Positions 1 to 64,000 of a stretch of DNA of 64,000 nucleotides are shown here, one piece after another (the first letter of the stretch is position 1; every line of letters begins with the position of its first letter). The position numbers were made by a program, and so were the translations under genes. Source of the stretch: Paraburkholderia aromaticivorans (lineage in GTDB: Bacteria > Pseudomonadota > Gammaproteobacteria > Burkholderiales > Burkholderiaceae); the NCBI RefSeq assembly GCF_002278075.1, contig NZ_CP022990.1, forward strand, positions 186,001 through 250,000, read 5' to 3'. Under the pieces are notes generated by a model. The model saw nothing but the letters and a program-made list of their open reading frames with translations. It was not told the DNA's origin and ran no database searches.

Positions 1-1118
1 TGTCGCTCGAACGGATGGAGGGCGTCGAGGAAGTGGATGCCGCTTCCGCCACGCTGACCGTGCGCGCCGGCACGACCTTGCAGGCGGCGCAGGAAGCCGC
101 GGCCGAAGCCGGCTTCGAACTCGCGCTCGATCTGGGCGCGCGCGGGTCCTGCCAGATCGGCGGCAATCTCGCGACCAATGCGGGCGGCAACCGGGTGATC
201 CAGTCGGGCACCGCGCGCGACCAGGTGCTCGGTCTCGAAGTGGTGCTGGCCAACGGCGACGTGCTGACCTCGCTCGGCAAGATGGTCAAGAACAACACCG
301 GCTATGACCTCAAACACTGGTTCATCGGCTCGGAGGGCACGCTCGGCGTGATCACGCGCGCCGTGCTGCGCTTGCACCCGCCGCGCGCCGCGCGCCATAC
401 CGCGCTGGTCGCGCTCGACGGCTACGATGCCGCCGTGAATCTGCTGCGCCGCTTGTCCACGCGGTTTGGCAACGATATCGGCGCGTTCGAAATCATGTGG
501 CCGGACTTCTACGACTTCGGCGTGAAGCTGACCGGCACGCGTTCGCCATTCGCCGACGCGCACCCGCTCTATGCATTGATCGAACACGCGAGCTTCGATG
601 CGGGCGACGGCGGCGAACGGTTTTCCGCCGCGTTGAGCGAAGCGCTCGAAGCAGGCGCGATCCGCGACGCCGTGATCGCGCAGTCGGTGGCCGACGTGCG
701 CGCGTTATGGGCGATTCGCGAATGCACCGCGGAGTTTCCGGTGCGGCTCGACGCGATCAACTTCGACGTGAGCTTGCCGATCGGCGAGATCGGCGTTTTC
801 GTCGACCGTTGCCGCGCGGCGCTCGATCAGCGCTGGCCGGGCAACGCGTCGTATTTCTTCGGGCATATCGGCGATTCGAATCTGCATGTCACGGTGGACG
901 GCCATTCGATCCCCGGCGTCGATCATCACGCGGTGTACGCGTTCGTCTACGACATGCTGGGGCCGCTGCACGGTTCGGTGTCGGCGGAACACGGCATTGG
1001 TTTGCTCAAGCGCGAGTTCCTGCCTATCTCGCGCTCGCCGGCGGAGTTGGCGGCAATGGTCGCGATCAAGCATGCGTTGGACCCGCACGGCATTCTGAAT
1101 CCGGGCAAGTTGTTCTGA
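1..1118 (+). CDS. FAD-binding oxidoreductase, GlcD/D-2-hydroxyacid dehydrogenase family (5' end outside window)
   Basis: The reading frame is open from the left edge (first full codon at base 3), so the N-terminus is missing. What remains is the second half of an FAD-binding PCMH domain (GGNLATNAGG and GSEGTLGVIT motifs, which contact FAD in this family) followed by the FAD-linked oxidase C-terminal domain, ending in the typical SAEHGIG and DPHGILNPGKLF signatures. Relatives oxidise D-lactate, glycolate or D-2-hydroxyglutarate and pass electrons to an acceptor such as a quinone or electron-transfer flavoprotein. The exact substrate cannot be told. The next gene converges from the other strand 48 bp downstream. 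Confidence 0.9.
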   Translation, partial: SLERMEGVEEVDAASATLTVRAGTTLQAAQEAAAEAGFELALDLGARGSCQIGGNLATNAGGNRVIQSGTARDQVLGLEVVLANGDVLTSLGKMVKNNTGYDLKHWFIGSEGTLGVITRAVLRLHPPRAARHTALVALDGYDAAVNLLRRLSTRFGNDIGAFEIMWPDFYDFGVKLTGTRSPFADAHPLYALIEHASFDAGDGGERFSAALSEALEAGAIRDAVIAQSVADVRALWAIRECTAEFPVRLDAINFDVSLPIGEIGVFVDRCRAALDQRWPGNASYFFGHIGDSNLHVTVDGHSIPGVDHHAVYAFVYDMLGPLHGSVSAEHGIGLLKREFLPISRSPAELAAMVAIKHALDPHGILNPGKLF

Positions 1119-1166
1119 ACGGAGTGCGCCGTCGCCCGCGGGCGACCGCGCACTCGCTGCGCAGTT

Positions 1167-1955
1167 TCAATGAGCGGCGACGGAATCCAGACCCGTGGAT
1201 TTGACCGCGGCTTGTGCACCGGGCGAGGCGAGGTAGTCGAGCAGCGCTTTCGCCTCCTGCGGATGCTGCGCGCCCACCGGAATGCCCGCGGCGTAGCGCG
1301 TGACCGATTGCACCGACTCCGGAATCTTGCCGACGAAGGTGGCGCCCGCCACCGGCAGCAATTCGCTGACCTGCTGGAATCCCACTTCGTAATCGCCATT
1401 GGCGACGACGGACGCGACCGGGATCTTCGGCACCATCTTCGCCTTGCTCTTCACCTGATCTTCGATGCCGAGCCGCTTGAAGAGCTCGCGCTCGATATAG
1501 ACTCCGCTCGCGCTGTCCGAGTAAGCGATGGATCTGGCGCGCAGCAACGCCTCTTTCAGCGCCCCGACCGAGCTGATGTCCGGCTTCGGCGCGCCGTCGC
1601 GCACGGCCATGCCGATGCGCGAATCCGCGAGCTCGACCCGCGAGCCGGGAATCACCTTGCCTTGCTTGATGAGATCGTCGAGTGCATAGCCGACCATGAT
1701 GACCACGTCCGCCCGTTCGCCGCGTTCGAGTCGGTTCGGAATGGCTTCCGGTGATTTGCCCATCGACGGGCCGAGGATGGTGTCGAGCGTATTGCCCGTC
1801 GACGCCGTGAACCCGGGGCCGAGGAGTTTGTATGCGGCAGTGAATCCGCCCGAACTCATCACGTGAAGCTCCGCCGCCTGCACATTCGCGGCGGCAACCG
1901 TGCTGCCCAGCAACGCGGCAGTCAACATGGACATACAGAAGGTTTTGATTGGCAT
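1167..1955 (-). CDS. ModA-like periplasmic substrate-binding protein
   Basis: This 262-residue protein has a Sec signal peptide (hydrophobic stretch about residues 8-27, ending AAA/AEL) and the layout of the molybdate-type extracellular solute-binding family: ELHVMSSGGF at the mature N-terminus, ADVVIMVG near residue 85, and a YDVGFQQ-like segment (YEVGFQQVSE) in the C-terminal lobe. ModA relatives bind molybdate or other small anions, but many proteins of this subgroup occur without modB/modC and have unknown ligands. No ABC permease or ATPase gene lies beside it. The Shine-Dalgarno before ATG 1955 is poor, so an inner start at MSML is possible. Confidence 0.75.
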   Translation of the reverse strand: MPIKTFCMSMLTAALLGSTVAAANVQAAELHVMSSGGFTAAYKLLGPGFTASTGNTLDTILGPSMGKSPEAIPNRLERGERADVVIMVGYALDDLIKQGKVIPGSRVELADSRIGMAVRDGAPKPDISSVGALKEALLRARSIAYSDSASGVYIERELFKRLGIEDQVKSKAKMVPKIPVASVVANGDYEVGFQQVSELLPVAGATFVGKIPESVQSVTRYAAGIPVGAQHPQEAKALLDYLASPGAQAAVKSTGLDSVAAH

Positions 1956-2122
1956 AGGGGTGACGGTCTAAAAGTGCATGAAAGCGCTGCAGCTTGGAGA
2001 CCATACCCGAACGGGCGCCAAAGGAAAACCGGCAGAATGTTGCTGAAAGCCTGCGTGCGGGCGAACGAAGGGGGCGCACGCGCAAGGTCCGCGCACCCGC
2101 CGGATAGCCCGGGCGCTCTTCG

Positions 2123-5100
2123 TCAATGCGCGTCCAGATACTTCGCGATCACCGGATAGACATCCACGGCGGCATTCTTGCCGAAGATACAGTCGATATG
2201 TCCATAGCCGGGAATGATGTGCCGCTCGTAAGGCTGTTCGGGGAACTGCCGGGTCAGCATCTCGTACGTGAGCAGCGTGCTCTTCGGCAGATAGGTTTCG
2301 TTTCTTTCGCCATGAATGAATCCGATCGGCCGGCGCATGCCTTCCAGCCCCTTCATGCCGTCCGCGCCTGTCAGATAGACATCCTTGCCGGCGGCATCGA
2401 CCACTTTGCCGGCGCGCACCATCGCTGCAAGGTGCTTGAACACCTCGACGTCGTGTACGCCGAGCAGCTCCTGCAGATTCGCGTGAAGTGTCTCGTTCAG
2501 CTTTTCATGTTCGTAGAGCAGGCCGTACAGGAAGGTCGCGCGGTGGCAGATCGGATTGCCGCACCCTTCGTCGTGATCGAGCGGATAGAACTTGAGCGCT
2601 TCATCCAGCAGGTTATGAGGCCAGGACTTGTGTTCCGTGTACGCGGTCAGGTCGAGCACGCCGAGATGTTTCATGATGTCGGGAATATGCAGGCCGGCCT
2701 TGAGTTTCTGTAGCGTGCCCGGCACCGGATGCGTCGACACCTGCGAGATGACCGCCGAACGCACACCTTCGAGTCCCTGCAGCAGCGACATGCTCAACGC
2801 CAGGCCGCCCAGGCAGTGACCCAGTGCCTGAATTTCCGGCACACCGGTCAACTCGCGGATCTTGGCGACCGCGGCCGGAATGTCCTCGCGCGCCACCTTG
2901 TCGACGTTGGTCGGCACGAGCACGCTCGGCATTTCGATACTGACGCGCAGATCGACGAGCCACACGTCGTAGCCTGATGCGCAAAGATATTCGACCATGT
3001 TGGTCGCGATCAGGTCGGTGGAGTAGATGCGGCTCGATACGCCGGAGCCGTGAATCAGCAACACCGGGCGCGCCGCTTTGTTCGCGGGATCGTGGTAGCG
3101 CGTGAGCCTCAGCTTCGTTCCATCGGGCGTATCGAAGAAGACGACTTGCGGTGCCGGCGCGCGCAATGCACGCTTCAGACGCGGCTCGGCGTTCGGGTTG
3201 AAGTACTGCAAGGGCGCGGCCACGCCGCCGTACTCGGTAAACAGCACACCCGCGAAGAACTTGCCGAACTTCAGCGTCCATTCGAGGCGGGTCTTCAGAT
3301 CGGGCGCGTGGGTGACTTCGAGCGTGCGCTGCTGCTTGAGGAAATTCTCGGGCGTGATGATCAGCGTCGCCTTGCCGAGCAGCGGTGCGTCCGCTTGCGC
3401 GGATTCGCGAATCTCAGCATAGAGCGTGTTGGTTTGCTCCCACAAGTTGATCGGCGAGCTGCGCGTAATGATCTTCTGTCCGCTCAGGTAGTAGGTCTTG
3501 CCTTCGGTGGAGTTGAGCGTCATGCGGTAATTCATGTTGCGCTCGTCCACGTCGGACGCGTCGACCACGAACAGATTGAAGGTGCCGTTGGTGATCGTCA
3601 TCGGCTGCGCGGAGAGCGCGGGGCAGGTCAGCGTGCCGGCGGTGCGCGCCAGATGCTGCGGATTGCTGAGCATGTCGGCGAGATCTTCCGATTCGACGGT
3701 CAGCGTGAATTCGATCGGACTCGTCGCGGCTTCGCCCGCCACGACCGGCGTGTAGGTGCCGATCATCGTTTCGGTGAACTGCAGGCCGATCTTCTGCGGC
3801 GAGGACGGCGTCAAGGACGAGGACGCGAGTTCGGGTGTCGGCGCAGGCGGCAGGCTCGGCGTGGCGGCCGCGCCATCCGCTGTGGCGGTCACGGGGTGCG
3901 TGGCGAGCAGCAGTTCGCAATTGCGTTCGGCCAGCGCGGAAATGGTGAGAAGCGGATTGACGCCGAGCGACATCGGCATGACGGCGCCGTCCATCACGTA
4001 CAGGCCGTCGTGCACCGCATTGCCCGTGGCGCCGCTGAACACGCGGCCCATATGGTCCACCACGCCGCGCTCCGCGTCTTCGCCCATGCCGCAGCCGCCG
4101 AGCGGATGCACGGTAACGGTGCGGTTGCCGACAATATCGGTGGAGATGGGGTTGCGCAGGTATTTGCCGCCGAGCGGCACGGTCGCCTGCTTGAGCGCTT
4201 GCTCGACCGCCTGAAAGATCGGCTGCTTGCCCGCGTTTTCCCACACGATGCGCGGCTCGCCTTTGCCGTCCACCTCGATCTGGCCGTTTTCGTCGTCATG
4301 CGCCATCACGAGGTAGCTTTGCGTGTGATTGAGCGCGCCGTGATACGGGCCGCGCAGAAAGCTCTCGGACGCGCGGGCGTCGTAGGCGAGTTGTTGCTCG
4401 AGCGAGCGCGGCGCGACATCCACGCCTTCGAGCGGCGCGGCGGCGCCGAGCAGGCCGACGAGCGCCGCGCCCACCGGTCCGGCGAGCGAGCCTTCTTCGA
4501 TCACGTAGCCGTCCTTGACGTTCTCCGTATTGCGATGATCGATGAGGCCGGTAATGGTCGGCCCGACCGGCGGGATCTCGCCTTTCTCGTGCGCGCCCCA
4601 GCCGACGCCGTTGATCACGGGCTCGGTGTTGTACGCGAAGGCGAGCACGTCGCCGTTGCCGGTGAAGTGCTTGCCGAGCATGCCGGACACGCTCAAACCC
4701 TGATTGCGCGAGCGCAACAGCAACGCGGTCGAACCGATCGTGCCGGCCGACACGATGACGATATCGGCGCTCACGAACAGGTCGGGCGCGCCGTAGCTTT
4801 CGCGACCCAGGCTCACCAGTTGGTAGCCGACGATCCATTTCCGCGTGGCCGCGTCGCGCCGAACCGAATGGACGGCGGTTCCGGTGAAAATCTGCGCGCC
4901 GTGCGCCACGGCGTCGGGCAGATAGTTCATGTGGGTTGAATTCTTCGCGTCGTAGTTGCAGCCCGAATTGCAGTCGCCGCAGCCGACGCAAGCCTTCTGG
5001 CCGACGCCCGCGGCGTTCACGCGGTCCTCGAAGGTGACGGTGATATCCGGGCGCGTGAAGCGGTCTGCCATGCCGAGCGACTGTGCCGACATTTCCAGTG

Positions 5101-5587
5101 CCTGCAGTTTCGGCAGCGTCGGGTAATCCTTCGGCACCGGCGACGGTTGCAGCATCGCACGGGCGAGCGCATAGCCTTTGTCGCGGGCCGTCTTGTCGGC
5201 GCGCAATGCGGCCGGCCAGCGTTCATCCTCCCACAGGCGCGGGTCGGCTTCGAGCGCGACGTTCGCGTTGATCAGCGAGGTGCCGCCCAGACCGCAGCCG
5301 ACTACCGCGTTCACATCCTCGTTCACGTGCACTTCGAGCAGGGCGAGCGGCGAGCCGATATGGGCCGCCGCCGTGTTGTACTGCACCTGCGCGGCGCCCT
5401 GAAACGGCGTGCGCGGAAATTCGCCCGCCATGAATTCGCGCCCGCGTTCGAGCACGCACACGCGCCGTCCGGCGCGCGCCATGCGGCACGCGGCTATCGC
5501 GCCGCCGTAGCCGGAACCTACGACGACCACGTCGTAATGCGATTGAATAGCGGTCACGGCGCTCGATAAGCGGTTCATCACGACCAC
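2123..5587 (-). CDS. GMC-family oxidoreductase fused to an alpha/beta hydrolase (cholesterol-oxidase-like, 1154 aa)
   Basis: The N-terminal half is a GMC flavoprotein: FAD dinucleotide-binding motif VVVGSGYGG (about residues 21-29), GLGGTSLINAN near 95, and the GMC C-terminal HPLGGCGMG near 497. A cysteine cluster CVGCGDCNSGC lies near residues 197-207. Residues about 590-800 form an unassigned beta-rich linker domain. The C-terminal third is an alpha/beta hydrolase with oxyanion segment LLIHGSGVSS and nucleophile elbow GHCLGG near residue 925, i.e. cysteine in place of the usual serine; a late GYGHIDC can supply the catalytic histidine. Likely role is oxidation of a hydrophobic alcohol or sterol-like compound and hydrolysis or acyl transfer on the product; substrate unknown. 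The second ATG (MNRLSS) is an equally possible start. Confidence 0.85.
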   Translation of the reverse strand: MVVMNRLSSAVTAIQSHYDVVVVGSGYGGAIAACRMARAGRRVCVLERGREFMAGEFPRTPFQGAAQVQYNTAAAHIGSPLALLEVHVNEDVNAVVGCGLGGTSLINANVALEADPRLWEDERWPAALRADKTARDKGYALARAMLQPSPVPKDYPTLPKLQALEMSAQSLGMADRFTRPDITVTFEDRVNAAGVGQKACVGCGDCNSGCNYDAKNSTHMNYLPDAVAHGAQIFTGTAVHSVRRDAATRKWIVGYQLVSLGRESYGAPDLFVSADIVIVSAGTIGSTALLLRSRNQGLSVSGMLGKHFTGNGDVLAFAYNTEPVINGVGWGAHEKGEIPPVGPTITGLIDHRNTENVKDGYVIEEGSLAGPVGAALVGLLGAAAPLEGVDVAPRSLEQQLAYDARASESFLRGPYHGALNHTQSYLVMAHDDENGQIEVDGKGEPRIVWENAGKQPIFQAVEQALKQATVPLGGKYLRNPISTDIVGNRTVTVHPLGGCGMGEDAERGVVDHMGRVFSGATGNAVHDGLYVMDGAVMPMSLGVNPLLTISALAERNCELLLATHPVTATADGAAATPSLPPAPTPELASSSLTPSSPQKIGLQFTETMIGTYTPVVAGEAATSPIEFTLTVESEDLADMLSNPQHLARTAGTLTCPALSAQPMTITNGTFNLFVVDASDVDERNMNYRMTLNSTEGKTYYLSGQKIITRSSPINLWEQTNTLYAEIRESAQADAPLLGKATLIITPENFLKQQRTLEVTHAPDLKTRLEWTLKFGKFFAGVLFTEYGGVAAPLQYFNPNAEPRLKRALRAPAPQVVFFDTPDGTKLRLTRYHDPANKAARPVLLIHGSGVSSRIYSTDLIATNMVEYLCASGYDVWLVDLRVSIEMPSVLVPTNVDKVAREDIPAAVAKIRELTGVPEIQALGHCLGGLALSMSLLQGLEGVRSAVISQVSTHPVPGTLQKLKAGLHIPDIMKHLGVLDLTAYTEHKSWPHNLLDEALKFYPLDHDEGCGNPICHRATFLYGLLYEHEKLNETLHANLQELLGVHDVEVFKHLAAMVRAGKVVDAAGKDVYLTGADGMKGLEGMRRPIGFIHGERNETYLPKSTLLTYEMLTRQFPEQPYERHIIPGYGHIDCIFGKNAAVDVYPVIAKYLDAH

Positions 5588-5782
5588 CTCGTCTGGAAGG
5601 GAGTGCGGGGAAAAACGACCAGGACTTCGGAAGCAAGACGGTGTGCGGCGACGGCTTTTTTATCGTAGGCGGTGCGGGCTCACAAAAAAAGGCGCATCGT
5701 ACGAAGCGCACGGCTTTGGCGGGGCACGTCCGCGACGTGAGAAGACGGTGCGGCTAACCCGCGCTCGCCTCGCGGCACGCTA

Positions 5783-6574
5783 TTACGCGGCTGCTTCATT
5801 CATTTCGCTGTCGCTCGATTCCGCGGCGAGCAGGTTCAGCGCGAGCAGAATGGCGGGGCGGTTGTCGATGTCGATCTCGATGCCGAGCTCGTCCGTGAGC
5901 CAGCGGCCGATCTTGGTATTGGAAAAATCCTCGGCGCCGGCCGTCTTCTTCATGGTGACGCCGAGTTTGACGGCGCGATAGTGATAAGAGGGCACCCGAT
6001 GCTGCGCTGCGACTGCCGACAAACCGCCTTTGCCTTCCGAGCACCAGCCGAGGCTGCCGGCCAGCACGATACGCTCGGGTTCGTCGAGGCTTTCGATAAA
6101 CGCGCGCGCGGAGAGCCGCACGCGCTGTTCGTCCAGGCCGTATTGCAGCAGCACGCTTTCCACCGGGTCCTCCAGCGCTTGAGCATGCAGATCGATTTCC
6201 TGCGCCATGCCTTCGTTTTCCATCGATACGTTGCGCTGATGGCCGGCGCTGCGCAGGCAGTCGATCAGATAGCGGCGAAAATACGCGCACAATGCGTAGC
6301 CGTTGGACGGCGCGCTGTCGGCGCAGGCGCGGGTTTCGGTGTGGCCGGGCGCGAGGCGCAGGACTTTCGCGTAGATGAACTGGGCGACCAGTTCTTCCTT
6401 GTCCTCGCCGAGCGCCTGCAACTCCAGCGGGTGATAGGTCCGCAAGGCCCGCTTGACCAGTTCGACCATCGACACCATTTCGTCGCCGGACAACCGGGTG
6501 CGCCGGCGCCACAAATCCGGCAGGATCGCATCGTCGAGATTGCGGACGAACTCGTGGCTCGGAACTGCGCCCAT
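5783..6574 (-). CDS. Hypothetical protein with weak sigma-factor-like features
   Basis: The start at 6574 is chosen because GGAGG stands 6 bases before ATG (MGAVPSHEF); the longer open frame upstream has no ribosome site. The 263-residue product is soluble and mostly helical. The stretch CAYFRRYLIDCLRSAG resembles region 2 of sigma-70 family proteins, and a later segment (about residues 140-200) could be a degenerate helix-turn-helix region, but I do not see a convincing region 4. It is divergent from the hybrid histidine kinase at 7047 and the two may share a regulatory region of about 470 bp. Function is not established; a transcription-related role is only a guess. Confidence 0.6.
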   Translation of the reverse strand: MGAVPSHEFVRNLDDAILPDLWRRRTRLSGDEMVSMVELVKRALRTYHPLELQALGEDKEELVAQFIYAKVLRLAPGHTETRACADSAPSNGYALCAYFRRYLIDCLRSAGHQRNVSMENEGMAQEIDLHAQALEDPVESVLLQYGLDEQRVRLSARAFIESLDEPERIVLAGSLGWCSEGKGGLSAVAAQHRVPSYHYRAVKLGVTMKKTAGAEDFSNTKIGRWLTDELGIEIDIDNRPAILLALNLLAAESSDSEMNEAAA

Positions 6575-7046
6575 GAAAACCTCCAGAAGGGGTAAGGCAA
6601 CGAGCGCGGTGAGCCTGAACTGCAGGCGGGGTGTGGACGGTGGAGCTTTGAAGCCGCGCTGGAGAATGTGAATCCAGTATGGTTTCCAGCGGCCGTTTCG
6701 CCTATATGGATTAAGTGGTAGCTGATGGGTAAACTGCCGGGTAAACCATCCGGCAAGGTGCATCTCATTCGTCTGAAGAGAAACGGGTTGCACGGGAAGA
6801 TCGCATCGCACTGCGGCCTCGCAGTTGCATCGCACACGCAGCGCCACGCCGTACCCGATGCGGTTGCAGTCAGGTCCGCGCCGCCCGCGTCGCCGCGCTT
6901 TCAGGCGACTCCACCGAATTTGCCGTGCCCGATGCGGTGCATCGATCGGAGCAGGCGCTAAAGCGCTAACTCCAGTCGACGCTGTGCATGGGACTGGAGT
7001 AAGCGCTAAAGCGCTAACTCCAGTCGACAAAAAAGGAGACCGCGTA
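6575..7046. other. 472-bp divergent intergenic region
   Basis: No credible gene. It separates the sigma-like gene (minus) from the hybrid kinase (plus). Near 6726-6760 two GGGTAAAC words and the dyad GCCGGGTAAACCATCCGGC (minus/plus arms GCCGG/CCGGC) are seen and could be a regulatory site. The right end holds the 26-bp direct repeat described separately, ending just before the kinase Shine-Dalgarno. Confidence 0.5.
6955..7028. repeat. 26-bp direct repeat with internal inverted copy
   Basis: The sequence GCGCTAAAGCGCTAACTCCA plus GTCGAC occurs at 6955-6980 and again, identically, at 7003-7028. Between them GACTGGAGTAAGCGC (6992-7006) is the reverse complement of the right part of the unit with one mismatch, so the block can fold into alternative hairpins. 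A diverged copy lies at 39714-39738. It reads as a member of a dispersed intergenic repeat family rather than as a gene-specific operator. Confidence 0.8.
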
Positions 7047-8948
7047 ATGCGGGCCGACCCGATCCAGCGTGCCATCGACGAAGATCTGGTGCGCGTGCTG
7101 TACGCACAAGACCCGATCGCTTTCTTTTCGCACTGGTTTTCGATCGCGGTGCTGGTGGCGATCTACTGGCCGAAAATACCGTCTCCGCCGCTGTTTATCA
7201 CGTGCTTCGGGTTTTATGCCGCGGCCAATTGCGGCAGTCTCGCGCTATGGATCTGCAATCGCCGCTATCCCGGTCTCGTCTCGCCGCGCGGCTGGATCTA
7301 TCTGCATGCGCTGCGCGGCGTGCTGCTGTACAGCGCCCCGGGCATCGCCGTGTGGTTCGCGTTCCAGAGCCCGCAAACCGACTTGCCGCTGCTGCACACA
7401 GTCATGCTCGTGACGTTGGCCGCGGGTGTGTTCATGTCGAATGGTTTCGACCTGCTGAATTTTTCGACCGCAATTCCGTTTCTGCTGTTTCCGTCGATCG
7501 TCATGCATTTCGGTACCCATACGTTCGACCGCACGATTCTCGCCATCGTCCTCGCGTTTTTCTTCTGCGCGATCAACGTCTATGCGCTGAGTTATCGCAA
7601 GCTGTTCCAGCAGGTCGTGCAGGCACGCGTCGACCAGCAATATCTGGCGGAGTCGCTGGCCGCGCAAAAACGCGTGGCCGAAGAAGCGAGCCTCGCCAAA
7701 ACCCGCTTTTTTGCCGCCGCCAGTCACGACCTGCGCCAACCGCTGCACGCCATCGGCCTGCTCGCGGCCTCGCTCAACGACGCGGCGGCGACGCCCGTGC
7801 AACACGCGAAGACCGCGGAGCATATCGTCTACAACGTCGAGGCGCTGAACCAGTTGTTCAATCAGGTGCTCGATCTGGCGAGGCTCGAAAGCGGGGTGAC
7901 CCAGGTGATCCGGCTGCACTTCCGCCTGTCCGAACTGTTCGAACGGGTCGGCAGCCAGTACCGTCCGCAGGCCGCCGCCAAAGGGCTGGCGCTGCGCATC
8001 GCGCCGACCGCGATGGTCGTGCATGACGATCCCGTGCTGCTCGAACGGATACTGAGCAATCTGCTTTCGAACGCGGTGCGTTACACCGAAGAAGGCGCGA
8101 TCTGGCTGGGCGTTCGCCGCGCGGGGCGGCCCGCGGGCGGCTATATCGAAGTGCGCGACTCGGGGATCGGCATTCCCCCGGAGGAACACGAGCGCATCTT
8201 CGAGGAGTTCTATCAGGTCGCCAATCCGCAACGCGATGCGCGCCAGGGTCACGGTCTCGGCTTGCCGACGGTGAAGCGGCTGGTCGAGATGCTCGGCGGC
8301 AAGCTGCAACTGCGTTCGGCGCCGGGCCGCGGTTCGGTGTTCCGCTTCCCGGTGGAGGCGGGCGATGCGAGCGGCATCGTCGCGAGCCTGAACGAAGCCG
8401 TGGCAGGCGGCCCGTCGGCGCAAGGGCGGCGCGTGCTGTGCATCGACGACGATCCGTCGATTCTCGAAGGCCTCGTCAGTTTGCTGGGCCGCTGGGGGTG
8501 CAGCGTGCTCGGTGCGCGCGACGAGGCCGATGCCCTCGCGGCGCTCGAAGGCGGCTTCGTGCCCGATGCCGTGCTGTGCGATTACCAGTTGGCGAATCAC
8601 CGCACCGGCGCGCAGGCGTTGACGGCGGTGCGCAACGCACGCGCGCGCGCGGGGCACGATAACGTGGTGACGCTGCTCATCACGGGCGACATGGCGTCGG
8701 CGGAACTGGCGGCGCTCGCCTTGCAGGGGATTCCGGTGCTCCACAAGCCGGTCACACCGGCGCGCCTGCGTCGCACGCTGGAGATGCTGTGGCAGCAGGC
8801 CGAACTGGACAAGGGGCGGGCGACGGCGGCGCTGGAGTTGCGCGGGGATCAAGCGGGAAGAGAAGCAGGCAAAGAAGCGGGCAAAGAAGCGGGCAAAGAA
8901 GCAGGCAAAGAAGCAGGCAAAGAAGCGGGCGGTCGGCAAGTGGCGTGA
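7047..8948 (+). CDS. Membrane-bound hybrid sensor histidine kinase with receiver domain and EAGK repeat tail
   Basis: ATG 7047 follows AAAAGGAG at good spacing. The 633-residue protein has about six N-terminal membrane segments (residues about 20-190), then a HisKA domain with SHDLRQPLHAI (phospho-acceptor His 227), an ATPase domain (N box LLSNAVRY, G box DSGIGIPPEE, GHGLGLPTVKRL), and a receiver domain with Asp 512 in LCDYQL. The receiver may act as a phosphate sink or relay. The tail is five EAGK repeats plus EAGG. The convergent LuxR-type regulator at 9101 is the natural partner. The signal sensed is unknown; the membrane domain has no obvious periplasmic sensor loop. Confidence 0.9.
   Translation: MRADPIQRAIDEDLVRVLYAQDPIAFFSHWFSIAVLVAIYWPKIPSPPLFITCFGFYAAANCGSLALWICNRRYPGLVSPRGWIYLHALRGVLLYSAPGIAVWFAFQSPQTDLPLLHTVMLVTLAAGVFMSNGFDLLNFSTAIPFLLFPSIVMHFGTHTFDRTILAIVLAFFFCAINVYALSYRKLFQQVVQARVDQQYLAESLAAQKRVAEEASLAKTRFFAAASHDLRQPLHAIGLLAASLNDAAATPVQHAKTAEHIVYNVEALNQLFNQVLDLARLESGVTQVIRLHFRLSELFERVGSQYRPQAAAKGLALRIAPTAMVVHDDPVLLERILSNLLSNAVRYTEEGAIWLGVRRAGRPAGGYIEVRDSGIGIPPEEHERIFEEFYQVANPQRDARQGHGLGLPTVKRLVEMLGGKLQLRSAPGRGSVFRFPVEAGDASGIVASLNEAVAGGPSAQGRRVLCIDDDPSILEGLVSLLGRWGCSVLGARDEADALAALEGGFVPDAVLCDYQLANHRTGAQALTAVRNARARAGHDNVVTLLITGDMASAELAALALQGIPVLHKPVTPARLRRTLEMLWQQAELDKGRATAALELRGDQAGREAGKEAGKEAGKEAGKEAGKEAGGRQVA
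8862..8930 (+). repeat. 12-bp tandem repeat coding for (EAGK)n
   Basis: Unit GAAGCRGGCAAA is repeated five times with only A/G changes at one position, followed by a sixth diverged copy. It lies in frame at the 3' end of the hybrid kinase gene and encodes an alternating Glu/Lys helix-forming tail. Copy number can change by slippage without breaking the frame because the unit is a multiple of three. Confidence 0.95.
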
Positions 8949-9100
8949 TGCGGGCTGCGGAATTTCTGTCGCAACGCGAACGCACGACAGGATCGCACAG
9001 CCCGTCCGGGAGCACTCAGCATCGCAGCGCCCCGCGGCAAGGCAAGCCGCAGAACCATATGCGAACAGGCGACGCGGACGCCCCTGTCCCTCACCCCGTG

Positions 9101-9871
9101 CTACAGGGTTTTCCCGGCTTCCAGCCAGCCGTTGATGACGGCGATCGCCGTCGACCGGTTGTGCACGCCCAGCGCGCGGAAGATCACCGACAGATGCACC
9201 TTCACAGTCCCTTCCGCGACGCCCAGTTCGCGCGCGATCATCTTGTTGGTCCAGCCGCGATGCACGAGCCGCATGATGTCCTGCTGACGCGGCGACAGAT
9301 TTTCCAGCAGATGCTGCTGGTGCGGCTGCAATGACTGAATCTGCGCGAGAGGTTCCGTGAGCGTGGCGGCGCCCTGGCTGGGCGCGCGCGCGCCGGTGGC
9401 GGCCGCGCCTTGCAGCGGCGGATCGGCGGCCGCTTCGGCGTGGGCGGGCGCCGGCTGCGCTTCACGGCAGCCCAGCAGGCTGAGGGCTTCCATGGGAACG
9501 TAGGCGCCGCCCGAGAGCACCAGTTCGATCGCCTTGAGCATGACGCTCGCGGGCTGACGTTTCGGCACGAAGCCGAGCGCGCCGGCCGCCAGCACCGCGC
9601 GCATTTCGTCCGGTGATTCTTCGGCGGAGAGGACCACGAGCGGCAGCGCCGGGTTCGCCTTGAGCAGCACCTCGAGCGACGAAGCGCCGCTCATGCCCGG
9701 CATATGCAGATCGACGATGGCGAGATCGTGATCGGCATCGGGACGCGCGAGGGTCGCGAGCGTCTCCCAGTTATCGGCTTCGTCGAACTGGGCGTCGGGA
9801 TCGAGGCCGCGCAGCATGCCCTTGACGCCTTCGCGGATGAGTTCATGGTCGTCGGCTACAAGAAACTTCAT
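9101..9871 (-). CDS. NarL/FixJ-type response regulator, LuxR DNA-binding domain
   Basis: The start at MKFLVADD (9871) fits the receiver fold exactly; the longer open frame adds an unrelated N-terminus. Residues 1-120 are a receiver domain with acidic pocket ADD and phospho-acceptor Asp 54 (IVDLHMPG). A linker of about 60 residues rich in Ala and Pro leads to a C-terminal LuxR helix-turn-helix (LSPRQQDIMRLV ... NKMIARELGVAEGTVKVHL). It converges on the hybrid kinase at 7047 with 152 bp between the stop codons, so it is probably that kinase's output regulator. Proximity to the cio operon suggests, but does not prove, a respiratory target. Confidence 0.9.
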   Translation of the reverse strand: MKFLVADDHELIREGVKGMLRGLDPDAQFDEADNWETLATLARPDADHDLAIVDLHMPGMSGASSLEVLLKANPALPLVVLSAEESPDEMRAVLAAGALGFVPKRQPASVMLKAIELVLSGGAYVPMEALSLLGCREAQPAPAHAEAAADPPLQGAAATGARAPSQGAATLTEPLAQIQSLQPHQQHLLENLSPRQQDIMRLVHRGWTNKMIARELGVAEGTVKVHLSVIFRALGVHNRSTAIAVINGWLEAGKTL

Positions 9872-10201
9872 GATGGCTCCGCGAGTCGGGCCCGCCCGAT
9901 GTGGGCTGCCGCCGTGATAGGGTCTCGTTTTACTTCTAGCCTCGTGAATCGCATCATTGCCGCCCACCCCGCGATCTTATGCCCGACCGGTGGCGCGGCG
10001 CACCTTCCGGCTTGCCGCTCGTGTGACTGCCTATTTGTCAAATCGCCGCCGGGTCCAATGCACTGCATGATGTCTAAGGCAGGTCTCCCGCGCATAGGTT
10101 CCGGCTTGCATGGAAGACGAGCCGAACGGCCCTTTTTTGAAGCGGTCCATGCAGGATTCCGAAGGTTATGCGCTCCGGATCGAATCACGCCAAAGCAGTC
10201 G
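9872..10201. other. 330-bp intergenic region
   Basis: It lies between the response regulator start and the DUF2474 stop, both on the minus strand. I see no credible gene, no strong hairpin followed by a T tract and no clear operator. It should contain the promoter of the response regulator. Confidence 0.4.
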
Positions 10202-10417
10202 CTATTTGACTGCAAATAACGTCACATTCATCAGAATCTTGAATGCGAAGCCGAGCGACACCGCCGAGCCTACGCCGAAACACCATAGCGCGATGAACCA
10301 GAGCCAGCCCGGCAGCTTGCGAGCCGGCGCGGGCGATGCGCCGTGGTTTGCGCGATGACCCGCGCGATGACTTGCGCCGGCGTTCGTCTGCTCAGTGATA
10401 GTGATGTTGGTCGCCAT
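10202..10417 (-). CDS. DUF2474 family small membrane protein of cytochrome bd oxidase
   Basis: This 71-residue protein starts at MATNITIT and overlaps the end of cioB by 26 bp, which points to translational coupling. It has a basic, His/Ala-rich N-terminus and one membrane helix in the pattern LPGWLWFIALWCFGVGSAV followed by LGFAFKILMNVTLF, the hallmark of the DUF2474 family. Such proteins are found downstream of cyanide-insensitive cytochrome bd genes and are thought to be the counterpart of CydX, a small accessory subunit. Annotation rests on motif recognition and position. Confidence 0.85.
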   Translation of the reverse strand: MATNITITEQTNAGASHRAGHRANHGASPAPARKLPGWLWFIALWCFGVGSAVSLGFAFKILMNVTLFAVK

Positions 10418-11396
10418 GACGCACCTTGCCACGAAATACCCAATAACCCATCGTCGTATACGCGATGATGATCGGCAGAATGACCGCTGCGCCGACCAGC
10501 GTGAACATCTGGCTCGAGCGTGGCGCGGCCGCTTCCCAGAGCGTCATGCTCGACGGAATCGCGTACGGCCACAGGCTCACCAGCAGCCCCGCGTAACCAA
10601 GCAGCACCAGCAGCAGCGCGAGTGCGAACGGCGTGTTGTGATGCCGCTCACGCACCGCGCGATGCATGAAGAACGCGCAGACGGCCACGAGGAACGGCAC
10701 CGGCAGCAAGCGGTAGAAGAGGCCGTCGTGGAACCAGCGTTGCGCGATGTTCGGATCCTGCAGCGGCGTCCAGAGGCTCACCATCGCGATGAAGCCGAGC
10801 AGCACGATCGTCAGCGGCCAGACCACGCGGTGCAGGCGGCGTTGCAGATCGCCTTCGGTCTTCGCCACCAGCCAGCAGCAGCCGAGCAGCGCATAGGTGA
10901 CGACGAGGCCAAGACCGGTGAGCAGGCTGAACGGCGTGAGCCAGCCGAAAGCATCGCCCGCATAGGCGCCGTCGATCACGGGAATGCCTTGCAGGAACGC
11001 CCCCAGCGCGATGCCCTGAAAGAACGTCGCGCCCGCCGAACCGCCGATGAACGCCAGATCCCACAGGTGCTTCGTACGATTGGCCTTGGCGCGAATCTCG
11101 AACGACACGCCGCGAAAGATCAGGCATACGAGCATGAAGATCAGCGGCAGATAGAGCGCGGACAGCACGGTCGAGTAGACCGCCGGAAACACCGCGAACA
11201 ACCCCGCGCCTCCGAGCACCAGCCAGGTCTCGTTGCCGTCCCACACCGGCGCGACGGTGTTCATCATCAGGTCGCGCTCCTTCTCATCGGGGAAGAACGG
11301 GAAGACGATGCCGATACCCAGATCGAAGCCGTCCAGCACTACATACATGAAAAGGCCCAGCGCGATGATCGCGGCCCACACTACGGTTACGTCCAT
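10392..11396 (-). CDS. cioB: Cytochrome bd-type ubiquinol oxidase subunit II
   Basis: A 334-residue protein with about eight membrane helices of the CydB family. Recognisable features are the N-terminal VVLDGFDLGIG, the segment VAPVWDGNETWLVLGGAG, and FRGVSFEIRAK. Subunit II packs against CydA in the cytoplasmic membrane and helps hold the haem-bearing subunit. The gene follows cioA by 41 bp and overlaps the DUF2474 gene, so the three form one operon. It may equally be written cydB; I use cio because of the DUF2474 neighbour and the short subunit I. Confidence 0.93.
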   Translation of the reverse strand: MDVTVVWAAIIALGLFMYVVLDGFDLGIGIVFPFFPDEKERDLMMNTVAPVWDGNETWLVLGGAGLFAVFPAVYSTVLSALYLPLIFMLVCLIFRGVSFEIRAKANRTKHLWDLAFIGGSAGATFFQGIALGAFLQGIPVIDGAYAGDAFGWLTPFSLLTGLGLVVTYALLGCCWLVAKTEGDLQRRLHRVVWPLTIVLLGFIAMVSLWTPLQDPNIAQRWFHDGLFYRLLPVPFLVAVCAFFMHRAVRERHHNTPFALALLLVLLGYAGLLVSLWPYAIPSSMTLWEAAAPRSSQMFTLVGAAVILPIIIAYTTMGYWVFRGKVRHGDQHHYH

Positions 11397-11437
11397 GTTC
11401 TTTCTCTATCGCAAGTGGCGGGTGAAGCAGGGTGGGT

Positions 11438-12853
11438 TCAGGCGGCGTCGATCATGTGATCGGCGGCGGAGAGCGGGCGGCGCGCGGTCTGATTCGGTGA
11501 CCGTTGCTCCGGCGCGCCGTGCGGCGTGTGTCCCGGCAAAGCGGGGCCCGTGCGCATCAGCTTGAGCATGTAGTAGATGCCGATGCCGAACACCAGGAAG
11601 TACACGATCACGAAGGCCATCAGCGAGATGCCGACCTGCTGCGTGGTCAACGGCGATACGGCCTGCGAGGTGCGCATCACGCCGTACACGACCCACGGCT
11701 GACGTCCCGCTTCGGTCGTGACCCAACCGGCCAGCAGCGTGATGAAGCCGGTCGGCCCCATCGCCACCGCCACGCGCTGAAACCACTTCGATTCGAACAG
11801 GCGTTCACGGCGGCGCAGCACCCAGGCGGCCACCGACATCAGGATCATCAGCACGCCGAGGCCGGCCATGATGCGAAAACTCCAGAACACCAACGTCGAG
11901 TTGGGCCGGTCTTGCGGCGGGAATTCCTTGAGGCCGCGAATCTCGCCGTCCCAGCTATGTGTGAGGATCAGGCTGCCCAGATGCGGAATCGATACGGCGT
12001 AGCGGGTAGTTTCCGCCTGCATGTCGGGAATGCCGAACAGGTTCAGCGCGGTGCCGCCTTTTTCGGTGTCCCACAGGCCTTCGATCGCCGCGATCTTGGC
12101 CGGCTGATATTCGCGCGTGTTCAGACCATGCTGATCGCCGACGAAAGCCTGGATCGGCGTGAGAATCAGCAGCAGCCAGAGCGCCATCGAGAACATCTTT
12201 TTGACGGCCGGATCGCGCCGTCCGCGCAGCAGATGCCACGCACCCACCGCCGCCACCACCAGCGCCGCGACGATGAATGCGGCGAGCGCCATATGCGCAA
12301 GCCGGTATGGGAACGACGGATTGAACACGATCTTGAACCAGTCGAGCGGCACGACCCGGCCATTCACGACTTCGAAGCCTTGCGGCGTTTGCATCCAGCT
12401 ATTGGACGCGAGAATCCAGAAGGTCGAGATCAACGTGCCGATCGCCACCATCAGCGTGGCGCCGAAGTGGGCGCGTGGACTCACGCGCTGCCAGCCGAAC
12501 AGCATGATGCCGAGGAAGCCCGCTTCGAGGAAGAACGCGGTCATGACCTCGTACATGAGCAGAGGTCCGGTGACGGGGCCCGCGAAACTGGAGAAGCCCG
12601 ACCAGTTGGTGCCGAACTGGTAGCTCATCACGACGCCGGAGACGACGCCCATGCCGAAGGCGACTGCGAAGATCTTCGACCAGAACAGGCAAAGATCTTT
12701 GTAGTACGCCTTGCCGGTTTTGAGCCAGCGCCATTCGAGAACGGCGATGAAACTGGCGAGGCCGATGCTGAGCGCCGGAAAAACGATGTGGAACGAGACA
12801 GTGAACGCAAACTGGATGCGGGCGAGATCGAATGCCGATAGAGCGGAGTTCAT
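11438..12853 (-). CDS. cioA: Cytochrome bd-type ubiquinol oxidase subunit I
   Basis: A 471-residue CydA-family protein with about nine membrane helices. It carries the N-terminal LARIQFAFTVSFHIVFPALSIG region with the high-spin haem ligand histidine, the quinol-binding Q-loop segment ending GLKEFP, and the conserved GRQPWVVYGVMRT. The length is below that of long-Q-loop CydA enzymes and fits the short-Q-loop cyanide-insensitive (CIO) group. The enzyme takes electrons from ubiquinol and reduces oxygen to water, giving high-affinity, cyanide-resistant respiration. It is the first gene of the operon. Confidence 0.94.
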   Translation of the reverse strand: MNSALSAFDLARIQFAFTVSFHIVFPALSIGLASFIAVLEWRWLKTGKAYYKDLCLFWSKIFAVAFGMGVVSGVVMSYQFGTNWSGFSSFAGPVTGPLLMYEVMTAFFLEAGFLGIMLFGWQRVSPRAHFGATLMVAIGTLISTFWILASNSWMQTPQGFEVVNGRVVPLDWFKIVFNPSFPYRLAHMALAAFIVAALVVAAVGAWHLLRGRRDPAVKKMFSMALWLLLILTPIQAFVGDQHGLNTREYQPAKIAAIEGLWDTEKGGTALNLFGIPDMQAETTRYAVSIPHLGSLILTHSWDGEIRGLKEFPPQDRPNSTLVFWSFRIMAGLGVLMILMSVAAWVLRRRERLFESKWFQRVAVAMGPTGFITLLAGWVTTEAGRQPWVVYGVMRTSQAVSPLTTQQVGISLMAFVIVYFLVFGIGIYYMLKLMRTGPALPGHTPHGAPEQRSPNQTARRPLSAADHMIDAA

Positions 12854-12969
12854 GAGCGTGAAGTGCGTGATGACCGCGAAGGCGGACTACGCGCGTCGAC
12901 TGGTGTCGGTGCGCACTGCTTTGGGCAGATGGCGCAAGAGTATGGGATCGACGGAAAGTTTGCTGCGCT

Positions 12970-12983
12970 GCGATCTGCGTCAA
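12970..12983 (-). promoter_or_regulatory. Possible FNR/ANR-like half-conserved box upstream of cioA
   Basis: On the minus strand TTGACGCAGATCGC begins 130 bp upstream of the cioA start. It matches the FNR consensus TTGAT-N4-ATCAA in 7 of 10 positions: the left half is good, the right half poor. Oxygen control of bd oxidases by FNR-type regulators is well known, but this single imperfect site is weak evidence. Confidence 0.3.
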
Positions 12984-13494
12984 AAAACCGCGTTGTTTGG
13001 GGTTGATTTTCTTTTATGAGACAGCAAACCGTTGATGGGTATCAAGTTTTCCTGATTGCCTTCGTGCTGTCGTGTGGCGCGCGATGGTGCGCAACTGCGG
13101 CAATCGACCGCGCCGCAGCAACCTGCCAGGACGAAGGTCGCGCACGCATGGAGCCAGGCGCGGTGCTGGCCGTCGAACTGTCGCAAGTGCGGCGGGACCG
13201 CTCAGGCAGTCCACACCAACCGTCGCGCTGATAACGGATCGGGTTGAGTGCCATGCTATCGCGGCAATTCAGCTCGCCCGTGCGCGTTGCCGGTCCGCGT
13301 GCGCTAAGTGGAGTCCGCGTGGGGACGACACGTGCGATCTTCACGTCGCTCATTCCACCAAAAAAGCATTCCTAGTTATACGATGTCACATAAATGGAAT
13401 ATCGATATGGCGTTGATTATAAAGAGAAGTCTGACAATGGAAGGGCTGGAATAAGGGTAAGTGCCTAATTGAAATCGAAGCTGGCATCGATAAT

Positions 13495-13515
13495 AGTACG
13501 TTATCGTACAACTAT
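13495..13515 (-). promoter_or_regulatory. Candidate hexuronate-regulon operator (site 1)
   Basis: Minus strand reads GTTGTACGATAACGTAC, 15 of 17 positions identical to the best copy at 25362. It lies about 90 bp before the start at 13601 and directly after a possible -10 (GATAAT, 13489-13494), a position where a bound protein would block transcription. Confidence 0.65.
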
Positions 13516-13600
13516 CGCTGGATCGGCCGGCAGTGCCGTGACGACGCAAAGCGATTGCGATATCCGAGTTCGATCGCGCACGGCGCAGTAAAGGAACCCT

Positions 13601-14437
13601 ATGAAAAAGATTGCTCTGAGTGGAGCCGGTGGTCAGCTAGGCTCGGTGGTGCGCGCCGCGTTGATCGCGCGCGGCACGCCGTTGCGTTCGGCCGCGGGCT
13701 CGAAAGCCCTCGTGCCCCTGGTGGATGGCGAAGACGTGATGCACGGCGACCTGCGCGACCCCGCGGTCGTGGACCGCCTGCTGGAAGGTGTCGACGTCCT
13801 GATCCATTTCGCGGGTACCAGCGTGGAGCGGCCGCTGCCCGAGATCATCGAGAACAATCTGCGCGGGTTGGTCGAGGTGTACGAAGGCGCGCGCCGCCAG
13901 GGCGTGCGGCGCATCGTGTTCGCCAGTTCGAATCACGCTATCGGCATGTACCCCGTGACTGAACATCTGAGCCTCGATTGCGAGTTGCGCCCTGACGGTT
14001 TTTACGGGCTGAGCAAGGTGTGGGGTGAAGCGCTGGCCAGAATGTACTGGGACAAACACGGTATCGAGAGTGTGTGCGTGCGCATCGGCAGCTGCCTCGA
14101 GCGGCCGACCGAGCCGCGGCATCTGAGCACCTGGTTCGGCCATCGCGATCTGCTGCATTTCCTCGACCGCTGTGTCGAAGCCGAGAAGGTGGGCTTCCTG
14201 ACCATCTGGGGTGTGTCGGCCAATACGCGAAGCTGGTGGGACAACAGCGGCGCCGAGCGGCTGGGCTATCGGCCGACGCAAAACGCCGAAGCCTACGCCG
14301 AAGAGATTCTCGCGCGGCCGAATCCGCTCGACGCGCTGGGTCAGCGCTTCCAGGGCGGCAGCTTTGTGGGTATCGACTATTCGCGCGATGATGCCGGCCC
14401 GGACGGCTCGGCCGCTTGCGCAACGCGGCCTGCTTGA
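13601..14437 (+). CDS. NAD-dependent epimerase/dehydratase, uronate dehydrogenase paralog
   Basis: This 278-residue extended short-chain dehydrogenase has the Rossmann motif GAGGQLG at residues 8-14, FASSNHAIG near residue 107 and the catalytic YGLSK. Overall layout, including WWDN near the C-terminus, matches uronate dehydrogenases, and it is clearly paralogous to the gene at 27184, though diverged. Uronate dehydrogenases oxidise D-galacturonate or D-glucuronate with NAD to the aldarolactone. It is followed 29 bp later by exuT, with which it probably forms an operon. A related sugar-acid substrate different from that of the second copy is possible. Confidence 0.8.
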   Translation: MKKIALSGAGGQLGSVVRAALIARGTPLRSAAGSKALVPLVDGEDVMHGDLRDPAVVDRLLEGVDVLIHFAGTSVERPLPEIIENNLRGLVEVYEGARRQGVRRIVFASSNHAIGMYPVTEHLSLDCELRPDGFYGLSKVWGEALARMYWDKHGIESVCVRIGSCLERPTEPRHLSTWFGHRDLLHFLDRCVEAEKVGFLTIWGVSANTRSWWDNSGAERLGYRPTQNAEAYAEEILARPNPLDALGQRFQGGSFVGIDYSRDDAGPDGSAACATRPA

Positions 14438-14466
14438 GCAGTCCAGGACAACGAGGAGACGCAGCA

Positions 14467-15759
14467 ATGAAAATCAAGGGCATCCGCTGGTGGATGGTCA
14501 GCCTGGTCGCGGCCGGACTCATCATCAATTATCTCGCGCGCAATACGCTGTCAGTGGCGGCGCCGACGTTGATGAAAGACCTCCACATCACCACGGAGCA
14601 GTATTCGCACGTGGTCGTGGCGTGGCAGCTTTGCTATGCATTCATGCAGCCGGTCGCCGGCTTCCTGCTCGATACCGTCGGCACCAAGATCGGCTTTGCG
14701 GCGTTCGCGCTGGCGTGGTCGTTGGCGTGCGCCGCGGCGGCGTGGTCGACGGGCTGGCGCAGCCTCGCGTTCTTCCGCGGCCTGCTGGGCATCGCGGAAG
14801 CGGCCGGCATTCCGGCCGGCGTCAAGGCGACGAGCGAGTGGTTCCCCGCCAGGGAGCGCTCGGTGGCGATCGGCTGGTTCAACATCGGCTCCTCGATCGG
14901 CGCGTTGCTGGCGCCGCCGCTGGTGGTCTGGGCGCTGCTGCGCGGCGAATGGCAACTGGCGTTCGTGATCGTCGGTGTTGCCGGGATCGTCTGGAGCGTG
15001 CTGTGGATGGTGCTCTACAAACACCCGCTCAAGCAGAAGCTGTTGGGCGACGCCGAGCGCGACTACATTCTGAGCGGCCAGGAAGCGAAGCACAGCGACG
15101 CCGGCGCCGCGAGGCGCAGTTGGTTCACCATGCTCCGCAGCCGCGACTTCTGGGCGATCGGCATTCCGCGCATTCTGTCCGAACCGGCCTGGCAGACTTT
15201 CAACGCGTGGATTCCGCTGTACATGATGACCGAACGTCACATGAACCTGAAGGAAGTCGCGCTGTATGCGTGGATGCCGTTTCTGGCCGCGGACATCGGC
15301 TGCGTGCTGGGCGGCTACCTCAGCCCGCTGTTTCACAAGTACGCCGGGGTGTCGCTCTTCACGTCGCGCAAGATGGTGTTCGTGGTCGGCGCGCTGTGCA
15401 TGATCGGACCGGCCTGCGTCGGCCTGGTGGCGAGTCCTTATGTGGCGGTGGCGCTGCTGTGCGTCGGCGGTTTCGCGCATCAGACCTTGTCGGGTGCGCT
15501 GTACGCGATCACGTCGGATATGTTCGGCAAGAATGAGGTGGCTACCGCGACCGGCATGGGCGGCATGGCGGGCTACCTGGGCGCGGCGGCGTTCACGGCG
15601 CTGTTCGGGGTGCTGGTCACGCAGGTCGGCTACAGCCCGTTGTTCGTCGTGCTGGCGGTGTTCGACATTATCGCGGCCGCCGTGGTGTGCCTGCTGGCGA
15701 AAAGCGCCGACAAGACGCCCGAGCCGCGCTGGACGCCGGCGAACGCGGTGGCCAAATGA
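14467..15759 (+). CDS. exuT: Hexuronate transporter, MFS anion:cation symporter family
   Basis: The start at 14467 has GAGGAGAC 5 bases upstream. The 430-residue product has 12 predicted membrane helices and is strikingly like enterobacterial ExuT along its length: NYLARNTLSVAAPTLM, SEWFPARERSVAIGWFN, SSIGALLAPPLVVWA, EPAWQTFNAWIPLYM and GGFAHQTLSGALYAITSDMF. ExuT imports galacturonate and glucuronate with protons. The gene follows the uronate dehydrogenase paralog, matching a transport-plus-oxidation pair. It ends before a bidirectional terminator. Confidence 0.9.
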   Translation: MKIKGIRWWMVSLVAAGLIINYLARNTLSVAAPTLMKDLHITTEQYSHVVVAWQLCYAFMQPVAGFLLDTVGTKIGFAAFALAWSLACAAAAWSTGWRSLAFFRGLLGIAEAAGIPAGVKATSEWFPARERSVAIGWFNIGSSIGALLAPPLVVWALLRGEWQLAFVIVGVAGIVWSVLWMVLYKHPLKQKLLGDAERDYILSGQEAKHSDAGAARRSWFTMLRSRDFWAIGIPRILSEPAWQTFNAWIPLYMMTERHMNLKEVALYAWMPFLAADIGCVLGGYLSPLFHKYAGVSLFTSRKMVFVVGALCMIGPACVGLVASPYVAVALLCVGGFAHQTLSGALYAITSDMFGKNEVATATGMGGMAGYLGAAAFTALFGVLVTQVGYSPLFVVLAVFDIIAAAVVCLLAKSADKTPEPRWTPANAVAK

Positions 15760-15815
15760 TGCTGGCCGGCTTGCGATGATGCGTTCCGCCCGCTGATCGA
15801 GCGAGCACGTAATAG

Positions 15816-15849
15816 AAAAATGGCGGCGCTTTCGGGCGCCGCCATTTTT
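15816..15849. terminator. Bidirectional Rho-independent terminator
   Basis: Perfect 14-bp inverted repeat AAAAATGGCGGCGC / GCGCCGCCATTTTT with a 6-base loop. The flanking A and T runs make it usable on both strands, between the convergent exuT and polygalacturonase genes. Confidence 0.92.
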
Positions 15850-15928
15850 GCTTCTGCTCACCGCGTTCCTTCAATCTTCACGGCTGGACGAAGCTCGCGC
15901 TTCGCGCAGCCGGTCGATCTCCTGCCGC

Positions 15929-17953
15929 TTACCGTTTATCGACGACCGTCGTGTTGTACGTCGTCGCACCGATCACCACATTGTTCAACGTAATGCCGTT
16001 GACGTTGTACGCGTAGATCGGCCCAGGCGTGGTCGCGCTCGCGGGGCCGGCCGAGACCGCCGTGCCCAGATTGCAGTTCGAGATCGTCACGCCGGTGATC
16101 GGCGGAATGGCCGGGGCCGGCGCCGCGCCGTTGTAGTCGAACGCGACAGGCCCTTGCGCGACGATCGCCTGGAAGCACGAGCCGGTCACGCCGCCCACCG
16201 TCACGTTGCTCGCCGTCACGTTCGAAATGTTCACGTTCTGCACGACTGCCGGACGAATGCGAATCGCGTCGTTGGCCGGTTGATAGTCGCAGTCGAACGT
16301 GATCAGCCCGCCCTGTGCCGCCGACGGATTGGCCGCCGCCGCCGTCACGACCCCGAGCGGCACCGTGGCATTGATCGGGCTGCCGCTCAGCAACGCGCTG
16401 CCGTAGCCCCCGCCCTTCAGGCTGACGCCGTTGGGCAGCGTGACGGTATCCACATAGAAGTTCTTCACGAAGCCGCCGCGATTCATGTTCGTCTTGATGC
16501 GAATCGCGATGTTCAGCGGATTGGTCGCCCAGTTCTGGTTCAGCATCTTCAGATTGCGCGCGTAGATGTTCTGCACGCCGCCGCCCATTTCGCTGCCGAG
16601 CGTGATGCCGCCGTGGCCGCTGTTCATCGTGCAGTTCTGGATCACGTGATTCTGCGCGGGACCGTACTGCGTATCCAGATCCTTGCCCGATTTGATCGCG
16701 ATGCAGTCGTCGCCGGTGTTGAACGTCACGCTGTCGCAGAGCACGTTGTTGCACGCGTCCGGATCGAAGCCGTCGTTATTCGGGCCGATGCTGTTGGTCG
16801 TCACGCCGCGAATCACGACGTTCTTGCAATCGGTCGGATGATGCTGCCAGAACGGTGTGTTGTTGGTGGTGTAGTTCTCCATCAACACATTCGTGCAGCC
16901 GATGAACTCGACCATGCACGGACGCAGATAGTGGCCGACGCCGAACACCCGCTGCGCGATCGGCACGCCGGCTTCGGAGAGGGCGGGCAGATAGTTCTGG
17001 TCCTCTTGCCAGGGTGTCGTGGGGCTGGTCAGTTGCGCATACAGCGCGTCGGAAATGCCGGGTGCGGCGGTTTTCAGGTCGACGTTCTTCGGGTTGAGAA
17101 ATGCCTGCGACGGCGTCGACGAATTCACGCAGCCGTACGCGCCATTCGATCCCTTGAAGGTCCACCAGCAGGTGGCGGTGTTGCCGCTGCCGGCGAACGG
17201 CGTCATGGCCTGGCCGTTGAGCACCGAGCTCGCGTCCTCGCCGGTCAGGGCGATATTGGTCTGGTTGCGCGCATAGACAGGGGAGCCGTAGTTGAGGCAA
17301 TCGTTCGCCTGCCAGCGGCTGTAGAACAGGTTGCCGTTGGCGCCGCAGGCGACCGGGCCGTCCTTCGCGTAGTCCGCTGGGTTCGGGCTGAAGTAGATCG
17401 TGCAATTCGCGCTGAGGTGGAAGTTCACGTTGCTGAGCAGGACGATCGGTCCGGCGCAGTACCACGTGCCGGCCGGCACGACCACGCGTCCGCCGCCGGC
17501 GGCGTTGCAGGCCTGGATGGCGGCGAGAAAGGCCGGGCGCGAGTCGAACGAGCCGGCGGCGTTGGTCAGGTTCGAACCGGGACTCGCGACCGACGCCGAG
17601 CCCGTATACGGATTGGCGGCGACGACGACGGCGCACGGCGCAGCGCCGTATTGCGTGACCACGAAGTCGCGGGCCGGGAACATCGACTGGGTGATGCCCT
17701 GCAGGGACGCGATGATCTGCGTCGCGGCGCCCGAGGTGCCCCAGATCGGATCCTGTACGACAGGCGGTGTGACCGGAGCGGAGGTACCGCCGGTGACGGA
17801 TCCGCCGCAAGCGGAGAGCCCGCCAAGCAGGGTCGCGCCCGCGGACGTTCCCGCCAGCACGATAAAGGCGCGGCGAGCGGGCGAATTCGGTTCGGTCGGG
17901 CCGGGCGCGCCTGATGTCGCCCGCTTGCCGTTGTTTTTATCGATGATTGCCAC
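15929..17953 (-). CDS. Exported polygalacturonase, glycoside hydrolase family 28 (Tat lipoprotein)
   Basis: The start is set at GTG 17953, six bases after AAGGAGACATCC; a TTG 33 bp upstream lacks this. The N-terminus has a twin-arginine signal (SPARRAFIVLAG) ending in a lipobox LSAC, so the enzyme is probably folded in the cytoplasm, exported by Tat and lipid-anchored. All four GH28 signatures are present in order: NNDGFDPD, GDDCIAIKSG (Asp 415 and 416), SGHGGITLGSE and IRIKTN. These place the catalytic aspartates, histidine and Arg/Lys pair. It would hydrolyse polygalacturonate from pectin. At 674 residues it is longer than many bacterial GH28 enzymes, with extra N-terminal sequence. Confidence 0.9.
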   Translation of the reverse strand: MAIIDKNNGKRATSGAPGPTEPNSPARRAFIVLAGTSAGATLLGGLSACGGSVTGGTSAPVTPPVVQDPIWGTSGAATQIIASLQGITQSMFPARDFVVTQYGAAPCAVVVAANPYTGSASVASPGSNLTNAAGSFDSRPAFLAAIQACNAAGGGRVVVPAGTWYCAGPIVLLSNVNFHLSANCTIYFSPNPADYAKDGPVACGANGNLFYSRWQANDCLNYGSPVYARNQTNIALTGEDASSVLNGQAMTPFAGSGNTATCWWTFKGSNGAYGCVNSSTPSQAFLNPKNVDLKTAAPGISDALYAQLTSPTTPWQEDQNYLPALSEAGVPIAQRVFGVGHYLRPCMVEFIGCTNVLMENYTTNNTPFWQHHPTDCKNVVIRGVTTNSIGPNNDGFDPDACNNVLCDSVTFNTGDDCIAIKSGKDLDTQYGPAQNHVIQNCTMNSGHGGITLGSEMGGGVQNIYARNLKMLNQNWATNPLNIAIRIKTNMNRGGFVKNFYVDTVTLPNGVSLKGGGYGSALLSGSPINATVPLGVVTAAAANPSAAQGGLITFDCDYQPANDAIRIRPAVVQNVNISNVTASNVTVGGVTGSCFQAIVAQGPVAFDYNGAAPAPAIPPITGVTISNCNLGTAVSAGPASATTPGPIYAYNVNGITLNNVVIGATTYNTTVVDKR

Positions 17954-18131
17954 GGATGTCTCCTTGCCCTTTGCGGGCGTTGTCAAATGTCGTTGCTATT
18001 CGGATGGATGCGGCTGGTCAAAGACGTTGTCTTAACGTAAGGTATCCTTAATAATTGTGAAAAAAATCTGCCGGCGAGGTGCCATGCGGCTTTGCTCATG
18101 CGCAGCGAAAAAGGCGAACGAACGCACGTAT

Positions 18132-18176
18132 GCGCCGCTGCGCGTTGCCTATCTGCATAGGCAAGCGGAGCGGCGC
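18132..18176. terminator. Long hairpin downstream of garR, possible terminator
   Basis: GCGCCGCT...TTGCCTAT (18132-18152) pairs with ATAGGCAAGCGGAGCGGCGC (18157-18176) with one mismatch and one bulge and a very short loop. It begins about 20 bp after the garR stop on the minus strand. No T tract follows, so it may be an mRNA-end stabiliser or an intergenic repeat rather than a classical terminator. Confidence 0.45.
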
Positions 18177-18196
18177 CTGGAATACAGACGTGCGGC

Positions 18197-19090
18197 TTAA
18201 GCGGGTTTCTGCCCGATCTCGTGATTGGCGAGGATTTCGAGCGCGCGCACCATCGCCGAGTGATCCCACGCCTTGCCGCCATGCGCGACGCAGGCGTTGA
18301 ACAGTGCCTGGCAGGTGGCGGTATTCGGCAGCGAGACGCCGAGCGATTGCGCCGTCGAAAGCGCGAGGTTCAGATCCTTCTGGTGCAGTTCGATACGGAA
18401 ACCCGGATCGAAGGTGCGCTTGGTCATGCGTTCGCCGTGCACTTCGAGAATGCGCGACGACGCGAACCCGCCCATCAGCGCTTCACGCACGCGCGCCGGA
18501 TCCACGCCGGCTTTGGACGCGAGCAGCAGCGCTTCGCCGACTGCCTCGATCGTCGCCGCGACGATCACCTGGTTGGCCACCTTGCACACCTGTCCCGCGC
18601 CGACGCCGCCAATCAGCGTGACGTTCTTGCCCATCATGTCGAAGAGCGGCTTGACGCTCTCGTACGTCGCGGTTTCGCCGCCCACCATGATGGTCAGCGA
18701 GCCGGCCTTGGCGCCGACTTCGCCGCCGGAAACCGGCGCATCCAGATAGTCCGCGCCGTGCTCGCGCACGCGGGCCGCGAACTCGCGCGTGGCCATCGGC
18801 GAAATCGAGCTCATGTCGACGACGGTTTGTCCCGCGCGCAACGCGCTTGCGAGGCCCTGTTCGCCGAACAGCACGCGTTCGACGTCGGGCGTATCCGGCA
18901 CCATGATGAAGATCACGTCGGCGTGCGCGGCGACGGCGGCCGGGCTGTCGCACGCGACGGCGCCCGCCTGGACGAGATCGTCGGGCACGCCGCTGCGCGT
19001 GAACGCTGCCAGCGCGACGCCGTTCTTGAGAAGGTTGGCGGCCATGGGCTTGCCCATGATGCCGAGTCCGATAAAGCCTGCTTTTTGCAT
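18197..19090 (-). CDS. garR: 2-hydroxy-3-oxopropionate (tartronate semialdehyde) reductase
   Basis: The start at MQKAGFIG is preceded by GGAGCATTTC. The 297-residue enzyme belongs to the beta-hydroxyacid dehydrogenase family: NAD(P) motif FIGLGIMGKPMA at residues 5-16, substrate motif DAPVSGGEVGAKAG near residue 120, and catalytic lysine in GAGQVCKVANQ. It reduces tartronate semialdehyde, made by GarL, to glycerate. It follows garL after 31 bp and ends the operon. Relatives act on methylmalonate or other semialdehydes, but the garL neighbour supports the call. Confidence 0.88.
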   Translation of the reverse strand: MQKAGFIGLGIMGKPMAANLLKNGVALAAFTRSGVPDDLVQAGAVACDSPAAVAAHADVIFIMVPDTPDVERVLFGEQGLASALRAGQTVVDMSSISPMATREFAARVREHGADYLDAPVSGGEVGAKAGSLTIMVGGETATYESVKPLFDMMGKNVTLIGGVGAGQVCKVANQVIVAATIEAVGEALLLASKAGVDPARVREALMGGFASSRILEVHGERMTKRTFDPGFRIELHQKDLNLALSTAQSLGVSLPNTATCQALFNACVAHGGKAWDHSAMVRALEILANHEIGQKPA

Positions 19091-19121
19091 GAAATGCTCC
19101 GAAGATGTCACGGCGGCCGGT

Positions 19122-19922
19122 TTACTGCTGGCCCGCCTGTTTCTGCATGAAATGTTTTTGAACCGTCTGCGCGGCGCCTTTCAGCAGCCCCATGTCCGCA
19201 CAGACCGCGACGACGCGGCAGCCCATGCCGATGTAGCGCTCCGCGTCGGCCTGGACCGGGGCGAGGATGCCGCTCGGCTTGCCCGCGGCTTGCGCGCGTT
19301 CGAACACGTGCGCGATGGCCTGTTGCACGTCGGGATGACTCGGGTTGCCGATTCGGCCGTAGGCGGCCGCGAGGTCGGACGGCCCGACGAACACGGCGTC
19401 CACGCCGTCCACGGCGAGAATCTCGTCGATTGCGTCGACCGCCTTGCGGCTTTCTATCTGCACGATGACGCAGACGTTGTCGTTGGCAATGTCGAAGTAG
19501 TCGGGCACGGTCGCGTAGCGATTACCGCGCTGGCTCACCGAGACGCCGCGAATGCCTTGCGGCGGGTAGCGCGTGGCGGTGACGGCGCGCGCCGCGTCGT
19601 CGGCGCTGTCGACGAACGGCACCAGAAAATTCGAGAAGCCGCTGTCGAGGAGCCGTTTGATGAATACACTGTCGTTAGCGGGCGGCCGGACGACTGGCGC
19701 GCTGGCGCTGTCCTTGAGCGCCATCAATTGGGGGATCAGCGTCAGCACGTCGTTCGGTGCGTGCTCGGCATCCAGCAACATCCAGTCGAAGCCGACCACG
19801 CCGAGCAGTTCGGTCACGATCGGGCTGGCGAGCGACGCCCAGCAGCCGATCAGGGTTTCGCCGCCGCGCACCGCTCGGCGAAAACTATTGGGTAAGGCCT
19901 GGTAGGGCGTGACGGCAGGCAT
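19122..19922 (-). CDS. garL: 5-keto-4-deoxy-D-glucarate aldolase, HpcH/HpaI family
   Basis: A 266-residue class II pyruvate aldolase of the HpcH/HpaI family, with catalytic His 54 in LLDAEHAP, Arg in VRPPAND, metal ligands Glu in VQIES and Asp in VGPSDLA. GarL cleaves 5-keto-4-deoxyglucarate (or 2-keto-3-deoxyglucarate) to pyruvate and tartronate semialdehyde. It is the first gene of garL-garR and divergent from the dioxovalerate dehydrogenase gene, with two candidate operator sites in the shared promoter region. Other HpcH-type aldolases cannot be excluded by sequence alone. Confidence 0.87.
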
Positions 19923-19990
19923 GGGCTGTTTTCCTCGAACGGCAGTGGATCGGGCAAGCTGCGGACGACGGCTAATCGATAGTCAAACCA

Positions 19991-20010
19991 TGGTTATAGG
20001 TCGTCGTATG
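19991..20010. promoter_or_regulatory. Candidate hexuronate-regulon operator (site 2), garL side
   Basis: TGGTTATAGGTCGTCGTATG matches site 3 or site 6 in about two thirds of its positions, and carries the GT...CGTAT frame of the motif. It lies 69 bp upstream of the garL start. Confidence 0.5.
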
Positions 20011-20109
20011 TCTAGAATTCAGATTAGCACCGGCTCTGCCGATTGTAACGGCCACGTAAACCCGAATTCCTCACCAGGCAAGCGTTTCAGCTTGCAGGTG
20101 TAGTCTCTG

Positions 20110-20130
20110 ATGTTGTAGGATGACCTATAT
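20110..20130 (+). promoter_or_regulatory. Candidate hexuronate-regulon operator (site 3), dioxovalerate dehydrogenase side
   Basis: Contains GTTGTAGGATGACCTAT, which differs from site 6 at 25461 in one base over 17. It lies 28 bp before the ATG at 20158, a position suited to repression. Confidence 0.75.
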
Positions 20131-20157
20131 CTTAGGCCTTTATCCAAGGAAAGCGAA

Positions 20158-21741
20158 ATGTCTATTACCGGCGAAATGCTGATCGGTCGCAAAACGGTGC
20201 GCGGCGAGGAAAAACCATTGCATGCGTTCAATCCTGCCACGGGATCGGACATCGCGGAGCCGGTTTTCGGCAGCGGCTCGGCTGCCCACGTCGGCGAGGC
20301 CTGCGAGCTCGCGCGGCAAGCTTTCGATCCGTATCGCCAGTTGCCGCTCGCGGTGCGCGCCGAATTTCTCGAGCGCATTGCCGACGGCATCATGGCATTG
20401 GGCGATGCGTTGATCGAGCGGGCGCAACAGGAGTCGGGCTTGCCCAAGGCGCGTCTCGAAGGCGAGCGCGGCCGCACCACCGGGCAGCTCAAATTGTTCG
20501 CGCAAGTCGTGCGCGCCGGCCAGTGGCTCGCCGCCACGCTCGATTCGCCGCTGCCGGAGCGCAAGCCGTTGCCGCGCTCCGATCTGCGCCTGCAAAAGAT
20601 TCCGCTCGGGCCGGTCGCGGTGTTCGGCGCCAGCAATTTTCCGCTCGCGTTTTCGGTGGCGGGCGGCGATACCGCGGCGGCGCTCGCTGCGGGCTGCCCG
20701 GTGGTGGTGAAGGCGCATCGCGCTCACCTGGGCACTTCGGAGATGGTCGGCCGCGTGATCCAGCGTGTCGCGCAGGAAATGGACTTGCCGGAAGGCGTGT
20801 TCTCCCTGATCGTCGGCGCCGGGAATTCCGTTGGCGAAGCGTTGGTTGCGCATCCGGCGATCAAGGCAGTGGGCTTCACCGGTTCGCGCGCGGGCGGCAC
20901 CTCGCTGATGCGCGTGGCGGCGGCGCGCGCCGAGCCGATTCCGGTCTACGCGGAAATGAGCAGCATCAACCCAGTGTTCCTTCTGCCGAGCGCGCTGGCT
21001 CAGCGCGGCGAGAGCATCGCGCGCGGCTTCGTCGATTCGCTGGTGCTCGGCGCCGGCCAGTTCTGTACCAATCCGGGTCTCGCGATTGCCGTCGATAGCG
21101 ACGCGCTCAAGGACTTCGTTGCAACCGCGTCCGACGCGCTGAGCGGCAAGCCCGCGCAGACCATGCTGACGTCCGGCATCCACGCCGCTTATGAAGAAGG
21201 CGAGGGCAAGCTGGCCGCGACCAAAGGCGTCGAGGCCGTGGCGCGCGGCGTCGACGCAACCGGTCCGACGCAGGCGCGCGCGGCGTTGTTCGTGACCGAT
21301 GCGCAGACGTTCCTCGCCACGCCCGCGCTGGAAGACGAAGTGTTCGGCCCGGCTTCCACCATCGTGCGTTGCAAGGACGAGCAGGAGATGCTCGCGGTCG
21401 CCGAGCACTTCGCCGGTCAGTTGACCGCCACGGTGCAGATGGACAGCGCCGACCTGCCGGCGGCGAAGAAGCTGGTGCCGATTCTCGAACGCAAAGCCGG
21501 CCGGATTCTGGTGAACGGTTTCCCGACGGGCGTCGAAGTGTCGCACGCGATGGTGCACGGCGGCCCGTTCCCGGCCACCTCGGACAGCCGCGCGACGTCG
21601 GTCGGCACGACTTCGATCGAACGCTTCCTGCGTCCGGTGTGCTACCAGGATTTCCCGGCCGATCTGCTGCCCGAGGCGCTGACCGACGGCAATCCGCTGA
21701 ATCTGTGGCGCCGCCGCGATGGCGAAATCACGCGCAGCTAA
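20158..21741 (+). CDS. 2,5-dioxovalerate (alpha-ketoglutarate semialdehyde) dehydrogenase
   Basis: AAGGAAAGCGAA precedes ATG. The 527-residue enzyme is an aldehyde dehydrogenase of the alpha-ketoglutarate-semialdehyde group: [16 protein letters not shown], general base Glu 266 in [10 protein letters not shown] and catalytic Cys 303 in [10 protein letters not shown]. It oxidises 2,5-dioxopentanoate, the product of KdgD, to 2-oxoglutarate with NAD(P), delivering the carbon to the citric acid cycle. It stands alone between garLR and gntR and ends in a strong terminator. Similar enzymes serve hydroxyproline and pentose pathways, so it could be shared. Confidence 0.92.
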
Positions 21742-21770
21742 ATGCTGAGTAGGCCTGATCGGGTGAAATG

Positions 21771-21800
21771 AAAAATGGCCGGGATATCCCGGCCATTTTT
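21771..21800. terminator. Bidirectional Rho-independent terminator
   Basis: A perfect 30-bp palindrome with arms AAAAATGGCCGGGAT and ATCCCGGCCATTTTT. It separates the dioxovalerate dehydrogenase gene from the convergent gntR gene and can serve both. Confidence 0.93.
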
Positions 21801-21859
21801 CTTTGCGTTCACGGCGACCGTAGCGCGACTTCGCTACGACTTCGCCCTGACGAATCCAA

Positions 21860-22603
21860 TCAGCTATTCGCCTCGGCGGCTTCGTTCGCGCGCCGCAAGC
21901 GCTCGCGGCTATTGGACAGATGCATCCGCATAGCCGCGCGCGCGCCTTCCGCGTCGTGCCGCGTGATCGCTTCGAGAATGCTTTCGTGTTCGAGATTCAC
22001 GAGCGACAGATACGCATCCGGTTCCGCGCGTGCGATGCCCGCCGAGTCGAGCCGGTTACGCGGAATCAGCGCGCTGCCCATTTGCGTGAGGATGTCGACG
22101 AAATAGCGGTTGCCGGTCGCGCGCGCCACCGAGATATGAAACTGCAGATCGGCATCGACACTGTCCAGCCCGTTATGACGCGTGGCTTCGATCGCGTCGA
22201 GCGCGGCGCGCATGCGCGCGAGGTCGTCCGGCTTGGCGCGCTGGGCGGCCAGCCCCGCGCATTCCGTTTCGAGGCTGATGCGCAGTTCCAGGATCGACAA
22301 TACGTCGCGCAAAGTGGTGGCGGGCACCATGTCGATGCCCAGCTTTTCACGCTGCGGCTCCAGCACGAAACTGCCGATGCCGTGCCGCGTCTCGATGATC
22401 TTGCCCGCCTGCAATCGCGAAATCGCTTCACGAATGACGGTGCGGCTCACGCTCAGCGTGACCATGAGCTGTGACTCGGTCGGCAGTTTGTCGCCGGGTT
22501 TCAAGGCGCTGGACGCAATCTGCTCGGTGACGTAGCTGACGACGAACTCGGCAAGATTACGAGCGCGTCGTGGCGGTGCCGCGGATGCCAGTGGTGTAGC
22601 CAT
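21860..22603 (-). CDS. GntR-family transcriptional regulator, FadR subfamily
   Basis: AAGGGG lies 9 bases before ATG. The 247-residue protein has an N-terminal winged helix-turn-helix (residues about 20-85: LPTESQLMVTLSVSRTVIREAISRLQAGKIIETRHGIGSFV) and an all-helical FCD effector domain with the metal-site pattern Asp/His...His (DADLQFHISVARATGN, later HESILEAI). FadR-type regulators of this kind bind dyads of the t-GT-N-AC-a type and answer to sugar acids. Its place in the middle of the island and the dyad before its own gene make it the likely controller, probably an autoregulated repressor released by a hexuronate or aldarate intermediate. Confidence 0.9.
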   Translation of the reverse strand: MATPLASAAPPRRARNLAEFVVSYVTEQIASSALKPGDKLPTESQLMVTLSVSRTVIREAISRLQAGKIIETRHGIGSFVLEPQREKLGIDMVPATTLRDVLSILELRISLETECAGLAAQRAKPDDLARMRAALDAIEATRHNGLDSVDADLQFHISVARATGNRYFVDILTQMGSALIPRNRLDSAGIARAEPDAYLSLVNLEHESILEAITRHDAEGARAAMRMHLSNSRERLRRANEAAEANS

Positions 22604-22650
22604 CGAAAACGCCCCTTGAATCAGATAGTTGCAGACACTTCATGCGCTTC

Positions 22651-22680
22651 ATTATACCGTCGTCTGACGACTGATTATAT
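22651..22680. promoter_or_regulatory. Candidate autoregulatory operator (site 4) upstream of gntR
   Basis: The core GTCGTCTGACGAC (22659-22671) is a perfect 13-base dyad, flanked by ATTATAC and TGATTATAT, which makes the whole segment nearly symmetric and AT-rich at the edges. It lies 56 bp upstream of the gntR start and after the end of the MFS gene. Confidence 0.6.
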
Positions 22681-22824
22681 AGACGCCGAATCATTTTGCG
22701 CGCGGGTGCGCGGCGTGACATCGGCGCATCGTTCGGGATGTCTGGCGCTGCGGCGGCCGTTATTTCGCCGCCGCAGAGAAGTACGAAAGCCGCAATGACA
22801 ACCGCAATGACAACCGCCGCATAG

Positions 22825-24177
22825 TTAGCGCGGGCGCAACTCGACCCGTTTGATGTCTTTGACGATCACGAGATAGCTGAACACCGTGAGCAGGGCATTG
22901 ATGCCCACGAACACCAGCGCGCCGTTGAACGATCCGCTCTTCGCCACGAGATAGCCGATCACGATCGGCGTCACGATGCCGGCCACGTTGCCGAACATAT
23001 TGAAGATCGCGCCGGACAGCCCGAGCGCTTCCTTCGGCGACGTGTCGGCGACCACGGCCCAGCCGAGCGCGCCGATGCCTTTGCCGAAGAACGCGAGCGA
23101 CATGAGGGCGACGACGACCCAGTCGGTCGTCACGTAGTTGCAGCCGATGATGCATACCGACAGCAGCATGCCGCCGACGATCGGCACCTTGCGCGCGATC
23201 GTGAGCGAATGGCCGCGACGGATCAGCCCGTCGGACAGGATGCCGCCGAGCACGCCACCGGAGAATCCGCAGATCGCCGGCAGCGAGGCCACGAGGCCCG
23301 CTTGCAGAATCGTCATGCCGCGCGCCTGCACGAGGTAGATCGGAAACCAGGTCAGGAAGAAGTAGGTCAGCACGTTGATGCAGTACTGCGCGAGATAGAC
23401 GCCGAGCAGCATGCGATTGCCCAGCAGTTGGCGAACCAGATGCCAGCCGCCGGCGTTTTCGATCTTCCCGACGGATCGGGTTGTCTTCTGCCCGTTGACC
23501 ACGCCGCCGCCCTGTTCGATGTACTCCAGCTCGGCACGCGAGACACGCGGATGGTCGGCAGGGTTCTTCATCATCTTAAGCCAGGTGAGCGCGAGCAGAA
23601 GCCCCGTCGCGCCCATCACGACATACACCATATGCCAGCCGAACGCGTGCGTGAGCCACGCCATCAGCGGCGTAAAGACCACGGCGGCGAAGTACTGCGC
23701 CGAATTGAAAATGGCCGACGCCGTGCCGCGTTCATTGGTGGGGAACCAGCTCGCCACCACCTTGGCATTGGCGGGGAACGCCGGCGATTCGGCCGCGCCC
23801 ATCGCAAAGCGCAGCGCGAACAGCGCGGCGATGGCCGCCGCCGCGCTGCCCAGCAGGCCGATCGCGCCTTGCAGCAGGGTGAATAGCGACCAGAAGAAGA
23901 TGCTCGCCGCGTAGACGCGCCGCGCGCCGAAGCGATCCAGCAGCCAACCGGCCGGCAGTTGCGACAGCACGTACGCCCAACTGAACGCGGAAAAAATGTA
24001 GCCCATGCGGATCGCGTCGAGACCGAATTCGGCGCGCATGGCCGAACCGGTCACCGACAGCGTGGCGCGGTCCGCGTAATTGAAGGTCGTGATCAGAAAG
24101 ATCAGCAGCAGGATCGCGTAGCGGACTCGGGTACGCTTCGCGACGTGGGCGGCACTCGCCGTGCGGCTCAATTCCAT
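22825..24177 (-). CDS. MFS sugar-acid transporter, GudP/D-glucarate-type
   Basis: The start is placed at MELSRTAS (24177) because AGGAG stands six bases before it; the ATG two codons earlier overlaps the ribosome site. The 450-residue carrier has 12 membrane helices and the ACS-family signature (TFNYADRATLS, SPAFPANAKVVASWFPTNERGTASAIFNS). GudP and its relatives import D-glucarate and galactarate. A terminator lies between kdgD and this gene, so it needs its own promoter or limited read-through. It is the second of three uptake systems in the island. Confidence 0.87.
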   Translation of the reverse strand: MELSRTASAAHVAKRTRVRYAILLLIFLITTFNYADRATLSVTGSAMRAEFGLDAIRMGYIFSAFSWAYVLSQLPAGWLLDRFGARRVYAASIFFWSLFTLLQGAIGLLGSAAAAIAALFALRFAMGAAESPAFPANAKVVASWFPTNERGTASAIFNSAQYFAAVVFTPLMAWLTHAFGWHMVYVVMGATGLLLALTWLKMMKNPADHPRVSRAELEYIEQGGGVVNGQKTTRSVGKIENAGGWHLVRQLLGNRMLLGVYLAQYCINVLTYFFLTWFPIYLVQARGMTILQAGLVASLPAICGFSGGVLGGILSDGLIRRGHSLTIARKVPIVGGMLLSVCIIGCNYVTTDWVVVALMSLAFFGKGIGALGWAVVADTSPKEALGLSGAIFNMFGNVAGIVTPIVIGYLVAKSGSFNGALVFVGINALLTVFSYLVIVKDIKRVELRPR

Positions 24178-24279
24178 GGTCATCTCCTGAAGTTCTTATG
24201 CGCGGGAGCGGGCTCCCCGGGCGTCGCGCCGCCGCAAGCGGCCACGAGCCTCGTCGATACCTTCGCGCGGCACAAAAAC

Positions 24280-24305
24280 GCCCGGCGACGTTGCCGTGCC
24301 GGGCG
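24280..24305 (-). terminator. Rho-independent terminator downstream of kdgD
   Basis: On the minus strand CGCCCGGC (24305-24298) pairs with GCCGGGCG (24287-24280) across a 10-base loop and is followed by TTTTTG. It lies 76 bp after the kdgD stop and before the MFS gene read in the same direction. Confidence 0.8.
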
Positions 24306-24381
24306 CTCTTTACGGTGCCGTTCGCGCGGCGATCGTTCGCACGGTCGCCGCGCGCTATCTGCGCCTGATGCGCGAGCCGGA

Positions 24382-25299
24382 TTACTGCGGGCCGAGCGTC
24401 TTGATGAGCGCGTCCAGCTTGTCCATTTCTTCTTCGGTCAGATCGGTCAGCGGCGCGCGCACCGGCCCGGCGCTGTGGCCGACCAGCTTCGCGCCCGCCT
24501 TGACGATGCTGACCGCGTAGCCCGCGCGGCGGTTGCGAATGGCGAGGTACGGCAGGAAGAATTCGTCGATCAGCTTGCCGACGGTCGCGTGGTCGTCCGC
24601 GGCGATCGCGCGGTAGAAGTCCATCGCGGTCTTTGGAATGAAGTTGAACACCGCCGACGAATACACCGGCACGCCAAGCGCCTTGTAGGCCGCGGCATAG
24701 ACTTCCGCGGTCGGCAGGCCGCCGAGATACGAGAAGCGCTCGCCAAGGCGGCGGCGGATCGACACCATGTTCTCGATCTCGCCCACGCCGTCCTTAAAGC
24801 CGATCAGGTTCGGGCAGCGCTCGGCCAGCCCTTCGAGCATATCGGCGTTAAGCTTGGAATTCGCGCGGTTGTAGATGATCACACCCATGTTCGGCACGGA
24901 CTTGCAGACTTCTTCGGCATGCGCGGCGATGCCTTCCTGGCAGGCTTCCGTCAGGTAATGCGGCATCAGCAGAATGCCGTTCGCGCCATGCCGCTCGGCT
25001 TCCTGTGCGTAGGCGATCGCGACCCGCGTCGGACCGCCCGCTCCGGCGAGAATCGGCACCTTGCCTTTACAGACTTCCGTGGCCGTGCGCACCACGTTCG
25101 AATAGTCGCTGTGCGTGAGCGAGAAGAATTCGCCCGTGCCGCCGGCGACGAACAGCGCCGACGCGCCATAAGGTGCGAGCCATTCCAGGCGCTCGGCATA
25201 GGTGTCGGCGCGGAAATCACCGTGCTCGTCGAAGTCGGTAACGGGGAAGGACAGGAGGCCTTCGGAAACGATCTGCTTCAGTTCCTGCGGTGTCGTCAT
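24382..25299 (-). CDS. kdgD: 5-dehydro-4-deoxyglucarate dehydratase (decarboxylating)
   Basis: A 305-residue member of the DapA/N-acetylneuraminate lyase TIM-barrel family, with Schiff-base Lys 169 in IGFKDGVG and catalytic Tyr 143 in IIYNRANS, plus [12 protein letters not shown] near residue 50. It removes water and CO2 from 5-keto-4-deoxyglucarate to yield 2,5-dioxopentanoate, the substrate of the dehydrogenase at 20158. It is divergent from garD, sharing a promoter region with two operator-like sites. Length and motifs fit the family well. Confidence 0.93.
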
Positions 25300-25361
25300 G
25301 ATGAGTATCCAGTGCGTCGGAATGGTTCGCGGTTGATTCGATGGGTCGAAATGGAGATTTC

Positions 25362-25384
25362 TTATACGTCATCGTACAACAACA
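25362..25384 (-). promoter_or_regulatory. Candidate hexuronate-regulon operator (site 5), kdgD side
   Basis: Minus strand reads GTTGTACGATGACGTAT, the best match to the consensus drawn from all copies. It lies 63 bp upstream of kdgD. The nearby perfect dyad GCAGCATAATGCTGC (25410-25424) holds CATAAT/CATTAT words that could be -10 elements in either direction. Confidence 0.75.
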
Positions 25385-25460
25385 AATCCACCAACTCAAC
25401 GGGCATTTGGCAGCATAATGCTGCTACTAGGGTAAATACGGAACGTCTGCGGAATCTTTC

Positions 25461-25481
25461 ATGTTGTAGGATGACGTATGA
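25461..25481 (+). promoter_or_regulatory. Candidate hexuronate-regulon operator (site 6), garD side
   Basis: Contains GTTGTAGGATGACGTAT, one base different from site 5. It lies 44 bp before the garD start. Confidence 0.75.
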
Positions 25482-25524
25482 ATAGTCGGCGCACCAGGCG
25501 TGCAGCGCCATAAGGATCGATGCA

Positions 25525-27114
25525 ATGGAACAATCTCCGCTCTACATTCGCGTTCACCCCAATGACAATGTCGCGATCGTCGTCAACGACGGCGGGCTGG
25601 GTGAGGGCGCGGTATTTCCCGATGGTCTGGCGCTGCGCGAGCGGGTGCCGCAAGGGCACAAGGTCGCGCTGGCCGATCTGGCCGAAGGCGACGAAGTCAT
25701 CCGCTATAACGTGGTGATCGGCTATGCGCTCAAGGCGTTGCCGAAAGGCAGCTGGATCAACGAACACGTGATTCGCATGCCGAGCCCGCCGGGACTCGAA
25801 GATCTGCCGATCGCCACGATCAAGGCGCCGCCGATGCCGCCGCTCGAAGGCTTCACGTTCGAGGGCTACCGCAACGCGGACGGCTCGGTCGGCTCGCGCA
25901 ACATTCTCGCCATCACGACCACGGTGCAATGCGTGGCCGACGTGGTTCAGCATGCGGTCACGCGCATCAAGGCCGAGTTGCTGCCGAAGTACCCGAACGT
26001 CGACGACGTGGTGAGCCTCGGCCACACGTATGGTTGTGGTGTCGCGATCGACGCGCCCGACGCGATGGTGCCGATCCGCACCGTGCGCAATATCAGCCTG
26101 AATCCGAATTTCGGCGGCGAGGTGATGATGGTCAGCCTCGGCTGCGAGAAGCTGCAGCCCGAGCGCCTGATGCCGCCCGGCACGATTCCGATCGCCGCGG
26201 CCGCCAATGTGGCCGAAGTCGCGGACATCGGCGATATCGAGGCGGATCTGAACGGCGACGTCGTGGTGCTTCAGGACGAGGCGCACGTCGGCTTCCAGTC
26301 GATGATCGAGTCGATCATGAAAATGGCCGATGGTCATCTGCAGCGCCTGAACAATCGCCGCCGCGAGACATGTCCCGCGTCCGATCTGGTGATCGGCGTG
26401 CAATGCGGCGGCAGCGACGCGTTCTCCGGTCTCACCGCCAATCCGGCGGTGGGCTACGCGACCGACCTGCTGGTGCGTGCCGGCGCCACGGTCATGTTCT
26501 CCGAAGTCACCGAGGTGCGCGACGGCGTCGATCAACTGACGGCGCGCGCGGCCAACGCCGAAGTTGCCGCGGCGATCATCCGCGAGATGCAGTGGTACGA
26601 CGATTATCTGAAGCGCGGCGGCGCCGACCGCAGCGCCAACACCACGCCGGGCAACAAGAAGGGCGGCTTGTCGAACATCGTCGAAAAGGCGATGGGCTCG
26701 ATCATCAAGTCGGGCAACTCGGCCATCTCCGGCGTGTTGTCGCCCGGCGAAAAGGTCAAGCAGAAAGGCCTGATTTACGCGGCCACGCCGGCGAGCGATT
26801 TCATCTGCGGTACGTTGCAGGTGGCGGCGGGTATCAATCTGCACGTTTTCACCACCGGCCGCGGCACGCCGTACAGCCTCGCCGAAGTGCCGGTCATCAA
26901 GGTCGCGACGCGCTCGGATCTGGCGCGCCGCTGGCATGACCTGATGGATGTCAACGCCGGCACCATCGCGACCGGTGCGGCGACCATCGAAGAGGTGGGC
27001 TGGGAATTGTTCCGTCTGATGCTCGACGTCGCCAGCGGCCGCAAGCAAACCTGCGCGGAAAAACTCAAGCTCCACAATGCGCTAGTGCTGTTCAATCCGG
27101 CGCCGGTGACCTGA
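25525..27114 (+). CDS. garD: Galactarate dehydratase
   Basis: ATG 25525 follows AAGGATCGATGCA. The 529-residue protein matches the UxaA/GarD family in length and layout: an N-terminal SAF-like domain (residues 1-90), then the catalytic region with [37 protein letters not shown] and [20 protein letters not shown]; the conserved cysteines and histidine probably bind the catalytic iron. It converts galactarate (meso-galactaric acid) to 5-keto-4-deoxy-D-glucarate. It is the first gene of the garD-udh-lactonase operon. Confidence 0.94.
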
Positions 27115-27183
27115 TTGGCCCGCTCGATCCGCCAGGTCTGCTTCATCATGCTGATCTGATCGCACCCACACCAACATAGAAAC

Positions 27184-28026
27184 ATGACTGACTTGAATCT
27201 CGATCGCAGCGCGGCCCCCAAACCCTTCCGCCGGCTGCTGCTCACCGGCGCGGCGGGCAACCTCGGCCAGCAACTGCGCGGCGCGCTCGCTGCGTGGGCC
27301 GATATCGTGCGCGTCACGGATATCGCGCCGCTCGGCGAGGTGGCGGCGCACGAAGAGGCGTCGACAGTCGATCTCGCGGACGAGGCCGCCGTCCACGCGC
27401 TGCTCGAAGGCGTGGACGCGGTGATTCACCTCGGCGGCATTTCCGTCGAGGCGCCGTTCGAAGCGCTGCTCGAAGCGAATATCCGCGGTCTGTATCACCT
27501 CTATTCGGCCGCGCAGAAGCAGGGCGTGAAGCGCATCGTGTATGCGAGCTCGAATCACGCGGTGGGTTTTCATCCGGTGACGGATGTGGTCGATATCGAC
27601 GCGCCGCCGCGCCCCGATAGCCTGTACGGCGTGACGAAGTGCTTCGGCGAATCGTTGTCGCGCTACTACTTCGATCGCTTCGGTCTGGAGACAGTGTGCC
27701 TGCGCATCGGCTCGTCGTTCGAGCAGCCGAAAAATCCGCGCATGCTCGTCACGTATCTGAGCTACCGCGACTTCATCGAACTGGTGCGCTGCTCGCTGTT
27801 CACCAATCGCGTAGGCCACGCGATCGTCTACGGCGTCTCGGATAACCGCACCAAGTGGGTCGATAACACCAAAGCCGCGTTCCTCGGCTTTCGTCCGCAG
27901 GACAGCTCGGTCGAGTTCGAACATCTCTTTCCGGTCACGGCACCCACGACCGACCTCGACGATCCGACCCAGCGTTTCCAGGGCGGCCCGTTCGTGCTCG
28001 CCGGGCCGATGGAGCCCAAGCGGTGA
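27184..28026 (+). CDS. udh: Uronate dehydrogenase
   Basis: A 280-residue extended short-chain dehydrogenase very close to characterised Pseudomonas/Agrobacterium Udh: RRLLLTGAAGNLG (Rossmann motif), IVYASSNHAVGFHPV, YGVTKCFGE with the catalytic Tyr/Lys, LRIGSSFEQPKNPRML, and YGVSDNRTKWVDN. It oxidises galacturonate or glucuronate with NAD to the corresponding aldaro-lactone in the cytoplasm. It sits 69 bp after garD and overlaps the lactonase by 4 bp, fitting consecutive steps. Confidence 0.94.
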   Translation: MTDLNLDRSAAPKPFRRLLLTGAAGNLGQQLRGALAAWADIVRVTDIAPLGEVAAHEEASTVDLADEAAVHALLEGVDAVIHLGGISVEAPFEALLEANIRGLYHLYSAAQKQGVKRIVYASSNHAVGFHPVTDVVDIDAPPRPDSLYGVTKCFGESLSRYYFDRFGLETVCLRIGSSFEQPKNPRMLVTYLSYRDFIELVRCSLFTNRVGHAIVYGVSDNRTKWVDNTKAAFLGFRPQDSSVEFEHLFPVTAPTTDLDDPTQRFQGGPFVLAGPMEPKR

Positions 28027-28952
28027 GCGCCGCGGCGAACCCGCGCGTGGAGCGGGTGGAGGCGGCAGGACAGGCGCCGGCTTCGGTCGGCGAAAGTCCG
28101 GTGTGGCGGGTGGCGGAGCAGGCGCTCTACTGGGTCGACATTCCGGCGCAGAAGATCGTGCGGTTGCGGCTCGACTCGGGTGAGCGTTGCGCGTGGCGGC
28201 TGCCGGAAAAGGTGGCATGCATTGCGTTCGACCATCGCGGCACGGTGCTGGCCGGCTGCGAGACCGGGCTGTTCGCCGTCGCGCTCACCGAGGGCGTGGC
28301 CGGCGGCGAGTCCGCGCAGGTGACAGGGCGCAAGCTCGCCGCGCCGGACTTCCCATGCGACGACATGCGTTTTAACGACGGCCGTTGCGACCGGCAAGGG
28401 CGCTTCTGGTCCGGCACGATGGTGCAGGACATGGCGGCGGCCAAGCCGGCCGGCGCGCTCTACCGATTCGACGCGCACGGCGTGCTGTCGGCGCCGGTCG
28501 TCGACGCGCTCATCACGCAGAACGGCCTCGGGTGGTCGCCCGACGGCCGGACCATGTATCTGTCGGACTCGCATCCTTTGCGCAGGCAGATCTGGGCATT
28601 CGACTACGACATCGAGACGGGCGAGCCGCGCAACCGTCGCGTGTTCGCCGACCTGAATCAGCATGCGGGCCGTCCCGACGGCGCCGCGGTGGATGCCGAC
28701 GGTTGCTACTGGATTTGCGCGAACGACGCCGGTTTGTTGTTGCGCTTCACGCCGCAAGGCAAGCTGGACCGGCGGATTGCCGTGCCTGCGACCAAGCCGG
28801 CCATGTGCGCTTTCGGTGGGCGCGATCTGGACACGTTGTTCGTGACGTCGATTCGTCCCGCAGCGAACGCGAGCGAGCACGACGGCCATCTGTTTGCCGT
28901 GCGTCCTGGCGTGACCGGGCTGCCCGAACCGGAGTTCGCCGGCGCGTTGTAG
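28023..28952 (+). CDS. SMP-30/gluconolactonase-family aldarolactonase
   Basis: GTG start overlaps the udh stop (GTGA), indicating coupled translation. The 309-residue six-bladed beta-propeller shows the family metal-site residues: Glu in SVGESPVWR, Asn in NGLGWSPDG, Asp in HAGRPDGAAVD, and MRFNDGRCDRQGRFW. Such enzymes open sugar lactones with a divalent metal. By position it hydrolyses the galactaro- or glucaro-lactone released by Udh to the aldarate used by GarD. Exact lactone specificity is inferred. Confidence 0.88.
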   Translation: MSAAANPRVERVEAAGQAPASVGESPVWRVAEQALYWVDIPAQKIVRLRLDSGERCAWRLPEKVACIAFDHRGTVLAGCETGLFAVALTEGVAGGESAQVTGRKLAAPDFPCDDMRFNDGRCDRQGRFWSGTMVQDMAAAKPAGALYRFDAHGVLSAPVVDALITQNGLGWSPDGRTMYLSDSHPLRRQIWAFDYDIETGEPRNRRVFADLNQHAGRPDGAAVDADGCYWICANDAGLLLRFTPQGKLDRRIAVPATKPAMCAFGGRDLDTLFVTSIRPAANASEHDGHLFAVRPGVTGLPEPEFAGAL

Positions 28953-28971
28953 GCGCAGCTTGTGTGAGAAA

Positions 28972-29009
28972 GGCGCCGGCCATGTCGACATGGCCGGCGC
29001 CTTTCTTTT
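28972..29009 (+). terminator. Rho-independent terminator after the garD-udh-lactonase operon
   Basis: Perfect 13-bp arms GGCGCCGGCCATG and CATGGCCGGCGCC with a TCGA loop, then TTTCTTTT. AA before the left arm extends pairing with the first Ts. Confidence 0.94.
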
Positions 29010-29025
29010 GCTGGTCATGTTAATT

Positions 29026-29046
29026 CATCGCTCGTCGTACAACATT
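29026..29046 (-). promoter_or_regulatory. Candidate hexuronate-regulon operator (site 7)
   Basis: Minus strand reads GTTGTACGACGAGCGAT: the left half is perfect, the right half diverged. It lies just after the terminator and 547 bp before dctP, so it may be an auxiliary site. Confidence 0.5.
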
Positions 29047-29212
29047 GTGACGTAAAACTGACGGTTTGTGCGCGGAGCTGGCACCAAAACGCCGCGTCGA
29101 ATGACGCTGACCATTGCCTCCCAATTGCCGCGCCAGTTGGCTCGCCAATCGGCACACACCCGCTGCGCGCGAGGGTTCGTCCATCCCTGCCGATGCCTTG
29201 GTGGTGCGGGTA

Positions 29213-29233
29213 AATACCGTCTGTACAACTCAA
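29213..29233 (-). promoter_or_regulatory. Candidate hexuronate-regulon operator (site 8)
   Basis: Minus strand reads GAGTTGTACAGACGGTAT, one base shorter in the centre than the consensus but with both half-sites kept. It sits 40 bp (centre to centre, about four helical turns) from site 9. Confidence 0.55.
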
Positions 29234-29252
29234 ATTGCGTTTTATAGACTTC

Positions 29253-29275
29253 ATATGTTGTCGTACAACGTATAA
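29253..29275. promoter_or_regulatory. Candidate hexuronate-regulon operator (site 9)
   Basis: TATGTTGTCGTACAACGTAT is the most symmetric copy, with GTTGT facing ACAAC, and is the strongest candidate for the TRAP operon operator. It lies about 320 bp before the dctP start. Confidence 0.7.
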
Positions 29276-29379
29276 GCCCAAACAAATGCCTTTCTGTGAG
29301 GTTTCAAGTTTCAGGGATGAACGAGGCGGCGTCGACGCGCGCGACACCTCGCGCGCGAGATGCAAGCTGAAGCAGTTGA

Positions 29380-30585
<1,206 letters not shown>

Positions 30586-30732
30586 GGCTGGCGGGAACGG
30601 CGGCGCGCTGGCGGCGTGAAGGGCTTGCGGGAAGACTCGCGGGCCCTGGCCGCTGTGCGCCTCCTGAACCGAAATGCCGAACAGGATTGCTGACTAATAA
30701 AAACAGGTCGGTCGTATGCAAGGATGGGGTCA

Positions 30733-31212
30733 ATGAGCTTCTTGAAGCGCCCAAATGATTTTCTCTTTCGCACGCTGGTTATCGTGGCGTCGGTGAGTCT
30801 CGCCACGCTGAGCCTGCTGGTGATCTACAGCGTCGTGATGCGCTACGTTTTCAGCGATGCACCGGATTTCGTCGAGCCGATCGCGCTCTTGCTGGTGATC
30901 GTGATCGCCATGTTCGGCGCGGCCCTCAAGGTGCGTGAAGGCGGCCATATCGGGCTCGACTCGCTCGTGAATAAATTGCCGCCCAGGGGCCAGCTCGTTG
31001 CAACGGCCTTTCAGCACGGTTGCCTGATCGTGTTCGCGATCGCGCTGTTCTTCGGCTGTCTGCAGATGGTGGAGGCCACCATGGAGGACCGCATTCCCAT
31101 TATCGGGCTGCCGGAGTCGTTGCGTTACTGCGTCCCGGTCATTGCCAGCGTCTGCATTGCAATGTTCTCGTTAGAGAACCTGCTCGCGCTTTTCGCACAG
31201 AAACAAAAATAG
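30733..31212 (+). CDS. TRAP transporter small permease, DctQ family
   Basis: Two ATGs (30724 and 30733) are possible; the second has AGGATGGGG in front. The product of about 159 residues has four membrane helices and the DctQ pattern (VMRYVFSDAPDFVEPIALLLV ... FGAALKVREGGHIGLD, written here in parts). It pairs with the large permease encoded 7 bp downstream and helps assemble the membrane complex. Confidence 0.9.
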   Translation: MSFLKRPNDFLFRTLVIVASVSLATLSLLVIYSVVMRYVFSDAPDFVEPIALLLVIVIAMFGAALKVREGGHIGLDSLVNKLPPRGQLVATAFQHGCLIVFAIALFFGCLQMVEATMEDRIPIIGLPESLRYCVPVIASVCIAMFSLENLLALFAQKQK

Positions 31213-31219
31213 AGCAATC

Positions 31220-32572
31220 ATGGAACTTGCCATCCTCTCCGTCAGTTTCCTCGTTTTTCTTCTTCTCGGCGTTCCTGTTTCCTTCGGGTTAGGGCTCTCC
31301 TGTGTCCTGACGTATCTGTACGAGGGCTTGCCGGCGGCCACCGCCATGCAGTCGATGATTTCGGGCATCAACGGCTTTTCGTTCCTCGCGGTGCCGTTCT
31401 TCATTCTGTCCGGCGAGCTGATGCTGCACGGCGGCATCGCGGACCGCATCCTGCGTTTCGCGCAAGCCACGGTCGGGCATTTCCGCGGCGGCCTCGGCAT
31501 GGCCAATGTGGTCGCCTGCACGCTGTTCGGCGGCGTCTCCGGTTCGCCCTCGGCGGATACGTCGGCCATGGGCGGCGTAGTCATTCCGTTGATGAAGCGT
31601 GAAGGCTACAGCGCGGCTTACGCGGTCAACGTGACGACGCACTCGTCGCTGGCGGGCGCGCTGATGCCCACCTCGACCAACATGATCATCTATGCATTCG
31701 CGGCCCAGGGCATCACCGGCACGCTGAATGGACACCCGATGAGCGGCGTCTCGATCGGCGATCTGTTGTTTTCTGGTCTGCTGCCGGTGTTGTGGGTGAT
31801 GGGTTTCGTGCTGATCGCCGCGTACTGGCAAGCGGTCAAATACGGTTATCCGCGTCGTGCCGATGGTTCGACGGAGCTGCAGAAATTCCCCGGCTGGTAC
31901 GCGGTGGCCCGCACCTTCCTCGGCGCATTGCCCGGCTTGATGGTGATCGCGATCATTCTGGTGTGCGTGGCCAAAGGCATTGCCACTGCCACAGAAGCCG
32001 CCGCGATAGCCGTGTTTTATTCGCTGGTGCTGACGATCGTCGTGTATCGCTCGATGACGATGAAGAAGCTGTTTCACGCGCTCTCCAAGGCCGCCAAAAC
32101 CACTGGCGTGGTGCTGCTGCTGATCGGCGTGTCGAACATGCTGCGCTACCAGATGGCTTATCTGGAGATTCCGGATGCGATCGAACACATGCTCGACGGC
32201 GCGACCAGCCTGCCGTGGCTGATGCTGCTGTATATCAACCTGATCCAGATTTTCCTCGGCACGTTCGTCGACATGGCGGCGCACATCCTGATCACCACGC
32301 CGCTGTTCCTGCCGATGGCGATGCACGCGGGCGTGGGTCCAGTGCAGTTCGGCATCATGATCCTGCTGAACTGCGCATTGGGTCTGGTGCACCCGCCGAT
32401 CGGCTCGGTTCAGTTCATCGGGTGCGCGATTGGCAATGTGTCGATTGGTGAAACTACCAAGGTGGCGTGGCCGTATTACCTGGCTATCTTCAGCGCGATC
32501 AATATCGTGACCTATGTGCCGATGTTTTCCACGTGGCTGCCTAGTCTGATCAACGGTCACCCGGTATTTTGA
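31220..32572 (+). CDS. TRAP transporter large permease, DctM family
   Basis: A 450-residue protein with about twelve membrane helices and DctM hallmarks: LAVPFFILSGELM, FGGVSGSPSADTSAMG, MPTSTNMIIYAF and NCALGLVHPPIG. It forms the sodium-coupled translocation path for the ligand delivered by the DctP protein. Only 7 bp separate it from dctQ, so translation is probably coupled. Confidence 0.94.
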   Translation: MELAILSVSFLVFLLLGVPVSFGLGLSCVLTYLYEGLPAATAMQSMISGINGFSFLAVPFFILSGELMLHGGIADRILRFAQATVGHFRGGLGMANVVACTLFGGVSGSPSADTSAMGGVVIPLMKREGYSAAYAVNVTTHSSLAGALMPTSTNMIIYAFAAQGITGTLNGHPMSGVSIGDLLFSGLLPVLWVMGFVLIAAYWQAVKYGYPRRADGSTELQKFPGWYAVARTFLGALPGLMVIAIILVCVAKGIATATEAAAIAVFYSLVLTIVVYRSMTMKKLFHALSKAAKTTGVVLLLIGVSNMLRYQMAYLEIPDAIEHMLDGATSLPWLMLLYINLIQIFLGTFVDMAAHILITTPLFLPMAMHAGVGPVQFGIMILLNCALGLVHPPIGSVQFIGCAIGNVSIGETTKVAWPYYLAIFSAINIVTYVPMFSTWLPSLINGHPVF

Positions 32573-32672
32573 AATCCTTAATTACCGCCCCGAGGGAGAT
32601 TCCCTTTGGGGACACTCGCCGGCGCTCGCACAGTGCAGCAAACAAAGAACAATCTTTTAAAGAGGAGCAGAA

Positions 32673-33872
32673 ATGAAAAAGGCACTAGCAACCTCGGCCC
32701 TTGGGTTGGTCGCCCTCGGCGCGCACGCGCAGAGCAGCGTGACGTTGTACGGGATCGTCGACACGGGTATCGGTTATCAGAGTAGCCAGACGACGCTCGG
32801 TTCGACCTCGGGCGGACGTTCGGTCGTCAAGATGGTCAACGGCATCTGGGCGGGCAGCCGTTTCGGCCTGAAGGGCGCCGAGGATCTGGGCGGTGGCACG
32901 CGGGCGATTTTCCAGTTGGAAGAGGGCTTTAACAGCGCAAACGGCGCGCAGTCCGTTTCCGGCCTCGGATTCAACCGCCAGGCTTATGTCGGCGTGGCGA
33001 ATGCCAGCTACGGTACGTTCACGGCGGGCCGTCAATATACGTCGTACTACACAATGCTCTCGCCGTATAGCCCGACCACGTGGCTCACGGGCGCCTACGG
33101 TGCGCACCCCGGCGATATCGATTCTCTCGATACGTTGTATCGCGCCAACAACTCGCTCGTGTACACGTCGCCGAGCATCTACGGTCTCACGGCTAGCGGC
33201 TCGTATTCGCTGGGCGGCGTGCCGGGCAGCTTCAACGCCGGTTCGACGTGGAGCGCTGCGTTGCAGTACCTGAATGGTCCGTTCGGCATTGCGGCGGGCT
33301 TCCAGCGCATCAACAACTCGACGCCTGGCGGCGGCGCGTGGGGCGCGGATTCCACGACGTCCAACAACGGCGCTCAGGCTGGCGTGTCGGGCATCAACAA
33401 CGGCTATCAGCGCGCCCAGGCGCAGCAGCGCGTGGCGGTGACGGGCGGCTATGCGTTCTCGTCGCAATGGGACGTGTCGTTCTCGTACTCGAACGTGCAA
33501 TACATTCCGGGTATCAACTCGCCGTTCCACACCACGGCGATCTTCAACACGGGCGGCGCCGTGGTGCACTTCAAGCCTTTGACGGCGCTCGATCTGGCGG
33601 CGGGCTACAGCTATACGCGCGCAACCAAAGCGAACGGCATCACGAGCTCGGCTAGCTACCAGCAGTTCAACCTCTCGCAGTACTACAGCCTCTCCAAGCG
33701 CACGGGTCTGTACGCGCTCGAGGCGTATCAACGCGCAGGCGGCCAGACGCTGGGAACGAACGGCGTGAGCATCATCAATGCGACGGCCGATATCGGCGAC
33801 GGCCAGAACGGCGCGCCGTCCTCGTCGCGTAGCCAGTTTGCCGCGGGCGTGGGCATCATCCACAGGTTCTGA
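32673..33872 (+). CDS. Outer-membrane trimeric porin, Gram-negative (OmpC/Omp38-like) family
   Basis: GAGGAG precedes ATG. The 399-residue protein has a signal peptide ending AHA/QSS, the mature start SSVTLYGIVDTGIGY typical of Burkholderiales porins, SRFGLKGAEDLGGGTRAIFQLE, and a C-terminal phenylalanine (IIHRF) required for outer-membrane insertion. It forms a 16-stranded general porin. It lies 100 bp after dctM; co-location suggests it supplies outer-membrane entry for the same sugar acids, but no separate operator was seen. Confidence 0.93.
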   Translation: MKKALATSALGLVALGAHAQSSVTLYGIVDTGIGYQSSQTTLGSTSGGRSVVKMVNGIWAGSRFGLKGAEDLGGGTRAIFQLEEGFNSANGAQSVSGLGFNRQAYVGVANASYGTFTAGRQYTSYYTMLSPYSPTTWLTGAYGAHPGDIDSLDTLYRANNSLVYTSPSIYGLTASGSYSLGGVPGSFNAGSTWSAALQYLNGPFGIAAGFQRINNSTPGGGAWGADSTTSNNGAQAGVSGINNGYQRAQAQQRVAVTGGYAFSSQWDVSFSYSNVQYIPGINSPFHTTAIFNTGGAVVHFKPLTALDLAAGYSYTRATKANGITSSASYQQFNLSQYYSLSKRTGLYALEAYQRAGGQTLGTNGVSIINATADIGDGQNGAPSSSRSQFAAGVGIIHRF

Positions 33873-33884
33873 TGGCGGAAGCCG

Positions 33885-33935
33885 GTGGCGGTGTGTTGCT
33901 ACACCGCCACGGCGACGCGTTTTAATGCGCGTCGC
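33885..33935 (+). terminator. Double hairpin after the porin gene
   Basis: Perfect 10-bp arms GTGGCGGTGT / ACACCGCCAC (33885-33910) lie 12 bp after the stop, followed at once by a second hairpin with arms GCGACGCG / CGCGTCGC around TTTTAATG. The TTTT falls in the second loop. A probable terminator, less canonical than the others. Confidence 0.6.
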
Positions 33936-34040
33936 AGAGCATCACCGGCTGCGCGCGCAATGCGCGCAGCATTTTCGACGACGCCAGGCCCGCGGCATTG
34001 CGCGCGTCGGACCAACCCGCGCGTGCGGCACGCTTCGCGC

Positions 34041-34226
34041 TTAGGCGTCGGACCACAAACGCCCACCCGTCGCCCAGTTTTCGCGTTTCACGTCGGTCAG
34101 GATGATATCCACCGAGTTGGCCTCGACACCGAGCGATTCGCAGGTCGCTCTGGTAATGGCTTCGACGAACTGGCGTTTCTGTTCCACCGAACGGCCCTCG
34201 AAAAGTTCGATATGAAACGTGGGCAT
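34041..34226 (-). CDS. 4-oxalocrotonate tautomerase family protein
   Basis: The start at 34226 gives MPTFHIELFEGRSVEQKR, i.e. the amino-terminal Pro (after Met removal) that is the catalytic base of the family, and a length of 61 residues, normal for 4-OT. The longer open frame upstream hides this Pro. The tautomerase moves a proton in enol/keto acids. It is followed upstream by the class II aldolase gene on the same strand; both could act in one aromatic or sugar-acid side path. Confidence 0.85.
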   Translation of the reverse strand: MPTFHIELFEGRSVEQKRQFVEAITRATCESLGVEANSVDIILTDVKRENWATGGRLWSDA

Positions 34227-34279
34227 GGCATGACTCCGTACAGGTTTGAGATGGGGTTGAGGTGAGCGTAAGGCCCAAT

Positions 34280-35056
34280 TCAATCGCGATAGCCGGGATC
34301 GAGCCTGTCGAGCTTGCGCAGCAGGGCAGGCCATTCGAGCGCGCCTTCAATGGCGCCGCCATCGTACAGTTGTTGCGCCGTGCGGGCGGCGACCGCATCG
34401 TTCGGCACTACGAGTTCCGTGCCGCATGCCTGCGCCTGCAACTGGATCTCGCATGCCTTGAGCAGCGTGGCCATCAGCACGTAGGCTTCGGCGACCGTGC
34501 GACCGACGGTCAGCGTGCCGTGATTGCGTAAGAGCATGGCGGCCTTGTCGGCGAGATGGGCGACGAGACGTCCGCCCTCGGCCGGCGTGAACGCGAGGCC
34601 TTCGTAATCGTGGTACGCGAGTTGGCCGTAAAAACGCAGCGCGTGCTGCGAAGCGGGCAGCAGGCCGGCCGGCTGAGCGGAAACCGCCACGCCCGCCGTA
34701 TTGTGCAAATGCATCACGCAGAAGGCATCGGCGCGCGCCGCGTGGACCGCCGCGTGCAGCGCGAAGCCGGTCGCGTTCACCGCGTGTTCGCTCGCGCCGA
34801 CGATATTGCCGGCAATATCGATCTTGACGAGGTTCGACGCGCGGACTTCATCGAATGCGAGGCCGAATGGATTGATCAGGAAGTGGCCGGGCTCGTCCGG
34901 AACGCTCGCCGAGATATGCGTGTAGATCAGATCGTCCCAGCCGTTGAGCGCCGCGAGCCGATAGGCGGCGGCCAGGTCGACGCGGGTCTGCCGCTCCGCG
35001 TCGGACCGTGGACCCGTTTCGGCGACGCGGCCGGCGGGGGTGTGAGTGAACGACAT
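34280..35056 (-). CDS. Class II aldolase/adducin-domain protein
   Basis: A 258-residue protein of the zinc-dependent class II aldolase fold: YTHISASVPDEPGHFLINPFG, zinc ligands in VMHLHNTAG and LLRNHGTLTVG. The family includes fuculose-phosphate aldolase and ribulose-phosphate epimerase but also many members of unknown reaction. The divergence from these and lack of sugar kinases nearby prevent a substrate call. It is 53 bp upstream of the tautomerase gene on the same strand. Confidence 0.82.
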   Translation of the reverse strand: MSFTHTPAGRVAETGPRSDAERQTRVDLAAAYRLAALNGWDDLIYTHISASVPDEPGHFLINPFGLAFDEVRASNLVKIDIAGNIVGASEHAVNATGFALHAAVHAARADAFCVMHLHNTAGVAVSAQPAGLLPASQHALRFYGQLAYHDYEGLAFTPAEGGRLVAHLADKAAMLLRNHGTLTVGRTVAEAYVLMATLLKACEIQLQAQACGTELVVPNDAVAARTAQQLYDGGAIEGALEWPALLRKLDRLDPGYRD

Positions 35057-35119
35057 GTCTGTCTCCTGAAGTCATTTGAGCGCCGCGGCGCGTGCGTGGC
35101 GAAAAAGCGGCGGGCTGGC

Positions 35120-36058
35120 TCACGCGTCCACGGGAACCTTAGTCGCCGCCGCGCGCGCGGTGTCGTTGCGGTGAGCGGGTTGCGTCGCGCCCGCGCCATG
35201 TGCCGGGCGCTGCTCGAGCCACTGCACGCTCCATGTCGCGAGCACGAAAGGTGCTGTCATCGCCGGCCAGCCGAAGTGTGCGGCCGCGGCTTGCAGCACC
35301 ACCGACAAGGCCACGCCGCCGAGCATCGTCAAGACACCACTGTCGGCCAGCGCGAGTGCGGTCAGCGCGCCGTTGAATCCTAACAGGCCTGCGTCGAACG
35401 AGCTTGCGGTGGCGCCGAGCAGCAGGTGCGCGACGCTGGCGAACCCCGCGCCGATCAACGCCCACAGCGCATGCCAGGGTGACGACGCCGCGATGCCGAC
35501 CAGCACCAGCAGGCCGGGTAGCGCATTCGAAGCAAAGCCGGTCTGCGCGAAGCCGGCCAGCAAGCCGCTGCCCCATTGCGCGGCGCTCAGCGCGTGGGTC
35601 GCGGCCACGCTTGCCGGTTGCGTGCCGGACGCGGCCAGCGGCAACCAGAGCCAGGTGAGGATCAGACACGGGCTCGAAAAAAAGCCGAGCCCCCGGGCAC
35701 GCAGCATGCGCGACCATGGCTCCAGAAGCCACGCGGTAGCCGTGGCGGCGAGAATCGCCACGGCGGCGGCGGTGGCATTGTCGGCGATGAAGTGGCAGGC
35801 GGCGAGACCCGCCAGCGCGCCGTTGAAGCCGTGCAACCCGGCACGCGTATCGTCCTCGCGGTATCCGGCCAATACCGCGCTCACATTGGCCGCGACCGCA
35901 CCCATGAGCGCGGCGCACGCAAGGCGCGGGTCGTCGAGCAGCCACGCACCCAGCAGGCACGCGCCGGTGAAGGCGTTCGGTTGCAGCACGATCTGGCCGA
36001 GACTGCGCAACAGCGTGCGCAAGGCGGCGGATCGAGATTCGGTCGCGGCGGCGTGCAT
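35120..36058 (-). CDS. Urea transporter family protein
   Basis: Start taken at MHAAATES (36058); the longer frame has no clear ribosome site. The 312-residue protein has about ten membrane helices arranged as two repeats, each with the urea-channel signature (LHGFNGALAGLA near residue 80, LLGFNGALTALAL near 235) and an N-terminal LGQIVLQPNAFTGACLLGAWL. Urea transporters are channels for urea down its gradient. No urease gene is in the window. Confidence 0.78.
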   Translation of the reverse strand: MHAAATESRSAALRTLLRSLGQIVLQPNAFTGACLLGAWLLDDPRLACAALMGAVAANVSAVLAGYREDDTRAGLHGFNGALAGLAACHFIADNATAAAVAILAATATAWLLEPWSRMLRARGLGFFSSPCLILTWLWLPLAASGTQPASVAATHALSAAQWGSGLLAGFAQTGFASNALPGLLVLVGIAASSPWHALWALIGAGFASVAHLLLGATASSFDAGLLGFNGALTALALADSGVLTMLGGVALSVVLQAAAAHFGWPAMTAPFVLATWSVQWLEQRPAHGAGATQPAHRNDTARAAATKVPVDA

Positions 36059-36302
36059 GATGTGAAGGCGGCGTGATGTCGTTGAGGCGCAAATCCGGGG
36101 CGCGCGTGTCGAGCGCGCCGCGCGGGACGACTGCGAACCGCGAGGATAGGCCAGCTGCGCTGCGCCGTGCATCGCCGTGCGTTGATAGTGGCTATTTGCG
36201 ACACCTGCCTGGAACCGCCTGGCGGGTCGGCGAACCGAAGGCTTTCGCGCTACGATAGTAGGCCGGCGCGCAGGCTGCGCCGTTTCACGAGGAGACACGC
36301 AC

Positions 36303-36857
36303 ATGCGCGAACTACGTTGGGCATCGGAAGAAGGCGACGGTATCGAACATCTGGCGTTCGACGCGCATGAGGACGGCTTCGCGGCGGAAAGCGTGCTGGT
36401 CGGGCAGCGCTATGGCAAGGCGTATGGACTGCATTACAAGGTGCGCTGCGACGCGCAATGGCGCACGCGTTATGCGTGGCTGAAGATCGTCGGCGGCGGC
36501 GAGCTGGAACTGCATGGCGATGGCGAGGGCCACTGGCACGATGGACACGGGCTCGCGCTGAGCGCGATCGAAGGCTGCATCGACATCGATATCGCCGCCA
36601 CGCCGTTGACCAACACGTTGCCGATCCGCCGTTTGCAACTGGCCGAAGGCGAACGTCGGCCCATTTCGGTGGCGTATATCTCGACGCCGGATTTGCAGGT
36701 CACGCGTGTGGAGCAGGCCTATTCGTGCATCGCGTTGGATCGCGAGTATCGCTACGAGGGCATTTTCCGCGATTTCGCGGCGGACATGAAGGTGGACGAA
36801 GACGGTCTCGTGATCGACTATCCGACGCTGTTCACACGCCTGCCGCGCGCGCGTTGA
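36303..36857 (+). CDS. Putative glycolipid-binding domain protein (PF06475-like)
   Basis: GAGGAGACACGCAC stands before ATG. The 184-residue protein has the beta-rich fold pattern and the C-terminal YRYEG...FAADMKVDEDGLVIDYPTLF that I recognise from the putative glycolipid-binding family. Biochemical function is not well established. The gene converges with the epoxide-hydrolase-like gene and the two overlap by 26 bp at their 3' ends. Confidence 0.75.
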   Translation: MRELRWASEEGDGIEHLAFDAHEDGFAAESVLVGQRYGKAYGLHYKVRCDAQWRTRYAWLKIVGGGELELHGDGEGHWHDGHGLALSAIEGCIDIDIAATPLTNTLPIRRLQLAEGERRPISVAYISTPDLQVTRVEQAYSCIALDREYRYEGIFRDFAADMKVDEDGLVIDYPTLFTRLPRAR

Positions 36858-37776
36858 GCGTGGCGGCGGCCGAGCCGCCATGGTCCGTGCGGTGCCGTTC
36901 GACAAAACTTGCGATGGCCGCCGCGACCCGCTCGGGCTCGCGCAGCACGACCCAATGGCCGGCATCCATCTCGACGCGCTCATGGGCGCCGAGCCAGCCC
37001 TCCAGTCCGAGCGAGAGCGCCGGCCCGACGTAGCGGTCATGCAGCGGCACGAGGAATTGCACCGGCGCGTGCGCATGACGCGCGCGCGGGTGCAGCAGCC
37101 TGTCGATGAAATTGGCGCGGTAGAGATTCAGGCCGTTGATCGCGTTGCGCATCTGCGCGGGATCGGGCGCCGGGCGCACGCGTTCCGTCACACGCAGCCA
37201 TAGCGGCCACCAACGTGCGCCGCCCGCGCGCCATATCCACTCCGGCAGCCACGGCAAATGAAAGAAGAAGATGTACCAGGATTTGAGCGCTTGCCGCACG
37301 CCGCTGCCGAATGGGCGCTTTGCCGTCTGATGCGTGGTTTGAGCGTCGCCGCCGCCGCGTAAGTCGAAAGACGCATGATCGAGACACGGCCCCGAGATCG
37401 ACGTGTACGAGGCAATGCGGCCTTTGAACGACGGATCGGTCACCGCTTCCCAGCTTTGAATCGAGCCCCAGTCATGCCCGACGAGATGAAACGGCCGTGT
37501 GCCGCACGTCGCATCGGCGACCGCCGCGAGATCGGCGGCGAGGCGTTCGAGCCGGTAAGCGCTGCGTGTGGCCGGCGCCTCGGAAGCACCCGCGCCGCGC
37601 ACGTCGTAGGCGATCACGCGGTAGCGTGCATCCAGTTGTGCGCGCACCGGTTCCCATACTGCTGCCGAATCGGGGTAACCGTGCACCAGCACGATCGGCG
37701 GCGCGTCGCGCGGTCCGCTCACGTAGACCGCGAGCCGCACGCCGCCGGCCTCGACCGAGAGCGTGTCGCGTATCAC
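36832..37776 (-). CDS. Alpha/beta hydrolase, epoxide-hydrolase-like
   Basis: GTG start overlaps the stop of the preceding gene (GTGA), so translation is coupled. The 314-residue protein has the oxyanion motif VHGYPD at residues 41-46 and nucleophile elbow GHDWGS with Asp 102, as in epoxide hydrolases and haloalkane dehalogenases, and a late catalytic DAGHWVV. It is the last gene of the monooxygenase cluster and may open an epoxide or cleave an ester or lactone made upstream. Confidence 0.83.
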   Translation of the reverse strand: MIRDTLSVEAGGVRLAVYVSGPRDAPPIVLVHGYPDSAAVWEPVRAQLDARYRVIAYDVRGAGASEAPATRSAYRLERLAADLAAVADATCGTRPFHLVGHDWGSIQSWEAVTDPSFKGRIASYTSISGPCLDHASFDLRGGGDAQTTHQTAKRPFGSGVRQALKSWYIFFFHLPWLPEWIWRAGGARWWPLWLRVTERVRPAPDPAQMRNAINGLNLYRANFIDRLLHPRARHAHAPVQFLVPLHDRYVGPALSLGLEGWLGAHERVEMDAGHWVVLREPERVAAAIASFVERHRTDHGGSAAATLNARAAGV

Positions 37777-38654
37777 GCGGCCGCCTGCACGCCGCGCCGC
37801 GCGGCCTTGCGGGCGCCCGGCGTGGCCGCGTTGGCCGCATCGACCGCCGCAACCAGTCCGTCGATGCGCGCCAGTTGCGCGCGGTTGTCGTGATCCCACG
37901 GGTGGAAGCCGGGCCGGAAAAAGCTCAGCCATTCACCGGCAATGCGCGGAAACACGCCGTGGCGCGGACCGTATAGATACTTCACGACGCGCCACATGCC
38001 GCGCAGATGGCCGCCACGTTTGCGGTCGGCAATGATGAGCCGCACATGGTAGTCGAACACGATCAGCCAGAACGTCACGGTGGTGGCGAGCATGGTGCCG
38101 GTGCGCAGCAGATAACGGCCGAGCCCTGGCTTCAGCACGGTGTTCCACACGTCGTACGAAACGGACTTGTGTTCGGTTTCTTCGAGTGCATGCCAGGTCC
38201 ACATCTGCGTATAGCCCTCCACCGAGCCGCCAATGCGGGTCGCGTCCTGCAGCAGCAGGCCCGCCAGCATGGCCGTGTAATGTTCGAGGCAGACGGTCAC
38301 CGCGAGCTGGTACGAATGCGGCAGGATCTTGCGGCCGAAGTTGAGAATCGCCCAGAGCCGTTTGTCGAGCTTATGCGCGGGCAAGCCGGCTTGCTGCAAC
38401 AGATCGTTGTATTCCACATGCTCGCGCGTATGCATGGCTTCCTGGCCGATGAAGCCGAGCACCTGCTTCTTCAGCACAGGGTCGTCGATCTGGTCGCGAT
38501 AGTTGCGCACGCTATCCATGAAGAAACGCTCGCCGGCCGGGAACAGCAGCGACAGCGCGTTGAAGAAGTGTGTCACATGCGAGCCTTGCACGTGCCAATC
38601 GCAGGCACGCTCCTGCGGCAAGTTGAAACGAAGGTCGCGGCGAACCGGCATCAT
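37773..38654 (-). CDS. Predicted metal-dependent hydrolase (PF10118-like, ferritin-like diiron pattern)
   Basis: The 293-residue protein has glutamates and histidines spaced as in a four-helix metal site: FPAGERFFMD, FIGQEAMHTREHVEYND, LEHYTAMLAG and WHALEETEHKSV. The family is annotated as predicted metal-dependent hydrolase, but the E...EXXH pattern resembles diiron oxygenase-like proteins, so the true reaction is open. A membrane-like segment (residues about 195-215) may tether it. It overlaps the epoxide-hydrolase-like gene by 4 bp. ATGATG at the start leaves one-codon ambiguity. Confidence 0.8.
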   Translation of the reverse strand: MMPVRRDLRFNLPQERACDWHVQGSHVTHFFNALSLLFPAGERFFMDSVRNYRDQIDDPVLKKQVLGFIGQEAMHTREHVEYNDLLQQAGLPAHKLDKRLWAILNFGRKILPHSYQLAVTVCLEHYTAMLAGLLLQDATRIGGSVEGYTQMWTWHALEETEHKSVSYDVWNTVLKPGLGRYLLRTGTMLATTVTFWLIVFDYHVRLIIADRKRGGHLRGMWRVVKYLYGPRHGVFPRIAGEWLSFFRPGFHPWDHDNRAQLARIDGLVAAVDAANAATPGARKAARRGVQAAA

Positions 38655-38766
38655 GGCCTTTCTCCTTGAGATGCTTTATCCGTTGCTGATTGGTCTGATC
38701 GGGTGGTGTGCATGGCGCGGCTGGCAACGTAGCGGGCGCGCGGGAAGCCGCGCAAAGGGCGGCGCA

Positions 38767-39675
38767 TCAGGCGCGCTTGCCGTCCAGTTGCGCGGCGCGC
38801 CGCGCGCGTTTCTCCGCGATGCGCTTCATCCGGCGCGTTTGCATCACCACGAGCGCCTGATAGGCCGCCGGCAACGTGCGCGCCAGCCAGTCGGCGGCCC
38901 GCGCGTCGCGTCCGATCAGAACGCGCCGTTTGTTCCTGCGCACGCCTTCGAGAATCACGCGGGCCGCTTCGTCGGCGGTGGTGATGAAGAACTTCTCGAA
39001 GTCGTCCTTGCCTTGCTGTTCGGTTTCCAGCATGAAGCCGACCATGTTCGGCGAGATACGGCTCGATTGCGCGATTGCCGTGCGGATGCCGCCGGGATGC
39101 ACGCAGGTTGCGGACACGCCGCACTTCATCAGGTCGAGTTCCTGGCGCAGCGCTTCGGTGAAGCCGCGCACCGCGAACTTGGTCGCGTTGTAGCCGCTCA
39201 TGCCCGGCTGGGAGAACAGCCCGAACACGCTCGACGTGTTGACGATATGACCCGCGCCCGATGCCTTGATATACGGCAGAAACGCCTTCGTGCCGTGCAC
39301 CACGCCCCAGAAGTTGATGCCGACGATCCACTCCAGATCGGCGTAGTCCATGCCTTCAATGGTGCTCGACAGCGCGACGCCCGCGTTGTTGAACACCAGG
39401 TTCACGCGCTGATGTTGCGCGGCGGTTTCGGCGGCCCAGTCGAACATGGCGGCGCGGTCCGCGACGTCGAGCACCTTGGTGGTGATGCGCAGCGGCGAGC
39501 CGACGATCTGCGGTGCCGCGGCCTGCGCAAGCTGCGCGGTTTCGGCAAGGCTTGCGGCATTGCGGTCCGCGAGCGCGAGGTGGCAGCCTTCGCGGGCAAG
39601 CTGGATGGCGAGCGAACGGCCCATGCCTGAGCCTGCGCCGGTGATCGCGGCCACTCTGTCGGTAAAGTTTTTCAT
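38767..39675 (-). CDS. Short-chain dehydrogenase/reductase
   Basis: Start at MKNFTDRVA, with GGGAGACAAGCC before it. A classical SDR of 302 residues: cofactor motif TGAGSGMGRSLA, NNAG, catalytic Ser in NTSSVFG, and YNATK. A C-terminal extension of about 60 basic residues is unusual for the class. It probably oxidises an alcohol to the ketone used by the neighbouring monooxygenase or acts in the reverse direction. Confidence 0.88.
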   Translation of the reverse strand: MKNFTDRVAAITGAGSGMGRSLAIQLAREGCHLALADRNAASLAETAQLAQAAAPQIVGSPLRITTKVLDVADRAAMFDWAAETAAQHQRVNLVFNNAGVALSSTIEGMDYADLEWIVGINFWGVVHGTKAFLPYIKASGAGHIVNTSSVFGLFSQPGMSGYNATKFAVRGFTEALRQELDLMKCGVSATCVHPGGIRTAIAQSSRISPNMVGFMLETEQQGKDDFEKFFITTADEAARVILEGVRRNKRRVLIGRDARAADWLARTLPAAYQALVVMQTRRMKRIAEKRARRAAQLDGKRA

Positions 39676-39713
39676 TGGCTTGTCTCCCATGCAGTAGCAG
39701 TCGGGCAGAGCTA

Positions 39714-39738
39714 GCGCTTCAGCGCCTCACTCCAGTCC
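39714..39738. repeat. Diverged copy of the dispersed ACTCCAGTC repeat
   Basis: TAGCGCTTCAGCGCCTCACT plus CCAGTC aligns with the unit at 6955 and 7003 over about 24 positions. It lies in the 121-bp gap between the SDR and monooxygenase genes. Confidence 0.6.
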
Positions 39739-39796
39739 CGTGCAAACTCGTTGCTGTTCTCCCTGAACGGCGCCCTGTCATGACCGTCATGTCCTG

Positions 39797-41395
39797 TCAG
39801 CCCGCTTCCGCCGACGCCGTCGCGCCGCCGCGCGCCTGCACGGGGGGCTGCGACATCACCGGCGCGCTTGCCGGCCGCGGCGCGGACGAATACGCGAGGT
39901 AATCGCCCATGCTGAACGTGCTGGTGGCCTGGCGGAATCTGTATGCGAATCCCGGCCACAGCGTGGTGTTCTTGCCGGATTTCGGATCGAGATACCAGCT
40001 CTTGCAACCGCCGGTCGACCAGATCGCGCGGCCCAGTTTCTGCTGGATCTGTTCGTTGTACGCGCGCTCGACTTGCGGACGCACTTCGATGGCATCGGCG
40101 CGCTGCGCGCTCATCGCCTTCAGTGCGCGAAGAATGTATTCGACCTGCGACTCGATCATGAACACCATCGAGTTATGGCCGAGGCCGGTGTTCGGTCCGA
40201 CGATCATGAAGAAGTTTGGATAACCAGGCAATGTCGTACCGAGGTACGCATGCGCGCCGTCGCGCCACGTATCGACGATATCGACACCGCCGCGCCCCCG
40301 CACCACGCCGCGCGGAAACGGATCGGCCACCTGAAAGCCGGTGCCGAAGATCAGGCAGTCGGCGCGATGACGCGCACCGTCGGTGGTGACGACCGCGTCT
40401 TCCTCGATACGGGCGATGCCGGTGCTCGTCACCGAAACGTTCTGGCGCGACACGGCGGGGAAGTAGTCGTTCGAGATCAGGATGCGCTTGCAGCCCATCG
40501 TGTAGCTGGGTGTGAGCGTGGCGCGCAATTGCGGATCGCGCACCTGGCGGCGCAGATGCCGCTCGGCGACTTTTTGCGCTGTCTTCATCAGCGAAGGGTG
40601 AATCGCAAAACCAAACGCGCGCGATTCGAGCATGCAATAGAGCGCCGAGCGCATGATCTTCTGCGTGAACGGCAGATGTTTGAACAGCCATTGCTCCAGC
40701 GGCTTCACGCGGCGGTCGGCCTTCGGCATGATCCACGGCGGCGTGCGCTGGAACAGGTCGAGATGCGCGACGCGCGGCGCGATCTGCGGAACGAACTGGA
40801 TCGCGCTCGCGCCGGTGCCTATCACGGCGACACGCTTGCCTTCGAGCGAATAGCTGTGGTCCCAGTGCTGCGAATGGAACGCTTTGCCCTTGAAATTCTC
40901 GATGCCGGGAATATCCGGCATGGCCGCGCGCGACAGGCCGCCCATGCCCGAGATCAGCACGCGTGCCGACCATTGCTGGCCGTTCGCGAAGCTCAGCTGC
41001 CAGCGGTGGCGCGTTTCGTCGTAAGTCGCGCTCGCGAGTTCATGGCCGAAGCGCAGATGCCGCTGCACGCCGAAACGCTGCGTGCAGTCCTCGAGGTAGG
41101 CGCGGATTTCCGGCTGACGCGCGAACATGCGGGTCCAGCGCGGATTCGGGGCGAAAGAGAACGAATAGACGTGGGATTGCACGTCGCACGCGCAACCGGG
41201 GTAATGGTTGTCGCGCCACGTGCCGCCGACGGAATCGGCCTTTTCAGCGATGATGAAGTCGCTGATGCCGGCCTGGCGCAGGCGGATCGCCATGCCGAGG
41301 CCGGCGAACCCGGACCCGATGATGGCGATATCGGTCTCGATGGGCGCGGACGCGTCCGGCGCCGCGGTCTCATGGGGCAGCATGCGTGCGTTCAT
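39797..41395 (-). CDS. Flavin-containing monooxygenase, Baeyer-Villiger type
   Basis: AAGGAGACGGATCGG precedes ATG. The 532-residue protein has two Rossmann motifs, GSGFAGLGMA for FAD and GTGASAIQ for NADPH, and between them FKGKAFHSQHWDH (about residues 167-179), the Baeyer-Villiger fingerprint FxGxxxHxxxW. It would insert oxygen next to a carbonyl, turning ketones into esters or lactones. It is the first gene of a four-gene same-strand cluster with SDR and two hydrolases; an inverted repeat lies in its promoter. Confidence 0.9.
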   Translation of the reverse strand: MNARMLPHETAAPDASAPIETDIAIIGSGFAGLGMAIRLRQAGISDFIIAEKADSVGGTWRDNHYPGCACDVQSHVYSFSFAPNPRWTRMFARQPEIRAYLEDCTQRFGVQRHLRFGHELASATYDETRHRWQLSFANGQQWSARVLISGMGGLSRAAMPDIPGIENFKGKAFHSQHWDHSYSLEGKRVAVIGTGASAIQFVPQIAPRVAHLDLFQRTPPWIMPKADRRVKPLEQWLFKHLPFTQKIMRSALYCMLESRAFGFAIHPSLMKTAQKVAERHLRRQVRDPQLRATLTPSYTMGCKRILISNDYFPAVSRQNVSVTSTGIARIEEDAVVTTDGARHRADCLIFGTGFQVADPFPRGVVRGRGGVDIVDTWRDGAHAYLGTTLPGYPNFFMIVGPNTGLGHNSMVFMIESQVEYILRALKAMSAQRADAIEVRPQVERAYNEQIQQKLGRAIWSTGGCKSWYLDPKSGKNTTLWPGFAYRFRQATSTFSMGDYLAYSSAPRPASAPVMSQPPVQARGGATASAEAG

Positions 41396-41424
41396 CCGAT
41401 CCGTCTCCTTTTTACTCTCTTAAC

Positions 41425-41446
41425 TGTTACATTTGTTAGTGTAACA
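41425..41446. promoter_or_regulatory. Inverted-repeat operator upstream of the monooxygenase
   Basis: Perfect 7-bp arms TGTTACA and TGTAACA around the 8-base spacer TTTGTTAG, in an AT-rich stretch 30 bp before the start. On the minus strand it overlaps a possible -35 (TTGTTA). The MerR-type gene at 42787 is the nearest candidate regulator. Confidence 0.7.
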
Positions 41447-41518
41447 ATAGAGACTGGTAACGGATCGCGCAAGGAGGCGGTTAGACGCCCGACTCTAGGA
41501 ACGGATGCACGCTGCGGC

Positions 41519-42514
41519 TTACTTTGCGGCCAGGGCCGCCGCGACTTCGCGGTTCTTCCAGACGCTGTCTTTCACGGTAATTTTCTGCGGGATCAGATTG
41601 GCGCCGTAGAACGCGTCGGCGACGATCTGCTGAGAATGCACGATCTCGTCGGTGACGGGCGTGGTGCCGTACGGATAGCGGCGCACCCACGTTTCGACCA
41701 GTTTCTGGTCGAGACCGACCTTCGGCGCGATCAGCGCGGCGGTTTCCACCGGGTGGGCATTGACCCACAAACCCGCGGTGCGCAACTGTCCGAGAATCGC
41801 GCCGATGACATCGGGATGTTGCTGGGCGAAGTCGCGCGTCGCTTCATAGAAGTTGTACGGCGCGTTCAGTTCGCCGTAGTCCGCCAGCGTGCGTGCCTTC
41901 AGCGCCTGCTGCGCGGATGCGTAGTACGGGTCCCAGATCACCCATGCATCGACGCTGCCGCTTTCGAAGGCGGCGCGCGCGTCGGCGGGCGGCAGGTACA
42001 CCGGACGAATATCCTCGTAGCGCAAGCCTGCTTTCTTGAGCGCTTCGAGCAGCAGATAGTTGGAGCTCGAACCTTTTTGCAGCGCGACGCGTTTGCCCTT
42101 CAGGTCGGCCACGCCGTGCAGCGTCGAGTCGCTTTTGACGAGGATGGCTTCGGCGTGTCGTCCCGAGGGCTCCGCGCCCACGTACACGAAGCGCACGCCG
42201 CTTGCCTGCGCGAACACCGGCGGCGGGGCGCCCGTGTAGCCGAAGTCGATGCTGTTGGCGTTCAACGCTTCGAGCAGTTGCGGTCCTGCCGGAAATTCGA
42301 ACCACTTGATGCTGTAGCCCAGCGGCTTGAGCTTTTCGTCGAGCGAGCCTTGGGCCTTGAGCACCGCGAGCAAGCCTGATTTCTGATAGCCGATGCGTAG
42401 TACCCTGGCCGTCTCGCCGGCGTTGCCGCCGGTTTGCGCGGTGGCGCTCAAGGTCGTGAATGCCGCCAGCAAAGCGGCGGCGAGTTGAAGCGAAAAACCG
42501 GTGTGACGGGCCAT
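41519..42514 (-). CDS. Aliphatic sulfonate/nitrate-type ABC substrate-binding protein (SsuA-like)
   Basis: Start chosen at MARHTGFS, with TGGAG at proper distance and a signal peptide ending ATA/QTG. The 331-residue protein has the SsuA/TauA layout: RIGYQKSGLL at the mature start, FPAGPQLLEALNANSIDFGYTGAPP, GKRVALQKGSSSNYLLL and WVIWDPYYAS. Such proteins bind alkanesulfonates or related anions. No ssuB, ssuC or ssuD is adjacent, so it is an orphan binding protein here, though the next gene is a flavin monooxygenase. Confidence 0.85.
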   Translation of the reverse strand: MARHTGFSLQLAAALLAAFTTLSATAQTGGNAGETARVLRIGYQKSGLLAVLKAQGSLDEKLKPLGYSIKWFEFPAGPQLLEALNANSIDFGYTGAPPPVFAQASGVRFVYVGAEPSGRHAEAILVKSDSTLHGVADLKGKRVALQKGSSSNYLLLEALKKAGLRYEDIRPVYLPPADARAAFESGSVDAWVIWDPYYASAQQALKARTLADYGELNAPYNFYEATRDFAQQHPDVIGAILGQLRTAGLWVNAHPVETAALIAPKVGLDQKLVETWVRRYPYGTTPVTDEIVHSQQIVADAFYGANLIPQKITVKDSVWKNREVAAALAAK

Positions 42515-42786
42515 CCTGCGAATCTCCATTGCGTTCGATTGGTGTGGACGCCGTTCGTGGTCAGCGTGTTCCGCGCGTTCGCGATAGTCACGAGGAGAGC
42601 TTGCGGAGACGGCTGAAAACGTGTTGCGGCGACGTTCGGGGATCGTCGCATGGACCTCCCGCCGTTCAAACGAAGCAATGCAGATTTGAATATGACGCAC
42701 CGGAACAGGGCGCAGCGGGCGCGAGCGTCTCGCCGCACCGGTTGGCGTGCCTCAGCACGAACGCCGGCGAGAGCGCGCGCAAGGGG

Positions 42787-43641
42787 TTACTTCTTCGATT
42801 TGTCTTTCTTCGCCGCCGCGGTGGGTTCGGCGGGATGGCCCAGTTTCTTTGCCATGATGGCCGCGACGCGGTCGCCCAGATAATCGCCGGAGGCTTCTTC
42901 GAGCGCGCGGTTCATTTCGCTTTCGACCAGCACCATAGCAAGCGGCCGCACGCGCCAGATGGCGTCGACCAGAGCGGGCACGTCGGCGGGCGGAGGCAGC
43001 GCGCCTTCGTCGTAACGGTCCAGTTGCCGGACCACCAGATCGACCAGCGCCTTGGCGACCGCGTTGAAATGCGGCCTTGCCACGCCCACGGCGTCGAGCA
43101 GGTCGGCAAGCGGAATGCCTTCCTTCGCCATCGTGGCGCCGGCGGCCAGCGCTGTCGGGCTGGCTGACACGAAGGAAAGACCGTCGCGCTCCAGCAGGCC
43201 GAGATCGACCGCTTTGCCGAGCGCGTTCGGCGAGGCTTTGTCGCCGAACATTTGCAGCAGTTCGATCAGCGAGTACTTTTTCGGCCGCTCGCGCGACCAG
43301 CGCCCGCCGATCGCCGTTTCGAGCCCGAGAATGGAGCGCAGATCATGGCCTTCGTCGACGGCCATGATCAGGTCCTGGATGTTGGCGAGCGTGTAGCCGC
43401 GGGCGAGCAGATGGTTGATCAGTTTCAAGCGCGACACGTGCGTGTCGTCATACACGCCGACGCGGCCGCGCTTTTCCGGCGGTGCGAGCAGTCCCCGGTC
43501 CTGATAGGCGCGCACGTTGCGCACGGTGGTGTCGGTGACGCGCGCGAGTTCGTCGACGGTGTATTCGTTGCGCGGCGTGGCGCTGGCCGGGTCGCCGGAA
43601 TCGGCGGGCAGCGGCGGGACTGGAGGCGGCGTGTTGGGCAT
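42787..43641 (-). CDS. MerR-family transcriptional regulator
   Basis: A 284-residue regulator with an N-terminal MerR winged helix (YTVDELARVTDTTVRNVRAYQDRGLL, residues about 27-52, followed by the RVGVYDDTHVSRL wing) and a long helical C-terminal domain without the cysteine pattern of metal-sensing members. The extended C-terminus fits MerR proteins that sense organic compounds. The tail ends in a Lys-rich KKDKSKK. It is close to the monooxygenase cluster, separated by the orphan binding protein. Confidence 0.87.
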   Translation of the reverse strand: MPNTPPPVPPLPADSGDPASATPRNEYTVDELARVTDTTVRNVRAYQDRGLLAPPEKRGRVGVYDDTHVSRLKLINHLLARGYTLANIQDLIMAVDEGHDLRSILGLETAIGGRWSRERPKKYSLIELLQMFGDKASPNALGKAVDLGLLERDGLSFVSASPTALAAGATMAKEGIPLADLLDAVGVARPHFNAVAKALVDLVVRQLDRYDEGALPPPADVPALVDAIWRVRPLAMVLVESEMNRALEEASGDYLGDRVAAIMAKKLGHPAEPTAAAKKDKSKK

Positions 43642-43771
43642 GGCGCGATTTTAGCGCGGCGGCGCGCGTGGCTGCCAGCGCGCTCGCCCGATGCCGGCCC
43701 ATGAAGGGAGTTTCCGCGGGTATTGGCTTATGCCTACGGCCCTGCGTCCGGACTATTTAGCGCGGGCGGCT

Positions 43772-43800
43772 CGCCGTCCGCACCTGAAAGCCGGACGGCG
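43772..43800 (-). terminator. Weak hairpin between the GNAT and MerR genes
   Basis: Arms CGCCGTCCG and CGGACGGCG with an 11-base loop, downstream of the GNAT stop on the minus strand. No T tract, so the terminator call is tentative. Confidence 0.35.
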
Positions 43801-43841
43801 CCGTACACCGCCGGGCCTTCAGATGTAGCAGGCGTAACGTC

Positions 43842-44435
43842 TCAGCCGCCTCTTTGCGCAACGTCGTCCGGCGAGGTCGAGTCACCCTTGCCGAGCGTGC
43901 GCTGCATCAATGTCGTGTCGAGCCAGCGGCCGTGTTTGAAGCCCACCGCCTTCAGCGTGCCCGTCAATTCGAAACCCAACTGCGTATGCAGCGAGAGTGA
44001 ACCGCCGCTGCCGCCGTCGGCGATCACGGCGACCATCTGGCGCCACGGGCCGCTCTCGCAGCGCTCGATGAGCGCCTGGAGCAATACGCGTCCGAGGCCC
44101 CGGCCGCGATAGGCGTCGTTCACATAGATCGAATCTTCGATGGTGTTGCGATACGCGGCGCGCGGACGGTAAGGCGTCGCGTAGCAATAGCCGGCGACTT
44201 CGCCGTCGATCTGCGCCACCATGTATGGCAGCCCGTGGCTGCGTACCGAGGCGAGCCGCGTGCGCAAGTCGTCGACGGAAGGCGGCACTTCTTCGAACGA
44301 AGCCACGCCGGTCAGCACGTGGTGTGCATAGATCGCCTGAATCGCGGGGAGATCGGCTTCGGTGGCGTCGCGAATCAGCGGGACGGCTTCGCGCGCTGGG
44401 CCCGAAACAGAGGGCGCGGGGCAGGTGGTGCTCAT
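43842..44435 (-). CDS. GNAT N-acetyltransferase, phosphinothricin-acetyltransferase-like
   Basis: Start at MSTTCPAP with AGGAACACGT in front. The 197-residue protein has the Pat/Bar-type GNAT layout: IRDATEADLPAIQAIYAHHVL, SIYVNDAYRGRGLGRVLLQ (acetyl-CoA loop QxxGxG/A variant RGRGLG) and LGFELTGTLKAVGFKHGRWLDT. The family acetylates the amino group of phosphinothricin, methionine sulfoximine or similar small amines. A housekeeping detoxification role is likely. Confidence 0.87.
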   Translation of the reverse strand: MSTTCPAPSVSGPAREAVPLIRDATEADLPAIQAIYAHHVLTGVASFEEVPPSVDDLRTRLASVRSHGLPYMVAQIDGEVAGYCYATPYRPRAAYRNTIEDSIYVNDAYRGRGLGRVLLQALIERCESGPWRQMVAVIADGGSGGSLSLHTQLGFELTGTLKAVGFKHGRWLDTTLMQRTLGKGDSTSPDDVAQRGG

Positions 44436-44577
44436 ACGTGTTCCTGTCGTGGCGATAAGTCTGCGGATACGTTTTACTATGCCCGCCGCGCGCGCGAATT
44501 TAAAGCGAGTCAAAAATCGGTGCGACGTAGAGCCGCGATGTCGAGCCGCGATCGGCGCACGGCCAACGTCGCGGCAC

Positions 44578-44859
44578 TCAGTTATGCGAGTACGTATCCG
44601 GCTGTGTCACATGCCCGCGATGATGCCGGTGATGCTTCACCTTATGTTTCGATCCGGCTGGTGACGCCGGCACGTGCTGTTCGTCGGGCGGCGCGGCTGT
44701 CGGCTCCTGAACCTGCGCGCGAGGCGCGGGCGCGGGACGCGCCTGACCTGAGGGCAGCGCGCTTTGGCCTTCGCCGAAACGGAAGGTTTGGGAAGTCTGG
44801 GCGTATGCGCCGGCAGAGAGGGTCAAGGCAGCGGCAGCCAGGCAAATGGACAACTTCAT
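44578..44859 (-). CDS. Small secreted His/Pro-rich protein
   Basis: AGAAGGAGGATCC precedes ATG, a very strong ribosome site, which supports a real gene. The 93-residue product has a Sec signal peptide ending AYA/QTS, a Pro/Ala-rich middle and a basic C-terminal cluster KHKVKHHRHHRGH. No family recognised. The histidine cluster could bind metal in the periplasm; that is only a guess. Confidence 0.7.
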   Translation of the reverse strand: MKLSICLAAAALTLSAGAYAQTSQTFRFGEGQSALPSGQARPAPAPRAQVQEPTAAPPDEQHVPASPAGSKHKVKHHRHHRGHVTQPDTYSHN

Positions 44860-45094
44860 GGATCCTCCTTCTGAACGAGCCGGTGAGGATACCCGTTTTC
44901 CTGACAGTCGGCCGCTTACATCGGGCGCAGCGGTCCGCGCCGTCCATCACGCCCAGCCACGGCATGCGGTCGCTGCGCCTCTTGCGGGGAGATTGCGCGC
45001 CGTCCCCTGGGCGCGGTCGATGTCGACGCCATGCTTGCCGCGTGTGATCGCGATGAGCCGATGGCCAGTCATGGAGCGAAGAACGCGAAGGGCG

Positions 45095-45991
45095 TCAGAG
45101 GTCGTCGAACTGGTCGAATTCGCTTTGCAGTTCACGGTTGCGGGCCACGCGTTCGTCGAGATTCGGCCCGAGTCGTTCGACGATCGCCGAAATCAGGAGA
45201 TTGAACAGGCACGTGAGCGGCGCGAGCGAATCCCAGAACTGGCCGACGTCGGTTTTCACCTGCAGCAGATCACCGTCGAATTCGCGCGCCCACGGACAGT
45301 AGATGTCGGTGATGAGCGCAAAGGGCAGGCCGCGGCGTGAGGCGGCTTCGCAATAGCGGCGCGCGACCTTCGAATAGGCGCGAGTGTCGGTGACGATCAG
45401 ATACGGCGCTTCGAATCCCGAGTTCAGCGAATCGACGTACGAGCCCGACATGCCGTCGGAATAGAACACGCGCGGGCGAATGTATTCGAGGTAGCTGTAG
45501 AACGCGTTGCTGATGCCGCGGGTGGACTGAATGCCCAGAATGTAGACGGCATCCGCATTGGAAATACGCTCGGCCACGCGCGCGAACACCGGCGCTTGCG
45601 CAAGCTGGTAGACATGCTGGATCGCGCCGATCTCGAGTTCGAGCGAATGGGCGAGTGCGGGATTGGGCGCGGCGGGCGAACCCGCATCCGGCGCGGCGTC
45701 GTCGTGCTGGCCGGCGGTGCGGCGGAACGCGTCGAGCCGGTCGGTGATCAGCCAGGGACGCTCCTGTGCGCCGCGCAATTCGCGCTTCAGGTCGTCGAGA
45801 TTCTGATAGCCGATGCTGCGCAGGAACCGGCCGACCGAAATGCCGCTCGTGCCGGCTTGCTGGGCGATCTGATCGGCGGTTTCGAGGCCGAGCCGTTCGA
45901 GGTTGGCCAGCATATAGCTGGCGACGCGCTTGGAAGTGGGTGTGAGTTCGGCAAAGCGGGCTTCGACGGTTTGTGCGAAAGCGGTCGGCAT
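45095..45991 (-). CDS. RpiR-family transcriptional regulator (HTH plus SIS domain)
   Basis: The 298-residue protein begins with an RpiR helix-turn-helix (LTPTSKRVASYML ... TADQIAQQAGTSGISVGRFLRSIGY, residues about 16-66) and continues with a sugar isomerase (SIS) domain from about residue 130 (VYILGIQSTRGISNAFYSYL, FALITDIYCPWARE). RpiR regulators bind phosphosugars or related ligands. No sugar operon is adjacent, so its target is unknown. Confidence 0.88.
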   Translation of the reverse strand: MPTAFAQTVEARFAELTPTSKRVASYMLANLERLGLETADQIAQQAGTSGISVGRFLRSIGYQNLDDLKRELRGAQERPWLITDRLDAFRRTAGQHDDAAPDAGSPAAPNPALAHSLELEIGAIQHVYQLAQAPVFARVAERISNADAVYILGIQSTRGISNAFYSYLEYIRPRVFYSDGMSGSYVDSLNSGFEAPYLIVTDTRAYSKVARRYCEAASRRGLPFALITDIYCPWAREFDGDLLQVKTDVGQFWDSLAPLTCLFNLLISAIVERLGPNLDERVARNRELQSEFDQFDDL

Positions 45992-46114
45992 CGTAGTTGC
46001 GCGGCGGGGCAGTGGTTAGTCGATCATTGGAATGATGACATATTCAACCCGCCGCCCGCATGACGAGCGTCTAAAACCGGCTAAAGCGCGGGCGTGCCGC
46101 GGACGGCTCGCGTG

Positions 46115-47002
46115 TCAGGCGACCGGCCGCGTCGGCGCTGTGCGCGAGAAGCGCCGCGCGCCCGCCACGCAGCCCACTACCACGACGGTGACGAGGATCA
46201 TTGCGGGCGGCACCTGTTCGTGCAGCAGCAGTCCCGCAAGCAGCAGGCCGAAGAACGGCTGCAGCAGCTGCAGTTGCCCGACGCCCGCAATGCCGCCGAG
46301 CGCGAGGCCGCGATACCAGAACACGAAGCCGATCAGCATGCTGAAAAGCGACACATAGGCGAGGCCCCAGAGCGCCGCATGACTGACTCCGTCGAACGAT
46401 GCGGGCCGCGCCCACCAGGCGAGCGGAAGCATTAGCGGCAACGACAGCACGAGCGCCCACGAAATCACCTGCCAGCCGCCGAGGTGGCGCGACAGACGCG
46501 CGCCTTCGGCATAGCCGAGCCCGCATGCGACGATGGCGGCCAGCATCAGCGCGTCGCCAAGCGGCGAGGCGTCGAGCCCGTGACGCAACGCAAAGGCCAC
46601 CACGGCGCCGCTGCCGAGCGCCGAGAACAGCCAGAACGCCGGTTGCGGCCGCTCGCCGCCGCGCAGCACGCCGAAGATCGCCGTGGCGAGCGGCAGGAGG
46701 CCGACGAACACCACGGCGTGCGCCGAACTCACGTGCCGCAAGGCCAGTGCCGTCAGAAGCGGAAAGCCGACCACCACGCCGAGTGCGACCACCGCGAGCG
46801 GAATCAGATCGCGGCGCGCGGGGCGCGTCTGGCGAAACACCAGCAACAGCAACAGGCCGAGCGTGCCGGCGATCGTCGCGCGGGCAACCGTCAGGAATAG
46901 CGGGTCGAGGCCTTCTACGGCAATACGCGTGGCCGGCAACGAGCCGCTAAAAATCAACACCCCGATGAGGCCGCTCAGCCAGCCATTGGTTGTTTTTTCC
47001 AT
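46115..47002 (-). CDS. EamA/DMT-superfamily transporter
   Basis: A 295-residue membrane protein with ten helices in two EamA repeats (GVLIFSGSLPATRIAVEGLDP at the start, WGLAYVSLFSMLIGFVFWYRGL in the second half). DMT members export amino acids, nucleosides or other metabolites. Substrate unknown. The upstream Shine-Dalgarno is weak, but the start fits the first helix. Confidence 0.85.
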   Translation of the reverse strand: MEKTTNGWLSGLIGVLIFSGSLPATRIAVEGLDPLFLTVARATIAGTLGLLLLLVFRQTRPARRDLIPLAVVALGVVVGFPLLTALALRHVSSAHAVVFVGLLPLATAIFGVLRGGERPQPAFWLFSALGSGAVVAFALRHGLDASPLGDALMLAAIVACGLGYAEGARLSRHLGGWQVISWALVLSLPLMLPLAWWARPASFDGVSHAALWGLAYVSLFSMLIGFVFWYRGLALGGIAGVGQLQLLQPFFGLLLAGLLLHEQVPPAMILVTVVVVGCVAGARRFSRTAPTRPVA

Positions 47003-47253
47003 CCGGAGAGTTCATGCGTAAGAAGAGAGAGAACGCATAGCATCGGCTATCCGGCCATGGACAGTAAGGTACGGATCCGTGCAAATCGCCCAAACTGTAT
47101 CGAGGAATGGAGCGGTACAGCGCGTTACGCGACTGCCCGTTCCAGATGCGGATCCGCTGCGGCAGCCGGGTTCGGGCTCCGTCATCAAGGTCTATCCTAT
47201 CTATGATGAACCATGAGTTCATGGGATTGGGCCGACCACGTCAGGAGGGGATC

Positions 47254-47781
47254 ATGAGCAAGCTGACCAGCACGATCAAGCATGAATTCATGGAGATGCT
47301 TCCGCCGACCCTCTACTTCTTCGTGATTCTCCACATCGTCACCATCATGCGCGCGCTGATAACGCGAGGCTACGACGTCACGTTGCCGACCACGGTCTCC
47401 GTGACCATCGCCGCCCTGATTCTCGGGAAATCGGTGCTGATCGCCAACATGCTGCCGTTCATCAACCACTTTCCCCAAAAGCCGCTGATCTGGAATATCG
47501 GCTGGAAGACGGTGATCTATACGGTCGTCGCCTTGATCGTCCACTACCTGGAGCGTCTTTACGAGTACTGGAAAGAGGCGCCGAGCGTCGCCGCCGCGAA
47601 CCGCATGCTGCTCGCCGATATCAACTGGCCGCATTTCTGGGCCATCCAGATTCTGCTCGTGACGCTGATCGCGATCTATTGTCTGGTTGCCGAGCTGGTT
47701 CGCGTGATCGGCCGTGACAAGTTCATGGCGATGTTCTTCGGCTCAGCGCCGCCGAAGTCGACCGGTCAGCCCGCCGGATAG
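47254..47781 (+). CDS. Hypothetical four-helix membrane protein
   Basis: AGGAGGGGATC precedes ATG 47254, a strong ribosome site that decides against the longer frame. The 175-residue product has four predicted membrane helices (about residues 20-38, 47-68, 83-105 and 129-152) and a conserved-looking PTLYFFVILHIVTIMRALI start. I do not recognise the family. It stands alone between the EamA gene and the convergent TAXI binding protein. Confidence 0.75.
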   Translation: MSKLTSTIKHEFMEMLPPTLYFFVILHIVTIMRALITRGYDVTLPTTVSVTIAALILGKSVLIANMLPFINHFPQKPLIWNIGWKTVIYTVVALIVHYLERLYEYWKEAPSVAAANRMLLADINWPHFWAIQILLVTLIAIYCLVAELVRVIGRDKFMAMFFGSAPPKSTGQPAG

Positions 47782-47833
47782 GTCGGTCGCGGCGGGCGGC
47801 GCGCCGGAGCGTGCGCGTGCCGCGCCGCGGAAC

Positions 47834-48907
47834 CTACTTGCAAAGCAGAAGCAGTCTCTCCTGATCCGAACACGTGGGGCGCGGCTTCGGCGCGGCCTGG
47901 GCCGCCGTGGCGTTGATCGCCGCGCTCTTGTTCGCAAGACACGCGCGCAAATGCTTTTCGACCGGCGAGTAGTATTTCCAGCCACGCACGAGAGTCGGCA
48001 ACTCGAGCTTCACCTGCTTCCACTTCGGATGGCCGTGCTCCTGAAGATTGTCGAAGTTGGCGCATAGCGAGTCGGCAAAGTGATTCAGGTTGCCGACGGT
48101 ATCGCGCAAACCGTAATCGTAGGTGACGAGAAAGGCCTTGACGGTCAGCGTGGGGACATCCTCCTTGAGCCAGTTCGGATAGCTGGTGGCTCGAATCGTT
48201 GCGGGAAAATAGGTCTGTTTGGCGCGGGCGGTTTCGGGCGCAGCCTGGTCGACCTTCAGAAGGCGGATCTGTTGCAGCAATTCGGGGTTCATGTCGTTGA
48301 ACAGTTTTGCCGGCTGGCCGACCACGATGATCGCCACGTCCACTTTCTTCACGATCAGCGCCGCCAGCGCGTCTTCGTTGCTCAGATGCTGCACGTTCTG
48401 CTCGGGAATCGCCTGGCCGAACATCAGGTGATAAAGCGTCGTGGCCGACTGCGCGGTTCCGCTGCCGATCAGGCCCACGCTGATGCTCTTGTCCTTGATA
48501 TCGGCGAAAGTCTTCAACGGCGAATCCGCGCGCACCACGACGTTAATTTCCTCGTCATAGAGCGGCATGATGAGCCGCAGCGGCCGGATTGCCGTGCCCG
48601 CGTCGGCATTGCCTGCGTTGGCCATGTCGATATAGGCCTGGTACACATCGGATTGCACCAGCGCGAGCTTGACGCCCGGCTCGAAGCGCATGCGTTGCAC
48701 GTTTTCGGCCGAACCCTTCGATGCCACCACTTCCAGATCGATGCCCGCTGGCTGCGCCACCCATTTCGACAGATCCTGGCCGATCTGGATATACGTGCCC
48801 CGCTCTGGACCGGTGACGATCTTGTAGTGCGCCGGCTCCGCGCAGGCCAGCGAAGATACGACCATCAACGCCAGCCCCAGCCATCCCCCCACAAGTCTCT
48901 TCAGCAT
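47834..48907 (-). CDS. TAXI-family TRAP substrate-binding protein
   Basis: A 357-residue exported protein (signal peptide ending ACA/EPA) with the TAXI layout: IVTGPERGTYIQIGQDLSKW, ALVQSDVYQAYIDMANAG, INVVVRADSPLKTFADIKDKSISVGLIGSG (in parts) and a long tail. TAXI proteins normally work with a fused DctQM permease, but none is next to this gene. The C-terminal 40 residues with four cysteines and CSDQERLLLLCK end are unusual. The gene follows the zinc-ribbon gene on the same strand after 193 bp. Confidence 0.87.
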   Translation of the reverse strand: MLKRLVGGWLGLALMVVSSLACAEPAHYKIVTGPERGTYIQIGQDLSKWVAQPAGIDLEVVASKGSAENVQRMRFEPGVKLALVQSDVYQAYIDMANAGNADAGTAIRPLRLIMPLYDEEINVVVRADSPLKTFADIKDKSISVGLIGSGTAQSATTLYHLMFGQAIPEQNVQHLSNEDALAALIVKKVDVAIIVVGQPAKLFNDMNPELLQQIRLLKVDQAAPETARAKQTYFPATIRATSYPNWLKEDVPTLTVKAFLVTYDYGLRDTVGNLNHFADSLCANFDNLQEHGHPKWKQVKLELPTLVRGWKYYSPVEKHLRACLANKSAAINATAAQAAPKPRPTCSDQERLLLLCK

Positions 48908-48938
48908 GGTCTATCTACCTATCGGTCAGGTTCGTACA

Positions 48939-48964
48939 GCTTCGCCCGTCAACGCGGGCGAAGC
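48939..48964. terminator. Hairpin between the zinc-ribbon and TAXI genes
   Basis: Perfect 10-bp arms GCTTCGCCCG and CGGGCGAAGC around TCAACG, 31 bp upstream of the TAXI start on the minus strand. Without a T tract; it could be a leader structure of the TAXI mRNA rather than a terminator. Confidence 0.4.
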
Positions 48965-49100
48965 ACCAGAGAGCCGGTTTGCCATGTCATGTTCCAGGTG
49001 CAGCAAGTGCCGTGTCCGTCTGTTACCTATCAAAGCGCATGCGCCTGGGAGAACGACAGCCATCCGAAACGACGATATGTTTCGGTATCCAGAAGATCGC

Positions 49101-50327
49101 TCACTGCCTGGGCGCGGTGCCCGCGGCAGGCCTCGCGGCATTCGCGCTCGCGCGGTTCCAGCCGGAGTCCTTGATGGCGCGCTCGCGCGCTTCCGCGCTA
49201 TTGTTCTCGGGCGCCGCGGCGCCGGTGCGCGGTGCGGTCACGACAGCGTCCTTGTTCGCCGGCATGCCTTGGGGAAGAGGAGCCTGTAGCTGGGACACCT
49301 GCTGCGCCGGCGCTTTGACTTGCGGCGCCGTGCCTGTCGCGGCGCGCGGGTTGAGCGGCGCCCACCCTGTCTCGCGAATCACGCGCGCGAGGATGGACTT
49401 CGCGGTTTCATTGCCGGAGTCGATTGCGAGCGCTTCGTTGGCGTGCTGACGCGCGCATGGCCACGACTGCTGCGCGGCGCATGTTTGTGCCGCTTGCAAC
49501 GCGGCATCGCGGCGTGCGAGCAGGGGTTTCAGCTCACCCGCGAGGTCTTGTGCGTCGGAATTGCCCGGTTGCAGCGCCTGCGCGGCGCCGAGCGCGGCTT
49601 GTGCAGACGAGAGGTCGTTGGCCCGCAAGGCGAGGCGTGCCGACTGCACGGCCTGTTCGGCATCGCTGAACCTGGGTGCCGCGGGTTTGACGGGCGCCGC
49701 GATCGGCGTTGCGGGTGTCGCCTGAACCGGTTTGGCGGGGTTGACCGGTATCGCGGGTTTGTCCGCGCCGTTGGCCTGACGGGGCGACTGGGCCGGCGTG
49801 TACGGTGCGATCGTGCCGGTCGTCGTTCTGGCATCCTGAATGGTTTCGCTTTCGGGCGACTGGCCGGCGCTTCCGCTCGATAGATCACGGTCGCTGAATA
49901 GCGCATAACCGACATACGCCAGGCCGATTACGACAACCGCCCCCATGGCATACAGCGCCGTGCGAATCGGGATGGTCCCGCGGGTCGTCGCATTGGGCAA
50001 TGGAGTAAGCGTCGGGGCCGGCGTGTCCGGTGACACGAGTGCCGATGCATGCGCCGCAGCCTGGGCAGCGACGGATTCACCGGCGACCGGCGCGCGTGTT
50101 GCGAAGCCGGTATCGTCTGCTGACGCCGGATCGAGGCTGCTCTTCTGTGCCGTTTTGCTCGTAGCGCTCGCGCGGCTGCCGGGAATGACGGTGCGCTTGT
50201 GCGGACCCGCGTCGAGCGGATGCACCGCGCCGCAATACGGACAATAGTCGACTTGCCTGTACAATGCCCCGCCACACCGCTTGCAAGGCGTCGGAAAACT
50301 GTGTCCGATCAGTGTCTGGGTGGACAT
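49101..50327 (-). CDS. Zinc-ribbon membrane protein with helical repeat C-terminus
   Basis: Start at MSTQTLIG, AGGTGGG upstream. The 408-residue protein begins with a zinc ribbon (Cys 15, 18, 29 and 32: CKRC...CPYC), followed by a low-complexity linker, one membrane helix near residues 125-147 (YAMGAVVVIGLAYVGYALF), a Pro/Ala-rich stretch and a TPR-like helical region (SARLALRANDLSSAQAALGA, later ARQHANEALAIDSGNETA). It ends in a Pro/Ala-rich tail with ...SGWNRAS. I do not recognise a named family. The topology would put the ribbon in the cytoplasm and the repeats in the periplasm. Confidence 0.75.
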   Translation of the reverse strand: MSTQTLIGHSFPTPCKRCGGALYRQVDYCPYCGAVHPLDAGPHKRTVIPGSRASATSKTAQKSSLDPASADDTGFATRAPVAGESVAAQAAAHASALVSPDTPAPTLTPLPNATTRGTIPIRTALYAMGAVVVIGLAYVGYALFSDRDLSSGSAGQSPESETIQDARTTTGTIAPYTPAQSPRQANGADKPAIPVNPAKPVQATPATPIAAPVKPAAPRFSDAEQAVQSARLALRANDLSSAQAALGAAQALQPGNSDAQDLAGELKPLLARRDAALQAAQTCAAQQSWPCARQHANEALAIDSGNETAKSILARVIRETGWAPLNPRAATGTAPQVKAPAQQVSQLQAPLPQGMPANKDAVVTAPRTGAAAPENNSAEARERAIKDSGWNRASANAARPAAGTAPRQ

Positions 50328-50761
50328 ACTGTGACCCACCTTTGGAAAACAATGCCATTACGGCATGTTCCGGATCATGTTGATGCGGGAGCAATGTCCG
50401 CGGAAATCACGATCCACATGCGCCGGAGAGTCTTGAGCGGCAAGCCCGCGCTTGCGGTGCCGCTGCTCGCCAATATGTGGCGTTTCGATGAGAACGTCAA
50501 TCGACGATGCTACCTATCCTATGTGCGCTAGCGAACATTTGTAGGTACGACGAAATGCTTCCTGTGCCGGCAGGACGATTGGGCAGGAGGGTTTTTTCAC
50601 ATCATTGGAGCGACGCTGGAAACACAACGAGGCCGGCGCGCGGGGCGGTCGGCCTCGTTCTGCTGTCGTCGTTGTCGTCTGCCGTTCTCGTCCGTCGTTC
50701 TCGTCCGTCGTTCTCGTCATTAAGCGTTTGCATCAGGCGCTCGACGGAAGCGAACGCACGA
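50328..50761. other. 434-bp intergenic region
   Basis: It separates the start of the zinc-ribbon gene (minus) from the stop of the DHA2 efflux gene (minus). No credible gene. It contains a hairpin (50626-50659) and a run of TCGTTCTCGTCCG-type repeats at about 50683-50715. Confidence 0.5.
50626..50659 (-). terminator. Probable terminator of the DHA2 efflux gene
   Basis: Perfect 10-bp arms AACGAGGCCG and CGGCCTCGTT with a 14-base GC-rich loop, about 100 bp after the efflux-gene stop; on the minus strand a short TTGTGTTT follows. Confidence 0.55.
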
Positions 50762-52340
<1,579 letters not shown>

Positions 52341-52372
52341 GCGACATCGCGTCACCAGTCAAATCGAGTGCA

Positions 52373-53194
52373 ATGGCAAGAACTCCGTCCGACAAACAAG
52401 CGGTGCAGCGCGCGCCGGATAGCCCGGCCGCCGTGAGGGTTCGCAAACCGGGTGCCGCGCGCAGTCAGCCTGCTGAAGCGGCGGCAGATGCGCCGGCAGA
52501 ATCCTCGGCAGAAGCGCCGACGAGCGTCGGGGGCACCGGGGGCGCCGCGCCCGCCCGGCGGCCGGGGCGGCCTTCCGGCGTTGCGCGTGGCGTCGAGCAG
52601 CGCAACCGTCTGCTAGACGCCGCGCTCGCGCTGTTCGCGCGGCAGGGCATCGTCGACACCACGCTCGGGGAGATTGCCCGTGAGGCCGGCTTCACTCCGG
52701 CGATGGTGCATTACTACTTCAAGACGCGAGATCAGTTGCTCGACGTGCTGATCGACGAGCGTTTCGCTCCGCTGCGCGCGGGGCTAGGCGTGCCGTTCCA
52801 GGAAAATCCCGACGATCCGGTGGCGGCGATCACGCAACTCACGCAGCGGATGGTGCAGGTGGCCGTCGACAACCCGTGGTTCCCGTCGCTGTGGGTGCGC
52901 GAAGTCATCAGCGACGGCGGCTTGCTGCGCCAGCGTATGCATGAACGCTTCGGCGACGCGCATCAGAAGGCGTCGCTCTCGGCTATCGCCCGTTGGCAGA
53001 AAGAGGGGCGGCTGAACGCCGGACTGGAGCCTGCGCTCGTGTTCGTCACGCTGTTGGGTCTGACGATCTTGCCGCTGGCCACGTCAAAACTGTGGCGCAA
53101 CGATCCGATGCGCCGCAATATCGGCGGCGAGGAAGTCGCCCGGCATGCCGTGGCCTTGCTGGTGCAGGGAATCGGTCCGAAGAAAGCAGACTGA
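52373..53194 (+). CDS. TetR-family transcriptional regulator
   Basis: A 273-residue protein with an unusually long N-terminal extension of about 70 residues rich in Ala and Pro, ending in RRPGRPSG, an AT-hook-like basic motif. It is followed by a normal TetR helix-turn-helix (LFARQGIVDTTLGEIAREAG, FTPAMVHYYFKTRDQLL). The C-terminal ligand domain is typical in size. It is divergent from the DHA2 pump and probably represses it. Confidence 0.88.
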   Translation: MARTPSDKQAVQRAPDSPAAVRVRKPGAARSQPAEAAADAPAESSAEAPTSVGGTGGAAPARRPGRPSGVARGVEQRNRLLDAALALFARQGIVDTTLGEIAREAGFTPAMVHYYFKTRDQLLDVLIDERFAPLRAGLGVPFQENPDDPVAAITQLTQRMVQVAVDNPWFPSLWVREVISDGGLLRQRMHERFGDAHQKASLSAIARWQKEGRLNAGLEPALVFVTLLGLTILPLATSKLWRNDPMRRNIGGEEVARHAVALLVQGIGPKKAD

Positions 53195-53335
53195 CGCCGC
53201 TCACCGCTCACCGCTCGTCAAGTCGTCAAGTCGTCAAGTCGTCAGGCGCCGGCCCGAGTCACGTGGTGCGAGACGCGACAGCCGGCCAGCGCGTTCCACC
53301 GTCGGTTCGCGCTTTCCACCATCAAGTATTCGGCT

Positions 53336-54055
53336 TCACGCTTTGCGTTTCTGCTTCCACGCCTCGTAAGCGGCCTTCGTCGTATCGTTCGGCGGGTAAG
53401 TGCCGGGCAGCGCCGCGCCGTCGCGAATCCGCTCGGTGAGAAACGCTTCGAGTTGCTCCTGTTCGACAGCGGCTTGCGCGACCTCAGCGGCCATTTGCAG
53501 CGGAATTACCACCACGCCGTCCGCATCGCCCACGATCACGTCGCCCGGAAATACGGCGACGCCGCCGCAGCCGATCGGCACATTGATATCCACCGCATGA
53601 TGGCGGATCAGGTTGGGCGGCGCGCTCGCGCCCGCGCAGAACACCGGAATGCCTAACGCGGCGATTGTCGGGCTGTCTCGCACCGGGCCGTCGGAGACCA
53701 TGCCCGCCACGCCGCGAACCTGCAAGCGTTGCGTCAGGATCGAACCGAACGACGCGCTGCCGCGCTCGCCGCGGCAATCCTGCACCAGCACATGGCCGGC
53801 CGGAATCGTTTCGACGCACTTGCGCTGCGCGTACTCCGGATCGGCAAAGAGTTCAAGCACGTCGATGTCTTCACGCGACGGAATGTTGCGCAAGGTGAAC
53901 GCCGGCCCGACCAGGTTCGCGCCAGTGAGCGCGGCGAGCGGCGCGACGCCTTGCATGAACGTGTTGCGCAAGCCGCGTTTGAACAGTTGGGTGGTCAGTG
54001 TCGCGGTGCTGACATGACGAAGCGCTTCCAGCGTGGCGGAGTCGAGATCGGACAT
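53336..54055 (-). CDS. RraA-like/HMG-aldolase family protein
   Basis: Start at MSDLDSAT. The 239-residue protein has the RraA fold signatures GVAGMVSDGPVRDSPTI (Arg/Asp pair), LGIPVFCAGASAP and VFPGDVIVGDADGVVVIP. The family contains RNase E inhibitors and class II 4-hydroxy-4-methyl-2-oxoglutarate/oxaloacetate-type aldolases; the C-terminal extension and the DGPVRD motif fit the aldolase-like group. No partner genes nearby. Confidence 0.82.
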   Translation of the reverse strand: MSDLDSATLEALRHVSTATLTTQLFKRGLRNTFMQGVAPLAALTGANLVGPAFTLRNIPSREDIDVLELFADPEYAQRKCVETIPAGHVLVQDCRGERGSASFGSILTQRLQVRGVAGMVSDGPVRDSPTIAALGIPVFCAGASAPPNLIRHHAVDINVPIGCGGVAVFPGDVIVGDADGVVVIPLQMAAEVAQAAVEQEQLEAFLTERIRDGAALPGTYPPNDTTKAAYEAWKQKRKA

Positions 54056-54545
54056 GGTGTCGGGCGGCCTCAGGGTTGAGAGCGGTGAACAGCATGGATA
54101 GACGCGCGAGGCGCACGGCGTGCGGAACGGCAGCGGTGGAGCTGCCGATGCGGTCTCGCGTACACGATGATAGCGCCGCCCGCGGACGGCGCAGCAACGC
54201 ACCATGCGAACTGGCCCGCACGACAGCGAGGCAGGCGAGGCACGTCACGTGCTACTGATCGGGGGAGCGTTAATGCAGGCGGCATGAGTTGGCGCCGCCG
54301 GCATCGCAACGAACAGGAATGTGGAAAGAGGCGCCGGGGCGGGAAGGGCCGTGTCGAATGGGGTTTGCACGAGCCGCCGCGGCGAATCGGGAGTCGGCAT
54401 CGGCTAGCCGTGACGCAACGGCCGAGGGCCGGTTTTTCATCGGCGTGCAATTTTGGCGCGTTACCGTGCGCACGCGTTGGCACTCGGGCCATGTTTTACA
54501 ATCGTGGGCCTGTTTGCAACTCGGCGCATGAAATTGAGTCGGACC
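54056..54545. other. 490-bp intergenic region
   Basis: Divergent between the RraA-like gene and the single-domain response regulator. Short frames on both strands lack ribosome sites. I see no hairpin with a T tract and no clear operator. Confidence 0.4.
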
Positions 54546-55058
54546 ATGAACAGCACCATCGCAGCCGCGCAAATTGGCGGCAACCAGCAGAGTGAAACGT
54601 TGGCCACGTCTGACGGCCTAACCGGTTTTTTAGAGCAACAACAGAAAATGACTGCAGCATTGAGACTCGATCAGGCCACGATCGTGCTCGTAGAAGACGA
54701 CCCGGACAGCCGGGAATCGCTGACCTTGTTACTCGAAGCAGAGGGCGCGCATGTCGTCGCAGCGGCGGATGCGGAAGAGGGCGTGGAGGCGGCGCTGCGG
54801 TTGTTGCCCGACGCTGTGGTATGCGACCTCGACCTGCCCGCCATGGACGGTTTCTACCTGATCCAGCGCTTGCGTGACCATGAGATTCGCGGCGACCACG
54901 CGCCTTCGGTGGCCGTTGCGCTCACAGGCCATACCGACGACGCTTATCGTTTACGAAGTATCGGCGAGGGCTTCCAGCACTTCATGACCAAGCCGGCTTT
55001 GCCTGAAGACCTCGTGACGCTGCTGCACGACGCGATCGACGCACGCGCGGCGGGTTGA
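54546..55058 (+). CDS. Single-domain response regulator (CheY-like)
   Basis: The start is uncertain: ATG at 54528, 54546 or 54648 (MTAALRL) are in frame and none has a strong ribosome site. From 54546 the protein has 170 residues: an unstructured N-terminus of about 40, then a receiver domain with LVEDDPDSRES, phospho-acceptor Asp 94 in VVCDLDLPAMDG, Thr in VALTGHTD and Lys in FMTKPALPED. It has no output domain and could serve as a phosphate carrier or protein-interaction module. No kinase is adjacent. Confidence 0.82.
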   Translation: MNSTIAAAQIGGNQQSETLATSDGLTGFLEQQQKMTAALRLDQATIVLVEDDPDSRESLTLLLEAEGAHVVAAADAEEGVEAALRLLPDAVVCDLDLPAMDGFYLIQRLRDHEIRGDHAPSVAVALTGHTDDAYRLRSIGEGFQHFMTKPALPEDLVTLLHDAIDARAAG

Positions 55059-55219
55059 ACGGAATGAGGCGGCCGGTCGGCGGATGGTCGGCGAACACGT
55101 GTGGCGCGTTGTAGTCGCCATGCTTTCGCCGTGCCGCGAGGCGCTTGCAGTTTCACGTGCGCGCTGCTTGCCGGCGGGCAGCGCCCGTGCGGTCTTCGAA
55201 CCAGACTGACGCGCGGCCG

Positions 55220-55795
55220 TTATTTGACGGCCGCGACGGGCGTGGCCGGCTGCTGGCCCGACGCCGCCGCTTCCGCTGCCTGACAGGCTGAACACAATCC
55301 CTTGAGCTCGATTTCATCGCTCGCGAGCCGGTAGCCCGCGTCTTCGATTTGCGTGACCAGCGCCTGGCGCAGCTTCGGCTGATGCAGTTCGGTGACGCTG
55401 CCGCATTGCTGGCACACCACCAGAATGCCATGCTGACATTGCGTCAGATCGTGGCAGACGGTGAAGGCATTGATCGATTCGATCCGATGGACGAGCCCCG
55501 CCGAGAGCAGAAAGTCCAGTGCCCGATACACGGTGGGCGGCGCGGAGCCGGGATGAATCTGGCGCATCTCGTCGAGCAGCGAATATGCTTTGGTGGCGCG
55601 CCCGGAATTCAACAACAGTTCGAGCACTTTACGGCGGATCGGCGTAAGTTTTTCGCCGCGTTCGCGGCAATATTCTTCCGCGAGTGTCAGGGCGGCTTCC
55701 TGCGAATCACCGTGCGCGTGCCCCGGCCCATGCGACTGAGCGGCGTGGGCGGGGGCGGCTTGGTGGGCGGTCGCGGCGGGCTTGGCGGTCTTCAT
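55220..55795 (-). CDS. zur: Fur-family regulator, Zur-like
   Basis: A 191-residue Fur-superfamily protein: winged helix region (LTPIRRKVLELLLNSGRATKAYSLLDEM ... PPTVYRALDFLLSAGLVHRIES, in parts), a metal site HxxxxCQHG-like CHDLTQCQHG, and structural zinc cysteines CQQC and CSAC. The order and the short HHD region fit the zinc-uptake regulator Zur. The N-terminus (about residues 1-32) is rich in histidine (HAHGDS, HGPGH) and may sense metal. No znuABC genes are in the window. Confidence 0.83.
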   Translation of the reverse strand: MKTAKPAATAHQAAPAHAAQSHGPGHAHGDSQEAALTLAEEYCRERGEKLTPIRRKVLELLLNSGRATKAYSLLDEMRQIHPGSAPPTVYRALDFLLSAGLVHRIESINAFTVCHDLTQCQHGILVVCQQCGSVTELHQPKLRQALVTQIEDAGYRLASDEIELKGLCSACQAAEAAASGQQPATPVAAVK

Positions 55796-55941
55796 GCGTC
55801 GATTATAAGGGCCATCGTGTCAGGCTGTGCCGGCGCGCCGCGCGCTGGCAGGCACGAGCGCGGCGCGGCGCGGCAAAGGCGCAAGCCACGCGCGTGACTG
55901 CCATGCTGGCCGGGCGCGGCTCGATGACTCAAGCCGGCGGC

Positions 55942-56568
55942 TCAGGTCAGCGGAAAATCGACGTACTTCTTGAACCCCGTACGCGTTGCAATACGCGAAT
56001 ACCAGCGCTGCAGGTTCGGCAGCGGCGGCCGCTCGACGCCGTCCACGCCGAACCAGCGTTTCGCGTAGGCGCCGATCACGATGTCGGCCAGCGTGAACTT
56101 CTCGCCCTCGAGGAAAAAGCGCCCTTGCAGATGCGTGTCCAGCATGCGCCACAGCACGGCGACGGCATTGAAGTCGCTGGCCAGTTTGGCCGTGTCGCGC
56201 TCGGCGGCGGGCGTGCGCACCAGCGCCCAGAACACCGGACGCTCGGCGGGTTGCAGCGTGGACAGCGACCAGTCCAGCCAGCGGTCGATGCCGGCGCGCG
56301 CCTTCGGCTCAGATGGATACAGCAGGCTGGCTTCGCCGTATTGCAGCACCAGGTAGCGCAAAATCGAGTTCGATTCCCACAACACGAAGTCGTCGTCGAC
56401 CAGCGTCGGAATCTTGCCGGTCGGGTTCATCGCGAGATAGGCGGGTTCGGTGTTGCGGCCGAATTGCAGACCGGCGTCGATACGCTCGTACGGCAGCACC
56501 AGTTCATCGCAGCACCACAACACTTTCTGGACGTTGACCGAATTGGCGCGTCCCCAGATCGTAATCAT
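55942..56568 (-). CDS. Glutathione S-transferase
   Basis: Start at MITIWGRANS. A 208-residue GST: thioredoxin-like N-domain with the glutathione-binding SNSILRYL (Glu-Ser-Asn) and NPTGKIPTLVDDDFVLWES, and a helical C-domain with FTLADIVIGAYAKRW. Such enzymes conjugate glutathione or serve as ligand binders. It is divergent from the NERD-helicase gene with 215 bp between the starts. Confidence 0.9.
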   Translation of the reverse strand: MITIWGRANSVNVQKVLWCCDELVLPYERIDAGLQFGRNTEPAYLAMNPTGKIPTLVDDDFVLWESNSILRYLVLQYGEASLLYPSEPKARAGIDRWLDWSLSTLQPAERPVFWALVRTPAAERDTAKLASDFNAVAVLWRMLDTHLQGRFFLEGEKFTLADIVIGAYAKRWFGVDGVERPPLPNLQRWYSRIATRTGFKKYVDFPLT

Positions 56569-56783
56569 CCGGTAAATCCTTTTCTTGGCAGTTGGCAAGC
56601 CGCGCCCGTCGCGCGGCGTTCAGCCAGTAACGATACACGATGCGGGTGATCTTGCGCGTCGCCGGGCGGCAGGCGGCCGGCTCGCACAGGGCGGGCCGCG
56701 CCTGCGAACTCGGCGCCCGACCGGCATTCGGCAACGCGCGGGCGTTGCGTACAATGAGCGCACCCGAATACGACGAGGCACGC

Positions 56784-58505
56784 ATGGCCCGCATTGTTCC
56801 CGACGACTGGAAGAGCCTCGCCGCCACCGGCGCGGCGGCCCGCGAGCGCGAAACGCTGGCGTTGCTGGAAGAAGCGCTTCCCGATGGCTACACCGTGTAT
56901 CACGGCGTGCACTGGACGCGTCTGAACCAGAACTTCTCGGTGTTCGGCGAAGCCGACTTCGTGATCGTCAGCCCGGCCGGGCGCGTGATGATCGTCGAAC
57001 AGAAAACCGGCTTCCTGCGTGAAACGCCGAAGGGGCTCGTCAAGGTCTATCTGCAGACCGAGCGCAATGTGGCGATCGCGCTCGCGCACACCGTCGAAAG
57101 TTTGCACCGGCGCTTCACGGCGGCCTTCGGCGCGGGCACCTATTTCATCGAGGAACTGCTGTATTGCCCGGACCATATCGTCAAGGACGCGGCGATTGCC
57201 GGCGTGAATCCCGCCCGGATCGTCGACGCGACGCGCAAGGACCGGCTCGCGGCGGTCATCCGCGAAGCCTTGCCGGCCGATGAGCCGCGCGTTGCCAGCG
57301 CGCCGAAAATTCACCACTTCTTCGCCGACGAACTGGCGCTCACGCCCGACGCCAGCGCGCTGCTCGGGCAGGCGGGCACGCTCGTCACGCGCCTCGCCGG
57401 CGGTCTCGCAACGTGGGCGAGGCGGCTCGAATTCTCGCCGTTCCGGTTGCGCGTGATCGGCACCGCCGGCTCCGGCAAGACGCAACTCGCGGTGCAGGTC
57501 ATGAAGGACGCGGTGGCACGCGGCCAGCGGCCGCTCTACGTGTGTTTCAACCGGCCGCTGGCGGATCACATCGCGCGGGTCGCGCCGCCCGAAGCGAAGG
57601 TGGCGAACTATCACCAGCTCTGCGACTGGATCGCGCGCGATGCGGGCCGCGAACCGGACTTTCAGGCGGGCGGCGTGTCGGCCAATGGGACATCCCTCGC
57701 GGCGTTCGATCAACTCGAAACGATTTTCGCCGACACGCCGATCGGTCCGCGCTGGCAATTCGACGTGCTGATCGTCGACGAAGGGCAGGACTTCCAGCAA
57801 CCGTGGGTCGCCGCGCTCGAGCGGCTATTGCGGCCAGAGGCCGCATGGTGGTGGCTCGAAGATCCGCTGCAGAATCTGTATATGCGTGAACCGGTCGCGT
57901 TGCCCGGTTGGACCACGCTGAAAGAAACCACGAACTATCGCAGCCCGCGTGACATTCTCGACTATGTGCGCGAAGTGGTCGGCGCCTCGGTGCCGGTCGC
58001 CGCGGCGCTCGCGTCGGGCAGCCCGTTCGACGGCTCCGATATCTCGCTGTCCGTGTACGACGAGGCGCATGCGGCCGAAGCCAGCATCGAGGTCACCAAG
58101 CGCGCGATCACGCAGGCGCTCTCGCTCGGTTTTCGCAAGCAGGACATCGTGGTGCTGTCGTTTCGCGGCCGCGAAGGCTCGGCGATGACCGCGCTGGATC
58201 ACCTCGGCCCGCATCGGCTGCGCAGTTTCACGGGCAAGTACGATCTGTTCGGCAACCCGGAGTACCGCGAAGGGGAGGTGCTGTTCGAGTCGATTTACCG
58301 CTTCAAGGGACAGGCGGCGCCGTGTGTGATTTTCACCGAGGTCGACTTCGAGACTTTCGACGAGCGCATCGCGCGCAAGCTGTTCGTCGGCGCCACGCGC
58401 GCGACGATGAAGCTGATCGTCGTTGCGTCGCAACGCGCCGCGCGGCATCTGCATTTGCGCGGCGCGAAGGAGACGAGGGAAGTGAAAGACGGGCGGGAAG
58501 CTTAG
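56784..58505 (+). CDS. NERD-domain SF1 (UvrD-like) helicase
   Basis: Start at MARIVPDD with GAGG upstream. The 573-residue protein has an N-terminal NERD nuclease-related domain (FGEADFVIV and IVEQKTGFL, residues about 57-78, holding the D...ExK-type residues), then an SF1 motor: Walker A GTAGSGKTQ near residue 230, Walker B VLIVDEGQDF near 332, TTNYRSPRDIL, and motif VI FVGATRAT. It probably binds and cleaves or unwinds DNA. NERD-helicases occur in DNA repair and in some antiphage systems; which applies here is open. No toxin or modification partner is adjacent. Confidence 0.87.
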   Translation: MARIVPDDWKSLAATGAAARERETLALLEEALPDGYTVYHGVHWTRLNQNFSVFGEADFVIVSPAGRVMIVEQKTGFLRETPKGLVKVYLQTERNVAIALAHTVESLHRRFTAAFGAGTYFIEELLYCPDHIVKDAAIAGVNPARIVDATRKDRLAAVIREALPADEPRVASAPKIHHFFADELALTPDASALLGQAGTLVTRLAGGLATWARRLEFSPFRLRVIGTAGSGKTQLAVQVMKDAVARGQRPLYVCFNRPLADHIARVAPPEAKVANYHQLCDWIARDAGREPDFQAGGVSANGTSLAAFDQLETIFADTPIGPRWQFDVLIVDEGQDFQQPWVAALERLLRPEAAWWWLEDPLQNLYMREPVALPGWTTLKETTNYRSPRDILDYVREVVGASVPVAAALASGSPFDGSDISLSVYDEAHAAEASIEVTKRAITQALSLGFRKQDIVVLSFRGREGSAMTALDHLGPHRLRSFTGKYDLFGNPEYREGEVLFESIYRFKGQAAPCVIFTEVDFETFDERIARKLFVGATRATMKLIVVASQRAARHLHLRGAKETREVKDGREA

Positions 58506-58567
58506 GGGCCGTTTAAGGCCGTTCAGCCCGCTTGCGCCAGTCGGTCACTCCGAGCGCTCGACCCTGC

Positions 58568-59515
58568 TCAAACCCACGCGCGCGCGCCCACCAGCATGCC
58601 GGTTTGCGTATGCGCATCCCACCAGATCACGCGCAACAGCGGCGCCTGCTGAGCGATCAGCAGCGCCTGCACCGGATCGCTCTCGATGAAATGCGTGACA
58701 CCGCCGCGCAATGCGGCCGTGGCCTTGTGAGCAGCGCTGCCGGCGGGACTTTCATCGTGCGTGTCGGGCGTGCGCATCAGCAATTGCAGATGGCCGAAGC
58801 CGTGCCGCGCGAGCCACGTTTCGGTACGCGCGCGGTCCATCTCCGGCCGGCCGGTGATGATCGTCCGAACCCGCTGCAGGTCGATGCCGGGCAGCACGTC
58901 GAAGGGCAACAGGGCATCGCGTTCGGCGAGCGCGGCGGCGAGGTCTTCGTCATAGCGCGCGAGCGGCACGTCGGGCAGCAAAATGCCGTCGAGGTCGATG
59001 GCGTAGGTGGCGTATTCGTGATCGTCCGCCATCGCGGGCGACTCGCCGGCTTCGACGCGCGCCCAGTCGTCGCGGTAACGCTCGGTGTAGGCCTGGCGCT
59101 CCCACGGGAACAACGCGAAGTAGCCGCGCGCATCGATCGCGTAGTCGGGTTGCATGCGGCTCAGATCGTCCACGGCGCCAGTCAGCGTCCTGACCACGAG
59201 GCCTTGCTGTTGAAGAAACGCGATGCAATCGGTCAGCGTAAAACCGCGCCCCGCGATGTCCTCGCACAGCAGCACGACCGAGCCGGCGGGCGGGATCGGC
59301 AGCGTCGAATCCCAGGCGACCGTGCGCGTCTGGCGGTCGTAGCGCAGGAAGGCGACCGGTGTGCCGACGGCATGCGACACCATCAGCGCGAGCGGCGCGC
59401 CGCCACGCAGAATGCCGATCGCCAGCGTGAAGCGCTCGGCCAGCAAGGCTGGTTGCAGCGATTCGATCCAGTGATCGAGTTGCTCGTACGTCAGGGGCAA
59501 AACCGGCTTGGTCAT
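58568..59515 (-). CDS. Phosphoribosyltransferase-HAD fusion protein
   Basis: A 315-residue protein. Residues about 1-150 are PRTase-like with the PRPP loop VVLLCEDIAGRGFTLTD and LRGGAPLALMVSH. Residues about 170-315 resemble a HAD phosphatase (AIDLDGILLPDV and TIITGRPEMD). Such fusions occur in phages and bacteria and are thought to act on nucleotide-like substrates; the exact reaction is unknown. The start at 59515 is uncertain because the ribosome site is weak and an open frame continues upstream. Confidence 0.8.
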   Translation of the reverse strand: MTKPVLPLTYEQLDHWIESLQPALLAERFTLAIGILRGGAPLALMVSHAVGTPVAFLRYDRQTRTVAWDSTLPIPPAGSVVLLCEDIAGRGFTLTDCIAFLQQQGLVVRTLTGAVDDLSRMQPDYAIDARGYFALFPWERQAYTERYRDDWARVEAGESPAMADDHEYATYAIDLDGILLPDVPLARYDEDLAAALAERDALLPFDVLPGIDLQRVRTIITGRPEMDRARTETWLARHGFGHLQLLMRTPDTHDESPAGSAAHKATAALRGGVTHFIESDPVQALLIAQQAPLLRVIWWDAHTQTGMLVGARAWV

Positions 59516-59749
59516 GACTCGTAGGGGCGGCGCGTGGCGCGTGTGGGGCGAGTGTTGCTGGTGCGCAAGCAGCGTGCGGCGCTTGCGCGGCCGCTCTTCC
59601 TCGTTTTTGAGACAAGGAATTTTGGCGATATTATGCATGCGGTTCAAAGATCGCGCGTCGGAGTCAGCGGGCAGCGGGCGCGGCAACAGATCGGACCGGG
59701 GACTGTTACGCCAGTCCGCAGGAAAATAGAAAACGGAAAAAAAGAGCAG

Positions 59750-60286
59750 ATGACCAAGTCGAGCGCAGGGGTGAATGGCAGCAAACGTGCAATCTGGGCC
59801 GCGGGCCTCGCTCTCGTCCTCGCGCTGGCCGCGTGGGGCGCGCAGGCTCAATCGGAGCCTGCGCCTTTATCGCTCGAGGTGCGCGGCAAGATCGCCAGGA
59901 CGACCGATGCGTCGCGCCAGACGTACCGCTTCACCGAGGCTCAACTGCTCGCGCTGCCGGTCCACGCGATCACGACCACGACCACCTGGACGCCGCGTTC
60001 CACCTTCACAGGGCCGCTGCTGGCGGATATCCTGAAGACAGTCGGTGCGTATGGCAGCCAGGTCGAAATCCATACGCTCGACGACTACACCTATACCATT
60101 CCGGTGTCGGACTGTGATCGCTATGGCGTGATCGTCGCGTACAGCATGAACGGCCGGCGTCTGAAGATCAGCGATTTCGGGCCGCTGTTCCTTATCTACC
60201 CGCGCGATGCGTTCCCCGGCGAACTCACGGGCGCCTCGGGCGATTCGAAATTCGTATGGCAGATCAAGGCCCTCATCGTCAAATAA
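59750..60286 (+). CDS. Periplasmic molybdopterin-fold (sulfite-oxidase-like) domain protein
   Basis: A 178-residue protein with a Sec signal peptide (VLALAAWGAQA/QSE) and the core of the oxidoreductase molybdopterin-binding fold (LLADILKTVGAYG, FGPLFLIYPRDAFPG). It is much shorter than active SUOX-fold enzymes and has one cysteine only (VSDCDRYG), so it may lack enzyme activity and act as a ligand sensor. It overlaps the hybrid kinase by 31 bp, which suggests it works with that kinase. Confidence 0.85.
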   Translation: MTKSSAGVNGSKRAIWAAGLALVLALAAWGAQAQSEPAPLSLEVRGKIARTTDASRQTYRFTEAQLLALPVHAITTTTTWTPRSTFTGPLLADILKTVGAYGSQVEIHTLDDYTYTIPVSDCDRYGVIVAYSMNGRRLKISDFGPLFLIYPRDAFPGELTGASGDSKFVWQIKALIVK

Positions 60287-62094
60287 CGCGCCGTCCGTGG
60301 CGCCGTGTCCTCTACGTGCTGATCTGGCTGACCGCGCTCGCGGCGCCGGCCGGCGCGATCGGCTACCTGTTGTACGCGAATCTGCTCAACCCGCGCGCCA
60401 CCGAGCAGTTGACCGGCTCTTACGACGGCTTCTACTGGGACGCCGCGCAGTTGCAGATCGCCTACGCGCGCTTCGAGAATCAGTTGCTGCTGTATCAGTC
60501 GGGCGTCGACGACGACTATCAGCGGCTGATGCTGCGTTACCAGTTGCTGCAATCGAAACTGCACGTGATGGCGGGCTCGACGCGCCGGTTGACCACGCAG
60601 CTCTCGCTGCTGCAAAGACAACTCGACGAAATCCATTCGCTCGACCAGTTGCTGGGCGGCATCGAACCTGAAGTCGACGCGCTGCCGAAGGACCGCAGCC
60701 AGGCCAGCCGGATCGTCGCGCAACTGCGCGAACATTGGAACGAGGTCAACGATCTCGCGCTGAGCCGGCGCTTCGCCGACGTCGCCGACCGCGAAGCGAT
60801 GAACCGCGATTTCATCGACAAGCGCCGTATGCTGTTCGCCGGCGGTTTGGTGCTGCTATTGCTGTCGGCGGCGGCGACGCTGTTGCTGGTGTTGAACGGG
60901 CGGCGCCGCGCGCGCCTGATGCGTCAGCAGCACGCGGCGCTCGAAGCCGAGCACCAGGCGAGCCGCGCGGCGCGCGAGGCCAGTCACGCCAAAGACGCGT
61001 TTCTCGGCATGATCAGTCACGAACTGCGCACGCCGTTGCATGCGATCGTGTCGTCGATCGAATTGCTGGGCTTTAACTATCACTCCGAGGCCGACCGCAA
61101 GGTGATCCAGCGTCTGGAAACCGCGGGGCGCCATCTGGAAGCGCAGATGAAAGACCTGACCGACTACGCGCGCCTCGGCGCCGGCAAGCTCGAACTGCGT
61201 CACGAGCATTTCGAGCCACGCGAGTTGCTGGCGTCGATCGTCGACGAACACGCGATGTCGGCCGCCGCGCGAGGTTTGCGACTCGAAAGCGAGGCGAGCG
61301 GCATGGGCGGCGTGGTCGATTCGGATCCGCACCGTATCCGTCAGATCGTCAACAACCTCGTCACTAACGCGATCCGTTACACCGAGACCGGCACCGTGCG
61401 CGTGCAGTTGCGGCAGCGGCCGGCGTTGCTGATGTTCATCGTCAGCGATACGGGGCCGGGCGTGCCGCATGCGCAGATTCCGCTCATTTTCCAGGAGTTC
61501 ACTCAACTGGACGCGTCGCGCACGCGCCGCTTCGAAGGCGCGGGGATGGGGCTGACGATCGTGCAGGGGCTGGTCAAACTGTTCGGTGGCACCGTCGAGG
61601 TGACGAGCAAGGTGGGCGAGGGCACGACCTTCACCGTGACCATTCCGGTCACGCCGGTCACCGCCGCGCAGCCGCCGGACGTGGCGGCGCGCGCCGCGCC
61701 TGGGGGCGCGCGTCCATGCGTGCTGATCGTCGACGACAACCGCCTGATTCGCGAGTCGCTCAGTGAAATGGTCGCCCACATGGATTTCGATGCGCACGCC
61801 GTCGCCAATGCCGACGATGCGCTCGCCTGGCTCGACGCGCGCCGCTGCGACGTGGTGTTGCTCGATCTGCATATGCCCGGGCGCGACGGCTATGCGTTTC
61901 TCGCCGACTTCGCGGCGCGCGGCGGGCCGTCCGCGGGCGTGCCGGTGATCGTGGTCAGCGCGTATGCGCCCGACGAGGAGATGGCGGGAGACGCCGGCTC
62001 GCGTCCGTTCTTCGAGGCGTTATTGAAGCCGGTGCATTACGAGGAACTCCGCAACGCGTTGCAGCGGGCTTTGGCTTCGCGGCACACAGTGTGA
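60256..62094 (+). CDS. Hybrid sensor histidine kinase
   Basis: A 612-residue protein with a transmembrane helix at about residues 19-42, a periplasmic four-helix-like sensor to about 195, a second helix (FAGGLVLLLLSAAATLLLVL near 196-216, in parts), a HisKA domain with His 255 in ISHELRTPLHAI, an ATPase domain (NNLVTNAIRYTETG, DTGPGVPHAQIP, GAGMGLTIVQGLV) and a C-terminal receiver with Asp 537 in LLDLHMPGRDG. It overlaps the molybdopterin-fold gene; the BetR-REC regulator converges from the right. The periplasmic partner may supply the signal. Confidence 0.92.
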   Translation: MADQGPHRQITRRPWRRVLYVLIWLTALAAPAGAIGYLLYANLLNPRATEQLTGSYDGFYWDAAQLQIAYARFENQLLLYQSGVDDDYQRLMLRYQLLQSKLHVMAGSTRRLTTQLSLLQRQLDEIHSLDQLLGGIEPEVDALPKDRSQASRIVAQLREHWNEVNDLALSRRFADVADREAMNRDFIDKRRMLFAGGLVLLLLSAAATLLLVLNGRRRARLMRQQHAALEAEHQASRAAREASHAKDAFLGMISHELRTPLHAIVSSIELLGFNYHSEADRKVIQRLETAGRHLEAQMKDLTDYARLGAGKLELRHEHFEPRELLASIVDEHAMSAAARGLRLESEASGMGGVVDSDPHRIRQIVNNLVTNAIRYTETGTVRVQLRQRPALLMFIVSDTGPGVPHAQIPLIFQEFTQLDASRTRRFEGAGMGLTIVQGLVKLFGGTVEVTSKVGEGTTFTVTIPVTPVTAAQPPDVAARAAPGGARPCVLIVDDNRLIRESLSEMVAHMDFDAHAVANADDALAWLDARRCDVVLLDLHMPGRDGYAFLADFAARGGPSAGVPVIVVSAYAPDEEMAGDAGSRPFFEALLKPVHYEELRNALQRALASRHTV

Positions 62095-62161
62095 CGCGCG
62101 GCGTGGGCGGCCGGGCCGACGTGGGCATCGACCCGCGCCCACTTTCCCGGTGTTTGCGGGC

Positions 62162-62203
62162 GCGGCTCGCGGCTCGCGGCTCGCGGCTCGCGGCTCGCGG
62201 GTC
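62162..62203. repeat. 7-bp tandem repeat
   Basis: GCGGCTC is repeated five times exactly and a sixth time with one change, in the gap between the hybrid kinase and the BetR-REC gene. Confidence 0.95.
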
Positions 62204-62250
62204 CGGGGCGCGTTCAGGCCGCCGAGAGCCGCTGAGGGGCGCTGTAGGCC

Positions 62251-62280
62251 GCTTATGGCGGCTTATGGCGGCTTATGGCC
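62251..62280. repeat. 10-bp tandem repeat over the BetR-REC stop codon
   Basis: GCTTATGGCG occurs three times (last copy with one change). The third copy contains the stop codon (TAA, minus strand) of the regulator gene. Confidence 0.9.
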
Positions 62281-63127
62281 GGTTCAGCCGCTTCGACAGA
62301 TCCGCCACCAGAATCGCCATGCGCGCGGGCTTTTCATAGCAAGCGACATCGTAATTGCGGATCACCTGGCTGATCTCCGATTCACTGGCTTTGCCGGTCA
62401 GCAGTTCCCCGGTCAGCACGAAGATCGGCGCATCCGGATTTTCCGACGCGCGCACCGCGCGAATCGCGGCCGCCGAAGTCTGCGAGCCGAACAGCCAGTC
62501 GATCACGATACCGTCGAACACCTGGGTTTGCAGCTGTTCGGCAAAGGCCGCCAGGCCATAGATCGCCACCGCCGCGAAGCCGCTGCGCTCCAGATAGTCG
62601 CGCAGGTTGTCGGCGCTCGCCTGATCGTCGTCGACCACGGCGATGGTCGGCTTGTCGGTTTCGGCGCGGCGCGGATAAATCTCGATCTTGTGAACCTCGT
62701 ACGCGCTTTGGTAAAGCGTGCCGTCGTGACGCGCCACGCGCCATTGCCCGAGCCTCGCGTACGCGACGAATTCCGGGCGGCTGCCCGGCTCGAGCGCGGC
62801 GCCGATCCACGCCGTGCAGGCCAGTTCGATTGCGCCGATGCTGAATATGGCTTCCTGGGCAATCGCGCCGACCATGCCCGGATCGAGCGATTGCGCGCCG
62901 AACAGCTGGGCGGCGGGTTCGCCGAACACCTCGGCGACCTTCTTGATCTGCGACAGGGTCCACGGGCTGTTGCCGCGCAGTTTGCGGTGTCCCTGTGAAA
63001 AACTCAGGTCGAGAATGCGGCACAGTTCCGTGGTCTGCTGGCGTTTGCCGATTCCATGCCGGCTCATCAACTCGCGCACGCGCTCGGCGACTGCGATGGA
63101 GTCAGGTGAGTGTGTTTCGTTGGCCAT
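62273..63127 (-). CDS. BetR-type HTH and receiver domain regulator
   Basis: The 284-residue protein has an N-terminal BetR-like helix-turn-helix region (residues about 10-80: MSRHGIGKRQQTTELCRILDLSFSQGHRKLRG, in parts) and a C-terminal receiver domain (IAVVDDDQAS, acceptor Asp in IVIDWLFGS, Lys in CYEKPARM). The order is the reverse of most response regulators. It is convergent with the hybrid kinase and probably receives its phosphate. Its targets are unknown. Confidence 0.85.
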   Translation of the reverse strand: MANETHSPDSIAVAERVRELMSRHGIGKRQQTTELCRILDLSFSQGHRKLRGNSPWTLSQIKKVAEVFGEPAAQLFGAQSLDPGMVGAIAQEAIFSIGAIELACTAWIGAALEPGSRPEFVAYARLGQWRVARHDGTLYQSAYEVHKIEIYPRRAETDKPTIAVVDDDQASADNLRDYLERSGFAAVAIYGLAAFAEQLQTQVFDGIVIDWLFGSQTSAAAIRAVRASENPDAPIFVLTGELLTGKASESEISQVIRNYDVACYEKPARMAILVADLSKRLNRP

Positions 63128-63187
63128 GCTGCGTGAGAATCCGCCGTCTTAAAGGGTGCTGGGGAACGCGATACGACAGGCGCAGTT

Positions 63188-63216
63188 CGACCATGCGCAT
63201 TCAATGCGCATGGTCG
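63188..63216. promoter_or_regulatory. Perfect 13-bp inverted repeat in a promoter region
   Basis: CGACCATGCGCAT and ATGCGCATGGTCG around a TCA loop, about 60 bp upstream of the BetR-REC start on the minus strand and after the HipA-type stop. It could be an operator or an mRNA hairpin. Confidence 0.65.
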
Positions 63217-63418
63217 CGGCTACGCGGGGGACAGCAAATGTACCGTAAAAGTATCGCAGTCTGTCGTTTTGTTAAGCGCCGCCGAGTCCATGAGTGCGAG
63301 AGTCGAAACAGACCGGTTTGGCGATTTTTTATGCATTGAGCATTGAAGGTATTTTACCGATTAAACCGTGCCGCATCGGTAGAGAAATAGGTTGAGCGGG
63401 GCGAACCGAGCGCCATGC

Positions 63419-64000
63419 CTAGCCCGCGGGCATGGTGGCGAGCTTTGCCGCCGAGCTCGTCAGGCCTTTGAAAATCCGTTCGGCGATCTTGGCCGGAAAG
63501 CGCTCGGGCAATTCCGCCGAGACCCGCTCGATGACACCGGGGGTCTGTTCGATCAGCCGCTGGATCAGCGGTTCCGCGTTTGCGCCGTACGAACACTTGA
63601 GCGCCATCGTGTTGAAGTGGCGCCGCTGCACGTCGCGAAACGCGTCGTGTTTGCTGCGCGACCACATGCCCATGGCGAGCCTCGCCTTGAACCACGACCA
63701 CTGGTTCGGGCCGCTGCCTTCCACCGGCCAGATCGACATGACGTCGTAAAGCGGCGTGAGGCGGTAGTGGCCGCCGGGCAGCAGGCGAATGCTGAAGTTC
63801 TTGGCGTGACCGTCCGGCGCCGCCAGCATCCAGAACAGGACCTGGCTCGCCAGCAGTGTTTCGATGTCCTGCCGGGCCGCGACCGACTGCTGAAGAATCC
63901 GCGCCAGATCGAGCACGCCCGGGCCGCCTTCGTTTTCATATTTTCGATGCGACGGCACGCCGTACACCTGGCAGAAGTCTTCCTGCGGCAGGCGCAATAG
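63419..64000 (-). CDS. HipA-family serine/threonine kinase, C-terminal part (5' end outside window)
   Basis: The frame is open to the right edge, so only about 194 residues of the C-terminal domain are seen. They hold the HipA kinase signatures RLPQEDFCQ, catalytic Asp in DGHAKNFSI, and metal-binding Asp in TPLYDVMS. HipA toxins phosphorylate glutamyl-tRNA synthetase or other targets and are held by a HipB antitoxin normally encoded upstream, which here would lie beyond the edge. No antitoxin gene is seen downstream. Confidence 0.9.
   Translation of the reverse strand, partial: LLRLPQEDFCQVYGVPSHRKYENEGGPGVLDLARILQQSVAARQDIETLLASQVLFWMLAAPDGHAKNFSIRLLPGGHYRLTPLYDVMSIWPVEGSGPNQWSWFKARLAMGMWSRSKHDAFRDVQRRHFNTMALKCSYGANAEPLIQRLIEQTPGVIERVSAELPERFPAKIAERIFKGLTSSAAKLATMPAG

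Follow-up and report, generated by a model that had tools for sequence, protein, structure and literature searches.

Putative operators of a GguR-type GntR regulator in the hexuronate and aldarate gene cluster of Paraburkholderia aromaticivorans

Regulators of the FadR subfamily of GntR proteins bind dyad operators of the form TNGTNNNACNA, of the GT...AC type, and the GntR + FCD architecture together with GT...AC dyad operators is found in E. coli UxuR/ExuR, LldR, NanR, and PdhR. UxuR and ExuR belong to the isomerase pathway rather than to the oxidative one. Pairs of operators around promoters, about 94 and about 114 bp apart and looped, are known for NagC at nagE-nagB and for GalR at gal. In the parts of the Halomonas study considered here, the GntR-family regulator GguR, the galactarate/glucarate regulator, is encoded with the galactarate/glucarate genes. 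Its predicted regulon holds the galactarate/glucarate operon; Udh, Gli, Gci, and the hexuronate transporter UxuPQM are further predicted members in one strain (PMC5507952). Here, we analyzed a stretch of 64,000 nucleotides from P. aromaticivorans (the window), in which a gntR gene lies beside garD, kdgD, garL, and garR, that is, among galactarate/glucarate genes as GguR does.

The gene cluster and its regulator

The gntR gene (21860..22603, minus strand) encodes a FadR-subfamily regulator with an N-terminal GntR winged helix (PF00392, 66.2 bits, cut-off 27) and a C-terminal FCD domain (PF07729, 93.1 bits, cut-off 24.3), in which we take D152, H156, H206, and H228 to be the likely metal ligands. 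From its domains and the distribution of its homologues, this protein is proposed to act on nine operators. Its scores stayed below the cut-offs of the NCBIfam models for LldR (111.5/311), NanR (104.3/260), PdhR (89.5/330), UxuR (87.6/442), ExuR (73.4/396), and GlcC (73.1/301). A paralogous GntR protein encoded beside gudPD (G000:C2:1581520) shares 49% identity with it overall and 61% in the HTH.

In the cluster, udh2 (13601..14437, plus strand) encodes a uronate dehydrogenase paralogue (best match of known structure, uronate dehydrogenase 3rft, E 4.7e-68) and is followed in the same direction by a gene for an MFS sugar-acid transporter (14464..15759, plus strand; TIGR00893, E 1e-94, below cut-off). 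On the minus strand, garL (19122..19922), encoding 2-dehydro-3-deoxyglucarate aldolase (TIGR03239), and garR (18197..19111), encoding 2-hydroxy-3-oxopropionate reductase (TIGR01505), both above cut-off, are followed downstream by a gene for a GH28 polygalacturonase-like protein (15929..17986, minus strand; PF00295). Divergent from garL is an aldehyde dehydrogenase gene, aldH (20158..21741, plus strand; PF00171, nearest solved relative 3v4c), whose substrate, judged from the cluster, is probably alpha-ketoglutarate semialdehyde. A garP-like MFS transporter gene (22825..24183; TIGR00893) and kdgD (24382..25299; TIGR03249), the gene for 5-dehydro-4-deoxyglucarate dehydratase, are on the minus strand, and garD (25525..27114; TIGR03248), the gene for galactarate dehydratase, is on the plus strand, all three above cut-off. 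Also on the plus strand are udh for uronate dehydrogenase (27184..28026; best solved relatives 6mfh, E 1.6e-81, and 3rft, E 1.4e-78), a gene for a lactonase of the SMP-30/gluconolactonase family (28023..28952; PF08450, E 1.3e-79), and dctPQM (29581..32572), encoding a TRAP transporter whose binding protein matches the solved chain 4n15 (E 6.3e-181) and which, judging from its surroundings, probably carries sugar acids.

Operator sites in the window, the genome, and related loci

The operator dyad spans 13 bp, GTYRT-NNN-AYRAC, with flanks that are usually AT-rich. The exact core GTYRTNNNAYRAC matches six times in the window, always inside cluster promoters, and 8/12 half-sites of these cores read GTYGT and 4/12 GTYAT, in line with the FadR-subfamily dyad. 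From 162 distinct 25-mers of orthologous loci in related genomes, none of them present in the window, we built a position weight matrix, which found exactly nine window sites scoring at least 13.6, with the tenth match at 8.3. The training sites were chosen by the exact core, so that core positions are fixed by choice and the core letters gain no independent support from the matrix. Simulation of 30 sequences with a second-order Markov model gave a mean top score of 9.6 (maximum 16.1) and a mean of 0.33 matches scoring 12 or more, as against nine in the window. By this standard, the window sites with the three lowest scores (13.6, 16.4, and 16.5) do not reach significance by themselves; their support is conservation in relatives.

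Two cores precede udh2, a distal one with one mismatch (GTTATACGATGTC, 13375..13387, plus strand, score 16.5) and a proximal exact one (GTTATCGTACAAC, 13500..13512, plus strand, 22.2). Between garL and aldH, a core with one mismatch before garL (GACATACGACGAC, 20000..20012, minus strand, 16.4) is followed by CTATAAC, and an exact core (GTTGTAGGATGAC, 20112..20124, plus strand, 26.6) precedes aldH. The exact core before gntR (22659..22671, minus strand, 21.4) is a perfect dyad directly followed by GGTATAAT, and is a putative autoregulation site. Exact cores also precede kdgD (GTTGTACGATGAC, 25368..25380, minus strand, 28.5; then GTATAAG) and garD (GTTGTAGGATGAC, 25463..25475, plus strand, 30.5; with a candidate −10, TAGGAT, seen inside it by eye). 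The TRAP operon has a distal one-mismatch core (CTCGTCGTACAAC, 29031..29043, plus strand, 13.6) and a proximal exact core with the best score in the window (GTTGTCGTACAAC, 29257..29269, plus strand, 35.1).

The initial annotation had listed nine copies of one dyad and had noted none elsewhere in the window. All nine words are present where it placed them and eight are sites, including the one-mismatch cores before garL and at the distal TRAP position. The ninth word, at 29213, is not among the nine matrix sites and belongs to a distinct conserved block, CGGGTAAATACCGTCTGTACAA. The distal udh2 site, one of 12 further one-mismatch words in the window, had been overlooked; apart from it, absence elsewhere was confirmed, the tenth matrix match (centre 33047) lying inside a porin gene. 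A word one mismatch from the core at 17979, where the polygalacturonase gene begins, fell outside the 30 best matrix matches, and no operator of that gene's own was found in the matrix scan of the window.

In the 8.9 Mb genome, the core occurs 77 times as compared with 165 for a reversed-letter control, showing no overall enrichment, and 6/77 cores fall in this 16-kb cluster. The tighter core GTYRTMNKAYRAC gave 18 genomic matches, of which six are in the cluster, one lies between gudP and the second gntR, and 11 are elsewhere (scores 5.4–18.7). Of these 11, 10 are inside open frames of at least 200 codons, counted from stop to stop, which in GC-rich DNA is no proof of coding. Three places in the genome were rejected as regulon members: C4:306610 lies inside an outer-membrane-like frame, C4:76538 inside an S-adenosylmethionine-synthetase-like frame, and C1:205868 inside an MFS frame, all named from reading their translations. 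The only further intergenic high-scoring match found was that beside gudP (GTTGTCCGATGAC, 25.6). In this reduced form of the scan, which covered exact cores and scored 18/77 via GTYRTMNKAYRAC, matches were not scattered at random across the genome; further genomic lists (33 places, and the first 100 of 183 matches) were inspected at few places only, and sites with mismatched cores were possibly missed.

Across 80 orthologous loci, the core was ~80 times denser in cluster promoters than elsewhere (313 cores in 94,087 bp versus 60 in 1,484,716 bp), and 29/60 of the non-promoter cores precede dctP at distances past the 300-bp limit; these loci are related to each other, and the counts are not independent events. 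With the intergenic regions of divergent genes counted from both sides, a core was present within 300 bp upstream in 32/34 orthologues of udh2, 53/54 of aldH, 62/73 of kdgD, and 60/60 of garD, and the exact core in 74/80 of gntR, while the 650 bp upstream of 9/80 gntR orthologues lacked a matrix site. Two sites were found in 45/47 garL/aldH intergenic regions, and every dctP orthologue (49/49) had one or more sites within 650 bp, with two sites in 33/49. A site near this GntR or its paralogue was seen in 35/40 further loci of the family, three of which (L160, L161, and L162) are probably from the same genomes as L130, L128, and L134. It was also seen in 19/20 loci of other Burkholderiales families (loci were fetched for 20 of the 25 matched genomes), where genes of the udh2 and dctPQM type again lie beside GntR homologues. 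These 20 loci contained 35 sites in 340 kb versus 1.0 expected, and 28 exact cores versus 6 for the reversed-letter control. No site was found within about 9 kb in L146–L149, the loci of homologues with 57–60% identity. In a class-wide sample of 274 genomes, the regulator was matched at E 1e-50 only in G000 and in a second genome from its order.

Promoter layout and operator spacing

Read in the direction of the gene, the operators of kdgD, garD, garL, aldH, and gntR are directly followed by a TATAA-like word, with a mean −10 match of 3.9–5.9 of 6 compared with 2.5–4.2 on the other flank. The proximal udh2 and distal dctP operators have the −10-like word on the opposite flank (2.5 vs 4.1 and 2.6 vs 3.6, respectively). 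For udh2, a −35/−10-like pair is located at 13469–13497, its −10-like word, the candidate AATAGT, ending two bases before the operator. A promoter scan returned 2 sites versus 3.6 in shuffles, and the −10 assignments at the operators are weak. By eye, GGGTAAATAC was rejected as a −10 element, with no conserved −35 upstream of it among the alignments listed.

Several operators have a box, GGG(T)AAAYRC, at fixed places upstream. In the window, its distance to the operator centre downstream is 51 bp for the proximal udh2 operator, where the box also precedes the −35/−10-like pair (GGGTAAGTGCC, 13455..13465, plus strand), 39 bp for garD (GGGTAAATACGG, 25430..25441, plus strand), and 55 bp for dctP (GGGTAAATACCG, 29208..29219, plus strand), where it is part of the word listed at 29213. 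Counted from its first G, the box precedes the operator centre by 39, 49–51, or 55 bp and the likely −10 by about 37 bp, and it is immediately upstream of a −35 that is mostly poor. This conserved box points to a second regulator. We tentatively suggest, with the odds slightly against us, that the garD, dctP, udh2, and gudP promoters are under dual control, combining a GntR operator over the −10/start region with a box at fixed distance for an activator common to hexuronate/aldarate genes of the Burkholderiaceae, and that the kdgD/garD box and two operators form a rigid 95-bp array that may act as a repression loop.

The spacing of paired operators is rigid at kdgD/garD and udh2 despite diverged spacers. 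The kdgD/garD operators are 95 bp apart in 52/59 loci, and two udh2 sites were present in 26/34 orthologues, with 124–126 bp between them (125 bp in the window). Between loci with spacers less than 65% identical, spacing agreed within 1 bp in 82% of 329 pairs for kdgD/garD and 96% of 161 for udh2, as compared with 8% and 16%, respectively, for the distance from operator to start. Looping by GntR between paired sites could account for this, and a porin-like/chemoreceptor-like promoter in relatives (L132, L134, and L163) has the 95-bp spacing as well, but the porin-like promoter also occurs with 101–102 bp (L128 and L129), and spacing is not rigid at garL/aldH (31% agreement vs 22% for operator to start) or dctP (14% vs 3%; 226 bp in the window). 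A helix-face test found rigid spacing at 2/4 pairs and no common phase: the spacings of 95, 111–112, 125–126, 189, and 210–218 bp, compared by hand at 10.5 bp per turn, do not share a single helical phase. The kdgD/garD spacer holds two back-to-back promoters and the accessory box, which could fix the distance on their own. We regard looping as possible but somewhat doubtful.

Proposed regulation and comparison with known systems

From the sites, their conservation, their place, and their linkage to the regulator, all of which were computed, we infer binding by this protein, repression, and an effector. The nine sites would be operators of the FadR-subfamily GntR protein, an autoregulated repressor of the GguR kind released by a diacid, a reading to which we assign a probability of about 0.87. 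Control of all sites by this protein, its own gene included, had been proposed in the initial annotation and is well supported because the sites are conserved and linked to this regulator in relatives. Without substrate, a GntR dimer on the dyad GTYRTNNNAYRAC would block RNA polymerase, the dyad overlapping or abutting the −10/start region at most of these promoters. Galacturonate would be converted to galactarate through oxidation by Udh and the lactonase and then dehydrated, and a diacid intermediate (galactarate or 5-dehydro-4-deoxyglucarate) would bind the FCD domain, upon which GntR leaves the DNA. Release would allow expression of uptake (TRAP and MFS), oxidation (Udh), dehydration (GarD), gntR itself, and the two downstream routes, one through KdgD plus the aldehyde dehydrogenase and the other through GarL plus GarR. 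The paired operators at kdgD/garD and udh2 probably act jointly and, with less confidence, perhaps by a loop.

That the words reflect chance or general promoter composition has a negligible probability: genome-wide, the core by itself is less frequent than the control with reversed letters, but all six exact window cores are in promoters of one pathway, the excess of matrix matches in the window and the density difference in relatives are large, and sites accompany loci of other Burkholderiales families. A role of GntR mainly as an activator is improbable. The distal udh2 and dctP sites are well upstream of the proximal ones, where activators can sit, but in five promoters a −10-like word overlaps or adjoins the proximal operator, and the related regulator DgoR is reportedly a repressor, by the title of a study (PMC12288454). 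Binding of the same operators by the paralogue beside gudPD, through shared control or overlapping specificity, is a more serious possibility, though one we consider to be on the unlikely side as an account of the sites. Its HTH is similar, the site beside gudP lies between it and gudP, and gudP sites are similar next to relatives of the paralogue (L171, L173, L175, and L177, with L173–L177 selected around these relatives). Against it, a site is present in 26/28 loci that were fetched from genomes matching the cluster regulator only once (E 1e-40), the exceptions being the truncated L160 and L149, whose genome has no other match, and one such single-match genome (G036) retains paired kdgD/garD operators 95 bp apart. 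Together with the operator of gntR itself and the spread of the motif with this GntR into other families, this argues that the paralogue is not needed, though it may still bind; it probably shares the operator with the cluster GntR.

For the oxidative galacturonate pathway of Paraburkholderia, the analysis yields a defined operator, a proposed regulator, and a short list of predicted regulon members, and the same operator accompanies this regulator across several Burkholderiales families. Pectin-sugar use becomes easier to predict from sequence, and the promoters offer parts that should respond to sugar acids. With E. coli UxuR/ExuR, LldR, NanR, and PdhR, the cluster GntR shares the GntR + FCD architecture and GT...AC dyads, but all its NCBIfam scores, of which LldR is the best, are far below the cut-offs. 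NagC and GalR also have operator pairs around promoters, but their protein families are unrelated and looping in our cluster is only a hypothesis.

The likeness to Halomonas GguR, as far as the passages compared describe it (PMC5507952), lies in a GntR-family regulator encoded among galactarate/glucarate genes. Operators before garD, kdgD, and garL in relatives and the site at gudPD suggest that these genes are controlled in the same way, and those before udh2 and dctPQM would extend control to Udh and a hexuronate transporter. Halomonas belongs to another order, and the comparison is one of gene content. Paired operators and the GGGTAAA box are seen here and are not mentioned for GguR in those passages (PMC5507952), nor were the GGG(T)AAAYRC box or the fixed spacing found in the other literature passages compared, the box itself not having been a search subject. 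The cluster would be a known kind of system, GguR-type GntR regulation, with an unusually rigid promoter layout.

Operator sites and their conservation

The initial annotation had described nine related dyad words in the hexuronate/aldarate cluster and assigned them to the GntR protein encoded at 21860-22603 (reverse strand), and all nine words are present where they were reported. The exact 13-bp core GTYRT-NNN-AYRAC occurs six times in the 64 kb, every time in a promoter of this cluster. Because window sites should not be judged with themselves, a symmetric matrix of 25 positions was built from relatives only, using the exact-core promoter sites of 80 orthologous loci (162 distinct 25-mers, none identical to any 25-mer of the window). 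The window scores were 35.1, 30.5, 28.5, 26.6, 22.2, 21.4, 16.5, 16.4, and 13.6, followed by a tenth of 8.3; in simulated sequences (n = 30), the mean best score was 9.6, and 16.1 was reached once. Eight of the nine annotated sites were recovered by the matrix, 29213 is absent from its sites, and one at 13375-13387 had been overlooked. The sites are real and conserved, and the earlier interpretation is right in the main, with one wrong site among the nine and one overlooked.

Paraburkholderia aspalathi LMG 27731 has an identical GntR protein, and those of P. fungorum and P. xenovorans LB400 are 99% identical to it, on which basis the window is assigned to Paraburkholderia. In the 80 loci, 313 cores fall within 94,087 bp of 300-bp upstream regions (udh2, garL, aldH, gntR, kdgD, garD, and dctP) and 60 within the 1,484,716 bp outside them; 29 of these 60 precede dctP at distances of more than 300 bp, and the remaining 31 were assigned only in part. 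A core is present within 300 bp upstream of 32/34 udh2, 48/48 garL, 53/54 aldH, 74/80 gntR, 62/73 kdgD, 60/60 garD, and 22/49 dctP orthologues, and when the matrix was applied to 650 bp of upstream sequence, sites were identified at 49/49 dctP and 71/80 gntR orthologues. Among 150 genomes sampled from the family, 88, including that of the window, have GntR homologues (E 1e-40). Among 40 further family loci, chosen around GntR or its paralogue and including three (L160-L162) that are probably from the same genomes as L130, L128, and L134, 35 contain a site; no site was identified in L146-L149 and the truncated L160. The homologues in L146-L149 are 57-60% identical to GntR and free of operators of this kind for about 9 kb on either side, and possibly form a branch with a different binding site. 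At the level of the order, GntR matches at E 1e-40 were obtained in 28 of 250 genomes. Of these, 25 lie outside the family, and sites were identified in 19 of the 20 loci fetched from these 25 genomes; two of the 19 (L207 and L213) have only sites scoring below 16. The out-of-family loci contain 35 sites in 340,020 bp, compared with 1.0 from simulation, and 28 exact cores, compared with 6 for the reversed control; genes adjoining the homologues include udh, smp30, dctPQM, kdgD, garD, and gudD.

Promoter position and the candidate regulator

In gene orientation, the operators are followed by GTATAAG at kdgD, GTATGAAT at garD, CTATAAC at garL, CTATATC at aldH, and GGTATAAT at gntR. The mean best TATAAT match is higher on the gene side than on the other side at kdgD (4.80 vs. 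3.26), garD (4.17 vs. 2.86), garL (4.85 vs. 3.13), aldH (3.88 vs. 2.46), and gntR (5.89 vs. 4.21); the udh2 distal (3.96 vs. 2.85) and dctP proximal (4.37 vs. 3.51) operators agree, whereas the udh2 proximal (2.48 vs. 4.06) and dctP distal (2.57 vs. 3.60) operators disagree. A TTGAAA-17-AATAGT pair at udh2 stops two bases short of the proximal core, and the whole promoter scan gave 2 such pairs vs. 3.6 in shuffles. On the simplest reading, GntR would act as a repressor covering the -10/start region of the operator-bearing promoters.

In the whole genome (8.9 Mb, of which the window is G000:C2:186001-250000), the core is present in 77 copies, compared with 165 for the reversed control, and the tighter pattern GTYRTMNKAYRAC in 18, six of them in the cluster. 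One copy, at C2:1581197 on the contig of the window, is the single operator (score 25.6) between gudP-gudD and the divergent paralogous gntR (L049, G000:C2:1573000-1590000). The other 11 score 5.4-18.7, ten of them lying inside open frames of at least 200 codons and the eleventh (L189) scoring 9.3. Scoring covered these 18 of the 77 cores, and as far as the 18 go, the predicted regulon consists of the cluster and gudPD with its own gntR.

The local GntR contains GntR and FCD domains and has D152, H156, H206, and H228 as candidate metal ligands. The paralogue (C2:1581520) is 49% identical to it, with 61% in the HTH and 45% in the rest, which makes overlapping DNA binding of the two proteins likely. 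Genome G036 has one match to GntR, yet retains a kdgD/garD pair with 95-bp spacing (L158), so that the local GntR, judged from sequence, suffices to explain the sites. Loci from single-match genomes have a site in 26 of 28 cases (a subset of the 40 family loci); L149, which comes from such a genome and has no site, counts against this explanation.

Operator spacing and the accessory box

Of 59 loci with the kdgD/garD promoter, 58 have two sites there and one has three, and the spacing is 95 bp in 52 loci, 94 in four, 96 in two (including the three-site locus), and 98 in one. Its standard deviation is 0.49 between operators vs. 20.3 and 10.1 to the start codons (58 loci). At udh2, the spacing is 124-126 bp in 26/26 two-site loci, and in further loci udh2-type pairs of the same box geometry also gave 127 (two) and 128 (one). 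Among locus pairs with spacers less than 65% identical, operator spacings differed by at most 1 bp in 82% of 329 pairs for kdgD/garD and 96% of 161 for udh2 (operator-to-start arms agreed in 8% and 16%), and in 31% of 258 for garL/aldH and 14% of 351 for dctP (arms, 22% and 3%); thus the first two pairs are rigid and the latter two are not. Looping would explain the rigid spacing, although shared promoter geometry could explain it too. In one genus of the family (L150-L153), the distance between two operators is exactly 189 bp in 4/4 loci, with spacers 65-80% identical.

A two-operator promoter with 95-102 bp spacing is also located near some gntR homologues (L162:10583-10840, L163:10885-11110, L128, L129, L132, L134, and L161). 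In L162 and L163, the spacing is again 95 bp, the two spacers sharing just 41% identity, and the promoter precedes a porin-like gene from which a chemoreceptor-like gene seems to diverge; in L128, L129, and L161 the spacing is 101-102 bp in the porin-like promoter. These names are readings of translations in L161-L163 only, and suggest that uptake and chemotaxis may be co-regulated.

A second conserved element, the box GGG(T)AAAYRC, is located at 13455 (udh2), 25430 (garD), and 29208 (dctP), and also upstream of gudP in relatives and in the genome's own gudPD locus. The word GGGTAAATAC has 101 copies in the window and the 80 loci, all within 250 bp of an operator, and GGGTAAATACSG has exactly two genome copies, both in the window (24 with one mismatch allowed, where the control gave 18). 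The relaxed box GGG(T)AAA[TC] occurs 163 times upstream of operators, with preferred distances from first G to operator centre of 39 (51 distinct contexts; garD), 55 (49; dctP), 51 (27; udh2), 49-50 (12; gudP and some garD), and 60 (4; one genus). Of eight control words, seven occurred 5-35 times (one of these seven peaking at 30), and the eighth occurred 62 times with a peak of 26; conserved context alone can therefore give peaks, though not as many as the box. At dctP, the box-operator distance is 55 in nearly all pairs, while the operator-operator distance is 201 to 226. A -10-like word anchored on the box had its best offset outside the box at +37 (28 clusters below 60% identity, z 3.2), some of these probably by chance. 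The box is best read as a candidate activator site or promoter element.

Pathway genes and known systems

GarD, KdgD, GarL, and GarR score above curated cut-offs, the nearest solved structures to both Udh proteins are uronate dehydrogenases, and the TRAP binding protein matches 4n15 (E 6.3e-181). The Udh genes, at 13601 and 27184, are two diverged paralogues that belong to one predicted regulon but to different transcription units. Two routes from one intermediate are encoded, GarL/GarR (18197-19922) and KdgD/aldehyde dehydrogenase (20158-25299), both in one predicted regulon. A strong terminator-like hairpin of 14 pairs (21770-21801) lies where the aldehyde dehydrogenase gene and gntR converge.

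In a term search of PMC6353982, neither GguR nor GntR was found. According to PMC5507952, the GntR-family regulator GguR of Halomonas has a predicted regulon of galactarate/glucarate genes, which in one strain also includes Udh, Gli, Gci, and the hexuronate transporter UxuPQM. This kind of system is therefore already known; the present sequence analysis documents this instance and its predicted operator in Paraburkholderia and relatives. The system is ordinary as a kind, with the rigid pairs and the accessory box as its two features of note.
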